Assembly: GCA_963920705.1 (NCBI GenBank)
Contig: OY987231.1
Coordinates: 17,585,024-17,649,023, forward strand
Length of the DNA: 64,000 nucleotides
Reading direction: 5' to 3'
Origin: Odiellus spinosus
Lineage: Eukaryota; Arthropoda; Arachnida; Opiliones; Phalangiidae
The translations under genes were made by a program, and so were the position numbers. The notes under the pieces were generated by a model. It was not told the DNA's origin. It made no database searches and saw nothing but the letters and a program-made list of their open reading frames with translations. Position 1 is the stretch's first letter. Every line of letters begins with the position of its first letter. This document shows, piece after piece, positions 1 through 64,000 of the stretch.

Positions 1-353
1 AAAAAATTACAATATAATTAAGATTGGTAAATATTTCGTGATAAAAATTGCATTGTATAGAATAAAAAATATAATACTTATATATTATAAATCTGTTTTA
101 CTGACGATGCAACCCAATTCCTTTTCACGAATTTTTGGAATTTTTCGAATATCCTCTTCGCTATCTCCAAACTATTAATGAATATTTTTGCCAAAAGAAA
201 ATAGATCATATTCCCTTGAGAACAATTTTGAATAGAGCCAAAAATTCTTGTAGCATATGGGGCCTCGATATAACACGAAGAATAATATATATAAAAAATT
301 TTTGGAAACTGCGAAAAAGCCGTAGGGAATATGGTTTCGAGAAAACTTGTCCC

Positions 354-379
354 TTTTTTTTTTTTTTTTTTTTTTTTTT
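354..379. repeat. Poly-T tract (26 nt)
   Basis: Uninterrupted T run in AT-rich DNA. It creates poly-Phe or poly-Lys in the short frames that cross it, so those frames are not genes. Confidence 0.95.
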
Positions 380-1614
380 CATTCTCAATACATTTTTTGA
401 AAGAAAAAAAAAACCTAGCACGGTAAATCGAAAAATTGTCATTTCATAAAATCCATATTTCTCCAAAAAAACAAAAGCGAGATACGGGAGTTACTGTAAA
501 ATATAACGTATATTCCAACAACAAAAAAAGCTTATAGAAAAAAAAAAAGGCTTAGGGAAAAATTCCTATTGTAGAGAGTAGACTAGATTCCGGAAGGAAT
601 TATAAGCGATTTAAAGCCCTCTAGTGGTTTACAAGGGTCTCAAACGATTTTTTTTTCTATCCAGAATTACCTATAAGGGATATCGTATACGGTATACCTG
701 CGTGGGTATGTCGCGCTGGGAAGAGTATATTCGAGCGTAAAATCGACCTGTCAACGACAGAATTCTACGAACCTATAAGCTTCGTATTTCTTAAATTAAG
801 AGTTCCACGAAATTCGTGCAGCGTAAAAGATCCCATTCTCAAAGCTATAAAGGATGAAGAACCGCGCAATAGCTAGCGGTATACTATAAAACTTTAGTCT
901 TCAAATTCAATGATGAAAGAATTTAATTAAAATTAAAGATGGATTTCTGAATTAATTAAAGACAGAATGAGACCTAATAAGTGATTTTTTTAATCGATTC
1001 CTTATCGTTTAAATAGTCCTAAACCAACGGTAAAAAAATTACAAACAAGTATTAAACTAGAAAAAAATTTAAAACTTATCAGGAAAATAGGCTTAGCTCG
1101 ATTCATGGAGATCCGGAATTTCACCAGATTTCATAAAATATGAACTAACAGAACTAATTTACAAAACTTATTTACTTTGGAAATTAAAGTAGTATATTTA
1201 AATTTAATAAATCATTGGAATTTAGTTACCAAATTTTAGTTTTAGGGTGGTTTAGTGATCTAAAAAAAATCTTTTTGGTAAAAATGGAGGAGTTGAAGCT
1301 TTGAATTATAATAAAATTTGTTAGATACGTGTCGTGGCGTAATTCAAGGATATTTTGTGTAGAGTAAATATATAATAAATGTGTCATTCGTGCGTACATT
1401 TTAGATAATAGTTTTCTATACATTTGAGGGAAAGAGATATTCGGTTTGGATTGTATAAAAGGAAACTAAATTTAAATCCTGTTCGCTGTACATTAAAATG
1501 AAGCCATACTAAGCTTGCAAATAAAGTTTCTTTCAAGACGTCACGTTCTGGACATCTTTCATTCAACGCGCGCTGCCCTTTCCTCGTTGGCTTTTGCCAA
1601 AGGAGCAAGGAAAG

Positions 1615-1655
1615 GAAGAAGAAGAAGAAGAAGAAGAAGAAGAAGAAAAAAAAAA
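1615..1655 (+). repeat. (GAA)n microsatellite with poly-A
   Basis: About eleven GAA units followed by nine or ten A. The opposite-strand open frame here is a run of leucines caused by the repeat. Confidence 0.95.
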
Positions 1656-2239
1656 TAGAATAGCGGGAATATATTTATTATACGGATAATAGCGTACATC
1701 AACTCGAAAGCTTGGAAGCTAAAAAAAGGGGGGAACGTAGACAGTTGTATCAGTTTCGAGTTTTCAGAGGATACAAAGGTATTTTCCATTATATCTCTAA
1801 GGCACTAAATCTTACGGAGTTTAGCTTTACACTTTACTGTAACCTTTAAATGATTATTACTATCTAGTAAGAGGAGAAAAAAAAATCAGCGTTCACAGTA
1901 AATCTTTCCGATGTTCCGATGCGAGGAGAAGAAAGCGTAGAAAGGGATATTCCTCGAAGTCAATCGGAAATGTTATAACCAACAATTATACCGCGGATTA
2001 ATACGCATTATTAAATTTTATACGTTAGAAAATAGTATGTTTCTAACTTTAGTATATTTTGTAGGGGGAAACGGAACGAGGGCAGGGGCTAAAGAAGGAA
2101 GACATAGACAGAGATGAGGGAGAAAAGCTCACCGAAGGTTAAGGTACCTTTACAATAGAACAAGAAATAGCCTAAATTTCGCAGACAAACATAAGCTTCT
2201 TAGCGTTAAAATATAATCAGGTTTTGCCCTGGGGAGGGT

Positions 2240-2534
2240 CTAGTAGACGATGATATCAAAATGCATGCGCTCATTACCAGTAGTTGAGAAAAAAAAATCA
2301 CTTTAGTTCCGGTAAAATTCGACACATCGCTAAATAGGATACACGGATTTCCAAATAGCGATAAATTGAAAATTCATATTAAAAAAACGTAGAAATGGAA
2401 ATTTCGCTCCATTTATAACTTTAAATTTTCTGTTTAGCGAATACATGTGTCAAATTTCCACAGGAAATAGAATAGAGAAACGTTTTTTCAAGGAATGCGC
2501 GCGCATGTTGAGGTCACCGTTTAATAGCCACTAG
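2240..2534. repeat. Imperfect fold-back, about 295 bp
   Basis: Arms pair through CTAGTAG/CTAGTGG, ATGCATGCGCTCATT/ATGCGCGCGCATTCC and TTCGACACATCGCTAAA against an inverse GCTAAA-TGACACA block. Mismatches and gaps are frequent, so it is an old inverted-repeat element. No TSD was found. Confidence 0.5.
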
Positions 2535-4013
2535 CCGAGGTTTTAATTGTTGACCGATTCCGTATATGCGGTGTATGTCCAAACTTTATTTCCTATTTTG
2601 TGTACTGTGTTAATTTAAGTATGATAATGTATGGTTCCGAACATTTGACATCATTAAATAACAGCTTCCCAAAATTAAAGATTTTTTAACACCTAATTAA
2701 GTTCAGTTACGCAGTTTCTGGCCATTGAGCTTTTCTGGAGTGCGCGTTTTCGCGTTTTGTGAAGTCACCTTTATAGAGCGTGAACCGTCTATAGGTTACC
2801 CATGGAGAAGTCTTTATACTAAAGGGACTATGTATAGGAAAGGAAGATAGGCCAAGGCCCTAGCCCAAAATGGCAAACACATTGTATAACTGCTATCGAC
2901 TCTCGCCAGCTCCGCCGAAGGAGAGATAAACAAACTTGAAATATTAAGGCCCCCGCCGTTATCGTTATACAACGGGGTGCGTTGTTGCAAAACGCGCTCC
3001 GAACTAAGCCTCGGTTAGAAATCGACTTCGTGAAGGGGCACGGGGCGCGTGGCCATTTTCCTTCCCCGAGTCCGAATGTTTCTAACAGAGAGATTCTCTT
3101 GTTTATTATTTCGCTTAAGGGGTGTGAGTATTAAGGTCTTCGTATAGAAAAGATTCGTTTAAGCGTACTCTGGCAAAACACACCTGACACATCTTTGTAC
3201 GAATGAACCTCGTTTCGCTAAACTGATTCTCTATAGAACTAATTGGGGACTACGGACTCGTTTATCGCGACTGAAACGAAATACCTAACGATACGAAGAA
3301 GAATCGAGAAAATTTGGATATCATCTAAAGCCAGTTCAATTGTTTGACATTTTCTTCTCCCTCTTTGATAGTATTAAGTCATTAAACTTAACTAAGTTCG
3401 GAATTTGATGACGAAAAGAGGCAAATGGAAACGTTATAAAGTCGATAAATTGGTAGATTTAGCCGCCAAAACGAGACCATACAATTATTAGAATTATATT
3501 TGTCGAAAGGCAATCCAGTGATACACTCATCAGCCTTAATAGCGGATGAGAATTACACGAAACAATTATCCAAAGATGGCAATATTTTTTATGCGAACGA
3601 GATTGAAACACATTTTTAACTGAAATTACATTTGAAACGCCTTAGATCTGAAGGCAATCCTACAAACGTGCTTTTCCGTAAGGCTTAAGCTTCGATGAAG
3701 GACTGATGAAAGGTTTCTGCAGTTACAGTCGCTTACACTAGACCCATAGAAGATTTTTAGTCCCCATATACGTTTTAAATTAAAAATCCTGGTAGCAATT
3801 AGAAATTTTACAGTTTATTGCGGAGGCCGTACAGAGTATATACCATTTTGAATGAAGGAACTCCGCTAAAGATAAAATTGAATATATTTTCAACGGAAAC
3901 CACCTTGAAATGTTTTAACCTCGTTGCATTTAACAGTAATAAATACTGACTTCAGGTTGAAAAATATATCACTGTATAGAGCTTGAATTTCATATCGAAC
4001 ATTTTTAAAACAT

Positions 4014-4060
4014 GGTCCTTTTCGCGCGTCTTTTCGTCACATCAAAATCGACTTACTACG
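4014..4060. repeat. Old dispersed repeat H, fragment
   Basis: TCCTTTTCGCGCGTCTTTTCGT resembles 16268-16300 and 45524-45560 (CGCTTTCGCGCCGTCTTTTT and CGCTTTCACTCGGTCTCTTT). The alignment is short and diverged. Confidence 0.35.
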
Positions 4061-4397
4061 AAATATATTCTATAATTTAGTTATAAATGAAAAAAAGATT
4101 AATATAACTTTTATTTCGAGATTTGCTTAAGCGAGAAACAATGACTCGAGTTAAAAAAGAAGGAAAAAAAAAGGTTTAATATATAATGAAATGGGGTCAA
4201 ATGACAAAAAAATTCTAGGGTAAAAGGAGTTAAGAATAAATGAGACTGCGATAGAGATGACTTGTCTACTCTTAATTGATTTTCGGGAGTTCAGTTTCAT
4301 CGGCTCGAAGACTCGGAGAGGGGAGACAAAACTAAATCGAGATTGTCTCCTTCCTAACTCAGAATGCAATTATAATTTAAAGGGGTTATTACACATT

Positions 4398-4440
4398 CTT
4401 TTGAATATTTCAAACGCTGTTGAAGGCTGAATATATATTT
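4398..4440. repeat. Short T1-related fragment
   Basis: CAAACGCTGTTGAAGGCTGAA is the inverse of the segment seen in the T1 interior and the 5.7-kb copy. Only this piece is recognisable. Confidence 0.4.
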
Positions 4441-4610
4441 TCGATATTGTTATTTGGAAACTGAGACGCGTTTCGTACGTGAGAATTAGGCCATTTTAAT
4501 TTCCGATTCAAAGTTTAAATCCAAAGGCTGAGAAATATTATAACACAACGAGTTATGAAGTAACATGTTGTTACCGAGTTTTAACGTTGCTAGTAGGGGC
4601 CCTTTCATAA

Positions 4611-4627
4611 CCCCCCCCCCCCCCCCC
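4611..4627 (+). repeat. Poly-C tract (17 nt)
   Basis: Seventeen consecutive C, unusual in otherwise AT-rich surroundings. Copy number is likely unstable or assembly-sensitive. Confidence 0.9.
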
Positions 4628-5683
4628 AATAAAGGGGATTTATTCTAAACGTGGAGTTAGCGAAAGGAATTGGGCTCCATCCTTGATGGGCTTCTTGAGA
4701 AAAAAGAACTTTAAGCTGTCTTTGGCATTCATATTGTCAAATTATCTCTCATATTCTTAGTTCACAAACCCTTTAACGGCCTGATCATTCTCTACAGAAT
4801 ATACGAATGTGTAAATTTTCTCGTTTTAAAGGCAATAACGAAAAGGGGTCACCCTTACTCCCTTTCCATTCCTAAGAGCTTGAATAATTCCTCCCCTTCT
4901 CCATCCCAAAATGAATGCCTCGCTACGTCCTTGCATTTCAGGGAGTTCATACTTTTGGAAAAGAAGCCCTATCTAGAAAACTTTAATGAAAAAAAAAAAA
5001 AAAAAGTGGAGGGCCATTTCTTAGGATTTTTGGGAAAGTTATTTAAACTTAAACTTACATTTTTTATCTTGATGGAAGAAATTTATTTTTAAATTAGTAT
5101 AATTTAAATTAGGAAGTCTTAACACCGCGAGTTCAAAGCGTGTTCTTTCGATTCCACGTTGACTTTTAAATGTAAAAAAAGATTAATTTTCGAATGAGAA
5201 AAAGAGAGAGAAAAAAATAAAATAAAATAAAACCGCTCAAAGAAACTTGACGCCATTAAAAAGCCATTGCAAAGTACGTTAAAGGCGCCACGCTCGGCAA
5301 AGCGTGCAACTACGGTGGCTTAAAAGATAATATTTTTCTTATTGTCATAATCTTTTTTTTTTCTTAGCCCTTCTCTTCCTCCGCTTCTTTTTTTATTTTT
5401 TTTTTAAGCTCTCTACGATTCATCCTTCCTTCAACCCTTCGCTCTCGTATACGCTCATGCATCTAGACTTCTGATCCCCTTTTCAATATCACTGCCAAGA
5501 AAGTTTGGTTCGAAGGAAGATTTATAACGCCTTACAAAGTACAGGCCGAGTTTGTAGTTAAACCCGAAAGGAGAAAAGGGCTGGGAATAAAATAGAGATT
5601 CTGAGTAAAAGAGAACAAGATGGGTCAGTCCATAATGAACTACCAAATCTTGTAAACTAAAGTTATTATTGCGGACGCCTACT

Positions 5684-5965
5684 TAAATTCCGGCCAATCA
5701 TATTATTTCGTCCTTCAACAGCGCTTGTAAATTGTAATGTCCTATAACATTAAAAGAATAGGCCGGCTTTTGACTCCCAAGACCTTGGGTATCAAACTGA
5801 CACGACATTACAACCATTTTACGAAAATTCCAATTTTAATTAACTTTAGAAATTAATTTAAACACCAAAAACGGCCTAAAAATTGTAAAAAAAAATTTCC
5901 ATCTTACTTACAGATGTCTCAATTTAAAAGTCACATTAACAAGCGGTGGACCAAAAAGTGATTGA
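5684..5965. repeat. T1-related dispersed repeat, uninterrupted
   Basis: Shares GGCCAATCATATTATT, TTCAACAGCGCTTGTAA, AATGTCC and GAATAGGCCGGC with the inverse of the T1 interior (about 6980-7075) and with the flanks of B1. Further on, ACACCAAAAACGGCCTAAAAA matches the T1 right arm. It acts as an empty-site relative for the B1 insertion. Confidence 0.7.
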
Positions 5966-6594
5966 GAAAATTTTGGGCGAAATGTGTTTTTCTTTTCAAG
6001 ATTATACCGCGTGATGCTCCAAAACCAAAAAACAAGAAATAGGTGGGTGGGAAAAAAAAAATGGCAATATAGACGAAGTGTGGATATGTTGCTTGATATA
6101 TATCTAATCTAACGAGATTTTGATAGAATCGGGGAAGTAGTCGAAGGACCGGGTGATATTTTTCAGCACGTGGTTTTTACTTTGGGAAGAAAATTATACG
6201 ATACGACAGATAACCCCGAAATAAGAAATCGTTTACACTTTTTTATTTTTGATTTTTATTTTTTGTTAGGTGAGATTTCGAAAACAAAAATTTCTGGAAA
6301 GGTTATAAGGTCCATGACCTCTAATATATGGCGATACCGAAAAGATTGCTGATGTGGCCTGTTTTTAAAAGCAAAGAGCTATAAGGGTCGTCTATCTTTT
6401 TTACTAACCATTAGCGAAGATGGATGCTTAGTAAGTCGGAGAAAGTATACAACGGTAAAATAAATTCTGGAGCTGAGAAACTTGCGTAACAATATTTAGA
6501 AATAAATAAAAGTAAACAAAGTTTAAAGAACGCAACATTGAGTAAATATTAGACAAGTTGAGCTGTTTATTATATAAATAAACTTCCATATTAA

Positions 6595-6795
6595 AGGGGA
6601 GCTAAAAATGCAACAAGTTTTGAATTTATTTTCGGTATCACCATGCCAAAAAACTTATCCGAGAATTGTTTTGCGGTTTTTAGACACGTTTTTGGTGTTT
6701 ACTTTAATTTAGAAAATCCTCTATTTGAGATAATTTTCGTCCTATATTATCCTATGAAACCTAATTATTATTTCCATGTACTCCTAGTTTTTTAT

Positions 6796-6835
<40 letters not shown>

Positions 6836-7220
6836 GGCGGTTGCTTATAAGCTTATTGGCTTAGCAGCCTGCATTCCCTCCAAGATAGATAAATAAATAA
6901 ATAAATAAGTGTCCTGTATAATCCTATATTTTGGGAAAAATAATCCTATACTTCCTATAAGAAATTGAAATTTATGGCTGGGCTCCCTGCAAACGCCGGC
7001 CTATTCTCTTAATGTTTGGACATTACAAGCGCTGTTGAAAGCTGAAATAATATGACTGGCCCGAATTTATATTTGTTGTTATTCAAATATTACCAGAAAT
7101 TAAGTTAAACGCCAAAAAAATTGTCTAAAAATTGCGAAAAAATTCTCGAATACGTTTTTTGGCATGGTGATTCCGAAAATAAATTCAAAAGCTGTTCCTT
7201 TTTTAGCTGCAGGCTTCCCT
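6595..7220 (+). mobile_element. TTAA-flanked fold-back element T1 (626 bp)
   Basis: TTAA at 6591-6594 and 7221-7224 flanks ends AGGGGAGC and GCTTCCCT. The arms pair over about 115 bp: 6600-6715 is the inverse of 7085-7205, with shared motifs such as TATTTTCGG-ATCACCATGCC. The middle has a 38-nt poly-T (6797-6834), a (TAAA)n tract (6889-6908) and a GGCCGGC segment found elsewhere. TTAA duplication is typical of piggyBac and Kolobok elements. Without a transposase neither can be chosen. Confidence 0.75.
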
Positions 7221-8448
7221 TTAAGGGTAAAATGAAGCCCGACTACCGCATTATTAAGCGAGTTTTAATTCCTTATGTAGTTAAATTAATAATTTGTAAA
7301 CAAAAATTAAACTAGAAATATTTTTTAAATTTATACAGAAAGTAGGCTTATAAATTGGAAACACGAAGAGTTTGAAATCTCCCGAAATAATGCAGAGCCT
7401 ATTGTCACACTTACGATATTTTGTTCCTTAAGCATAAACGCAACAGATAAAGGATCTTATTAAGCGCAAAATTTAGGTCTGATTACAAAATATTCTCGGT
7501 ATTTCTCCATCAAAATAGTCAAGGTTTCTATTATACACGCTATCCAGAAAATCCACCAACCCTTCAGATACTTATAAAGCCCTTAAGAGTTTTGAAAGCG
7601 AAGGCATAAAAGCCCGGACGATCAAAACGAACGATTTGAAAAGAGTGATTCTATATACAAATATACACGTATATACGTTATATAAAATAACTTCGCCACT
7701 TATAAGAGGCAATAGAATGAAAGTTAGGGAGAAGAGTTATAGGTGTAACGACGTCATTAGAGGAATCCCTTTCTCTCTCTACGCTCTATTTTCTCTATAT
7801 CAGTGGATGGAGTATATAATAGGGTAGGTTCCCAAAAGACATATTTTCGATACACTGAATATGCATCGCCCATTCATCCATTTAGGTTATTGAGGCCTGA
7901 TTTATTCCGCGATGAATGATAATGCGACCTGAGAGAGAAAGAGGGATGGATGGCGGAAGGACAGGAGAGTTAGCCAGCTATAGCTGAGAGATGAGAAAGA
8001 AAAGGGTGATTCGCTGACTGCGTTAGAGACACCCACCAACACCCATCCACCTTATACCAGCAAGATAAAAGAAGAGCTTATATAGGTGTGTTTTCATACT
8101 CGATTTGTGAAGAATAAAACTCTGACATACGATATTAATTATGATAATGATATTAACTGATTTTCGAAGTGATAAAGCTGGTACAGACAAGTTACCTCCC
8201 CATATAATAATATTTATTTCGGAACCAAGGTTGTATTCGGGAACCACAGAGGAATTTAGCCTATTCCGGGTGAATGCCAGACCAAATACAAACAATATTA
8301 TACCCACACTAAATTATTATGCAAGAATTGAAAAATTTAATTAAAATTTAAAGTTCGAAGAATATTGGTACAAATCAATATTTAATTTTGTAACTAAAAA
8401 TAAAATAAACGACGATTTTGAAGAAAAATTTAGTAACAAAAGATTGAT

Positions 8449-8479
8449 GGAGCATTCGAGTTCAGAGTTCGAGTGCTCC
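8449..8479. repeat. Short hairpin GGAGCAYTCGA
   Basis: GGAGCATTCGAG and TTCGAGTGCTCC are inverse with one internal and one edge mismatch around a 7-nt loop. Isolated. Confidence 0.5.
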
Positions 8480-10014
8480 CTATGAAAAAGGTATTCCAGT
8501 AGGCCAAGCATCTGGCGAATTTAATGTTGTACGTGAGACAAAATCCCCGTGAATTTAATTCCGGGCCACGTAATCTTCAAGATTAAAACCCAATCTCGCA
8601 AGAGTGTCCTGTATCATACCGTATTTATGAATATTAAAACGCTTGTAATAAATTAAAAATATAAGTCTTTATTATCCCTTTAACCTTAATTCGAATATAT
8701 TTCAATATTACGATTCATACTTAAATCACATACAATATCGCATATACGCATATATTTTGAGCTATGAAAACGCACCCTAAAAGCAGAGTCTATATAGCTT
8801 AAGGGGACAAAAAAGATTACAGCAAGGGTATAAACGGGGGGGCGTCCCAACCTATAGCTTTTCCCTTCCCGTCGAAGCCTCTGAATTATTTTTCTAATGA
8901 ATTTTTGATCGGCCCTTTCACTTTCTTATATTCATTAGAGGCTCCTATCCCCCGACGGGGACACTAATTGGTTTCGTTACCCGGCCGGTTTCCCCGTTTT
9001 CATCAATTAGAAATAACTTTGACTTTAGCCCAATTTCGAAGCTCGTATATACCATTTTGGATCGTTTCCCCCCGTTAATCAGAAATTGATTGGAAATTAG
9101 TTAGCCCGTCAGAAGTTGGATTTAAGCCTAAGGGATCAGTCAACCAACACCAAACTTGGCTAGACCAATAGTCTATACGCTCGTGAATATATAACTAAAC
9201 TTCTCAAACTGTCCGAAATGGAATGTAAGTGATGGGGTTTCGCAACAATATGTGGCTTAAAGTTCGTATAAGCGTATAATATTATAGTTCTTGCCTCCAG
9301 CGAGAATCCAGTCAAGAACCTAAGAACGTTGGGATATAACATACGCCTCTAGTTCTTTCCCACGCGGTAGACAAGATGCATAATGGGTAGTCGGATACAA
9401 ATGGCGCGAAGCTACAAGGCCTAACTTACAATGAATTGGCGTTAGAAAGAGATAATCTACAATGTTTAGAGGTTTGACTCGTGAGAAAAAGAAAAACAGC
9501 ATAATTTGGCTACAAACTACGCGAGGACAGTACCAGAAACACATTTTCCACTATACGGTCTTAGGTTTATTATTGATACAAAATTTAAACCATATCATTT
9601 TATTTTTAGAGATTAAATAAATTTTTCTAAAATGTAACTAAATAATTTAGTTAACATTCTACTAATAGAACATCAATCTATAAACATTAATATTAGAATT
9701 TATCCCTATAGCTCCACTCTCTTTCAAAAATAATCCTCGCGGTATTATAGCAAATCTTGGAACCAGTCCGTATCTAGTATTGGTCGAAACCGCGTCGAAA
9801 CATACTCGAATTAAGCCCCGCGCTGAAACTCGGACAATCCAGACCGGGCCTCTCGGATTTAGAAAATAAACCCACCGATAGTCCCTCAGTCTTTACATAA
9901 TCTCGAGCTTGGCCGCGGGAAAATCTAACGAGATGCGACACAACCCCGATATATCGAATTCTTCGGAAAGGGTTAGCCACTAGCTTCCTATATAAGCATA
10001 GTCTATCTCCTTGT

Positions 10015-10015
10015 C

Positions 10016-10056
<41 letters not shown>

Positions 10057-10058
10057 TT
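10015..10058 (+). repeat. (CT)n microsatellite
   Basis: About 20 CT units with two TTT interruptions. The 134-codon frame on the opposite strand crosses it as an RE-repeat and is therefore not credible as a gene. Confidence 0.95.
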
Positions 10059-10693
10059 AGAACGCGCAAGAGGATGGGATCCTACAGAGCGATTGAGAAA
10101 AGGGTTCGGTGAGAACGTGCGAGGATACTCGTCAAAAGCGTTTATAGGTTTCTCGTGTCTCCCATCAAAAAAAAGCAATCCATTTCATCCGCTAAACCGT
10201 CACACGGAATAGTCAAAGCCTAGCTTGCTGTTTTTTTTTTTTCTTCTACTACTCACTCCCTTCTCTGCTCCGTTCGTCCACAACCCCTCGAAGGTAGAGG
10301 GACGCTAGTGGCCCTTATCACCGATGACACTCGGCTTGTTTGTTCAGCATCATTGCTTTTCGCCATCCTATCGGCTCTTTCCCTATCAACCTAACCTAAC
10401 CCCCTATACCCGCTTTCGGCGAGTCCAACAAGGACCGTATTAGGAACCATTCTTAAAGTATATGCAATATTAAAGGCGAAGTCTATCAAAAAGTAAATAA
10501 AAATTTGATTTATTACTAGGTTTTGATATTGCCTAATAGGGTTAATTAAGAACTGTTCTAGGGGGTCTAAAACACGGTGTATCAATAGACCTTAATTACC
10601 TTTGGACACCGAGTAAAGTTTTCTTGAATAGAAATATAGTTTACAAAGCTCTCCCAAACAACAATTATTAAGATTACAAGAAATAACACTTAA

Positions 10694-10827
10694 AGGCCTA
10701 GGATTTCTTCTCCCTGTTTCACTGGAAGTGGGCTCACCGTCTGAGCTTCCCCTTGGGTAGGAACGCGAGAGAAAGCCTGGAGGGTGAGTTTGTTTCCAGG
10801 GTGACAGGCAGAAGTATTCATAGGCCT
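10694..10827 (+). mobile_element. TTAA-flanked fold-back element T3 (134 bp)
   Basis: TTAA at 10690-10693 and 10828-10831. The ends AGGCCTA and TAGGCCT are inverse, and the pairing continues for about 50 bp (CTTCTCCCTGTTTCACTGGA against an imperfect inverse). A very small element of the T1/T2 class by its flanks. Confidence 0.6.
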
Positions 10828-11834
10828 TTAAAACAGAAAATTCGCCTTTAACCGGCCTCTGTACGATTTAAGATTTAATTAAAATACAATAAAACAGAAG
10901 GAGCATTGTATAAATAAATATATATTAGTAAATGGTACTACTAGCTATACTTCGGTTCAAGAGTAGTTTACGTAATGGCGAAAGCTAAAGCGGATGAATA
11001 CACAATATTAACGTCGTAGGAGTGGATGCCATTACTCGTCTTTACAATAATTTTATGCAAATTAAGTGTGGAATTGCGGAGAAAAGAGTTTTCATTATAA
11101 AGATATAAGATTGGATTAACCTTTCGATATTTTAAAATTAATTCTAAATCCCTTATATCGAAATAGTTAACAATTACGCAACGATATATTTCTACGAGTA
11201 AAAATAGATTCAGCCTTTCGCAATTCGACACGGGATTAAGAATTCTATAAAAAAATATACTTGACTGACCGAATTGCTCCCCAAGCTCAGAGGGGATGAG
11301 TAGAATATTAAACAATGTCTATATGATGATATATATGAAAGGCCATTACGAAACCCAAGATATAACAATTCCTCCCTTCCCCTTTTTCCGGGTCACGGAT
11401 CTTCCTGTGTATGAAAGAATAGTTTCATCGTGTATTAGTTTTTTGTTTTCTGCCTCTCCTCTTTTACCCTCTCACCCCCTTGAGTTTTTTTTACGAGGTA
11501 AAAATGCTCTCACAGGCGGTATTAAGAAGATGATTCATGAGCCCGTCAAAGTTTTACAGCCCATAGGTTTTTTTTTCTTCTTTTCCCCTACCATATACTC
11601 GGTTCCCGACTCACCCCTCTCGGTGGTGGAAAAAAAAATGCCATATATTAAAGAAGCAGCTTTTGTCTATGAATGCCGCCTTTTCACGATAGAAATAAAC
11701 CCTTTTTTAAACAAAAAAATAAATAAAACGTAGCAAAAAAGGGGGTTTAAAGGACCATAGAGAAAATATAGGAAATTTTAGAAATTTCAAATTATAACTT
11801 CTACAAAGGTCATAGTTCTAAAAATTAAACGTCG

Positions 11835-11890
11835 CGCCTGTAAAAGTGTTCCAACCTTTGCGCATCGGTGCCCGGGGCAAAGCTATCTAT
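11835..11890. repeat. Short dispersed repeat shared with 31.0 kb
   Basis: GCCTGTAAAAGTGTTCCAACCT followed by GGGGCAAAGC matches the inverse of 30985-31040 (CCTGTAGAAGTGTTCCAACCT, then CAGGGTAAAGC). Two copies only were seen in the window. Confidence 0.5.
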
Positions 11891-11986
11891 TCAGGGGCTA
11901 GTCATCTTTTGAATTATACTCTCTTGGAAAATTGTGAGATTGATTTGAAATTAATTTCACCTACTATAAAATTAGTTTAGTATTAT

Positions 11987-12404
11987 CAGAGGTATATAAT
12001 AACCCCCTTAAGGGGGAAGTATGAAAGCCCCTATACTACCAATGCTAAAAATCACCCACAACAAGAGCCAGCTGCTGACTATCTAGGCCACTAGCTCGCG
12101 CTGGACTTCTCAATGTCGCTACTCAAGTAAATGGTCTTTGTATAAACAAGACGGCTCGATTTGTGTTTAGAACTTCCTGTCTAAGGAGTCAGGCTGTCTG
12201 TTAAAATGGAGTCGAAGGTTGACTTCAGCTCGCAAGTTCCGGAAGTGTGCGTAGGGAAATTTTAGTGAGGTTCAAAATGGTGTAACTATTTTTTGGGAAT
12301 AAAGCGGTGTGTCGATCCGCCGCGATTTACGCCGGGCACTTGTTGTTCGTCGATTTTGCCTACCTTTCATTCTTCCCCCCGAAGGGGGTTATTATATACC
12401 TCTG
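11987..12404 (+). mobile_element. MITE family C, copy C1 (418 bp)
   Basis: Element starting CAGAGGTATATAATAACCCC and ending with its inverse. The terminal repeats are about 41 bp and each contains a small CCCCC-GGGGG palindrome. Perfect TSD GTATTAT (11980-11986 and 12405-12411). The subterminal AACAAGAGC and GCACTTGTT segments also pair in inverted orientation. The interior has a CCGCGATTTACGCCGG block. Only incidental short open frames. Confidence 0.95.
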
Positions 12405-13010
12405 GTATTATTATTACTTTGGGGGAAAACAAACACTATAATCAAAGAAGAGTTGGGAAAACGTAAATTAATGATTAATCTAATTAATAATACATATTTT
12501 GGATTCAAGAATTAAATCTAATTACTCCGATTAGTGTTAAAACAAATACATAAATCATATTCCAAAACTTATTGCGCCAACGGGAGAATATCAAAATCAA
12601 AACTAATATAATAAATTATTTGAAGCTTCGTCAATACAAAGTGTTTTGAAGCAATTCAGCAAAACAAATATATTTACACAATGTCCTGTTGCCAGAAATG
12701 AATAATGGTTGTATGGTAATGAGAAAATAAAATATAAATTAAATTAAGTAAATAGCCGAATATTGGGCATTTAAACATAATACACAGAATGATAAAACTG
12801 TACAAAGATGCAAGCTTCAAAGGGACGGGAAAAAATGAAGTATTTTTTTAAATCATTATTCTTCTAAAAATAAGGGATGCTTGCGAAATAAAACATTTAG
12901 TCTCTCAATTGACTAAAAATCGGATACCTTACGATTTTGGCATTCAATTAAAAGAAGACCCTCCGACCAATCAAAAGACGCCTCATCTTTGCCTTAATAA
13001 AAATCACAGC

Positions 13011-13290
13011 AACACGTTCACACTAGGCCTTGGAATCGATTTAAATCGTTTCTAAACGTTTCGCTAGAGTCGTGTGAATAGAAAACCGACTTATCTCGAA
13101 TCGATTTGATTCGATTTCTCGGGACCTAGTTTCATATTCATTCGGTTTCAACAACCGATAGATAAAGCTACGATATCGATTTATAAAGATAATGCGTGAA
13201 CACGTGACGCTTAAATCGATTCCTGACGATTTGAATATCGGTTTGATTTAACAGTTTCAAATCGATTAAGAAATGCTAGTGTGACCGTAG
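13011..13290 (+). repeat. Repeat D, copy D1 (about 280 bp)
   Basis: Segment rich in ATCGATTT motifs, bounded by ACGTTCACACTAGG on the left and GCTAGTGTGACCGTAG on the right, which form a short inverted terminal repeat. It aligns along its length with both D copies at 20.2-21.1 kb. This is probably a non-autonomous DNA transposon, but I could not identify a TSD, so the exact ends and superfamily are open. Confidence 0.75.
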
Positions 13291-13400
13291 CTTTTGAATC
13301 GTGCTAAATATCGTTCTTGATCATTTTCATGGACACACCCGTGCGTACAACAGCAGGTGTCACGGAAACCAAAGTTAGGGAATCTTTTAGTTAGTCGGAG

Positions 13401-13722
13401 CAGAAGCCGATGAAACCCTCCTTTGAAGTCTATTACTCCCGGGTCTTGTCTACCCCTCTCTGTATGGGTTATTCTCAAAAGGCGCGATCCGTACGCCTCC
13501 TAACGGTAGATGTTTTCGGAGCGGGAGCTCGTCGAGCGAATATCTCTAGCAGCCTTGGAGTTCGTCCAAAAAACGTCGTCGTTTGTGGAGAGAGAGAATT
13601 TCCAATTTTCCGTAGACAGGGGGGATGAAGTAGGACCCCTCGGATCTCGTAAAATTGGGAATTTTACCCATACAGAGAGGAGCGCTATATGGAACTTCAA
13701 AGGAGGGTTTCATCGGCTTCTG
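13401..13722 (+). mobile_element. MITE family A, copy A1 (322 bp)
   Basis: Non-autonomous inverted-repeat element starting CAGAAGCCGATG and ending CATCGGCTTCTG. It is flanked by the perfect 7-bp direct repeat GTCGGAG (13394-13400 and 13723-13729). In the family, the terminal inverted repeat is 39 bp with one mismatch, followed further in by a second inverted pair around CCTCTCTGTATGGGT. The inside holds a GC-rich block with GTCGTCGTTTG and a GA-rich run. The right end of A1 lacks about 15 bp between the GGAAC and TTCAAAGG motifs, so its two ends are unequal. Short open frames exist on both strands but only mirror the conserved DNA. No transposase is encoded, so movement would need an enzyme supplied elsewhere. 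Superfamily unassigned. Confidence 0.95.
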
Positions 13723-14316
13723 GTCGGAGGTTCTTCTTTTAATCGAATAATGAAAATCCGAATCTTTTCCGAGACATTTGGGCGAATGTTTTAATACGCC
13801 AACAAGTCTTATTTTTAATAATCGATAAAGAAATCAAGTCATTTTCTTCTTCACTCTTCCTTTAAAGAATTAAAATTACAACACACCTCTTTCTTATCCA
13901 ACATCTACCGATGAATTTATAGCGAAACATATAATATAAAAAGTTAATTTTCCTAAAAATATTTTAGAAGGATTTAGTATAAGACTATAAGACTTGATGC
14001 AAACCCATTTTTTTTTTTTTTTTTCCTATTATTTTTTTTAACATGGAATTTTTCTTAAATTATTTCAAAGGAGTGACGTTATTTTTTTTTTCTTCCTCGC
14101 GCAAGAAAAATGCTTGCTGGATAATAGAAGAGATGGCTGTAAAGCGAAGCATTATGCAAAGACGATCAGCCTCTTCGAGACTTTATGAATAAATAAGGTT
14201 AAAAATCGATATCTCTTGGACGATGCAGCTAAGAAGAAAGCCGCAACCAAAATTCAACAGTTACTCGCGCTTGTATAAGAAAGATTTTCTTACAGAGGCG
14301 AGAGAAAGGATTTAAA

Positions 14317-14860
14317 GGGATAGCTACAGTACATCATCGTAATTTAATTTAATATACTGTTTTTCAAGTCTCAGTAACACTCGGATAAAGTGCGGAAATT
14401 TTTTTTTAAGATATATTCAGTCTATTTCACTTGTAAAATTTCTATAAAAGTAATTATAAATTCGAGCCAATCATATTATTTAAGCCTTCAAGAGTGCTTG
14501 TATTGTCCTAAGATTGAAACAAGAAGGATCAGATAAGGAGAGGAAAATTGGGGCTGCGTTGAGTTTGAGAGAAGAGCCAACCTCCCACTCGGGTGGAAAG
14601 GGGAGATAGGAAATTCTCGATTTAAACTGTTGTCACGTGGTCGCTAGCTAGCGCGTCTCATAAAGGATTCGTTTTACCCACGTGACAACAATTTACCACG
14701 AAGCATCTCTACCCCCGTCTGTCCCCCGTTCTCCCAGAGTGGGAGTTTAGGCCGACGCAGTAGGAGCCGCGCCGTTCCCACTTTTCCTCTCCTTACCTGA
14801 TCCTTCTTGATTGAAAGAACAGCCCGGCGTTTGATGCCTAAGACTTGAGTTTAAATAAAA
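14317..14860. repeat. T1-related repeat split by B1
   Basis: Left part TTAAAGGGATAGC resembles the T1 end. Then GAGCCAATCATATTATTTAAG and CAAGAGTGCTTG lead to B1, and after B1 GAACAGCCCGGCGTTTGA continues the same repeat. The far end is not clear. Confidence 0.6.
14520..14809 (+). mobile_element. MITE family B, copy B1 (290 bp)
   Basis: Inverted-repeat element starting CAAGAAGGATCAGATAAGG and ending with its inverse. Terminal repeats are about 34 bp. Perfect TSD ATTGAAA (14513-14519 and 14810-14816). A second internal inverted pair has TTGTCACGTGG on one side and CCACGTGACAA on the other, around a CGCTAGCTAGCG palindrome, so the element can fold back almost entirely. No coding capacity. B1 interrupts a T1-related repeat whose uninterrupted relatives lie near 5.7 and 7.0 kb. 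Confidence 0.95.
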
Positions 14861-15213
14861 TTGAATAGAAAATGTTGTTTTGAAATTAAACAATTAAGTC
14901 ATTTTATGGTCACAATTATACTTTATGACAATTAGATAATTTCTAAGTATGACATGAAGTACTCACTAATGTCGCACGCCATAAGCTGGAGGTACCCTCT
15001 TTTACGCGACTAAGATATCTCTCGAAATGATAACTTCGTTAATAGCGCAAGCCTGATATCATAGCGCTGAACTACCAAAGACATCATCTACAACTGTCGC
15101 TGTTAATTTTGCTTTTAACTAATCGTCCCATGCTAATTTTTAGCGGGGGCTTTCGGTAATTTTTTGGTGCTAGTTTTTGTATTGGGGGAGGGAATCCTTA
15201 ACATCTCTGAAAT

Positions 15214-15543
15214 CAGAAGCCGATGAAACCCTCCTTTGAAGTCTATTACTCCCGGGTCTTGTCTACCCCTCTCTGTATGGGTTATTCTCAAAAGGCGCGA
15301 TTCGTACGTCTCCTAACGGTAGATGTTTTCGGAGCGGGAGCTCGTCGAGCGAATATCTCTAGCAGCCTTGGAGATCGTCCAAAAAACGTCGTCGTTTGTG
15401 GAGAGAGAGAATTTCAAATTTTCCGTAGACAGGGGGGATGAAGTAGGACCCCTTCTAACTCGTAAAATTGGGAATTTTACCCATACAGAGAGGAGCGCTA
15501 TATGGAACATTGGAGCTTCAAAGGAGGGTTTCATCGGCTTCTG
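15214..15543 (+). mobile_element. MITE family A, copy A2 (330 bp)
   Basis: Same ends and interior as A1. Perfect 7-bp TSD CTGAAAT (15207-15213 and 15544-15550). It lacks about 8 bp just inside the right terminal repeat (the TAGTAGAC step is missing), a smaller version of the A1 deletion. It lies 1.5 kb from A1 in the same orientation but has its own TSD, so it arose by independent insertion and not by tandem duplication. Confidence 0.95.
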
Positions 15544-16249
15544 CTGAAATTAATGTGTAACAGTTCCTTTAAAAAGGAGCTGAAAATAATATTATACACC
15601 TCTTTTTTTTACTTCGAAGATTTTTTTAAAAGGAGCACTGTACGAGCTTTAGTGTTAAACCATTATAGAGTTTCTTAAGCTTTAAAAAGGGATTAAATCC
15701 CTTTTTTTTCCTATTTCGGGAACATATAGTGTAAAAGATCAAGGAAAATCGAGTTTGACAGATCATTTGTATGGGTATTATACTATTAGGCGAAGGTTTA
15801 ATAATATTGATCGGATTCTCCATTAAATTACAAGAAACTTACTCAGTTAACAAACAAAATCACTATAAGCTTACAATGTTTCAAACGTCTGAAAGAATTT
15901 TCAGCTATTATTCTGTAAAGTAGGTTAATTTCCACAAAGCAGCAATTAATTTTAACTAAACTCAAAGGAATAAGATAGATTTGTGTTTTATATTGTATAT
16001 ATAACTTTTAACTTGCTTTTTTTTTATGAAGATTTCCAGACAAAAGCTAACAATGAAAAGAAAACAGTGGTGCCCATGTGTCTCAATATTAAAGGGAGGC
16101 TATCACTCCAATCGGAAATATCGTTAAAAAACTATTCAAAATAGATACTGTTATTACCATAACAGTAAAAACACATATTTATAATCGCCATTTTAGAAAT
16201 TATTAAAATGAAATTTTCCTACAATACTACGCCATCTAGAGTTGATTCA

Positions 16250-16345
16250 CGCGGGTTCTGGCACGTGATAAGATCGCTTTCGCGCCGTCTTTTTTGTAAA
16301 AGTACTTAATCCAAAATGTTACACCTTTCGTATCAAAATTAATGT
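16250..16345. repeat. Old dispersed repeat H
   Basis: CGCTTTCGCGCCGTC, then TAAAAGTACTTAATCC and TTACACCTTTCG, match the 45.5-kb copy in the same order with many substitutions. Confidence 0.45.
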
Positions 16346-16977
16346 TACGTTTCATATATTGGAAAAAAAAATTGTGGAATTTTCAAATTGACTTACAGAC
16401 ACCGTTTTAATTCGAAATATCATTAAATTTTAAAATATATTTAAGGTTAAAAAGGTTCCATTTCTTTATAGGCATATTTTATTACAAGTGACACTGCAAT
16501 GGTAATTATGAAAAACAGGCGGAAGTAGCTTCGAAACTATTCGCCAATAAAAACAACAAAGATCTTTTGGAATAAGCCCGGATTAGAAGGCTCGGCTCAG
16601 CCAATCCCGTACACTCTTCTAATACCTTCAATTTATCGCGTTAAGCTGCTCTAGCTAATTCCCAATGGTTTATTCTAAGCTCCATCCCATTCTCGCCGGA
16701 AAATTCTAGACTCCAGCGTATCGGTTAATCCAGGACAATTGGAATCGTTTCGGGGGAGTGTAGGGTTTAAAAGTGCATAAAGCCAGTAAATAGACTATGA
16801 ACCAGGATTTTGAGTTTATTTACGTTTGAAATATACTAAGCAATATTCTAATGGGTGGGGGGAATCCGATTTAATTGCGGTACAGGAATTAAGATTTCGA
16901 AGGTCACTGCAGTAATAATAATAACACAGTTACAAATTTCATTCAAGCCTGTTGATACTATTTGGTACGCCCATCAC

Positions 16978-17315
16978 CAGAAGCCGATGAAACCCTCCTT
17001 TGAAGTCTATTACTCCCGGGTTTTGCTTACCCCTCTCTGTATGGGTTAGTTTCAAAAAGCGCGATTCGTACGCCTCCTAACGGTAGATGTTTTCGGAGCG
17101 GGAGTTCGTCGAGCGAATATCTCTAGCAGCCTTGAAGTTCGTCCAAAAAAACGTCGTCGTTTGTGGAGAGAGAGAATTTCCAATTTTTCGTAGACAGGGG
17201 GGATGAAGTAGGACCCCTTCTAACTCGTAAAATTGGGAATTTTACCCATACAGAGAGGAGCGCTATATGGAACATTGGAGTAGTAGACTTCAAAGGAGGG
17301 TTTCATCGGCTTCTG
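16978..17315 (+). mobile_element. MITE family A, copy A3 (338 bp)
   Basis: Full-length copy with intact ends and perfect TSD CCATCAC (16971-16977 and 17316-17322). It carries the TTAGTTTC variant near the left end together with the GGGGGGATG and TTCTAACTCG variants to the right. That combination is mosaic compared with the other copies. Confidence 0.95.
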
Positions 17316-18514
17316 CCATCACTTAAAACTAGCCAAAAATGTCATCACCTCTGTTTGCCTCGAGTGATTTGGACTCTTCCTCGATATTTTGAGTCGGGAA
17401 AGAGGGACGGAATTTAGGCGGGCCGCGCTTGGTTATATTGTCTTCCCTCAACTCCGGAATTGCTCCGATTTCACTATTTACATGCCGTTAGATATGGTTT
17501 TATTAAATTTGCAAAATATATATATATATATATATTTCAAGAGCATCTGGCGCAATATTTTTGTGTTCATTGTAAATATGAATTGTCGCTTTTGTAAGTT
17601 TCGCACTCTCTCGCGTTGTGACGTTAAGCCATTTTAGCGAATAGCGGTCATTCAGCTGTGAATATTATCCATTTCCCGATAACTTAATTTCGCATAAGCC
17701 ATTTTTTATAGTAAATATCATTTATAATCGCAGTTTAAACCAAGTGTTAACGATATTTCATAAGTCTTATCACTCAAAAACTATTTCCCCGGGAAAACTA
17801 AAAAAAAATTTTAACTGGATTTGCAAAAATAATAAAATCACAGGCCCATACCATAGCCATGCAAAGCAAAGAGCCTGAAAATTTGAAAAGCAAATTTTCA
17901 TAAGTCTAGACTTGAAGGGGGGATATTTATATATATATATACATATTTTTGGTTTTCTCTTCTTTACGCTTCCGTAGCACCTTATTTATTAAAACAAGCA
18001 GCAGCTCCTCAGTAAGAAAACATGCAGGGAAGTAAAGAGTACAAGAAAAAAAAAAAGATATTCTGCCGACCTCGTTTCGCGTTTTCTTTCCTCATTCTTA
18101 TTTCTGTCTAGTTTTATTTAAAGTGCAAAGGATATTGGTAGCTGGTTCCTCTTTGCTTTTTTTTTTTACATAGTTCATTACCCAGAAATATTAAATTTGA
18201 AGTTCTTTACGAATACACGATCTTCTAAAACTGATTCGAGAATTACGAAAGAAACGGAACAAATTTAAATCATTAAAAAAACGACAAGATATAAATTTTC
18301 ATTTACAGGCTATGTACTAGCCACTAGCCCACTACCCTTCTAAAACTGACGGACTTAAACAAATGTAGAGTTTTAAATTATGTGGCATAATCATATATGT
18401 AATATTTGATTTAGTAAATTTATTTTTGTTCAAGTTATTTGTTTGTTAAACGCTATAATCTCCAAATCGCTAAACCATATTCAAATATAGTTCATCTAAA
18501 AGGGTTCTATAGTT

Positions 18515-18755
18515 TTTAATGGTTAGTAAAATTCTTAGGGTGTACAGGCTCCGAAGCTGTCTACAAGATTAATTTCTAGGCTGTCGTTTAGCTTATTTTA
18601 ATTAATCAAATTCGTTTTATTTTAATGGTTAATAAGATTCTTACGTGTAGTCTCCTAAGCTGTCTATAAGATGGGTTAATTATAATAGATTTTAAATTAA
18701 TTTCTAGGGCGTTGTTTACCTCGTTTTAATTAATCAAATTTGGTTTTATTTTGAT
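18515..18755. repeat. Two-copy direct repeat, period 106 bp
   Basis: TTTAATGGTTARTAARATTCTTA, AAGCTGTCTA-AAGAT, TTAATTTCTAGG and TTTTAATTAATCAAATT recur in the same order at 18515 and 18621. The second copy has about 25 extra bases (GGGTTAATTATAATAG region). It is a local tandem duplication with diverged copies. Confidence 0.7.
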
Positions 18756-19895
18756 CCCTTTTTCGATTCCATCACCGTTAACTAAATGAAAAAACACACC
18801 CTCTTACTTACACCACCCAATATCCCATTTTAAGGAGGGAAAAAAAGCTCCTCATCACGTTCCAACTCCGAAACGTATACTTAAAACCAGAGTTTTCTCA
18901 ATTTCTCCTCTTTGGCGTTCCCGTACGAAACTCCTCTGTACAATATTTTACCCCATCTATCGCCCAAAGCCACCTCCTCCCTCGAAAAACCTGTAAACTG
19001 TAGTAGGAGGAGTATTAGGCCTATGTTTTGTAATAAATTGGAGGCAATGGTAGCCCAGGCGTTTCGTACAACGCGAAGAGGGAAAGATCCGCAGAGGAAT
19101 GAGGGTGGAAGCTGGAGAGAAAGAGCGAGAGAGAGAGAGGGAAGGCAGAGTCTTCCCTATCTAAAAGTCGGATCGATCGAACTAGCGGCGAGCCAGACTT
19201 CGTTAGAAGTTATGACCTATTTTGAAGTCGGGATGAACCGAAATTCGGAGGCTAGGAGCTTAAGCCTTGACCTACGGTTGCTGGAACAACCGTGGATGGG
19301 AGAAAGAGAGAGAGAGAGACGCTGGGATGCTGTACCAAAGAGAAAGGAGTATCCGAGGGGGAAATTTGTAGGTTCTATATACGGGATAGAGCTATAGGGA
19401 CGAATTTGCGCCCTACACACATGTACGGACGGCGGAATTAAGCCTCGGTTGATGGTGATGCTAGCATCACGACCTAGATAATTCCCCCGCAGTAGATTCG
19501 CGGAAGCTACGACCCATTTTTGATAATAAAGGAAAACTCCGCGCTATAAATAATAATTTATTTAACACAATGAGCTAACAATACCAGGACTTTTCATTTT
19601 AAATATAACACTAAACTTTCGTTCAATTAGAGGAGTTTACATCAAGATACGAAATATTAAAAGGTTAGATAGAAAGGCCTATTGGACATAAATATTAGTG
19701 TAGACGAGTATATGGACCTGGTTCTGATAAAAATATATGTGTGCATAGTTAGGATGTATTATATGATATTAAGGAGGGTGTTTTCCTTTAATATGAAAAG
19801 AAAAATATATAAGCTATGGAAAATAACACAAAGATCCGGAATTACGAAACAGTTTGTTTAGTCATAAATTAAAAGTGCCAAAGGGGTATTAGTCT

Positions 19896-19924
19896 GAGCA
19901 GGAGTTATATATATACTCCTGTTC
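19896..19924. repeat. Short hairpin GAGCAGGAGT
   Basis: GAGCAGGAGT and ACTCCTGTTC pair at nine of ten positions around a TATATATA-type loop. Confidence 0.5.
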
Positions 19925-20168
19925 TGAGTCTCTGAGAAAGCTCTAACATATCATTATAGAAGTGAATTATATTCCTATTAATGAGGAACTAGAAAATAAT
20001 ACCTTGGCCCCATGAAATTTTACATTTCGTTTAAACCCATCTCATCTTTATCTTTTCTGATAAATGGGTTATTAAAAGATATCTAACTTAAAATGTTTTT
20101 TAACAATCTTTTCGAAAATGGTACTCAATTTCCATTTAAATTTCATGAAAAATACGTGAGAGCCTCAC

Positions 20169-20339
20169 GCTGCGTTCATACTAAGTCTTGGACTCGATTC
20201 AAACCGTTTCGGGAAACCGTTTTTCTTGAATCGATTTGATTCGATTACTCGAAACGGCTTCGGGAACCAGTTTCAAATCGATTCGGCTACAACATCCAAC
20301 AGATTAAACTATAATAAATCGGTTTATCAAGATAAAATA
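20169..20339 (+). repeat. Outer repeat D, left part
   Basis: Forward D sequence from GCTGCGTTCATACT to AAGATAA, matching the first part of D1. It breaks off where the inverted inner D begins. Its continuation is at 20971-21069. Confidence 0.75.
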
Positions 20340-20970
20340 GCTAGGGTCACACTAGTATTTCCTAATCGATTTGAATTGGTAAAATCAAACCGATCGCCAG
20401 GAATCGTTTTATGCGTCATTATGCTCACGCATTATCTTTATAAATCGATTTATTGTAGCTTCATCAGAAGCCGATGAAACCCTCCTTTGAAGTCTACTAC
20501 TTTAATGTTCCATATAGCGCTCCTCTCTGTATGGGTAAAATTCACAATTTTACGAGATCGGAGGGGTCCTACTTCATACCCCCTGTCTACGGAAAATTGG
20601 AAATTCTCTCTCTCCACAAACGACGACGTTTTTTTGACGAACTCCAAGGCTGCTAGAGATATTCGCTCGACGAACTCCCGCTCCGAAAATATCTACCGTT
20701 AGGAGGCGTACGAATCGCGCTTTTTGAAACAAACCCATACAGAGAGGGGTAGACAAGACCCGGGAGTAATAGACTTCAAAGGAGGGTTTCATCGGCTTCT
20801 GGCTTCATCTATAGGTTGTTGAAACCGAATCGGTATGAAACTGGTTCCCGAAGCAGTTTCAAGAAATCGAATCAAATCGATTCGAGAAAAGACGGTTTAC
20901 CGTTCACTCGTCTCTAGCGAAACGTTTTGAAATAGTGTAAATCGATTTTTTGGCCTAGTATAAACGCAGG
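20340..20970 (-). repeat. Inner repeat D, inverted, interrupted by A4
   Basis: Reverse-oriented D copy from CTAGGGTCACACTAG to CCTAGTATAAACGCAG. Its 287 net bases, after removing A4 and one TSD, match the inverse of D1 throughout. It splits the outer D between positions equivalent to AAGATAA and TGTGAAC. The TSD is not clear by eye. Confidence 0.75.
20465..20801 (-). mobile_element. MITE family A, copy A4 (337 bp), nested
   Basis: Full-length family A element in reverse orientation, with perfect TSD GCTTCAT (20458-20464 and 20802-20808). It sits inside an inverted copy of repeat D, which itself lies inside another D copy, so it is the youngest of three layers. Removing A4 and one TSD restores sequence matching D1 at 13.0 kb. 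Confidence 0.95.
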
Positions 20971-21069
20971 TTATGTGAACAGATTGCGATTTAAATTATT
21001 TCGAATAATTTAAATATCGGTTTCATTTTGACGATTAAAATCGATTGAAATACGCTGTGTGAACGTAGC
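20971..21069 (+). repeat. Outer repeat D, right part
   Basis: Continuation of the outer D copy, ending GCTGTGTGAACGTAGC. It matches the last third of D1. With the left part it gives about 270 bp, the length of D1. Confidence 0.75.
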
Positions 21070-21594
21070 TTAATATTCATTTGGAAAAATTGGGTGTCCA
21101 AAAATTAACACGATTATCTAAAAAGACTGTTTAAGAATTGTTTGAATAAGATTTCCTTTTTTTTTTTTTTTTCTTGTTAACTCTCGCTCCTAGGCAATTT
21201 CTTTTTTAACGTTTAAAAATTTATCCTCCTTCATCTTTATCGATTATTCTGTACGACAAGCCTATTAAGAGGCTTACGTCATTAACATTTGATCCATTAA
21301 GGTCGTTACAATTTTTATCCGGAGAAAAGAGGGTGAAAATTAGAAAAAAAAAATGGAAAAGATCCAATCAGCGACAGTTTAATTGAAGCAGTATAGAGAT
21401 ATGGAAAAATTAGTCACAATAGAAAGAGGTTCAAGTATTTGTTTTGGAAAAATTCATCTTGCTTGCCTACACTTTGGTTTATTTTCTCTAGTTTTTACAG
21501 TAGGTGCAGTAATTGGATTTGGAGGAAAATTAATTGTCATTAAAATTCATGATGAATAAGTAAAGCAGCTGGATTTCCCCTTAAAAGGAGAATG

Positions 21595-21625
21595 CAGCGT
21601 AACAACAAATGACGTTGTTACGCTG
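21595..21625. repeat. Perfect 12-bp hairpin
   Basis: CAGCGTAACAAC and its exact inverse GTTGTTACGCTG around a 7-nt spacer. Isolated, with no T-run after it. Function unknown. Confidence 0.7.
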
Positions 21626-21653
21626 AGATGAAAATATGACATCACACCTCGGG

Positions 21654-21668
21654 GTGGGTTTGAACCAC
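21654..21668 (-). other. tRNA T-arm-like sequence
   Basis: On the minus strand GTGG-TTCAAAC-CCAC forms a canonical T-arm with 7-nt loop. No acceptor or D arm is found upstream, so at most it is a tRNA or SINE remnant. Confidence 0.25.
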
Positions 21669-22285
21669 GTACGACCTTAAACTTGTGAACAATTTGTTTT
21701 TGGCTTTATTATCCCTTTAAAAAAAAGCTAAACTTTCAGCCTAAAGACGTATAAGGCATATAACGTGAATATTTCTTCGATGTTATCTAAAAAAAAGAAA
21801 TATTCCGTTTTCCGCATCACTATTAATAACCACAAGTTTATAAGACTACGTGGTCATTTTCGACCCAAAACTCCTCCACAAGTCTTTACACAAAACACAA
21901 CAGCTAGGGCCACGGCAAACCTTCTCGTACCAAAATATGAATAAATGATTAATGAAGCCTCGAAACGCGCATTTCGAATATTAACGTTAGCGCATTCCAC
22001 GAGAAACGAGTATACACAAAACATGATCAATTAGGAGAAGTGTCAAAGAGAAATTCTTTGGGAGTACATGTTGTAAATGGAAAAGCCAAGAGGGTGGGGA
22101 AGAAATAAGTCCCCCCTAACACGCAGCGTGTATTATGTAAAACTGAAGCCTGGATGGCAAATATATTTATCAAAGGATTAAAATTGCAAATAAATCTTAG
22201 AGGTTTATCAACTTAAAGTTTATTATAAAGATTTTCTCATATTTCCGGTCAACGATTTCTCTAAAGAGGTGGACTTACGTATACC

Positions 22286-22623
22286 CAGAAGCCGATGAAA
22301 CCCTCCTTTGAAGTCTATTACTCCCGGGTCTTGTCTACCCCTCTCTGTATGGGTTAGTTTCAAAAAGCGCGATTCGTACGCCTCCTAACGGTAGATATTT
22401 TCGGAGAGGGAGTTCGTCGAGCGAATATCTCTATCAGCCTAGGAGTTCGTCAAAAAAACGTCGTCGTTTGTGGAGAGAGAGAATTTCCAATTTTCCGTAG
22501 ACAGGGGGGTATGAAGTAGGACCCCTCCGATCTCGTAAAATTGGGAATTTTACCCATACAGAGAGGCGCGCTACATCGAACATTAGAGTAGTAGACTTCA
22601 AAGGAGGGTTTCATCGGCTTCTG
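22286..22623 (+). mobile_element. MITE family A, copy A5 (338 bp)
   Basis: Full-length copy with perfect TSD GTATACC (22279-22285 and 22624-22630). It shares private variants with A6 (CTATCAGCCT and GCGCGCTACATCGAAC), so A5 and A6 form a sister pair. Confidence 0.95.
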
Positions 22624-23542
22624 GTATACCTTACTTTAGAGTCGCAAAGATGAAAAGGCTTAGTGATATTATTGAAGATAATAATTGGACGCTGCTTTTG
22701 ACTGCTCTGTAAACAACTACATTTTTTTAGCGCCATTATAAGAGGATGGGAAAATTTTTAATTGGTTTATAACGCAATTTCGTTATTATCTTAAAAACCC
22801 AAAACAATATTAAGATTAAGTTAAAAAGAAAGGCCGAGAGTTTGAAGTAATTCGGTCCTAATGCAAAGTCTCTACGAATAAATTCCAGAACTCTAAAATT
22901 TAACCATTATCTTAATTAGTTACAGAAAAGTGTTATACTTTCCCTTCCTATATATATAGATAACTGAAAAGCAAATAAAAATCTACCAACGGAATGAAAA
23001 AAATAAATATAAAACCAAAAAACAAAAGCCTCCCCCAAAAAAAAAAAAATTAGGAAACGTAGTCCCGTTCAAATGCAATTAGCCTGTATCTCATTAAGTC
23101 TGTTTGAATTATAAGAGGGAATGACCTAATGCTTAGCACAAAACTGAAAAGAAGTGAACTCGTTTGTCACAGACTTTTCGGTTTCCCCTAACATAGCCTC
23201 GTTACTTTAAACCATTCTAACGGAGTATAAATTTTAATTCGGAAGAAAAGAAGTTGAAAAACACTATACAAAGGAACTGCGTAAAAAACAGAAAAATTCA
23301 AAACCTTAAGAACGGAAATGGATACAAAACAAGAAAAACAACGCTTCCTGAATACATCCAGCTTAGTGAGATTGAAAAGAGTTACTTTGAATAAAAGTGT
23401 TTTTTTTTTTCTTCTAAACAAATCTTACCAAGGAAGGTATAGTATAATCCTAAGCCTAACGGAATCAAATCAAATGAAGAAGAAATCGGAAGGAAAAACA
23501 GTTGGGGTGCCAACCAATGGTGACTCGAAGGTATAGGTGGTT

Positions 23543-23576
23543 GGTCTTGACGATTCCGTAATGGAACGTCAAGACC
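23543..23576. repeat. Hairpin GGTCTTGACG
   Basis: GGTCTTGACGATTCC pairs with GGAACGTCAAGACC, leaving one bulged base and a loop of about 5 nt. A compact, stable stem. No link to a gene was seen. Confidence 0.6.
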
Positions 23577-24283
23577 ATCGGTAGGAAAACTATTCGGCCG
23601 TGTAACACTATATACATACATATATAGGTATATATACCTATCATATGAAAAAAACCACAGAGAACCTTTCCAGAAAGATGCGCAGCAACTAGCCTCAGCT
23701 ACCCTAACACTTTGTATAAGAAAAAAAGGAACCGGCAGAGAATAAATAAAATGAATGAAGGACACTAATCTCAACAGGGAGAGAGACAATAAAATCTGAC
23801 GCTCTTAAGCGTCGTCTAGTATCAAACAATGGCTAAATTGTGTCTGCTGTGAGTTAATAGTAGCGTGGTTTACAAGCTTGGTGTATCACTTAGCTCTTGA
23901 CAATTAGAAATAATTTATAATAAATAAAAAGCCCCATGAAAAATTCGTCAAACCAGGCATATTTCCAAAGATAATTTGAAATTTAATTTTTTCAATTATT
24001 GAAAATGAAATTCACGTCCATTTTAAAGATTATAGCGTTAACGTCCGACCGACAGACTTAGACAGACATTGTTACCTATAGAGAATTATATAACTTGACG
24101 ATGATGTTATTTGTTGGTAAATTTCACCAAGTCTTCATATAGTCGAAACCATTAACAGAGAAGTACCGTTAAAAATTAATTTTATCACACATTACTCAAA
24201 TTTAATTCAAAAACTCGTGGCTAACATCTTATTCTAACTTCCCTCGGAATACTTATGTGGTGAAAAACACGAAGACGTCTTTT

Positions 24284-24296
24284 GGGGGGGGGGGGG
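24284..24296 (+). repeat. Poly-G tract (13 nt)
   Basis: Thirteen G in a row in AT-rich DNA. No associated feature. Confidence 0.9.
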
Positions 24297-25419
24297 ATTC
24301 GAATAGAATCCCAGACATAAGTAATAAAATAAAATAACATTCCGAATATCCTTATCTAGACGATTTAGCTCGGGTGAAACTAGGTTTCACGTTCAACCCC
24401 AGCGTTCAATTTTTACGCTAAAGAAGGAGAGAGAGAGAGAGCGGTATAAGGAAATGAGTTCCGCGTGTGCTAATAAATTCTGATAACGTGAACAAATACG
24501 CGTTAAGCATTACCAAAACGGAGGGATGTAATTTCTACGAACTAGGTCAAACTACGAAAAGAGATAAAATACTAACAGTAGCCCCCCCATTCCCTCCTTT
24601 TGTCGTGCTTGGTTGCCTGACTCGAATGCTCCGCAGAGAAAAGCCGTTGCAGTTTAGAGCCAAAGGTAAAGGGGGTAAGGAAAGACGATGAAGTGTAGCC
24701 TCCGACCAAACGAAGTAAGAAAAAAACATTCAATGAGGTTTGTGATGGGGAGAAAAAAATGAAACTTAAAACCTATCCCTGTTTAAAAGCATCACACGAA
24801 ACATTTTTTTCCTTTCACCATAAACCCACAACTCGCTCGTAAAATATAATTTTTGACGTAAAAAATTCGTTTCCTCTTCAGATGCTGGTTATTTATCATA
24901 ACACCCGCGAAAAAATGATTGTTTCACCGAAAAATTTATATTCCTTATTTTTATTTGAAAAAATGAATAAATAAAAATGAAAAATAGACCATTTTGAAAA
25001 TTGAAATATACAACTAGGTCGATTATTCATTAAAAGAAAAATGCCATCCAGCGTTAATATAAAACAAAGATACGAAGTCTAATATATTACAGAAAATTAC
25101 GCTTTTCGTAGACTAGTTTTTCTAATTAGACTTAGGCACCGTTTTCAATTAACGTATTTGAAGCTTTTCCTTTCGCTTTTCCAAGAGAATCTTCAGATAT
25201 CAAGTTTATTTAGATACCTGCTTTTTTGAAGCGTTTTAACGTGGGTTAATCGCGCAAAACTTGATTCAAATTTCACTTTTCTTTTGACACAAATTAAAAG
25301 CTCGACTCTTGACCAAAAATATCTTGATTGTAAACGCGTCTTTACATCCATTGTTTGGGACTCATATTTCACTATGTAAAGAAAGCTTATGGAATATTTG
25401 TAGCTTTTATTACTGTTAT

Positions 25420-25837
25420 CAGAGGTATATAATAACCCCCTTCGGGGGGAAGTATGAAAGGTAGGCAAAATCGACGAACAACAAGTGCCCGGCGTAAATC
25501 GCGGCGGATCGACACACCGCTTGACTCCCAAAAAATAGTTACACCATTTTGAACCTCACTAAATTTTCCCTACGCACACTTCCGGAACTCGCGAGCTGAA
25601 GTCAACCTTCGACTCCATTTTAACAGACAGCCTGACTCCTGAGACAGGAAGTTCTAAACACAAATCGAGCCGTCTTGTTTATACAAAGACCATTTACTAG
25701 AGTAGCGACATTGAGAAGTCCAGCGCGAGCTAGTGGCCTAGATAGTCAGCAGCGGGCTCTTGTTGTTCGTGATTTTTAGCATTGGTAGTATAGGGGCTTT
25801 CATACTTCCCCCCGAATGGGGTTATTATATATCTCTG
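25420..25837 (-). mobile_element. MITE family C, copy C2 (418 bp)
   Basis: Reverse-oriented copy with exactly the length of C1 and roughly 14 differences by eye (about 97% identical). Perfect TSD CTGTTAT (25413-25419 and 25838-25844). The similarity implies recent spread of this family. Confidence 0.95.
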
Positions 25838-26573
25838 CTGTTATGCATATTTATTCTAAATTTAAAATAAATTAATGTATATAGGGTGTTTTATAAATCC
25901 TAATATAAAGAACTGAATATATTTTTTGTAATTATATTCAATGTTTCGGGTATATAGCCTTAGAAATTATAAAATCTATTTTAAACCTATTTGCCAAATT
26001 AAATTCCAAATATTTTAATATTTTTTCTTCCCCCCAATTTAAAAGACATTTTCATTTTGCCTTTTTTTTTTTGAAATTTTAAGCAAATATTTTTTTTCGG
26101 CTTATATTATAGGAGTTCAAAAAAGAGAAAAAATATTTAACATTTAATAAGCCTAGAAAAAAACGTCGAATTTAAGTTAAGTATAACATAAATTTAAAAA
26201 ATGATAAAACGAAATATACACGATGAGTCGACGCGTTCTTAAGAAACTTAAAATCAATTCCATTTTGGTTTTGAGAACTTTGAAGGAAAAAGTAAAAAAT
26301 ATATAGAGAGTCTTATAGTTTACATAATTTACTCGTATAAATAATGTTTCAAATTAAACCGAGTTTGACGAAAGTAAGGGAAGTAAATTGAGCCCTAAAA
26401 CGTTCTTTGATATAATATAATATAATAAGAACCCGCACTTACATCAGTGTTATTTTTTAGTCTTAAGGCGATTTTTCTTAGAAATAAAAGCACTTTGAGG
26501 CATTAATACATAATGGACTTCTACTTCTATAGTAAACTATACCGTTTCAAGTAGAAGATGAATTCGGTAAAAG

Positions 26574-26850
26574 CTGGAACTCATTCAAAAGTGTAAGAAC
26601 CTGGGAATACAGCATTATAGGCTCAGGTACCATTCTTAAACTAAACTTTCCTGTGTCAAAATTCGTCTACTATTCACTTTCACACCTCGCTAAAATGTAC
26701 GAAAGAGCATGCTGGGATTTAATTTTTTCTCTTGAGGCTAATTCCCTAAGTAACGCCTTGTTGTTTTACACCAATATTTTTAAATTTTAAGTATTTTGCT
26801 TTTGATTTAAATCTTCCACTAATCTATTGGGAGAATGGTTTAGAATATAA
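26574..26850 (+). mobile_element. MITE family E, eroded copy E3
   Basis: Aligns with E1 and E2 through GGAACTCATTC, GGCTCAGGTACCAT, CAAAATTCGTCTACTATT, GAGGCTAATTCCCTAAG and GGTTTAGAATAT. The left edge is fairly clear (preceded by GTAAAAG, a possible TSD half). The right end is lost or too diverged, so the right coordinate is approximate. Confidence 0.6.
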
Positions 26851-26940
26851 CCATTAACCACATTTAGGCTTAACGGCCTTAAATCGCAACTTTTAACTGT
26901 AAATTAATGCGAAATGTCAGGCGAGTTTAAAGGGAAAATG

Positions 26941-27353
26941 AAAGGCCGAAACAACATATTTTTAATCGATAAAGAATGCTAAAATAATGAGAAAAATAAT
27001 AATATAACTCACCAAAAATATTTCGTTATTTTATAATCAATTTCCAAAGTTCCGAAACTTGCAGATGCTAAGCCTTGGCTGCCTAGCTCGGCGAACTCGG
27101 CGAGCACGAGCCTTATTTTTAAAATACGCGTACTCGCTCGTGATTGGCGACAAGAACAGCCGCGAATATTAAAAAAAAATACAGGGCGTGCTAGCCTAGT
27201 TCACCGACCTAGGCAGCTTAGGCTTAGCATCGGAACTTTGGAAATTGATTATAAAATAACGTAAACTTTTGGTGAGTTATATTATTGTTTTTCTCATTAA
27301 TTTAGCATTCTTAATCGATTAAAAATAGGTTGTTTCGGCCTTTCATTCTCCCT
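26941..27353 (+). mobile_element. TTAA-flanked fold-back element T2 (413 bp)
   Basis: TTAA at 26937-26940 and 27354-27357 flanks AGGGAAAATGAAAGGCCG and its inverse. The whole element is close to palindromic, with arms of about 190 bp. The left arm has TCACCAAAA, CAATTTCCAAAGTTCCG and TAAGCCTTGGCTGCCTAG, and each has its inverse in the right arm. The loop is an AT run plus CGCTCGTGATTGGCG. No coding potential. Confidence 0.8.
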
Positions 27354-27357
27354 TTAA

Positions 27358-30300
27358 TATTTGGTCTTCATTATCACTTTAATGTTAAAATAAGTCTACT
27401 TAACGTAAACTACGTATTATTTACTATCTAAATTATCATTATTCTGTAATAATATTACATTAAAATCATTCCCAGGCGTGAGTACGTACGTCGTTTATAT
27501 CTCTCATATTTTGTTAACCTATAATATTCATACGCATGATACGCTGTAGAAGTTTCATTCATACATAGTTTGATACTTTGCACGGCCGCCTTGGGACCAC
27601 GTCGTTCTATAGTTATTTCCCCAGGAGATTTCGAATGGGAAACCACTCTGGGCTAATTATACCTTCACACTACATGGTCTTTGGCTCTATCGTCGTTCCA
27701 CTCGCGTAACCCAGCGAGAACTCATCACTACCTATCAGTCAGATAATTCAGTTAGTTAAAAGATACGCTACCCATGTATCAGTTAAACCTAAATCATAAA
27801 AGAAGAGACTAACTCTCGATACGTGGTGAATTCTGAAGCTGAGTTTTATAACACATTTCATTCGATATATCGAAGTAATGGTTGCAAAGATGAAGTGTGT
27901 GGATTTTCACACGGGGTTTTTACTTCTTAGATATAACCTTACGTCGTTGATTCAAATACGTTGAACAAACTGTAGCTTCATCCTTTTTCTAACGGAAAAA
28001 TCGACCCTATCGAATATAAACCTTCGCGCAACGCCTTTTCTTTATTTAAGGCCTCGCCTCAATTTTTTTTTTCTTCTTTCTCTATAGACAGTCCGTTCTA
28101 CTCCATTCAACACGAGCAACGCTATAGTGGGTGGATTTTTTTTAAAGACCATGTGCAACAACAATTTATTATTATGGCTCAAACAATTACCCTTAATTGA
28201 TTAAACCAAAATACCAGACCGATTTAATTGAAGTTGAAACCCTGGGTTTGCTGGATTTGATAATCCCTGCTCTGAAGTAAAATGTTCGTGGAGTATCAAA
28301 TTATAAAATGAGCGTTCTAGGGCCACAAAAGGATCATTTTTAAAATTTGTAACGTCCCATGGAGCTCGTGCCCCATTACCTTCCCTAATCCTAGCCTGGA
28401 AGAACGAACGATGGATGAAATTACACCGAGTGATTTTTTGGTAGTTACGCAACCGAGCATGCATGTCTTTAAATAGCTCGCGGACCATATTCCGCTGAAT
28501 TGGAATTTCTAACTTGCTTTTGGGCTCTCGCGTTTGATTTAAAATTATCCATTTATAGTAGTTTTTATTTTGATATAAAGTTCAAGTCAACAAAAAGTTA
28601 AAGTTTCATTTGGGCTTTAAGAAAGCACCTACCGGATTTTACTCCTTTCCAAGTCTCCACTTCATTGGCTTATCGAAGTCGAATGGGGTTTGTATACTAC
28701 ATCGAACGATCGAGTCGCCATCTAGATAGATGACCGCGTGACTTCTTTAATAACCTACCAACCACTAATGACTAGATTATCGACTGACGCGCCTCGAAAC
28801 GGCGAGATAAAAACCCAAGCGCTCGCGAGCAAAGGCCTAGAGAAACCTTGAGCTGGTGAGCTCAAAGCCCCCCACCCTCTCTTACCGCCAGAGAGAGATG
28901 GAGAGGGAGAGAGCAGAACGAAGGAGTTTCGGTGTAGCTAAAGGATTAAGCGATGGCACGAGGATAGCTACGCTCGTTTCGTTTCCTAGCTTCTTCTACT
29001 TTTTTTTTTCTCCTCATCCCTAGCTTGGGATGTTCTTAAACATCCCCAACTTTTACGAAAGTTCAAGGATCGCCGAGCGGCAAAAGCTATAGGAGAGAAA
29101 CTAAAGTGTGGGCATTAGTAGACGCTTTAAGTGAGTAATTGGGGTAATATAAGGGATTTTTTTCCCATGATTTACCGCGTAGTATCGGTGGGAAATTGAT
29201 TTTAGGACTTATAGGCATGATCGTGGAAATTGTGTGGGCTAAAGATTAAGATATAGGCTGATTAAAAGCCACGAAAACGTGTTTCAAATGTTTTCTCTCG
29301 AGTTGTGATTTTCGTACTATTCAAAATTGAGAATTTTAACGAAAAAGGTATGCGATTAGTTGACCTCTAAAACACTCGGGTCCGGATTAAGACCCCAATA
29401 GAACATGTCCCAGGAGTGACTTGGTAGCATAAAAATGGAGTTCAGGGACCTATCTCCATTTGGTTCCATATGGAGTTTAGTTATCGCTATGATAAAGGCT
29501 CAAAACTGAGGCGCCGGAGGCTCCCTTTTATCCAACCCTGGCATTACTAAATATAGGTTAAAACAACAGAGCGCAATACAGTATAATTTTGATAAATTTT
29601 TGTAAAGATTTTGAACAGAGATTCCCTTTGTATTTAAAAAGTTGCGTAAGATCAAAAAAGGAAAGGGTTAGGATAAAAATAATTTCCCCACGTTCAAACC
29701 ATTAAGGTTCTTATAATAATACTGAATTAATTTATACGAGATCGCTACTGCATGCTTAAGAAGAACAGTTTATTAAATAAACGTTTTTAATGACCATATG
29801 GCCAATAAATTTTGTAGAAAGCTTTAGTTCTAATCACGAAAATATTTAGAATGTTTTTTTATATATTACGTTTAGAAACGAAAGCCTTCTTTTCAGATCA
29901 AATTTTTATGAGGAACCTTCCCTTCACATAGAATTGAAAGCACAAAAAAAAGCTTTATGATTGGTTCATTTACAGGACAAAGATTTGTAAGCACTGCTAA
30001 TTATAATTAGACAAACGTAAAATTGATTAAAAACAATTTACGGTTTATGTTAAAGGTTTAAGTATTCCTCATCTCAATGATATAATTTTCTATTTAACTA
30101 AAGCCCACTTCATAGACTACCATAATCAACTCTTCAACTTTCTTAGGGAAATCATTGAAGCGTAAAATTAAGTAGATCGTTACCTAGCTGTCACGGTAAA
30201 AAAGGGTGTAATTCCAATAAAGTTCTACCGTACTGCGAAAATTGGCCAGTTTCTATATACTTGAGGGAGAGTTTTCACCCGCTTAACAGCAAAGTAAACA

Positions 30301-31055
30301 GCGAACAGGCGCTTAAAGGAGATCTCGAGTGTCTCGCGTTATACGGGAACAAACAGGAGAACTAGCTGGCTCTAGAGAAGACCCCTTCTGTTTTGATGTA
30401 TCTTCGAAAAGCGTCATCCCTTCGGCCTTACCAATGTTTACCTACAAACGCTAGATATATTTTAAAAACGGTTATCGTGGCTTTTTCTTGGAAACTATCA
30501 CTAAAAGGTATTACACGACAGATGTATATATATATCCCTGAAAGGATCTTTCCTAAAACATTTTGCACAAATGCAATGGAGACTTATATACTTTCTCGAA
30601 TGATTTATGTACTATTTTACCTCTATGTTATATAACATTGAGTATCCCTTCGCCGTATAATTGTCTGCTATATATAGTGAATTCAATCTACAATATTTGG
30701 GGATAAGTGAGTAAATAAAGTGATACGTTTGTTTAAACATTATCTTAAGTGATACATATTTGTCTTTTGAAGAACGTAAGATATATTTTCTTTTAGATAA
30801 AGATTAAAGCAAGTCTAACTTAATTGAAAGTAACTCAGACGTTTGGGTTATAACTCCGTATATAGTTATGTAACCAGTTTTCAAAAATATTTACTATCAA
30901 AATGTTCTAGATTTTATTTTAATATTCACTATTTTTCCTTGAACATAAACAGGTTTAAGAGTTATCATTGAGGTCTCACCCTATATGTATGCTTTACCCT
31001 GCACACACTTGCTCGTAGGTTGGAACACTTCTACAGGGGCTATTTTATCTAATTG
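27358..31055. other. Non-coding stretch between T2 and A6
   Basis: 28.6-29.1 kb is richer in CpG and GA/CT than its surroundings. The reverse frame at 28201-28488 (95 codons) has a balanced residue composition but no recognised motif. The rest is AT-rich. Confidence 0.5.
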
Positions 31056-31062
31056 ATTTAAA

Positions 31063-31398
31063 CAGAAGCCGATGAAACCCTCCTTTGAAGTCTATTACTC
31101 CCGGGCCTTGTCTACCCCTCTCTGTATGGGTTAGTTTCAAAAAGCGCGATTCGTACGCCTCCTAACGGTAGATATTTTCGGAGCGGGAGTTCGTCGAGCG
31201 AATATCTCTATCAGCCTTGGAGTTCGTCAAAAAAACGTCGTCGTATGTGGAGAGAGAATTTCCAATTTTCCGTAGACAGGGGGGTATGAAGTAGGACCCC
31301 TCCGATCTCGTAAAATTGGGAATTTTACCCATACAGAGAGGCGCGCTACATCGAACATTAGAGTAGTAGACTTCAAAGGAGGGTTTCATCGGCTTCTG
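31063..31398 (+). mobile_element. MITE family A, copy A6 (336 bp)
   Basis: Full-length copy with perfect TSD ATTTAAA (31056-31062 and 31399-31405), sister to A5. It lies about 50 bp from a short dispersed repeat (31015-31040) that recurs inverted near 11835-11860. Confidence 0.95.
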
Positions 31399-31405
31399 AT
31401 TTAAA

Positions 31406-34400
31406 CTAAATAGTTTTCAACATAACCTTGGGAGTTAATTTTTGAAATTTAATAACAAGTTAGTATTTCCTTGCCAGGTAACTAAATAAATAAGAGTAAA
31501 GTTAATTATAAGACTTAATATATATGAATATAAATAAAATAAAATATTGCGTAATTCCATGTATGTGGAAATAGAAAACTAGCGAGACATTCTGAAACAT
31601 TAAATATGCAGATTCAGAGAGTAATAAACCCAAGAGGGGCTCACAATGGAGTCAAGGACAAAGCGGAATTACCGTAAAGAGGGTTAAAAATCAGATTATG
31701 AAATCAGAATAAAAGGTTGGATAGTATATATTCGGGAGAAAGAAAGAAAAATATTGTTGACTCTACTTGTATACAATATTATATCCGCCATTGTCAGGTC
31801 TTGGATATAAGCGGAAACGCGTAACCTAAATCTACATATGTAAAGAAAAAGATATGTCTCGAAATGTTAAATTCTAGAAAATATACTGAATGTAGCCTTT
31901 CAGAATATTTAAAATTAAGGCCAAGTCTAACAAGTTATTTTGTACAAATTTCGTCTAACGAACAAAATACGCAAACGATTTTCAACTTACTCAAAAATAG
32001 GCTTAACTGAGTTTCAAAAGGTAAATTAATATTAGAATCATTTTAAACCCTTTAAAAACCAAAGAAGAGTTAATCCTCGCACGTTTGCAAAGCTTCAAGT
32101 TAAGCCTATCTTCAAACACGCTAAAAAAAAGGCTGCCAATTAAATATTTGTAAATTTTATTTTTGCTATAAATTAAGCCCGGTTTTTTTAATATAATACT
32201 TTATTTTCCCTTTAAAAAGACTCATTTATAGTTAGAAAGAAACCCCATCTAGCGAAGTCAATTTAAACTTTTCGGGTGGGCGCGAAAACTCGTACTAAAA
32301 AAAACGGAACCGCTTTATATATAAGTAAAGCGAAACATTTTTCTTTAATATACGAAAAAGGTGTATTAGCATAAGCCAAAAAAAAAGACTGAAAACCTCC
32401 AACTTCAAATTTACATTCTGCAATGGAAATTCTCAGCGCTGCCCGCTTTGAGATACAAAAAAAGAAAAAAAGGTTATACACCGTACGCTATTTGAAATAA
32501 AAAAGGCCTGAGAAATTCAAGGAAGGTGGAACGTGCATGGGGAGCTTTAAAAAAAGGCAAAACGGTAACCCTTTCTTTCTTATAGATGCCCATATCTTAT
32601 ATATTCTTTTTTTATTCGAATATTCAGCGTACAACTATACTAGAACACGGAAGGCTCGCTTTCGAAAAGGTATAGAGAAGTTATTGATATTTCACAAAGG
32701 CCGTACGTGAGGGGATACTAGAGTTCCCGAGCTAGTTTCGAAGCCCCACGCGTCGAAGATGGGCCCCTAAAATATACATGAGAATAGTAAACCATCGCCA
32801 TCTGTTGTCCGCGTTTATTTTTATGGGCCGTCAGCCTGATTTTTTTTTTTTTTTTTTTATTTTTCTTATCAAAAGATTCTCTTCTAGTCTTCCTTCTTTC
32901 CCGCCGGTAAAAGCAACATAGCGTCGGGAGTTGAACCAAGAGATAATTGATCGTTGACCGCCTACCCCTTTCTAAAACCGAGCTTGTTTTTTATTACATG
33001 GTGAAATTAAAATTAAACATTTATACGCTAATTTATATAATGATTGTATTTAAGAATATTTTGGCTTTCGATAAGATTAAACGCCAGGAATTTAATTTTA
33101 TACTTGTATTATATATTAAGCAGACATCGGAGAAGCCGGTTCGATTAAAATTCATAAGCAGGCGAAGCTCATAAAAATATTATATTTTAATGGAATATGA
33201 TATTTCTCGATTTTTTTTTTCTCCTAAAATATAATTCGAGCTTTAGTTTTTAAACTCCATTTCATTAGCGAAACTTATTTTTACTTCATTTTAAAGTTTA
33301 ATTACTAAGCATCAACTAATTTATTCCATGGTCTGCAATTCATTCATTTAATATTTTAACTAATATAATTTAGTTCTATATGTTTTGCAAAATATACATA
33401 TATCATATCTTCGCCTATAGAAAGTGGACTGAGATATTTTCCTAGTTAGCAACCCTACCGCGAAACGACCATGACCTCTATACATCAAAATCAGAAGCAA
33501 AATTAAAACATTGTAACAGCTTCTGGCACTGAAGTAGGAGGACAAGACCTTCCCTAGTCCGACAATTCCTCTACTCTTAAGACAAAAAGATTCCTCGATT
33601 CTAGAATGAGATTCGGCCGAAAAATGTTAACAGACCATAACGCGGCGACGGTGTGAAAAGACGAGGATGGAGGAAACAAAAATTCCTGTTGTAAAAGAAC
33701 TGGGAATAGGCTTGGGAGATTCGGTCGCGGCAACAACTGTGAAAATCATTTTTGCATAAAGAGAATGATTCGTCGTTTTCCATACGAGAGAACTTACATC
33801 CCACCCCCTTACCAAAACCCGAGAGAAATAGAAAGAAGTTTCGCTTTTACCGAAAAGAGTTACGAGCGTCGATAATTCCGCGGAACAGATGTGACCGTGT
33901 TTTGAAGAATTCCTATTTAGCCTATAGCTGGTAAACCGAGAAAAGGAACTCGGCAAAACAAAGCCCCTAAATCAATTTCGCGCGCTTTTACGCGTAACAA
34001 CCGGCTCTCAACCGAAGAAACAATCACCTAGCTTCCGCAAACACGGTGCTCAATCTTATACCTTCCACTATATACAAATTCCTCATCAAAGGATTGAATT
34101 TCATACACTGAAAAACTCCACACAATATCGGAATTTTTTTTAAATGGATAACCAATTTTTCTACAGGATTCCTCACTGGTTAATCCAACCGAAATTCATC
34201 GCAAAAACAAGAAATAAGCGAAATAGGTTTGAACAAAAACTTTAGAAAGGTAATAAAAAGAAAAAAACCTGTTCAAATTAATTTTAAAATCCAAGAATTT
34301 TAAAATATTGAATGATTAAATAAATTAAAATTGATTATGGAATTTTTCTTATTGCAACGACAGTATCTGTTCCTATTTATTGGTACGCTGATATCCACCA

Positions 34401-34709
34401 GATCTCGCCACTAGTCTTTTCGATTACGGGCGCGAAAACGTATTGTGGACAGAAATCGAAACGAGCTATGGTTGGCTAATCAAATTAAATAAAGAGCTTA
34501 CCGCAATTTATTATAAGAGGCTATATATTCCTACGCTTATTCTTGATTGGTTATCGATTGTTAAAATATAATCTAACAAATGGGATCATTATTAGATAAA
34601 ATTTAATTAATGGCGTTAAAATATACCAGGATCATTTAGTTCAATCTTGGAGGAATAAGGTAAAGGTTCTCTGTATAAGTTAATCCGTATCATTGTCGTT
34701 CTCATACAC
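31406..34709. other. Non-coding stretch between A6 and A7
   Basis: AT-rich with a 19-nt T run at 32840-32858. TAGGCTTAACTGAG and CAAGTTAAGCCTATC near 32000-32115 form a loose inverted pair, probably an old fold-back. No gene. Confidence 0.5.
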
Positions 34710-34716
34710 GCATGAG

Positions 34717-35052
34717 CAGAAGCCGATGAAACCCTCCTTTGAAGTCTATTACTCCCTGGTCTTGTCTACCCCTCTCTGTATGGGTTATTCTCAAAAGGCG
34801 CGATTCGTACGCCTCCTAACGGTAGATGTTTTCGGAGCGGGAGTTCGTCGAGCGAATATCTCTTGCAGCCTTGGAGTTCGTCCAAAAACGTCGTCGTTTG
34901 TGGAGAGAGAGAATTTCCAATATTCCGGAAACAGGGGGGATGAAGTAGGACCCCTTCTAACTCGTAAAATTGGGAATTTTACCCATACAGAGAGGAGCGC
35001 TATATCGAACATTGGAGTAGTAGACTTCAAAGGAGGGTTTCATCGGCTTCTG
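34717..35052 (+). mobile_element. MITE family A, copy A7 (336 bp)
   Basis: Full-length copy with perfect TSD GCATGAG (34710-34716 and 35053-35059). It is the closest relative of A8 (only a handful of differences by eye, with shared CTCCCTGGTC and TCTTGCAGCC variants). One frame is open across the whole element because its length is divisible by three, but the frame looks incidental. Confidence 0.95.
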
Positions 35053-35134
35053 GCATGAGTTTAAGAGAACGATAATGCTAAGGGTCTCCATGCACTTATA
35101 AAAATTCGAAACCGATTATATACTATTAATTTTC

Positions 35135-35302
35135 CAGGAAACATTTCACTCTGTTAATAAATTATAATTTTTTATTTAACGACTTCATTTCAAAGCAATC
35201 CCTTCATCTCAAGGTCTTTGACTATTCAAAGACCCGAAGACGAAGCGATTACTTTGAAAATTGGTCAAATAATTATAATTAACACAGTGCAATATACCCT
35301 TG
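35135..35302. repeat. 168-bp hairpin with long arms and 4-nt loop
   Basis: Palindrome centred on GGTCTTTGA-CTAT-TCAAAGACC (35213-35234). Pairing continues outward through TTTCAAAG-AATC, TTAATTATAATT-like blocks and CACTSTGTTAAT to CAGGAAAC and ACCCTTG, with scattered mismatches and small indels. The outer ends read CA and TG as in the MITEs, but the flanks AATTTTC and TGAATAT are not a TSD. It could be an old fold-back element or a transcribed hairpin such as a microRNA precursor. Confidence 0.65.
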
Positions 35303-35867
35303 TGAATATATAGACAAAGAATTTCACTCGCAACTAAACATATGATTTTTGAAAAACCTTTCAAGTTAAGTTATTTTGTGACGATGGAGTGACCAGGCTC
35401 TGCTTGATCAAAGACAATATATGAATGATAGAAGATAATTTGGATAAAATCCGGCAAAGTGAATAAAAAAAAAAATGTCGAGGGATAATAATCTAGAGAA
35501 AACCCAAAAATAAAGCCAGTATATACTGGCAGCTACAATAAGAATCAAAAAATAAGAAAAATAAACTGAAGCTAAATCAATAGAAAAATCACGAGCTTCG
35601 AAAACGAAAGGAGAACTGGAGATAAAAAGAAAGGAAATCCAGGCCTGAAGGGATAGTTGCGAAGTAAAAAAGAAAATAAAAAAAAAATCTAATTTCATTT
35701 CTAAATTTCCAATTTCATTTACGAAAGGGTGGTAGAAGAGGACCGACGTGGGAGTTGATTTAGCATAATCAAAAACTCCACCCTCATTTAGCTGCTATTT
35801 CTTTTTTCTTTTTCTAACCGAATTTCGGATCGAAAACTGGGGAATAATTTCCAGACGAAAGAAAAAG

Positions 35868-35891
35868 TTTTTTTTTTTTTTTTTTTTTTTT
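35868..35891 (+). repeat. Poly-T tract (24 nt)
   Basis: T run followed by a CTTCTTCTTTTT tail. It produces poly-Lys in the reverse frame. Confidence 0.95.
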
Positions 35892-36297
35892 CCTCTTCTT
35901 CTTTTTAGGGGCAGCATGTCGAAACACGATACACAGGGGCTCCGAATCCCGATGGAGCGCGAGCGGAGAAACCGAAGAGCGAAGCAGGGGAGGATTTAGG
36001 CTTACTTTTAGGATAGGAAAAAAAGAGAGAACTTGGGAGAGAGAGAGAAAAAAACCGAAACGGATGGATGGAAAAACAAGACGCGACGTTAAAAGTAATG
36101 AGGTTATTTCGGTTCGGGTGTTATAAGGGATTTTAAGGTCGAGCTTTAGTGACAATGTAAAGTATTTTAAGGGTTGGGAATAAATATTGTAGAAGATGGA
36201 AGCCAAGGTGGTTTAGCATTAATGATAACGTGCTATGATGATAGAATAATGAAAGGTGACTTTGACTTACTCTACTCTATGCAATTTTCCATATTTT

Positions 36298-36633
36298 CAG
36301 AAGCCGATGAAACCCTCCTTTGAAGTCTACTACTCCAATGTTCCATATAGCGCTCCTCTCTGTATGGGTAAAATTCCCAATTTTACGAGTTAGAAGGGGT
36401 CCTACTTCATCCCCCCTGTTTACGGAAAATTGGAAATTCTCTCTCTCCACAAACGACGACGTTTTTGGACAAACTCCAAGGCTGCAAGAGATATTCGCTC
36501 GACGAACTCCCGCTCCGAAAACATCTATCGTTAGGAGGCGTACGAATCGCGCCTTTTGAGAATAACCCATACAGAGAGGGGTAGACAAGACCAGGGAGTA
36601 ATAGACTTCAAAGGAGGGTTTCATCGGCTTCTG
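36298..36633 (-). mobile_element. MITE family A, copy A8 (336 bp)
   Basis: Full-length reverse-oriented copy with perfect TSD ATATTTT (36291-36297 and 36634-36640). Near-twin of A7, 1.2 kb away and inverted. The pair could form a long cruciform or be a substrate for inversion. Confidence 0.95.
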
Positions 36634-36640
36634 ATATTTT

Positions 36641-39198
36641 TAAGAATTTTTAATTTTAAAATGAAATTTCACATATTTTTCATTCTTTTACTAACGATAT
36701 TTTAGCGTAAGGAGACCCTTTGGACCTTTGAGGGATCTGAAAACGCATACCATTTTTTTTCTAGAAATAAATTGCTTCCTAGATATTGATATTCTAATGT
36801 ACTTTAGATTTGCATAGAATGAGAACTTGCTGACATAACCAGCCTATGATATAGGAAACGTACGTCTTTTGTATACCTGATGCGGTTACAGCATCGGTTT
36901 GAATTTCAAATATGCGTATCTCGTTTATATGTTAAAGAGTGTGGTACTATTATCACGTGGCAAAATAGTATTTATATTTATACAAACGTGCAAAACATAC
37001 AATTCCCACGCATAAGAACATCTATTTTAAAAGCTAAAGACGAATAACAAACCGTGGGGTTGATAAGTGTCCTCTAACGGAAAACAGTGGAAAAAGAAAT
37101 TAACAAAACCTCAGGCGCCTCTGCATATATTCTATCAATAACAGCCACGTACGTGCTTTTGAAGGTTACTAATTTTGCACCAGTTTCCTGTTATGGGACA
37201 CTTATGAACGAAAGATTTTGTTAATCTAGCGCATATATAGACAAGTAGTCTTAATGGATACGGAATCTTTCAACAAATAACGTTGACCAGTTACAAAGGT
37301 TGTCGATTTAGGGTATTATTCAAACTTGTATATTTGAAATCACGTTCATAAATTAGAGAGTAATTCTTTCCCGCAGGCATGCGTGAAGCTTTTTAAAAAT
37401 CGGATAAAGGGTAAACAAGAAAAAGGCACAATCGTGGACGTAATGGTGTAATACGATACCAAATATGGGCCAGATCAGATCAGTATAGTTTATTCGTAAT
37501 CTTCCCCTCAGACATACAAAGAAAATAGAAAGAAAGATACACAGACAGATAAATGAAGACTATATAGATGAAAACTCTAATATAGAATGTTTCAGTCGTG
37601 ACGGCAGGCCTTTCGCAATAAGTATATTGTTAGACAAAGTCAAGGTGCTTTCGGATGGATATGCGAGGATATCTCGCGCCATAAACCCCCTTAACCCTAA
37701 ACTCCCTTAACCCTAAACCCCCTAAAATGGAAGTATAGCCTAAAAAAATGTCTTCGCATTCGGAGCACGTAGAGCAAATGAAGATGGAGGAAGAAAGAAG
37801 GCGATTATGTTTCTATGGTAACACCGATAGAGCTTTACCAATGTCTTGTTACATTTTCTATACCCAAAACCCCAAACCCCCTTACTCCGTCCCGCTCTTG
37901 TCCCTTCTTTATTTTCTAGGGATAGAAGCCACGCGTAGCGAAAGGTAAGAATGAAGACTTAAAGGACAAGTAGTAAGGCTCTTTCACACTAAGAAATTTG
38001 TATCAGTGTAAAATAATCACTAAAATAGATTTAATGAACCAGTAAGGTCAGTATTTTTTATTTAATCGAACTGAGAACTCAGATGTTCAAAGTTTTGAAC
38101 TCTTTGCACTACCAAAGTTGAACTCAGAGTCAGAGTTTGAACTCAACGCATAGTCAAAGATGAACCGAATTGAACTCGGATGTACATCGAATTCAAGAGT
38201 AAAGTCCCATTGAGTTTTAGAGATATGGATGTAATTTTATTCTGTGGGTACCCATGGCGATATCTTGTGGGGAGTCTGTAAGAGTTTGTTAATTTAGCTA
38301 GCAAAATCAAATCTCGGTCTTGATCATCTGCACAAATTATAATTTTGTCAAGCATTGACCTTTTTTGAAGTCAATTTAAAAGAACTCCTTCATAGTGGTG
38401 AGTTTTAATCGGCTTTCACTGCCTTGTTTTATCCCATAATATCCAATTTAACGTCATTTTCCTGAGATTTTCTCTTTAAGGGTTTTCAATCTAAGCCGAG
38501 AGTGTAGCCGGATCTATCCGACCTCCTTATGTATAAGGTCCGGACGTCGGTGTAAGGACACAGTCAGGGGGTCTTCCTTCTGTCCTTAAGCCCTAAGTCA
38601 CGTTATTCGCTAAACCTATCCCCCCAGTTTCGCAACCCCGAGTTACGGGGTCTTAGAAAAAGTTTCCGATGAATCGTGGGATATAGTGTTAAGGTAAAAT
38701 AAGATCAAGGAAGTTCTAGGCTTTAAATTCTTTCCCGAACTCAATCAAGAGTTTCTTCACTCGTATACAAGATTGGCGTGAGAGTCTACTATACGTGACT
38801 CAAATTCTAGTCGGCCAAAATTTACATTTGAAGAGATTCAATTCGGGACAATGGAGAACCCTAATGTTGTAAGGCGTTACTGGTAATTCTTCTCAAAAAT
38901 ATTTTTCCTTTTTCAACAGCGCTTCTTAATTGGAACCCTTTTCAAAATCCTGCCCAAACTTTCTTCCAAATACGCCTCTTGGAAATTAAATGGGAGTCTG
39001 ACTTCAACAAGTTCAAATTGAATTAAAATTAATTATTATTTAGGGTTAATAGCTATGAATAATATATTCTCCTTGGTGGTGGATTCTCTTTATATTTGGA
39101 AGAAATAAAGAAGGTATCTTTTAAATGAAATAGCGATGCTGCTCATGTAGAAATGATATCATGAATTATTTATTTGAAAGTTGTTCAACACCAATACC
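36641..39198. other. Non-coding stretch between A8 and A9
   Basis: Contains the CCCTAA-like tandem at 37686 and a patch at 38050-38200 where GAACTC recurs many times (for example TTGAACTC, GAACTCAGA), a degenerate local repeat. No gene. Confidence 0.5.
37686..37726. repeat. CCCTTAACCCTAAAC short tandem
   Basis: A 15-16 bp unit CCCTTAACCCTAAAC occurs twice in direct succession, then CCCCTAAA. It resembles a telomere-like string but is too short and irregular. Confidence 0.6.
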
Positions 39199-39205
39199 CT
39201 TTTAC

Positions 39206-39542
39206 CAGAAGCCGATGAAACCCTCCTTTGAAGTCTACTACTCTAATGTTCCATATAGCGCTCCTCTCTGTATGGGTAAAATTCCCAATTTTACGAGATC
39301 AGAGGGGTCCTACTTCATACCCCCCTGTCTACGCAAAATTGGAAATTCTCTCTCTCCACAAACGACGACGTTTATTGACGAACTCCAAGGCTGCTAGAGA
39401 TATTCGCTCGACGAACTCCCGCTCCGAAAATATCTACCGTTAGGAGGCGTACGAATCGCGCTTTTTGAAACTAGCCCATACAGAGAGGGGTAGACAAGAC
39501 CCGGGAGTAATAGACTTCAAAGGAGGGTTTCATCGGCTTCTG
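39206..39542 (-). mobile_element. MITE family A, copy A9 (337 bp)
   Basis: Full-length reverse-oriented copy with perfect TSD CTTTTAC (39199-39205 and 39543-39549). It belongs to the subgroup with GGGGTATGAAG and the GATCTCG-type variant. Confidence 0.95.
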
Positions 39543-39549
39543 CTTTTAC

Positions 39550-40881
39550 TTAAATGCTGATACCATCCTGGTCAATTTTCAAAGAAAAATAATAAAGCAT
39601 TTGATCTAAAAAGTCGCGAGCAGCGCGTATTAGCGGGTCTATAGATTAATCATTTTCGAAACTGCCTATTAAGCCCAGTTTATTTTAAAATTAAAATAGA
39701 AGCGATACACGGAAGAATCGTCTAAGCCAGAGTTTCCTTTAGCTCCCGAGGGAATCTATACGCTCCGAGCGTATATGGTGGTAAAGGAGTAATCAATCCC
39801 TTTACGCGCGTAAAAACAATAAACCTAAAATTAAGGCGAATCGATTGACGGGGAGAGGAGAGGAGACGAGACGAAGCGGAGTTTCGAAGCAAAGAGCTAA
39901 GCTTTATAGCTGCCTAAAATTCGCTATGGCAACCTTGGCATTCTCGTCTCGGCGGGGAACCCTTTTCATTTTAGAAGATTATAATGGGAGATGAGGATAC
40001 GGGGCCTCTAGTTTGGAGGAGGAAGGAAAACTGGATGGAGTCAATTAGGGCCCGGTCGCATTGGCTAAAGGCATAGTTTGAAGTGTACGTTACGAGTTTC
40101 ACTATCACAACATTTCGAGCTTTAAGAAAAGCATACGCTTTTCCTGAACTCGAGAATAATTTTAAAAATTGCGAAAGCTTAACTGCTTATCTATAACGTC
40201 AATTTAAACTTACTGTTCACATGAACGCCAAGAATTTATTAATTTTATTGAATGAATAAAAAAAATCTATTGGTGGAGCCAAATAACCTTAATTTTCAGA
40301 GTTCCCTTGTTGATGGTTCCATGCATTTGAGAAGACCCCTTTGAAGATTTCAATCATTTATGCAATAATTATTTCGCTACCTACACTTTAAAGCTATTTT
40401 AGCAATGCCGTAAAGGACCGAGTCTTGAAAAAAAAATCATTGACAAGCTCTCGAGTCTTTTATAGGAAAACCGCGTTCCAGGTGGTCCTCGGCTGCGTTT
40501 GAAACAACGAGATGAAGTGCCATGTTGGTGTAGGAACGAGGGAAAAAAACTGCTATTAGAAAATTTGAATTTATCTATGGGCTGATAGAATATTTCCCGA
40601 TACGCTTTTAGAACGAGACTTCTAGATAACGGTTAATGAAAATCAGTTTTTGATAGTCAATTACGCGGAATTAACCAGTCAAATATTTGATTAAATGTTT
40701 AAGGTATTACACAAATCCTGCATTTAGTAATTATAACAAAAAGTTGACCCATTTCTTTAAACTATAGATCGTGAGGTTTCAGACTAGATATTTCCCTCAA
40801 AGAAATTTTATTGGCTGGATATATCACGTGTCTGCAAAATCAGTTTTCTACGGGCAGAGGCTAGCCATAGCGGGATATTAC
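39550..40881. other. Non-coding stretch between A9 and F1
   Basis: CpG-containing block at 39600-40060 with the hairpin at 39757, then AT-rich unique DNA. No gene. Confidence 0.5.
39757..39775. repeat. Perfect hairpin TATACGCT
   Basis: TATACGCT-CCG-AGCGTATA, an exact 8-bp stem with a 3-nt loop, in a CpG-containing stretch. Confidence 0.5.
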
Positions 40882-41189
40882 CAATAGATAGAAATTCATC
40901 CGATCGACAAAGGGTCCTTTGGATCGAAATTTATCTGATCGACAGTGTGTCTCATTTGATCGACGGGATAGCCCCATTTGATCGAAATTTATTTGATCGA
41001 CAGTCTCTCTCGTTTTTTAACAATAGATAGAAATTCATTCGATCGACAAAGGGTCCATTGGATCGAAATTTATCTGATCGACAGTGTGTCACATTTGATC
41101 GACGGAATAGCCCCATTTGATCGAAATTTATTTGATCGACAGTCTCTCTCGTTTTAATTGAGATGCCGTGACCCGTTGCCCGAAAGGGT

Positions 41190-41232
41190 AGCCAGCATGG
41201 ATTGTAAAAAGATACTGAGTTTGAATCCTCAT
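41190..41232 (+). other. tRNA-promoter-like patch in F1
   Basis: GGTAGCCAGCATGG resembles an RNA polymerase III A box, and GAGTTTGAATCC about 20 bp downstream resembles a B box. The T-arm loop would be 8 nt and no acceptor stem can be drawn, so this is not a tRNA gene. A tRNA-derived SINE head captured in F1 is possible. Confidence 0.25.
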
Positions 41233-41300
41233 CGTGAAAATGGTGTGTTAAATAATCGAAATTATTTGGTTAATATATAAAATTATTGCGTTTTGTAGGG

Positions 41301-41333
41301 TTAGGTTAGGTTAGGTTAGGTTGGGTTAGGTTA
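41301..41333 (+). repeat. Interstitial (TTAGG)n
   Basis: Six to seven units of TTAGG with one TTGGG variant, inside F1. This is the insect-type telomere unit. Its position inside a dispersed element, matched by the same tract in F2, argues that it travels with F and is not a fused telomere. Confidence 0.85.
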
Positions 41334-41788
41334 TTAAATTAATTTTAAAAATACTTAATATTGCATGGATTTAAAAATCGATAGGTTTTAAATTAACTAA
41401 TCGATTTTTAAATCTATGCAGTATCAAGTCTTTTTGAATTTTATTTGATATTTTCGATCATTTGGTTCTGCATGTCGATCCAATGGTACTTCATATCTAT
41501 TCCACTCAATCTTTTTTAACTGTCGATCATTTGAATCTTCTTTTTGTAAGTGTCGATCATTTGGTTCTGCATGTCGATCCACTGAATTTCGATCTAATGG
41601 ACCCTGTGTCGATCAAATGAATTTCGATCCAATGGTACTGCATGTCTATTACTTTCAATCTTTTTTACCTGTCGATCATTTGAGTCTTCTTTTTTTAAGT
41701 GTCGATCATTTGGTTCTGCATGTCGATCCATTGAATTTCGATCTAATGGACCCTGTGTCGATCAAATGAATTTCGATCCAATGGTACT

Positions 41789-42748
41789 AAGCCGGTAATA
41801 GCCAGTCTAGACCTAAACTTTTTGATATTTTATAGATTTTTGTAAATATTGTAAATTTTAATTAAATATAAGAATATAACTTTTTATTATACTGTCGCAA
41901 ATTTTGAAACTTCATTAAAAATGATCTCTGAACCTAAAAGAGGTAAGGCAACTCGTCAAAAAAGCCATAGTTCGATCATAAATCCGAAACAACCGGTAAC
42001 CCCGCGGTATACATCGACATAATAATCAAAGCAACAAGCCAAGGCTGATATGAAGCTTTGCTTTTAGATTTTCATGTACAGTTTTAACGGCTAAAATCGT
42101 AAAAGATTTTATTGGCCTATTGCCTTATAGCTATTTTATCGCTAGATACGTTTCGTGTCAGGTACGCGGTTCAACACGTTTCTAAAGGTAAAGATATACC
42201 TTGGCGCTTTTATTAAAAGGTTAAGTGTAATAAGCCAAATATTGTTTGCATTTTAAATATGGAATAGAATCCGACATTTTTCTTATACCTAAAAAAATAT
42301 TAAAATTCTTGTCACCATATGCATTAAAATTTACAGGTAAGACGGAAGAGGGGGCAAACATTTTATATTTAGGGGCGCGAAACAACTGAGGGGCTCTATC
42401 CCCTTAAAGAAACAGGATCGTCTCTAAATATCACCTTGTATAGATTATATAACTGAAAATAAATTAGAAAATTGAATCATTCCCTATAAGAGCTGAAAGT
42501 TTAAAGATTAATAAGGAGTTGAAATTACATATTTCTTCTAAAATTCACTTTCAAAAGCGTCATTAATTAATAATATTTGATAATTAGTATCTTTCCTGTT
42601 TCTATTTTTTTAACGGTATTCATTTCAACCGTATCAGCACGTACTAAACTAATAGTTTCCCTTGCAGCTACTGGATTAATCATAGAGAATTTGCTAGCGT
42701 TTTTCGAGTTCCAAACCGAAAATTATATATAATACTCATTTGATATAA
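41789..42748. other. Non-coding stretch between F1 and B2
   Basis: AT-rich unique sequence. I see no repeat or credible frame. Confidence 0.5.
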
Positions 42749-42755
42749 ATTAGGA

Positions 42756-43036
42756 CAAGGAGGATCAGAGAAGGAGAGGAAATGTGGGGCTGCGTTGAGT
42801 TAGAGAGAGAAGAGCCAACCTCCCACTCGGGTGGAAAGGGGGGATAGGAAATTCTCGAGGTAAACTGTTGTCACGTGGTCGCTAGCTAGCGCGTCTCATA
42901 AAGGATTCGTTTTACCCACGCTACAACATTTTACCACGAAACGTCTCTACCCCCGTTCTCCCAGAGTGGGAGTTTAGGCCGACGCAGTAGGAACCGCGCC
43001 GTCCCCACATTTCCTCTCCTTCTCTGATCCTCCTTG
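42756..43036 (+). mobile_element. MITE family B, copy B2 (281 bp)
   Basis: Same family and orientation as B1, with perfect TSD ATTAGGA (42749-42755 and 43037-43043). Its right-hand internal CACGTG has decayed to CACGCT. Confidence 0.95.
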
Positions 43037-43043
43037 ATTAGGA

Positions 43044-45092
43044 TTCAAAGAAATATTTTCATTTTGTTATTCATCTTTATCGATTAAGATAAATTCCTAG
43101 ATTAGACTTATCCTTTAAAATTTTTACAGGATTCGCTGAAGCCTCAATTACGCTGAACACCGATTCTGACACGAACCACGATATAAAAGTAGCCTGGGTA
43201 AAAAGCGTAAGCTCTCTTCTCCGCGTAGCTTTTCAAACAAGAGGAGTAGAGCGGAAGTGTTTGAGAGGATATTTATTTGTTCTAGAGGCAGAGAGGGAGC
43301 TAATAGAGCATAGGCGAATAGGAATTGGCCATTTGCTTACTTTAATCCATTTAGCTGGCGGCTCTTTCGAGCAACTTCGTTAAATATCGAGCCAATAGCC
43401 CGAGAGCTCGCGTGGCACCCGACTGAGAGTATCCCTCACTCTCTCTAATTCGAAATTATATTTGCGCCTAAAAAGAGAAGTTTATTAGCCTCGCCTTTAC
43501 CCCGCGGGCTGGTCGTTATAGTCGCCATACCCTTTTAATCCTTGGATCGGGTACAAGACGCTTTACAAAGGCTTAGCGAGAGCCTTAGGCTACGCTATCG
43601 AAAAATTAATAACGAAAAGAGCACTTAACCGTCAATAAACCATATATACGACCCTTAAAATTATGAAGCGATTTATTTTTAATCATTTTAACACGTTTTT
43701 ACAGGGGATAGATTAAAAATTTCTCGTCTATAAAAGCCTGTTAAAATATTTATCATTTTTGTGGCTACCTCTGTTAACCGAGAGTTTAATAATATATTAA
43801 ATTTTAAATACATTATAAATTAAGTACAGTTTCTTTTTGGCATACTCAATTTTTTTAAAACTTGAGTAGCATTTTCCGGAAAAATTGTTAAAATGATTAA
43901 AAATAATAAATAACTTTACTATTACTTTCGCTTAATATAATCTATAAATCAACAACGTGAAACTAATTAAATAATCGTATTCGGGGATTTAGATAAAAAT
44001 ATGAAAACAAATAATCTTATATTTTCGAGATTGTATTGGATGCGAAGAAAGAAAAATTGCGAAAAAGAAATACGGAACAAAAATAAAAAGAGAGTAAACA
44101 TTGAATTTTTAGCGTATTTCAATTTCGAAGTCATAGGGACGAAACATTTCTTGGGCTTTTCCGAATCTCTTTGGGCATTCCGTAGCGTTTCGTAGCAAAC
44201 AAACTTTAATGGGAATGTAGAGAACGCGTCGAATCCAAGAGAAATATATCACGAATAGAAAATACGCCAGGGTCGCTCATATTGAAAAATTCCGTATTCA
44301 TATATATCTCTAGGCGAGAGATGAATATGTAGCTCTTTTATTTTGACTGGAAAACCGATCCCTTAAATATTTCAGCATCCTCTCTCCTCTCTCTTTCCCC
44401 TCCCTCTATCTCTGTCCAAAATAGAATCACAGATAAGGGTACGAAAGCCTCGACCTGGACTGGAGATTCTCGGAAGCCATATCCGTAGTCCGTATGGGGT
44501 TGAATGTCAAAAAGATAGCCAAGGCTTACACGGGGGTTACTATTCCATTTCCGCCAATATTATGGGGGCGTATATATATTGCTAAGACCTCGCAAATATT
44601 TACCATATCTTTTTAAAGACAAAGTGACAAGAAGTTTTTCAACGGGCCTACGTATATCAATTTTATAGCAGCAAACATTATTCATATACCCTAATACTAA
44701 GATTTAGAAAAGATCTATACAAGAACAGATTTAAAGAAAAAAATAGCGGATTTAAATCGATATCAAAAAATATCTCCTGAAATAACGTGTAATATATGTT
44801 AGGATATTTACAAAATAGAGCTATGCTGTGTCTTTTCGAAGGTCTCTGGGTCATAGTTTTACATTGTAATTTTTTAATCCATGTTAAGAATTATTCTAAT
44901 GTAATGTTTTAAAATAAGGCAGGGGTTAAAACACAAGAGCTTTTAAAATATTAAATTAAAAAAAAAAAAAACACACACTTTGTAAGTATTTTCAAACGGT
45001 AATGAACTTTTCCAATTTACTTATGAAGCAAATATGACTGATGATCTCTAAAGCGGACCCCAAATTTTTGCAATGTGAGTATGTGTCCTTTC
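43044..45092. other. Non-coding stretch between B2 and F2
   Basis: 43.15-43.60 kb is less AT-rich with several CpG. The remainder is AT-rich. Short frames only. Confidence 0.5.
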
Positions 45093-45128
45093 CAAAACGG
45101 TTTCAAACTCTCTAGTGTGAACGCGGCT
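45093..45128 (+). repeat. Repeat D right-end fragment
   Basis: A short segment with GGTTTCAAAC and CTAGTGTGAACGCGGCT resembles the right end of D. No left part was found nearby, so it is a remnant or chance resemblance. Confidence 0.4.
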
Positions 45129-45514
45129 TACTTATTTTATTTTAAAATTAAAAATAAAATATTCGTAATAAATAAATATGTCAGTGTCACTCGCGCTTTT
45201 ATACAAAAGGAGCCACATACGGTTCTAGGCGGAAATGAAAGGAAATTGACCGTGAGATTTAATTCTCGCGTTAAGCCACGTGGGGAAGATGAATTTTAAA
45301 AGTCAGCTTGTCCAAGTCTGAATAAATTCATATATTATGAATGATATTACGCAAGTTTGAGAAAACTTTATAGGATTTACAGCTACGCGTCTACGAGAGC
45401 ATTTCAAAACTATGATTTGACTAAATAACCATATGAAAAGTTGGTAATGGTGGCTGGTGTGTTTTTGAACAGTTCATTTTTGATAACTTCCTCTAAATTT
45501 GAAAACTAAAACTA

Positions 45515-45600
45515 GCACGTTTTAATGTCGCTTTCACTCGGTCTCTTTCGTGAAAATACTTAATCTAGAAAGTCCTGCCTTTTAATTGAAACTAACCTTT
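45515..45600. repeat. Old dispersed repeat H, second copy
   Basis: CACGTTTTAATGTCGCTTTC, GTGAAAATACTTAATC and CCTGCCTTTTA follow the same order as at 16.26 kb. It lies immediately left of F2. Confidence 0.45.
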
Positions 45601-45608
45601 AAGATTTG

Positions 45609-46120
45609 GGTCCACTTGATCGACTCCCAAATGATCGACAAGAGGTCCACTTGATCGACACCCAAATGATCGACTCACAATTGATCGACTCCCAAATGAT
45701 CGACAAGAGGTCCACTTGATCGACTCCCAAACGATCGACAAAGGGATCAAATGATTGATGCCTAATCCCAAATTACCGACAACAAAGGGTGCATTTGATC
45801 GTTTCCCAATTGGTCAACTTCGTAATAACGATTATAAATAGATTAACCAACCTAACCTAACCTAACCTAGCCTAACCGACAAACGAGTACTCTGACCCCA
45901 TTTTCACGGAATAATTATTATTTGAATTAGTTCTTATTTATATACCATAATTTAACCTTTAATAGTTTCTTGCAAAAAAACTTTGACCTATACTCGTTAC
46001 TCGCTAAAAAACTGGGCTGTCGATCAATTGGAATGGCTTGTCGATCAAATGCGAGTCGATCAAACGGTAGTCGATCAAACGGACTCCTTGTCGATCAATT
46101 GGAAGTCGAGCAAATGAACC
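45609..46120 (-). mobile_element. Repeat element F2 with inverted TGATCGAC end arrays
   Basis: The left array alternates CTTGATCGACTCCC and AAATGATCGACAAG. The right array (46018-46118) has the inverse, GTCGATCAATTGGAA and GTCGATCAAACGG. The core has (CCTAA)n at 45851-45876 and CCCATTTTCACGG, the inverse of a core motif in F1, so F2 lies in the opposite orientation. Both elements are followed on the right by TAAGCC. Confidence 0.7.
45851..45876 (-). repeat. Interstitial (CCTAA)n
   Basis: About five units of CCTAA with one CCTAG variant, inside F2 and in the opposite orientation to the tract in F1. A shorter match (CCTAACCTAACC) occurs at about 10389-10400 without an F element. Confidence 0.85.
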
Positions 46121-46180
46121 TAAGCCAACCTTTAATTATGTTCCAGAATAGCTACGTTATAAACCGAAAATTAATTAAAA

Positions 46181-46430
46181 CAATTTTGGACTTTTGCTCA
46201 ATTTTTATTAAGTGGCGAAGCATCCTTTTCGGGTGTCTCATGTAAATTTTATTATTCGAAATTATGGAACGAAATGTCTACTTTCGAAAGGTGCAATACG
46301 TTTTGGTATAGTGGCTTTTAGTGAAAAGTTACGGTCATTTAAAGATAGGGGTCATTTTTGGACTTTTTCTCAATTTGTATCCAGTGGCGAGGCATCCTTT
46401 TTGAGTGGCTCATGTAAATTTTAGTTCTCG
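46181..46430. repeat. Direct repeat, period about 172 bp
   Basis: TTTTGGACTTTT-CTCAATTT, AGTGGCGARGCATCCTTTT and CTCATGTAAATTTTA occur at 46183-46253 and again at 46356-46425. The sequence between is not repeated a third time. It lies just outside F2. Confidence 0.7.
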
Positions 46431-48165
46431 CAAAATATGTAGATTTACAAATCTATATATTAGAACCTCTTAGCTGGTTTTATATCCTATATACCTTAAA
46501 AATGACATGTTTCTATTGAATCAAACTTAAGAGCACGCAAAGCCATACGTGAAATAGACTCATACAAATTTTGTTCGATATTACTGTCCTAAACTACCTG
46601 TATATTTAAATTTAAATTTACTACATATGTAGAAAAGAAGAAATAAAAACGGAAAATGATTTTCTATAAAAAAAATACACAAGAAAAAAAAATATGTATA
46701 GAACTTATCCCTCGAATAAATCACGAAGCCGGTAGGTAAAAAGTCGATAGAGGTAAACAAGAAATAGTTTCAGTTTCCTTCCGGAAAAAAAAAGTTAAAA
46801 AATATCAGTCAAATCTGTCTTTAAAATCCGAAATTCTGGGATTTTCGTTTTTTCGACTCCGGTGACGGACTATATATAGTCAATCTCTACCTTGAAAGGG
46901 ACCTCACTTCTCATTGTAAAATTGTTTATATAATGGATCTATCGAGTCTTTTTAAGGTTGCAAACGGCTAAAGGAAGAGAGCACTGCAGAGCGAAGAGAA
47001 AAAGTTTCTCCTGTCAACGGATTCAGTTTTCTTCGGGATCTTATACGGTTCATCCACTGATTTGGAATCAATAGAGAGAAAGGCATGGTGAACGAGATTA
47101 GAGTCACGAGGCTCTTAAACTAAAGTCTTTTTCATCGTGTATTTCTCTTTGATGCTTCCAAACGAGTGGACGAACTATAAGACCGTGGAAAGCGAAAGGG
47201 AAAGAAAGAGGGTACACCAACGGATTTCGTAGCTTCGAATTCTATTGATCATGCAAATAGGAGGCAACGGACTAGCTGTGTATAGTAAAACATCTCGCAT
47301 GGCCGCTCACCCAGCCGCTCCGCAACCAAATGAAGCGAGAGTGTGTAACAGACATCTGCCCAACCTACTCCTCATCTTTTCACTATAGCCAGTTTTAAAC
47401 CCTAGAGGATATTAAAGATAAGGGCGGGATCAGTGTTCTTGAACCATACATTGAAAAAAGCGCAGCCCTTAACTTATATATACGCTATCATCTCGCGATG
47501 ATAACGTTCGAAAGATTCGTACCAGACTTATCCGACATAGTGTTTTTTCTTCTTCGTATTTTTATACCGCCATTGCAGATGTTGTGTTTCTTCCGCTTTT
47601 AAAATACACGCCTTATCGACCAGTTAGGCGCTAGCTGCTTCCTTTTTAGAATATATCCCCCCAACTATAATATTTTATTTTTAAAGAAGATTGTTTTATA
47701 ATATTAAGCTTTTCAAGATACGAATACCATTAGTATCGCGAGTATATATGATATACGAGTAAATCTTCAGCCAAACCAGGTGTAGTTTCCAAGTCTTACG
47801 AATATACCGTGACGTTTTAAAAGATTAAAGAGATAAATAGATTTGTAGGAACTGCATTTCCATTCTGATTCGTATAGTCGAGTGTTTTATCTCGAAACTT
47901 GGGCTTTGAATCGTTTGGATTTGTTCTTTTTAATTGGAAATGGGCTTCCTTTAAAGAAGTTAATGATCTTGCTTTTCTAAAATGAGTTTATTCCCTACTC
48001 GTATTTGTTATTAAGTGAATCTTAGGATTTAAAGTTACATAATCATATTAAAATTATCTAATTCTCTATGCAGCAATGCCTGTCTGTCGGTCCGACACGA
48101 ACGCTGAGCTTAAAACACGACTATATAGTAAAAAACATTTTGGATTTTATAAGTTGGAAATGTTC
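46431..48165. other. Non-coding stretch before A10
   Basis: No repeats obvious by eye. A CpG-containing segment at 46950-47350 has no credible frame. Confidence 0.5.
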
Positions 48166-48172
48166 ATCTCAG

Positions 48173-48506
48173 CAGAAGCCGATGAAACCCTCCTTTGAAG
48201 TCTACTACTCCAATGTTCCATATAGCGCTCCTCTCTGTATGGGTAAAATTCACAATTTTACGAGTTAGAAGGGGTCCTACTTCATACCCCCTGTCTACGG
48301 AAAATTGGAAATTCTCTCTCCACAAACGACGACGTTTTTGGACGAACTCCAAGGCTGCTAGAGATATTCGCTCGACGAACTCCCGCTCCGAAAACATCTA
48401 CCGTTAGGAGGCGTACGAATCGCGCCTTTTGAGAATAACCCATACAGAGAGGGGTAGACAAGACCCGGGAGTAATAGACTTCAAAGGAGGGTTTCATCGG
48501 CTTCTG
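48173..48506 (-). mobile_element. MITE family A, copy A10 (334 bp)
   Basis: Full-length reverse-oriented copy with perfect TSD ATCTCAG (48166-48172 and 48507-48513). Its variants are mosaic: the left-end type of A1/A2/A7/A8 with the GGGGTATGAAG type of A4/A5/A6/A9. Confidence 0.95.
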
Positions 48507-49324
48507 ATCTCAGCCATATTCTTAAAAGCCTAAAAACTGTAATACTCTGCAAGATAGCCTTAATATCTCTATATAAGTCCCTCCCTGCTTAATGACAAAC
48601 TTTATTTCTATTATAATAATTACGACGTCGACAGAAGTAAATCAAGAACTACACTACCAAATTTGTTGGTATTTAATTTGGACTAATATTCTCTGTACTT
48701 CGACATATATGTCGCCGGGGCAAATTCAAATTCTAAGGTTGGATGGACTCTTATTACAACTGCTTAGATTAGTCTCTCTCCAACTATTAACCCCTTCTGG
48801 TGCCATAAAATTTGTCTAAACCTTTTTTTTTTTTTTGCTATGGTTCCAAACTTCTAATTCCCCCAAACTAAAACGAAAACATCCGTGCATAAAAACGCGT
48901 TTTATAATTAGCTGTTTAACAGGGATATTCCGCAAATTTCTTCTCTCGTAAATGTCTTACGATTAAAAAGTACTCCCTATGGTTTTCCCCGCGGCTTTAA
49001 CAACGTAAAACAATTCCGCCGAATAATCTTAATTTCCTAATTCTTAATCAAGGAATAGACAATTTCGAGTCTAGAGCTTAAAAGGCTTATATAACTAGAG
49101 AATCTCTTTAGCTTTAGAAAAACGAGAAGAAAAAAAAGTGGAAAAGAAAGAACCTCGACTGCGATAAACAATGGAAGAGTTTTTAATTAAGAGTAGGAAG
49201 TCTTTTGCCATTCTCCCGTAATCGATGCAATGGGCTAAGACTCCTTCAAAGTTAAAGGGCTAGTAACAAGATACGTTTGGGTGATTAAAAAAAAAACCCA
49301 AAAATAGACGTACATGCATAATAT

Positions 49325-49597
49325 CACGAACTCATAAGAACTTATGGAACGAAGCATTGATCTCTGGTACCATCCTCGCCTACTGTCTAGCCAAAATTCG
49401 TCTGCTATTTCGCTTTTTTACACATCTGGTGGTTCATTTTACTCCCGAGGCTAATTTCCTAAGCCTTGTTGTTTTTCACCAATAGTTTCGAATCTTATTA
49501 TATTAATTTTGATTTAAAACTTTTAGAAAAATCTATATCAAGTATTTTACGACAGGTTTAGAATATTTTTGCTACCATGTATTCTTATGAGTTCTTG
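49325..49597 (+). mobile_element. MITE family E, copy E1 (273 bp)
   Basis: Bounded by CACGAACTCATAAGAA and TTCTTATGAGTTCTTG, with TSD ATAATAT (49318-49324 and 49598-49604). The interior carries CTCTGGTACCATCCT and AAATTCGTCTGC motifs shared with E2 and E3. The arms are more diverged than those of A-C, so the insertion looks older. No coding capacity seen. Confidence 0.8.
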
Positions 49598-50429
49598 ATA
49601 ATATCAGAAGAAAATGGAGGAAGTGGGTTACTGTACCTTTGAGCCATACAAGTCGTCCCTTACCCCAGCGTAACAATAGTCATATCACCCTCCACCCCTA
49701 GAATTTGAATCTAGCCAATCGGGACAAAGCTTAAAAAAATCCTCTCTCGGAATATTTTTAAGGGAAGGCGCCACCATGTAGCGTGTTGTGGAAACAATCT
49801 TTAACCTTTGACCGGCAGGTATAGTTCTGTCGTCTGCTCTTTAGGTCTTATGTTGCTTTGTAATCTTCCCTATCAGGGTTCAAAATCTCTGACAAATTCA
49901 TTTTCAAAGTAGAAATTCATAGTAAGTTTTTATTTAATAATGAAACCGAATAAAATAATAAGATTAATTAATCACTACTTGCCAGCCGATTTACACTTCG
50001 ACAGAGTCGAAGATTGGAAGACGCGAAGCGGCGTAGCCCCTTATATGTTACGTCATTCGCGTGTTAATGCGCGATAAAATCCCAGTCTGTCTCTATCCCC
50101 AGGGGTAGCAAATGGCGCGAAAAAAACGAAACGGACGCCTCGCGATTAAGACCAAGCAATCCACTTCCTCTATTTTCTTCTGACAATATGAAATTTTAAA
50201 TGGGTTTAAAAGGAAGGAAAATATATAACAACTTCTGTTAAATTATAGGAACAAAAGGCTTTGAACTGAAAGTTAATGAAAATAAAATATTCCCGAGTTT
50301 GCATCAAAATATCCTTTACAATAATATAAAACAAGATGGTCAAGACCATATAATAGCTACACTTCTTAAGGTTGTAAAAGCCTAAACTCAATGGGGCCCC
50401 AAGTGTTCACAAGTTCCCTAGCGAAAAAT

Positions 50430-50462
50430 GGTTTCGATCACTTGAAAGTCGATCAATTAGGA
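50430..50462. repeat. F-type TGATCGAC fragment
   Basis: GGTTTCGATCACTTGAAAG followed by TCGATCAATTAGG resembles one or two units of the F arrays. No partner array nearby. Confidence 0.4.
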
Positions 50463-51073
50463 ATAACCCAAAGACGGTTATTTATAGTAACACATTGAAA
50501 ATAAGGAAAAATTATAAAATAGATGAAGAATGCTCATCCTGCGTTAAGGCTATATGTATTTAAACTTTAATTTTAAATATTTGGTAATTGTATTTACATT
50601 CCAAATAGATTATACGACTTAAATTATTAAGCAACCGGTTGAAAAGCTCCAGGAGCGTGTCACCATTACACGGGGGGAGGGGGAATTAATGGCTTTAATT
50701 ATAGTTAGCTATTTAGCAACCTTTTGGTTTGACAGACTTTACAAAGTGGCTTATTTTAAATGAAAATTACTCCGAAATTACAAAGTTCGGAAGTCTAATA
50801 CAAATTTAATTGTTTCGCGTTTCAAATAATTACTTATTTTATACATTTAACACTGTGGGAAATTAATGAACTACGTTAGTGAATAATTATTACTTTAATA
50901 CTAATATTTATAAATTAATTACGGGTATAAATAAAAAAAAAAAAAACTTAACCAGTAAATATTTTTCATTTTTTAAAATGGACTGAAATGTTTTTATCCT
51001 GGGTAAAACCTAGGATAAATTAACATGGGGATTTTTCCCACAGAAGCAAAGCCACAGAAACGATAGGTATTAT

Positions 51074-51388
51074 CAAGAATTCATTCAGGTTCCATAAGAA
51101 TATGGGAGGGCCGCGATTCAATAACCATCCTCCCAAACTTTGTAGCAAAGTTCGTCCGCTTCGAATCGATTTTTCAAGTAAATCGCTCCTGACATCTATT
51201 ATTAACCCGCGCCACTAACGACCTTGACATAATATTTTGGGTAATAAAAATGGAGCCGACCGAAAAAAGATCTAAGCGTACAAATGTTGAGAAAATTGCA
51301 GACGAACTTTTGTTACAAAGTTTGGGAGGATGGTACCAGAGGCTAAAGCTATGCTCCCATATTCTTATGGAACCTGAATGGATTCCTG
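51074..51388 (-). mobile_element. MITE family E, copy E2 (315 bp)
   Basis: Long fold-back. The arms contain a perfect 26-bp inverted match (51083-51108 against 51354-51379) and, further in, CCATCCTCCCAAACTTTGT with its inverse. The outer ends are CAAGAATTC and GGATTCCTG. TSD GTATTAT (51067-51073 and 51389-51395). The CTCTGGTACCATCCT block links it to E1. Confidence 0.85.
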
Positions 51389-52585
51389 GTATTATGCATC
51401 TATAGGGAAAAATCGGCAACAGACGGAAATGAAAAACGAGCACGCGCGTAAAAAGATTCACTGTGAGAGATGTCACGCCAGAATGGAGATCATATTTATA
51501 ACTGTATCGCAGAAAATGTTAAATAACCACATGTGCAATTTATCCAAAGTAAAACTAACATAAGAGTCAGCGAGACTGTATCAAAATCTAGTTATGAATA
51601 AAAACTGAAAAAAACCACGTTATTAGCCCTTTCAATCTAAGAAAGCGCGAGCCATTTCGAATTGGCAGCGCGTAGAATGCTAGATGACTCCAATATCCCT
51701 AAGTAAACAAAGAATAAATATAACTAGTAGCCCATCTTTTTACGCGCTGTCAATTCAATGTGAAATTGACCGCATACTAGTATAACTTAGCCCCAGGAGG
51801 ATTCTAAATTATAATCTTTAAGGTAAACTGAAAAAATTCTAAAGGGAGTGTAAGGAACTAGTCCGTAGTATTAAGCTCCAATGAAATTTGATTCTGAGAA
51901 ACCAGAGAGAGAGAGAGAATTTTGAAAATTTAATTAAACTGGGGAGAGATTAAAACTGGCCATGATTTATGACGAATATTACAACTACCGGGAAACCATA
52001 ATTAAACATACACAGAAGCTTAAGCTAAGCTGTACGCATAAATGTAAGTTCTATTCTTTTTGTAGCGTTTTTTTTTATTATTATTGCAGGAATTTTAGAA
52101 ATTTTACCAAAACTTGTCAAAAGGAAAAATTTAATTTTGTTCATATATTAATATACTAATATTATATATAATATTATAATAATTTAATATATTCATATTA
52201 TATGAAATGTATTTTTAAATTTTTTATACCGAAGTTGACATGAAACTGTAACTAAAAGGGTTTCTTTTGAAGATCGATGGCTTCAGTTTTTCACAAATTA
52301 AATTCAACTCTTTTATTATTTTAATATTTGCCATGGTAACAAATATTAATAAATTAATTTACGTGACTGCTAATAGACTGAATATATATATATTGTATAT
52401 CTAAAATTGAAAACATTTGGAAATACCAAACACTAATTCCTTGAATGATCATTATTCTCCTAAAAAACAGTAAGTAAGCGGGAACTTGACCACATTTTAA
52501 AACAATAGCAATTACGAAAAAACAAAAACCTACGCAATCCTACTTAGATTAGAAATAAGTGCGTGTAGAGACTAGAGAGGCTTAG

Positions 52586-52624
52586 TATAAAAGGGGTGAA
52601 CCGATTAGTTGCTTTCGACAATCA
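52586..52624 (+). promoter_or_regulatory. Possible TATA-type core promoter
   Basis: TATAAAAGGGG at 52586 is followed 38 bp later by AATCAGGA, a weak initiator match. Downstream is CpG-rich and purine-rich, like insect 5' leaders. The spacing is slightly long and no coding exon follows that I can identify, so this is tentative. Confidence 0.2.
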
Positions 52625-52740
52625 GGAGGACAAAGCATCGCCGAAACAACGGCGCCACGCGATATCGCCACAAAGAAGAGAGAGAGGTTAAGAGAAGGCA
52701 AGAAAGAAAGAAAGAAATCACCCTGAAAGAGGACAAAAAT

Positions 52741-53040
52741 CCAATCGTTGTCATGTTCACGAAAAACAACGCTTCGTTTCGAAGCTAAAAGGAAGCGGTA
52801 CCTAAGCCTCGGCCGCCAGCTTCTTCGCTTAAAACTATTTTTTAGGAAGACACGAACGAGTTACGCTCTTCGCGGGAGGGCTACCAAGTCTATTATTGTC
52901 AGGTTCACGGAAAACAAATCCAGAATTCAAACCTAGTACGAAGCGGAGCCTCAGGATGACACAAACGTGGTAAATTTTCCGCGGAGGGACAATCGAGTCT
53001 ACGGTTGTCAGCTTCACGGAAAACAGCTAAGAACGTTAAA
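52741..53040. repeat. Degenerate tandem array in a CpG-rich block
   Basis: TTGTCAGGTTCACGGAAAAC-like cores begin near 52748, 52896 and 53005, spaced 148 and 109 bp. Each is preceded by GAGGG-TACCAAGTCTA or a similar stretch, and GAAGACACGAACG/GATGACACAAACG sits between them. The units are too diverged for exact borders. Open frames crossing the array do not repeat a protein motif that I recognise. Confidence 0.55.
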
Positions 53041-53873
53041 GAAAACGTTGGATAAGCCTCGTCCTCTTCAACGCGGAGACGAGGGTTCGAAGAGGCTAAT
53101 ACGTGGAGTTGGCGGCGCCTAATTAGTAAAAGGTGAAACAGGAGGATCGGGTCTAAACAAGGAATCGCTTTTAGGAGTATGTTCGTGCCAGAAGAAAATC
53201 TCCAACTCGGAAAAGAAAAGGCCAAGAAGGTTTTGGAGAATAAGGGCGGTATACGCGGCTACTTGGCCTATTACGCTTCTCTTGATGAGTTTACACAAGG
53301 ACCGTGTAAAGTTTAGATGTCCCGAGATCTTCCACTCTACTTTTTAGAGGGTCTCGAAGCCTCGAGCAAACATAGAAGGTCTTTGCAAAAAGACGAGTTT
53401 TCTTTTTCGATATAAAAAGAACGGGAATATAGGGCCAACGATGGAGAAAAAAAAAACGTATAAAACGGTGGTTTGGGTTAAAAAAAAGAGAAGAAAACCC
53501 TAAAAACTTTTACGGTGGTAGTTTTCTACACTATTTTTTTTATCTCTTTTTTGGTACACATTCGAGGAGAAAAGTTCTCGCGTGTATTTTGATACCAACG
53601 AAAGTACTAGATAGTTGGTAATATATTGGCTTTTAATAACAACTTAAGATAGCATAAAATTGCGCTTGAATCTTTAATCACGTGAAAATAATGTAGTTTA
53701 ACATACCACACATACTCATATCTGATCCCTATAAAGATGTGAAAAAATTCATAATCTGGGATATGAAGTTCGCGCCAAATTTACGGAGATTTTCTCGTTT
53801 GTGAAGGAGGCTTTAGAAAATAGGCTAGGAAGTTTTAATAACAGTAGTAAAAGAAAATTTCTCTGTACTATAC

Positions 53874-53891
53874 ACGTCTTACGTAAGACGT
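53874..53891. repeat. Perfect 18-bp palindrome
   Basis: ACGTCTTACGTAAGACGT equals its own reverse complement. It contains TTACGTAA, the recognition core of PAR-type bZIP factors. No nearby gene supports a regulatory role. Confidence 0.5.
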
Positions 53892-54712
53892 TCCCTAAAA
53901 ACTCATAGCGGTGACACAAAAAGGAAAATCCCCAGCTATAATAAAGCGCAAAATAGAAAAAGGGAAAGACTCATTTTTTTAAAGCGAGGGGTGATAGGTG
54001 CCTAAGTAATACGCGACTGGAAAAAAAAAAAGAGAGCTTGGAAGAGGAGATAGCCTAAAAGACGTCCCGTCTTGAGATAGTACATTGCACCGTGAACTGT
54101 AAGATGGGCCAAGAATTTTTTTCTCTCCGTTCTTTCCTTCTTTTAAAGGACGCTCTGACAGAGAACTGCCAAACATACGCGGAATAACTCGGAGCCTGAA
54201 GATTTTTATTTTTCTCTCTCGGGTCTCACTCTCGCTCTTTTTAGAACTGTACGCGTCGAACGTAGTTTGTCGCGAGACTCTTATATTAACTAGGGAAGTT
54301 GTCGTCGTTCGTTGTCAGTAACTTAAGCCTTCGCTTGACAGCGTATATTGGATTTAATAAAATTCCCCAATGCCTTGTAGGATTTAAATCTCTAGATTTC
54401 CCAAGGAGAGTGGTGACATTACTCTACGCGAGATGATTACGTAAGTTACGCGCTGAATTCAAGAAGAAAATAAGTACTGCCTTTTATAGGCGAGAAATCA
54501 CCTTGAATTTTGAACCAATTACAAATATAACAAATTAATTTGATTCTAATTGGTGCGTAGCTTCAATCGAAATGCTAAAGAATGAATGATCTTGATAGAA
54601 ATTAACCCAAAAAGATGGGGAACATTTGAATTATTTATATAAATATTTATTTATTTATTTATTGAGAAATATTTTTTTTGGCATTTAAAGAGGGGATTTA
54701 TTTTGAGTTTGG

Positions 54713-55004
54713 CAAGAAGGATCAGACAAGGAGAGGAAAAGTGGGGACGGCGCTGTTCCTACTGCGTCGGCTTAAACTCCCACTCTGGGAGAACGGGGGT
54801 AGAGACGTTTCATGGTAAACTTTTGTCACGTGGGTAAAGCGGATCCTTTATCAGCTTCGTAGTAGTCGACGACGCTAGTAACCACGTGACAACAGTTTAC
54901 CTCGAGAATTTCCTATCCCCTTTCCACCCAAGTGGGAGGTTGGCTCTTCTCTCTCTCTAACTCAACGCAGCCCCACTTTTCCTCTCCTTATCTGATCCTC
55001 CTTG
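54713..55004 (-). mobile_element. MITE family B, copy B3 (292 bp)
   Basis: Reverse-oriented family B copy with perfect TSD AGTTTGG (54706-54712 and 55005-55011). Between the two CACGTG motifs, the usual GCTAGCTAGCG palindrome is replaced by an unrelated stretch around TCGTAGTAGTCGACGACG. Confidence 0.95.
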
Positions 55005-55011
55005 AGTTTGG

Positions 55012-58000
55012 CCATAGGATCTATATCTATAAAGCTAGATATTAGTATAATAATCTGGATCTAAAACGATGTTGTTCAACAATTCCTCTTAGAATATGGT
55101 GCGATTACTCTTTTGGAGTCTTTCCATCTTGTTCGCTCCTCGTTTTTTCCCTCTCCCCATCTTATTTCTCGATTTTAGTTTGACACGGCGATTCAAAAGG
55201 GATCTGCCTACACCGGGCCTTAAGGCCGAAGGGTACTTTGCATTATTAAACTAGAGTCCGTCTTTTTTATGTCAAAACTATTCCAAGAAAATGAGGCCGA
55301 CGAGAAAGATTTTTTTGTTCCTAATAAGAAGATTTGTGTACTAGAATTTCGAAACGGAATGCTCCTATTAATTTAGAAGATATTTTCCTTCGGTATATTC
55401 GTATCAGAGATTTTTCTCCCCATCACCCGCGCCTAAGAAATTACGATCTCGCTACGCTATGTAACTTCACCGTGGGTTTGGAATGTTTAAAGATACTAAC
55501 AATATTGAATTTTTCTCATTTCTTTTACGGATAAGAAGGGTGCCCAATTTGGAAATAATATTAATATTGATTTATTTGAGACTCTCTGGCTTGTTTCACG
55601 ACGTACGTACCCTGAATTCTACAGAGATAAAGCCAAAGTTGGAAAATTTCGTACCCATATCCTCCCTATTCCCGGAAAAAAAATTACTATTGGATTTATT
55701 TGCAAAGAGATAGGCCGATTTATAAAATTTTATTATTCCACAACCAATTCAATAGTAATATTTTTTGAAGGTAAGCCATCAGAACTGATCATTCGGAGTT
55801 GTTCTTGAACCCCGATAACACCAAATTCCCAGACAGAAGGCGCCAAGTTCGCGGGGAAAGAAGTTCCCGCTACAAATACGCGTTTCATTCAGGAATTTGG
55901 CTCCGCCTATCCTGGAATCTAGGGTTATTGCAGTCCAGAAAAAATTCTGAATTGGTGACTTCATTAGGCCTTTTGGTTTAGTAGTTTATATTATGTTCTA
56001 ATAAAGATATATATGTCCATTTAGGCGTTGTAAAGAAAAGTTATATCCTATTTAAAGTCAAAACAACGCGGTCAAACCTATTTAAAGAGTAAGGGGCTCC
56101 GACACTAAAGAGTATTTGAAACTATCTTTCCCAGAAATTTAAAAAGTAAATTTAAACTTCGAAAAATACTCCAAAATAAAACAAAAGAGATCCAAGTCAA
56201 TGTATACATGTATATTATAAGTTTATTCGAGTATCATAACCGCTACTTTAGACCATGACCATTCACCGAGAGACCAGAACGACTGGGACCAAGTAGCTCG
56301 CGGCTAAGTCGTTTTGTCTTACTGTCAAGCCTTTAGAGTCTTTGTTTTAAAAAAAAGTAATCGACTTAACGCTGTCATTTCCAACATAAACCCGAGGCCA
56401 GCCGGACAAAAAAAAATAAGAGATCGAGGGAGAATGATCTAGAAGGTCTTTTCTAAGAAATGGCCTCGAGTTGGACTATGGGAAAAAACTCGAAAAAAAA
56501 GATGATCCCGTAGATTTGAGTCGATAGAAGTTGCTGCGCGCGGAAGTTCTCAGAGAAATAAAACTTCATCAAAAAAAGAAACAAGAATAAAAATTCTTGA
56601 GGAAAGAGAGGGAGAGAGAGGGAAATTGTAGAGAGAGAGAGGAGAAAGTTAGTGTAAAGTTTTCCAAATGGGCCTAAAGGGGTTTTGCTAAATATATTAC
56701 GTTTCTTGGTCCCCCACCTCCCTCGATATAGAAACCTAGCAACCGTATAAGCTTATACTTGGCTCTTTATCTCCTATGGGAGAATATGGATAAAGTCAAA
56801 AATAAGGCGGATTTTCGTTTGCACACCCTAACTCACGAGTTATTTGCTTTTATTTCTTACACCCCGAGTGTTGCTATTTGAAATTATGTACTCATATACG
56901 CGTAAATGCGTGATCTAACCGATGTTTGTCTAGATACAATTTAAGTCAAATATTTGTTTTAACAAATCGTGAGTAGAGTTCCGCGGCATATTCATAAGGT
57001 TATCCGTATTTAATATTTAAAATATTCGTAATAGATGTGAAAATAAGATGAAGGGGCATTTATTATTCAACTATTTTTAGAGTATAGTAGGTTTAAAATA
57101 TGTAAATTAAGTGGATTGAGACACGGCAAACTCCATCCAAAGTCACTCGACCATTTGAACCAATTCAACCACGAACCATGACCTCAACATATTGATAGTC
57201 AAGGTTGGTTGAATTCAAAGGGTAGAGAATACTATGCTCTTGTTCTAGAGGAGTCCATGTCGACATTTAATACGTCATACTTAATCATATTATCGAGATT
57301 GACTTGTGATAATAAATATAGTTTCATATATTAAACCTTAACAAAAATATTGTTCCAAGACACAAACTTCAAAGGTTATGGAATGAGTATCTAAAGCAAC
57401 ACTAATGATTTTCATTCATTTATCAGAAAGCCTATAGATATATATACAACAAATCCTATTTCCAATAAGCCCCGAAATGAGAAATGATTTTAAATCCTTC
57501 GACTCTATAGATCCCTCCTTACGTAGACTTTAGTTCAAAGATAATTTACAATCTAAGATAAGGTAAAGCGGATTAATACGTAACTTAAAACCGCGTAAAG
57601 ATAAAAATAGTCGTTGTGAACTATAAGCCTCTTTGGCAGTAAGGTACATTTAACTTCCAACCGACAATAGTTCTCTCATACATCGACCATCCCTTTTAGA
57701 CTCGGAGAGTCTTAATGGTTAGGGACTTTTCTTTCTCTTTTAAGGTCGTATCGAAGTCGATGTCGTCGAAAGCCAACCCGAAAAAAAACTAAATGGGAGT
57801 CGAATGTATAGGATAGAATTGTTGGGACTAGGAAATATATATATATAGATATTTATTCTTTTTTTCTTTTTCTTTTTTCTCCATTGGATAAAATAAAAAT
57901 CCCGCGTCTCCAGCAGAAACAACATTCCCAGATCTAAAACTAAAGAACGAAGTCGAGAGAGAGAGAGAAAGAGAGAGAGAGATTGAGAGAGAGAGAGGAA

Positions 58001-59208
58001 GGAGACGAGCTACGAGCTTATAGAATCCACATATACAGTCTCCAACTCTTTCTAAATCGTCGTACCGTCGATGACTTTTTGGAAAAAAATATATATATAT
58101 AATAAAAAAATATAAACAAGATGTAACTTGAAGAATGTCTTTGCTGTATCGCTGATATGTTGCCCTTTTTGAACTTGGACAAAAGACCTAACTATTTCCA
58201 AAGAATGCGAGAAATCTTGGTCGTACAAAAAAATAAGATCCCGAATCCCAATGAATTCGGATTTCTAATTATCAAATTGCTTTCTGACGTCGGTTTTGAC
58301 CTGGGTTTGTTTGCTGGATTTTGCTTCATTACTATCTATTACCTAATTACTATCTATTACCGTATTAAGCGCTAATTTACCTGATTCACAAAATTATTTA
58401 AATTTGAATTTTTTTATTTTAAATACATAATTCCTCTTTCAAACGCTTCAAATTTCTTATTTATGACTAAACAAAACATACACTCGTAAAAAAGCAATGT
58501 TTTTCATAATAGGTTTGACCTTTTGACTTTGCATTGACCGAGAAAAGTGACTCAAATATGAAAAATGGCATTAACATGTCCTTAACGGCGTCAAAGCCAT
58601 GTAGACGTTATAAAACGTTAAGCTTTGACTCTTATCTTTTTGCAGTTTACTTTTAAATTATATATCAAAATGTATTCAAATTAGGCTTAACTTTACGAGC
58701 TAGAAAATCAATTTTATAGGATCCTGATGAGCAAGTTAGTGTGAGTAAATTATTGGCCAAGCTTTGCCTTTGAACCCATTCTGTCAAGCCTTGCAAAAAC
58801 ATATATGGATAAAAATTTGAATATCTAACGAAGATAAAGCTAAAGAATGAATAAACAAAGATGATTTAAATGAGTCTGTAAACAATAGATCCAAAATAAA
58901 CCACTTTCTTCATGAATGCTGAAAGCCTTTATAATGTAGAGGTATCAATAGGAGAAATACTAGAGTGTCGATTAGATACAGCTGCTGCCATGATGGAGTA
59001 ACGATACTAGTCTGAGAAGAGCAACATGTTTCGATTTATTGAAAGTATAGCAACAGGGTAAGTCGAAATCGAATTATAGATCGATCTACGAACCCTGAGA
59101 TGGACAGTTGGTGCCGATGGTCACCAACCGCATCTCCAGTTACATGAATTCATTTTATTAGAAATTAAAACATGTTTTACTTAGTCAGTATGCCACCTGA
59201 TACGAAAA
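55012..59208. other. Non-coding stretch between B3 and B4
   Basis: GA tracts at 56602-56643 and 57953-57998. The frames at 55334-55713 are short and unrecognised. 57120-57230 repeats TTGAACC/TTGAATTC-like motifs loosely. Confidence 0.5.
57953..57998 (+). repeat. (GA)n microsatellite
   Basis: Interrupted GA run. GAGAG motifs bind GAGA-type factors in insects, but nothing local shows such a role. Confidence 0.9.
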
Positions 59209-59215
59209 GTCAAAC

Positions 59216-59496
59216 CAAGAAGGATCAGATAAGGAGAGGAAATGTGGGGACGGCGCGGTTCCTACTGCGTCGGCCTAAACTCCCACTCTGGGAGAACGGG
59301 GGTAGAGACGTTTCGTGGTAAAATGTTGTCACGTGGGTAAAACGAATCCTTTATGAGACGCGCTAGCTAGCGACCACGTGACAACAGTTTACCTCGAGAA
59401 TTTCCTATCCCCCCTTTCCACCCGAGTGGGAGGTTGGCTCTTCTCTCTCTAACTCAACGCAGCCCCACATTTCCTCTCCTTATCTGATCCTTCTTG
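59216..59496 (-). mobile_element. MITE family B, copy B4 (281 bp)
   Basis: Reverse-oriented family B copy with perfect TSD GTCAAAC (59209-59215 and 59497-59503). Both internal CACGTG motifs are intact. Confidence 0.95.
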
Positions 59497-59503
59497 GTCA
59501 AAC

Positions 59504-62500
59504 TAAAGAGCAAGTTTTAGTTTTGCTCTTTAAGCAAAATAAACTTAGTATCAAAAACTACTAATATTCTAAAAATTTCATTTCTATAAGAAAACCTAAA
59601 AATTAAGGATTCCGGCATTCTAATTTTATCTTAATGTCAAATTACTAAAATATTTACGGAATCATAAATGGTATAAATACAGAAAATTAACTGAGTTTAA
59701 TTTTAAGTGTGTTCGCTAAATTTAAGCTTCTTATCTAATCTTACTAATAAGGATTACGGGTAAAATAAAATCACCAAAGTTAAACAGGTAACAAATCTAG
59801 CGTATTTAGGACACGAAATAAGATGCGCTAAGTGTCTGTCCCGATTTACCACGTCGCGCTTAATTAAACGCGTAATTCTTTTTTTATTCTTATATATGTG
59901 GTACATTTCTTTTAGCGTACTTTTCCAGCAGCCACGTCTGTTAGATTCAGCGTATAGCAATGGCTGTAAATGGACGTACGAGGAGAGCGTGATTCGTAAG
60001 GCCCTTAGAATAGTGGGCGCTCGCCCCAGTCGCTGCGTTTCCGAATGCCAGAAGGGAGGATTAAGCGTTCACGCACGACGGACCAGTCTCAAACTGGGCA
60101 TAAAAAAGGCGAGATGAGGAATAAAAGGGAGACAGGGATACCCATTCTTTAGTCCTTGTCACTATAACGTTTCAGAACGTAAAAAGATACGCTCCCATTT
60201 ACCTACATCTATGATTTTATTCCTTACGCATCGAGAGATTCGAGACCCTAGCCTTACAATCGCTGATATTTCAAGCTGAATCCGATTGTATATCGTAGTA
60301 GTAAGGAAAAAAGGGGGTAAAATTGAGGGGATCTGGCGATTGGAAGCTCGAGAGAATGGTGATGGAATCGCCGCTTCGGGGCCATTGGGGCGCCCGCAGT
60401 CGCTACGCCAAAAGTCGAGCTATAGTCGTTCAAAAAAGGAGGAAATCCAAAATAGAACAAAGGTCCGAACCCGACTATTAAAAGGGAACCTATCGTCTAA
60501 CTCTTTTTCACACCCGATACCCCCACCGCCACATTTTCGCGTTTACCGTGCCAAGAATTTGGGTTATCGCTTATCGGTTTTTCGTAATTTCTAAAGGCGG
60601 GCTATTTTCAAATCATTTGCTTGATAGAACCTCTTCAAGATGTTCGGAATATTTTACGAGAGAGAGTGAGAGACTAAAACATATAATGGAAAGTAACCTA
60701 AAGCAATCGTATAATCTTGAAGTTACCTCGAGGCTCAAGTAAAAACGTTAATTGTTATTCTCCTTATCAAAAAAATTAACTGAGAAATAGCGAAACCTTT
60801 GCACCCATGAATACGCAATGTTAAAATTCGAAGGAGTAAGAATTTTCCCAAAATACGAGAATAAAAAATAATGGTACACTATATCTTTAAAGAAAAATCT
60901 CTACAAAATATTAACATGGAGATATTATCATTTTCTGGAATAAGTACTTTCATGAAAAAGACCACGCGAAAGCTCAAAACATTTATCTTCCGATAAATCC
61001 ATTCCCATTTAACTAAATTATCTGAATTTACAAATTTAATTTTTTTAGTCATACATAATTATAATCCAACTCCGAGCTATAGTGTTGCAGGCTAGAAAAC
61101 AATTACTACGCTTTTCAAATATTTATATTTAAACATAATACAAGCTCACTTTTGTTTTAAGAAACGCACAACAATTGAAAAGAAAAATAACTTTTCATGA
61201 TCATCTTTTTTTTACACAAACCCTTCAAGACTTAAAACCCATTTGCGCAAATGTACGCGCGAACCAGAAAATCCCTAAAAGCAGTCGAAAATTCCCATTT
61301 CATATCGCGATACACTCCTCTATACGCAAACGAAATAAAAAAAGCAAAAACCCAAAATCCCAAGAAACTAAAACATAAAATTGTAAGACCCTAAACATCA
61401 GCAAGCTCTCCATACTCTCGCGGCGTGGTATGTTAAGAGAATGCGTGACGGGAAAGAGAGAAAATCGCGCCTCGGTTTTAGGCGAATTGGTTAAAATATG
61501 TTCCAAGGAACTCTCACCTTCTCTTCGGGCAAAGTTTAATGTCTTGTCTAGGCCTTTACGACCATCTAAGAGAGCTATTCGTCACAAAAAAAGGAAAAAG
61601 AAAATGGAGCGATGCTAGGGAGAGGGCAAAAGCGTCCCAAAACCCTATAGGCCTTATATTTCTCGACTCTTCCTCTCGCGCTTCTCTCTACAACGCGGAG
61701 CATCTATAGGAATATATACGTACTACTTTTTCGCTACGGAGATTAACACTCTTATTCCTCCGCCGAATCATAATATCTTATACCATCTATAAATATAAAG
61801 GTTCTTATATCTTTATATATATATACGAAAAGTACAAAACGGTCAAAATACTCTCTGGGACCATGGGGACTCTAGACGCGCTCTCTCTGAGCGTTCATGG
61901 TTTTGAAGGGAGTATAAAGAGGAAAAACAATTTCGTTTTTATTAATCGTTTCTTTTACCAAAACATTTAACTCGCTTCTAAACTACTTATAAACTTTTGG
62001 TTAATTTCCAGAACAATACTTTAAGAAAAGTATTCGAGTGTTAGACTAATCAAAAGATGCACTCTCTTTGAATCAATAATAATAACTTGATCTTAGAAAT
62101 TACGTGTAGCTTATTAGTATTTCGGTTCAATTATAAATATTTTTCAATCAGTTTTTGGTATCGTCTTGAATCATTTAAATAACGGAAAGGCAATTTATAT
62201 AATTGCCAAAAATACGAAGAAACATAATGTATTGGCGCATCGAACCAAACTAATCGGGTTACATTCCCTTTCAAATCCTCCCTTAATTATAATCAAACAT
62301 TATATTACTTCAAGAATAAAACTATGATTAGTAACACGTAAAGGCATAGAACATATCTAAATAGATCTTTGTTTGCTAATAATTATAAACTACAGACAAT
62401 TTATAATATTTAACTCGAATAGTTTCAAGTCTGATTTCATAGTAAAATATACACCCCATTTGTAGTTTGGCGCTCCCTTGAAATAAGGGATGCGCGCGGA

Positions 62501-63934
62501 GGAAGAGTTAAAAATCGATGGAGACACTAGGAAAAGTGTTAGATGGAAAACAGCGCCATTAAAAGGTAGCATTCGAGCTATACTAGAAGAAGAAGAAGCT
62601 ACTCTCTCTCTGGAGCGCGGCATCCATGCATTTTTAATGGTTCTTGAATAGGGGGGGAGGATTTCGTTTATAGCCTTTCGTGTTTGGGAGATGGCTTGGG
62701 CTAACCCTATATCCGTCCATCCCACCCCCGCAATAATACGAGCATAGTATCACACCCAACGTCCCTTTCCCATTTAAGAGTGGCGGGGCAATCTCTAGCC
62801 TTTTTTACGGTGCCTTATTTTGCGCCTCGGAATTACAGCGGGGGAGGTGGGAAAATAAGGACAGGAATCTGGTTTACAAGGAGACAGAGGACTGCTAAAG
62901 GTATAGTATACGTTGGACTATTAGCGCTTTCAAAAGGTGTTCTCCCAAAAAACCGACAGATCAGATTTTCAGTCATGCATGGCTACAAAACCTCTTCCCA
63001 CTAATCAACGACATCAAAGAAGATCCATTGTATTAATCAGGTAATGTATTTAATAGGTCAACTACTAAGCGCCATTACGTGATGGTTGGAACAGCGTTTT
63101 AGGAGGGAGGATATTTTCGCTCTCATCTAACCCCGGCAAGAAAGCTTTGCAAGGTGTTACACGAGCACTTTATCTAGAAGAGCCCCCAACTAAAGCGCGC
63201 TTCTAACCCTCATGTAATGACTTTCAACTTGTTTTGAGTACCAACGCAAATCTTATTAGAATATTCGGGGATTCTTTTTCGTAAGCCAATTTCGGTATTT
63301 TTGGTATGATTTTGTGGCTATTACGAAGAAATCTTCCTAAATCAAAATACTTCGTGAGACTTGCTCTTTAAGGGATTTGTATCATCTGAGTAGAATGCTT
63401 GAAGAAGGAGGATGGGTGTTTAAATTTACGCGGATGAAAAACTTCGTTTTCCTAGAAAATGCTAAGTAAGAATTCGGCGAAACGTATACTGAGCAAGAGG
63501 GGATGTATACTTGAACGCTGGATAAACGAGAAAAACCCAAACCATATCCTTCATTCGAATACCGACTTAAGCTATATCTTTTTCAGCTATTTGTACTTTC
63601 GTTAATTCGTACAAACAAAACACCGAGATCTAGATTCTTGGAATCCCAAATGAGATAAAATTCCAGCAAACTATCCGCTCTGATAATTTCCAAAAGGTAT
63701 TTTAAAGTCCTTCATTAATGAAAAGGGTAATAGGTTAAATGAAAAGAAAAATCAGTGTTTGAAAGAAAAAAATAACTGCTGATATTTGCTGTTTAATAGG
63801 CCTAATGACGTCATTACTGAATACCCGACTTTATATTTCTTCTAAGCCAATGAACAAATTATGTATTTTTCCACTTCAAAACTTCAAAAAATATATATAT
63901 AAATAAGTTAGCTGCAATATTTCAAACATTTTAC
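59504..63934. other. Non-coding stretch between B4 and B5
   Basis: CpG-richer at 59.9-60.5 kb and 61.4-61.9 kb. At 59896-60117 a 73-codon frame is preceded by a pyrimidine run and TTTCTTTTAG, like a splice acceptor, but the peptide matches no family I know. Nothing else can be assigned. Confidence 0.45.
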
Positions 63935-64000
63935 CAAGAAGGATTAGATAAGGAGAGGAAATGTGGGAACGGCGCGGCTCGTACTGCGTCGGCCTAAACT
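63935..64000 (-). mobile_element. MITE family B, copy B5 (cut by window end)
   Basis: The first 66 bp match the start of B4 (CAAGAAGGATTAGATAAGG, then the GGCGCGG and CTGCGTCGGCC motifs). The rest lies beyond the window. The 7 bp before it are ATTTTAC, the predicted TSD. Confidence 0.9.

Follow-up and report, generated by a model that had tools for sequence, protein, structure and literature searches.

The window analysed here, a stretch of 64,000 nucleotides of contig OY987231.1 of Odiellus spinosus (assembly GCA_963920705.1), carries 18 complete miniature inverted-repeat transposable elements (MITEs), each of which begins with CA, ends with TG and is flanked by an exact 7-bp target site duplication (TSD). 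They fall into families A (10 copies), B (2), C (4), D (1) and E (1), and an extra copy of family C, from 63935, is cut by the right end of the window. Positions in the window, irrespective of strand, are as follows:

11987..12404, family B copy 1, 418 bp, TSD GTATTAT
25420..25837, family B copy 2, 418 bp, TSD CTGTTAT
13401..13722, family A copy 1, 322 bp, TSD GTCGGAG
15214..15543, family A copy 2, 330 bp, TSD CTGAAAT
16978..17315, family A copy 3, 338 bp, TSD CCATCAC
20465..20801, family A copy 4, 337 bp, TSD GCTTCAT
22286..22623, family A copy 5, 338 bp, TSD GTATACC
31063..31398, family A copy 6, 336 bp, TSD ATTTAAA
34717..35052, family A copy 7, 336 bp, TSD GCATGAG
36298..36633, family A copy 8, 336 bp, TSD ATATTTT
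39206..39542, family A copy 9, 337 bp, TSD CTTTTAC
48173..48506, family A copy 10, 334 bp, TSD ATCTCAG
14520..14809, family C copy 1, 290 bp, TSD ATTGAAA
42756..43036, family C copy 2, 281 bp, TSD ATTAGGA
54713..55004, family C copy 3, 292 bp, TSD AGTTTGG; reads as the putative joined ends of P element C2:22247948
59216..59496, family C copy 4, 281 bp, TSD GTCAAAC
49325..49597, family D, 273 bp, TSD ATAATAT; kin to E
51074..51388, family E, 315 bp, TSD GTATTAT

More specifically, we scanned the window for exact 7-mer direct repeats with a spacing of 60-12,000 bp, requiring the 16 bp on their inner sides to be inverted repeats of each other at 13 or more positions and excluding low-complexity ends. 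Of the 19 matches, 18 are the CA...TG elements, and the remaining one (61119-62140) is AT-rich with other ends. The same scan with 6-, 8- and 9-mers gave 44, 6 and 2 matches, none of them CA...TG in the frame of the repeat; in particular, no CA...TG element with an 8-bp TSD was found, and both 9-mer matches are two of the 18 MITEs with the frame shifted by one base. Ten first-order Markov sequences of 64 kb yielded 0-2 matches each, none CA...TG, under a laxer complexity filter that returns 20 matches in the real window. These results confirm the initial annotation of this DNA, which had described 18 complete elements with CA...TG ends and a perfect 7-bp repeat.

The elements are short (273-418 bp), with short terminal inverted repeats (TIRs). 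Over the first 30 bp, 28-30 TIR positions match, except in D, where the match is lower (22/30), and the longest similarity between ends, in E, covers about 90 bp at 80%. The elements had been sorted into four families unlike each other inside. This description stands for all families but D and E, which are 76% identical across 79 bp and give the sole cross-family match at E ≤ 0.01; the earlier fourth family seems to combine these two. The tRNA and Rfam searches of the window returned no match, and 100 frames scanned against Pfam, out of 273 in the window with at least 55 amino acids, gave 13 weak single matches, none of them convincing (best E = 0.003).

Copy number and TSD length in the genome

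Ends of types A and B, searched as 21-mers with at most one mismatch, occur 22,866 and 4,471 times in the genome, compared to 0 for the control, in which the pattern was read backwards. Ends of types C and E, searched exactly with one flanking base restricted, occur 2,409 and 836 times (control 0). Assuming two ends per copy, family A is present in ~11,400 copies.

For TSDs outside the window, we used the first 100 listed places of each family. For B, 24 of 28 pairs have an exact 7-bp TSD and the other four, compared by eye, differ at one position, with none longer. For C, the TSD is exact in 31 of 32 pairs, the other having 3 mismatches in 7, and a further copy in locus L087 has a 7-bp TSD as well. 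Six E pairs were among the places listed; letters were obtained for five, all with an exact 7-bp TSD (5/5), and two of these five are inverted duplicates of one another. TSDs of A with both ends come from the window copies, 10/10 at 7 bp. The initial annotation had named TSD lengths other than 7 elsewhere in the genome as evidence against its reading; the lengths of B, C and E do not refute it.

Target-site motif

Insertion sites display a symmetric NTNNNAN motif common to the families. Compared to a baseline of 10.2% of window 7-mers, the motif is found at 11 of the 18 window MITEs, and at 51/100 (A), 51/68 (B), 22/62 (C) and 43/69 (E) sites in the genome-wide sets. These counts include 68 of 72 B elements (four mismatch pairs excluded), C rows after exclusion of six of seven with identical flanks, and 69 of 75 readable E rows, second ends and one duplicate pair being excluded. 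The TSD columns of B read (A/G)TA(A/T)TA(G/C/T), near the Galileo GTANTAC, with weaker preferences in A, C and E. A T at position -3 is favoured by A, B and C, and less by E.

The ten P elements of this genome that have 7-bp TSDs (described below) carry T at position 2 and A at position 6 in 15 flanks out of a total of 20, two per element; T at position -3 is not enriched in them (8/20 flanks). As the second and second-last bases of the hAT target pattern, nTnnnnAn, are likewise T and A, the motif alone cannot tell superfamilies apart.

P transposases of the genome and their TSDs

The P transposase domain (PF21787) is abundant, with 386 candidates in the genome, the best 150 of which were scored. 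RNase H and GTP-binding domains were present in all six P proteins scanned and THAP in two of them, and all four P proteins tried matched the structure of the Drosophila P transposase, 6p5a (E = 2e-5 to 1e-29).

We examined the ends of 27 P loci. Ten have TIRs and an exact 7-bp TSD (L032, L033, L012, L017, L025, L021, L049/L099, L058/L102, L059/L103 and L079/L105), four have 8-bp TSDs, one has unmatched flanks and 12 gave no TIR pair. P elements with 7 bp, a possibility raised in the initial annotation, therefore exist in this very genome. Ends are CA...TG in seven of the ten, the other three lacking the CA start, and the ten elements have ten different TIRs and fall into two separate subgroups on the transposase tree. 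G at position 5 is found in 9/10 of their ends and is absent from A, C, D and E ends. The four insertions with 8-bp flanks come from three families, so P in this genome is not always 7 bp. L008 and L068 are single insertions, and each could be 7 bp with a chance match.

A further P family of this genome also has MITEs. This family, with end CATAGAGGGTAGAAA, has 13 pairs of ends 212-584 bp apart, and two further pairs, 4,613 and 4,770 bp, enclose a P domain; 94 of the 150 scored P places were used in this comparison. One MITE of the family was read and has an exact 7-bp TSD. It thereby provides a second precedent. In the CATAGAGGG family, one full P copy was read (L086/L107), with TIRs and unmatched flanks.

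A probable parent of family C

Family C probably arose by internal deletion from a P element of 5.8 kb that is still present in the genome. The probable parent is the P-transposase locus C2:22247948, of which we read a part, the leftmost 104 bp, the left TSD and the RNase H stretch lying outside. The P domain (C2:22247948-22248397) sits in an open frame of 786 amino acids with no stop, and a THAP domain lies upstream, in L055 (E = 1.6e-10). The right terminus of the element, in L100, lies at base 22,251,192 and reads CAAGAAGGTTCAGACAAGGAGAGG in the inward direction; this side matches bases 1-128 of C copy 4 at 89% (E = 1e-45) and bases 1-133 of C copy 3 at 86%. On the left, bases 1-54 of L055 align at 89% with bases 105-158 of the reversed C copy 3 (E = 2e-16). 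Taken together, these matches indicate that bases 1-133 and 135-188 of C copy 3 derive from opposite sides of a single element of ~5,847 bp. The 7 bases beyond its right end, CTTTAAA, fit NTNNNAN, and the closest relatives of its THAP part among those compared (L049, L058 and the L012 group) are all of the 7-bp kind. No TIR pair was found at L055/L100, because the left end of the element is outside the piece compared.

C sequence flanking a P gene on both sides would also be expected if a P element had inserted into an old C copy, in which case the locus would not be the parent. In that case, C sequence should be duplicated over 7 or 8 bp and inverted ends of the P type should be present at the inner junctions of the locus. 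Neither is seen there, which disfavours nesting; we regard it as unlikely. The left junction is blurred by two further short inserts nearby, which have CAGGGACG ends. A second locus, C9:1783351, was considered as the C parent since a C-type end, CAAGAAGGATCAGACAGG, adjoins a P transposase there. It was rejected: the P element begins about 40 bp further in, with long TIRs from TAGAGT and 8-bp flanks GTCCCAAT.

Search for parents of the other families

Among the compared loci, a subset of the 386 P candidates, we found no element combining A, B, D or E ends with a transposase. A comparison of the 18 window MITEs with all read loci except L001 returned C matches only, apart from a truncated A and a D fragment in L039. 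The latter locus (C1:512561) was tried as a longer A element. It holds 97-118 bp of A followed by unique sequence, and a genome search with the next 1.5 kb revealed no second copy, only an internal 160-bp repeat being matched among the best 40 of 2,727 candidates; we therefore consider it a truncated A. Longer relatives of E were sought as a parent in a genome search with the element, and none appeared: the best 40 of 1,049 candidates are full-length or near full-length E copies, 98-100% identical. Lastly, P loci L003 and L004 contain a string resembling B, CATAGGTATAAAATAACT, which proved to be internal. The true ends of these loci are CATAGATATATG, and two insertions have 8-bp TSDs.

Origin of the MITEs

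We conclude that the window MITEs are, with high confidence, P-superfamily MITEs, presumably moved by the P-type transposases of this genome with a 7-bp stagger, family C being probably derived from a P element. This conclusion is drawn from the shared ends, the 7-bp TSDs, the target motif, the P elements with 7-bp TSDs, the probable parent of C and the further P family that has MITEs. Families A-E most likely represent a 7-bp, Galileo-like kind of the P superfamily and not an unknown superfamily. We infer that A, B, D and E are also moved by P transposases, probably of more than one 7-bp lineage.

Under the proposed mechanism, P-type transposases encoded elsewhere in the genome (with THAP, an RNase H-like catalytic domain and a GTP-binding insertion) would bind the short inverted ends, excise the MITE and reinsert it by cuts staggered by 7 bp, at a target of loose symmetry in which positions 2 and 6 are T and A. 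Gap filling would then produce the exact 7-bp direct repeats. The chemistry of excision and stagger is presumed here by analogy with the Drosophila P element.

The initial annotation had interpreted the common signature as the work of one transposase, possibly of a little-described lineage. That ends, TSD length and target preference point to one kind of transposase is upheld, P fitting best. A single enzyme for all four families is not: the ten 7-bp P elements differ in their TIRs, subgroups and CA start as set out above, and the compared loci hold no transposase with A, B, D or E ends. The autonomous partner suggested as a check was obtained for C only, as a probable P element. The lineage is little described only in part, with 7-bp TSDs published for Galileo (PMC4168063, PMC2775673) and P-derived MITEs for Anopheles gambiae (PMC1562414).

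An origin of A, B, D and E, though not C, from a hAT branch making 7-bp instead of 8-bp duplications appears improbable. hAT transposases are abundant in this genome (best 150 of 220 candidates scored, with several multi-copy frames of 850-980 amino acids), the CAGAG start of B agrees with CAGNG, the usual end of hAT elements, and hAT targets likewise favour T second and A second-last. However, two of the four hAT loci read have identifiable ends, CAGTGGCGCCGCCAG, with 8-bp TSDs (the other two gave no ends), these four 5-kb loci match A-E only in short chance stretches, and for C, whose signature is the same, the probable parent is a P element. It is more improbable still that some or all of A-E belong to a different or undescribed superfamily with 7-bp TSDs, such as Dada, for which the initial annotation gave 6-7 bp; the lack of a parent for A, B, D and E among the compared loci would be in keeping with it, but P elements of the same genome give the same signature, have MITEs of their own and include the probable C parent. 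Equally implausible is a chance likeness of families from different superfamilies, each happening to give 7 bp: their ends differ and, D/E apart, they share no sequence at E 0.01, but a single TSD length in 18/18 window MITEs and in B, C and E elsewhere, CA...TG ends and two favoured target positions are common to them.

Comparison with known systems

The canonical Drosophila P element has CA...TG ends, as A-E do, and differs from them in its 8-bp TSD. It has a 31-bp TIR and a transposase with THAP, RNase H and GTP-binding domains (PMC7776569). For Galileo, a member of the P superfamily in Drosophila, published work describes 7-bp TSDs (PMC4168063, PMC2775673) with the consensus GTAGTAC/GTATTAC, a symmetric target and a P-type transposase (PMC4168063, PMC2775673, PMC3573991). 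A-E resemble Galileo in TSD length and target symmetry. In contrast to the short elements described here, Galileo has very long TIRs, ranging from about 300 bp to 1.2 kb, and its annotated copies number 191 and 170 in two species (PMC4168063, PMC2775673, PMC3573991), compared to the ~11,400 estimated for family A.

The P-MITEs of Anopheles gambiae are likewise short, with P-element ends, in a genome with full-length P elements; they have 8-bp TSDs, unlike the 7 bp observed here, the largest family has 310 complete copies, and every P-MITE family is tied to a P subfamily, whereas here only C is tied to P, in part (PMC1562414). Copy numbers here exceed those listed for Anopheles P-MITEs in that paper (PMC1562414). 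Our search of the openly licensed literature found no description of 7-bp P-type MITEs. Taken together, TSD length, motif, a probable parent and a P family with its own MITEs connect a number of highly abundant MITE families with a known transposase superfamily.

TSD length on the transposase tree

On a transposase tree built on about 130 amino acids, 7-bp and 8-bp P elements separate within one genome. Support for the split is weak (77/79 and 73/82) and long branches meet. The canonical Drosophila P transposase falls on the 8-bp side, also with weak support. We tentatively hypothesize, as a reading somewhat less probable than its opposite, that P transposases split once, long ago, into 7-bp and 8-bp branches, the stagger being a heritable property of the enzyme, and that several 7-bp lineages here gave rise to all the high-copy CA...TG MITEs of the window. 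This split, a side result of our analysis, may matter more than the MITE assignment. Because 7- and 8-bp P elements separate on the tree and the structure of an 8-bp enzyme (6p5a) has been solved, the spacing of the two strand-transfer sites is testable by comparing the two groups.

MITE families and their target site duplications

A direct-repeat scan recovered 18 complete MITEs in the window, all of which start with CA, stop with TG and carry exact 7-bp repeats on both sides, as the initial annotation had accurately described (18/18). The same scan found no 6-, 8- or 9-bp repeats flanking a CA...TG element in the window, although two of the 18 additionally score as 9-mers if shifted by one base. 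The same kind of scan applied to ten Markov sequences returned no CA...TG elements.

MITE features of the window (identities are for best aligned stretches >150 bp)
C7 (contig OY987231.1) 17,585,024-17,649,023: the window; source genome, 443 Mb
Family A: 10 elements, 322-338 bp; identity 90.5-98.5% (45 pairs)
Family B: 2 elements, 418 bp each; identity 96.7% (1 pair)
Family C: 4 elements, 281-292 bp, including copies C3 (54713-55004) and C4 (59216-59496); identity 82-98% (6 pairs)
Family D: 1 element, 273 bp
Family E: 1 element, 315 bp
63935-64000: a fifth C copy, of which the window includes just the left end

Among the window elements compared, the only similarity across families is between D and E. 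E copies outside the window are 98-100% identical to the window E (40 scored of 1,049 candidates). Inverted copies of another repeat (13061-13700, 20236-20920) contain A copies 1 and 4; this repeat may itself spread A to new sites.

Genome-wide, we counted 22,866 A-type ends, 4,471 B-type ends, 2,409 occurrences of the exact C pattern and 836 of the exact E pattern. Among the first 100 matches listed per family, both ends were present for 28 B elements, with exact 7-bp repeats in 24 and 7 bp with one mismatch in the other four; 31 of 32 C pairs had exactly 7 bp, the remaining pair differing at 3/7 flank bases; and E gave six pairs, five of them with letters, all five with 7 bp (two of these being inverted duplicates). 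For A, the target site duplication (TSD) data come from the window copies; A matches listed elsewhere gave one end only. Other TSD lengths, proposed at the outset as evidence against a single transposase, did not appear for B, C or E outside the window. Seven C ends on contig C1 share an identical 11-bp flank, CTTAGCTAGAT, indicating one C copy multiplied within another repeat.

P elements with 7-bp TSDs

A genome-wide search for the P transposase domain PF21787 gave 150 scored matches of 386 candidates, and both ends were examined for 27 P loci. Terminal inverted repeats (TIRs) together with an exact 7-bp TSD were found in 10 of the 27, most TIRs being about 30 bp long (CAGAGAGAATTAAG is 14 bp, with an indel after that).

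TIRs of the 7-bp P loci
First five: CATAGACTAAGAACGG, CATAGACAATAAACAG, CATCGACAAACTACTA, CACTACCTCCTCTATA, CATAGCCGCCTAAATT
Other five: CARAGAAAATATACCC, CAGAGAGAATTAAG, CGTTGCCTACGTTAAT, CGGTGCCTCCGAGATC, CTTGGAGGAAGTATG

Four of the 27 insertions (loci L008, L068, L003 and L004) have an 8-bp TSD. L003 and L004 are two independent insertions of one P family, which coexists with 7-bp P families. L068, with TIRs well over 100 bp, is similar in structure to Galileo but differs by its 8-bp flanks. No TIR pair was found at 12 of the 27 loci, among them L055/L100, the probable C parent. hAT transposases are abundant as well (150 scored of 220 candidates); two of the four hAT loci read have CAGTGGCGCCGCCAG ends and 8-bp TSDs, and no ends were identified at the other two. 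As far as sampled, 7-bp TSDs are a P-element property in the O. spinosus genome. The possibly little-described transposase lineage suggested initially is unnecessary as an explanation.

Fourteen P RNase H domains of this genome were placed in a tree, in which one branch (77/79) separates the ten 7-bp rows from the four 8-bp rows, shuffled labellings being as low in 0 and 1 of 500. In a second tree, to which the Drosophila P transposase was added and from which L004 was dropped, being identical to L003, the Drosophila protein groups with the 8-bp side (73/82; shuffled labellings 1 and 4 of 500). The Drosophila P element has an 8-bp TSD (PMC7776569). These weakly supported trees, which have long branches, hint at a separation between the 7-bp and 8-bp kinds.

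A probable parent of family C

Sequence comparison of its right terminus and 54 bp of its left side points to a P locus on contig C2 as the probable parent of family C. Its P domain (C2:22247948-22248397) lies within an open frame of 786 aa, with a THAP domain upstream in L055, the left side of the locus; the THAP part of the gene is closest, among the loci compared, to L049, L058 and L012, each a 7-bp P locus. On the right side (L100), the terminus CAAGAAGGTTCAGACAAGGAGAGG (reading inward) lies at base 22,251,192; over the adjoining 128-133 bp on its inner side, identity is 89% with C4 and 86% with C3, and CTTTAAA directly follows the right end. On the left, L055 bases 1-54 match reversed C3 bases 105-158 at 89%. 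C3 would then combine 133 bp from the element's right end with 158 bp from its left, of which 54 bp were compared.

A P element inserted into a C copy is the less preferred reading, because the inner junctions of the locus show neither a duplication of C sequence nor P-type inverted ends. For the same reason we prefer to regard family C as a probable deletion derivative of the C2 element. The 5' part of this probable parent also contains two inserts, both adjoining the left C match.

L055 55-297 and ~318-556: 240-bp MITE, two inverted copies side by side, with CAGGGACG ends

The first insert has 8-bp repeats, CTCATAAA; past it lie a few more C-type bases (CTCATAAAGG), and then C similarity ends.

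MITEs of a further P family

Genome-wide counts of the end CATAGAGGGTAGAAA are 76 plus 78. Among the 100 matches listed, 13 pairs are spaced 212-584 bp, and two, spaced 4,613 and 4,770 bp, both enclose P domains. Two more P domains carry the same 5' end, at a distance of 1,635-1,655 bp in all four. A single MITE of this family was read, in L054, and its TSD is exactly 7 bp. The only complete P copy read, L086/L107, is the remaining one of the 27 P loci and has TIRs but unmatched flanks.

Taken together, A-E are most likely P-superfamily MITEs of the 7-bp kind, present in high copy number, with more than one P lineage as mover. For A, B, D and E, we infer movement by P transposase from the P-like signature. 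No transposase-bearing element with A, B, D or E ends was found among the loci compared; the parents may be among the other P loci, may have ends that diverged too far, or may have been lost.

Target preference

The 18 window sites have T at position 2 in 14 and A at position 6 in 14, and the symmetric motif NTNNNAN is present in 11/18, versus 10.2% of all 7-mers in the window (p = 2e-7). Beyond the window, among the matches listed, it occurs in 51/100 sites for A, 51/68 for B (without the four mismatched pairs), 22/62 for C (without six of the seven same-flank rows) and 43/69 for E (without second ends and one duplicate pair). A T three bases outside the TSD is favoured by A, B and C and less by E; that no G appears at the outermost flanking base is an artefact of the search pattern. 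Because hAT targets also prefer T at the second and A at the second-last position, the motif is not used as a main argument. The A-E motif resembles the GTANTAC target of Galileo (PMC4168063).

Other repeats in the window

Several further repeats were observed.

40878-41155, 41469-41788 and 45609-46117: tandem arrays with units of 139, 149 and 35/65 bp, based on TGATCGAC/TGTCGATC motifs
41299-41333: seven GGTTA units, that is (TTAGG)n, chromosome-internal
5853-6707: inverted-repeat element, 855 bp, with 8-bp flanks TTTAGAAA

(TTAGG)n, the arthropod-type telomere repeat, is also present in the genome locus L074. The 855-bp element is unlike the CA...TG kind.
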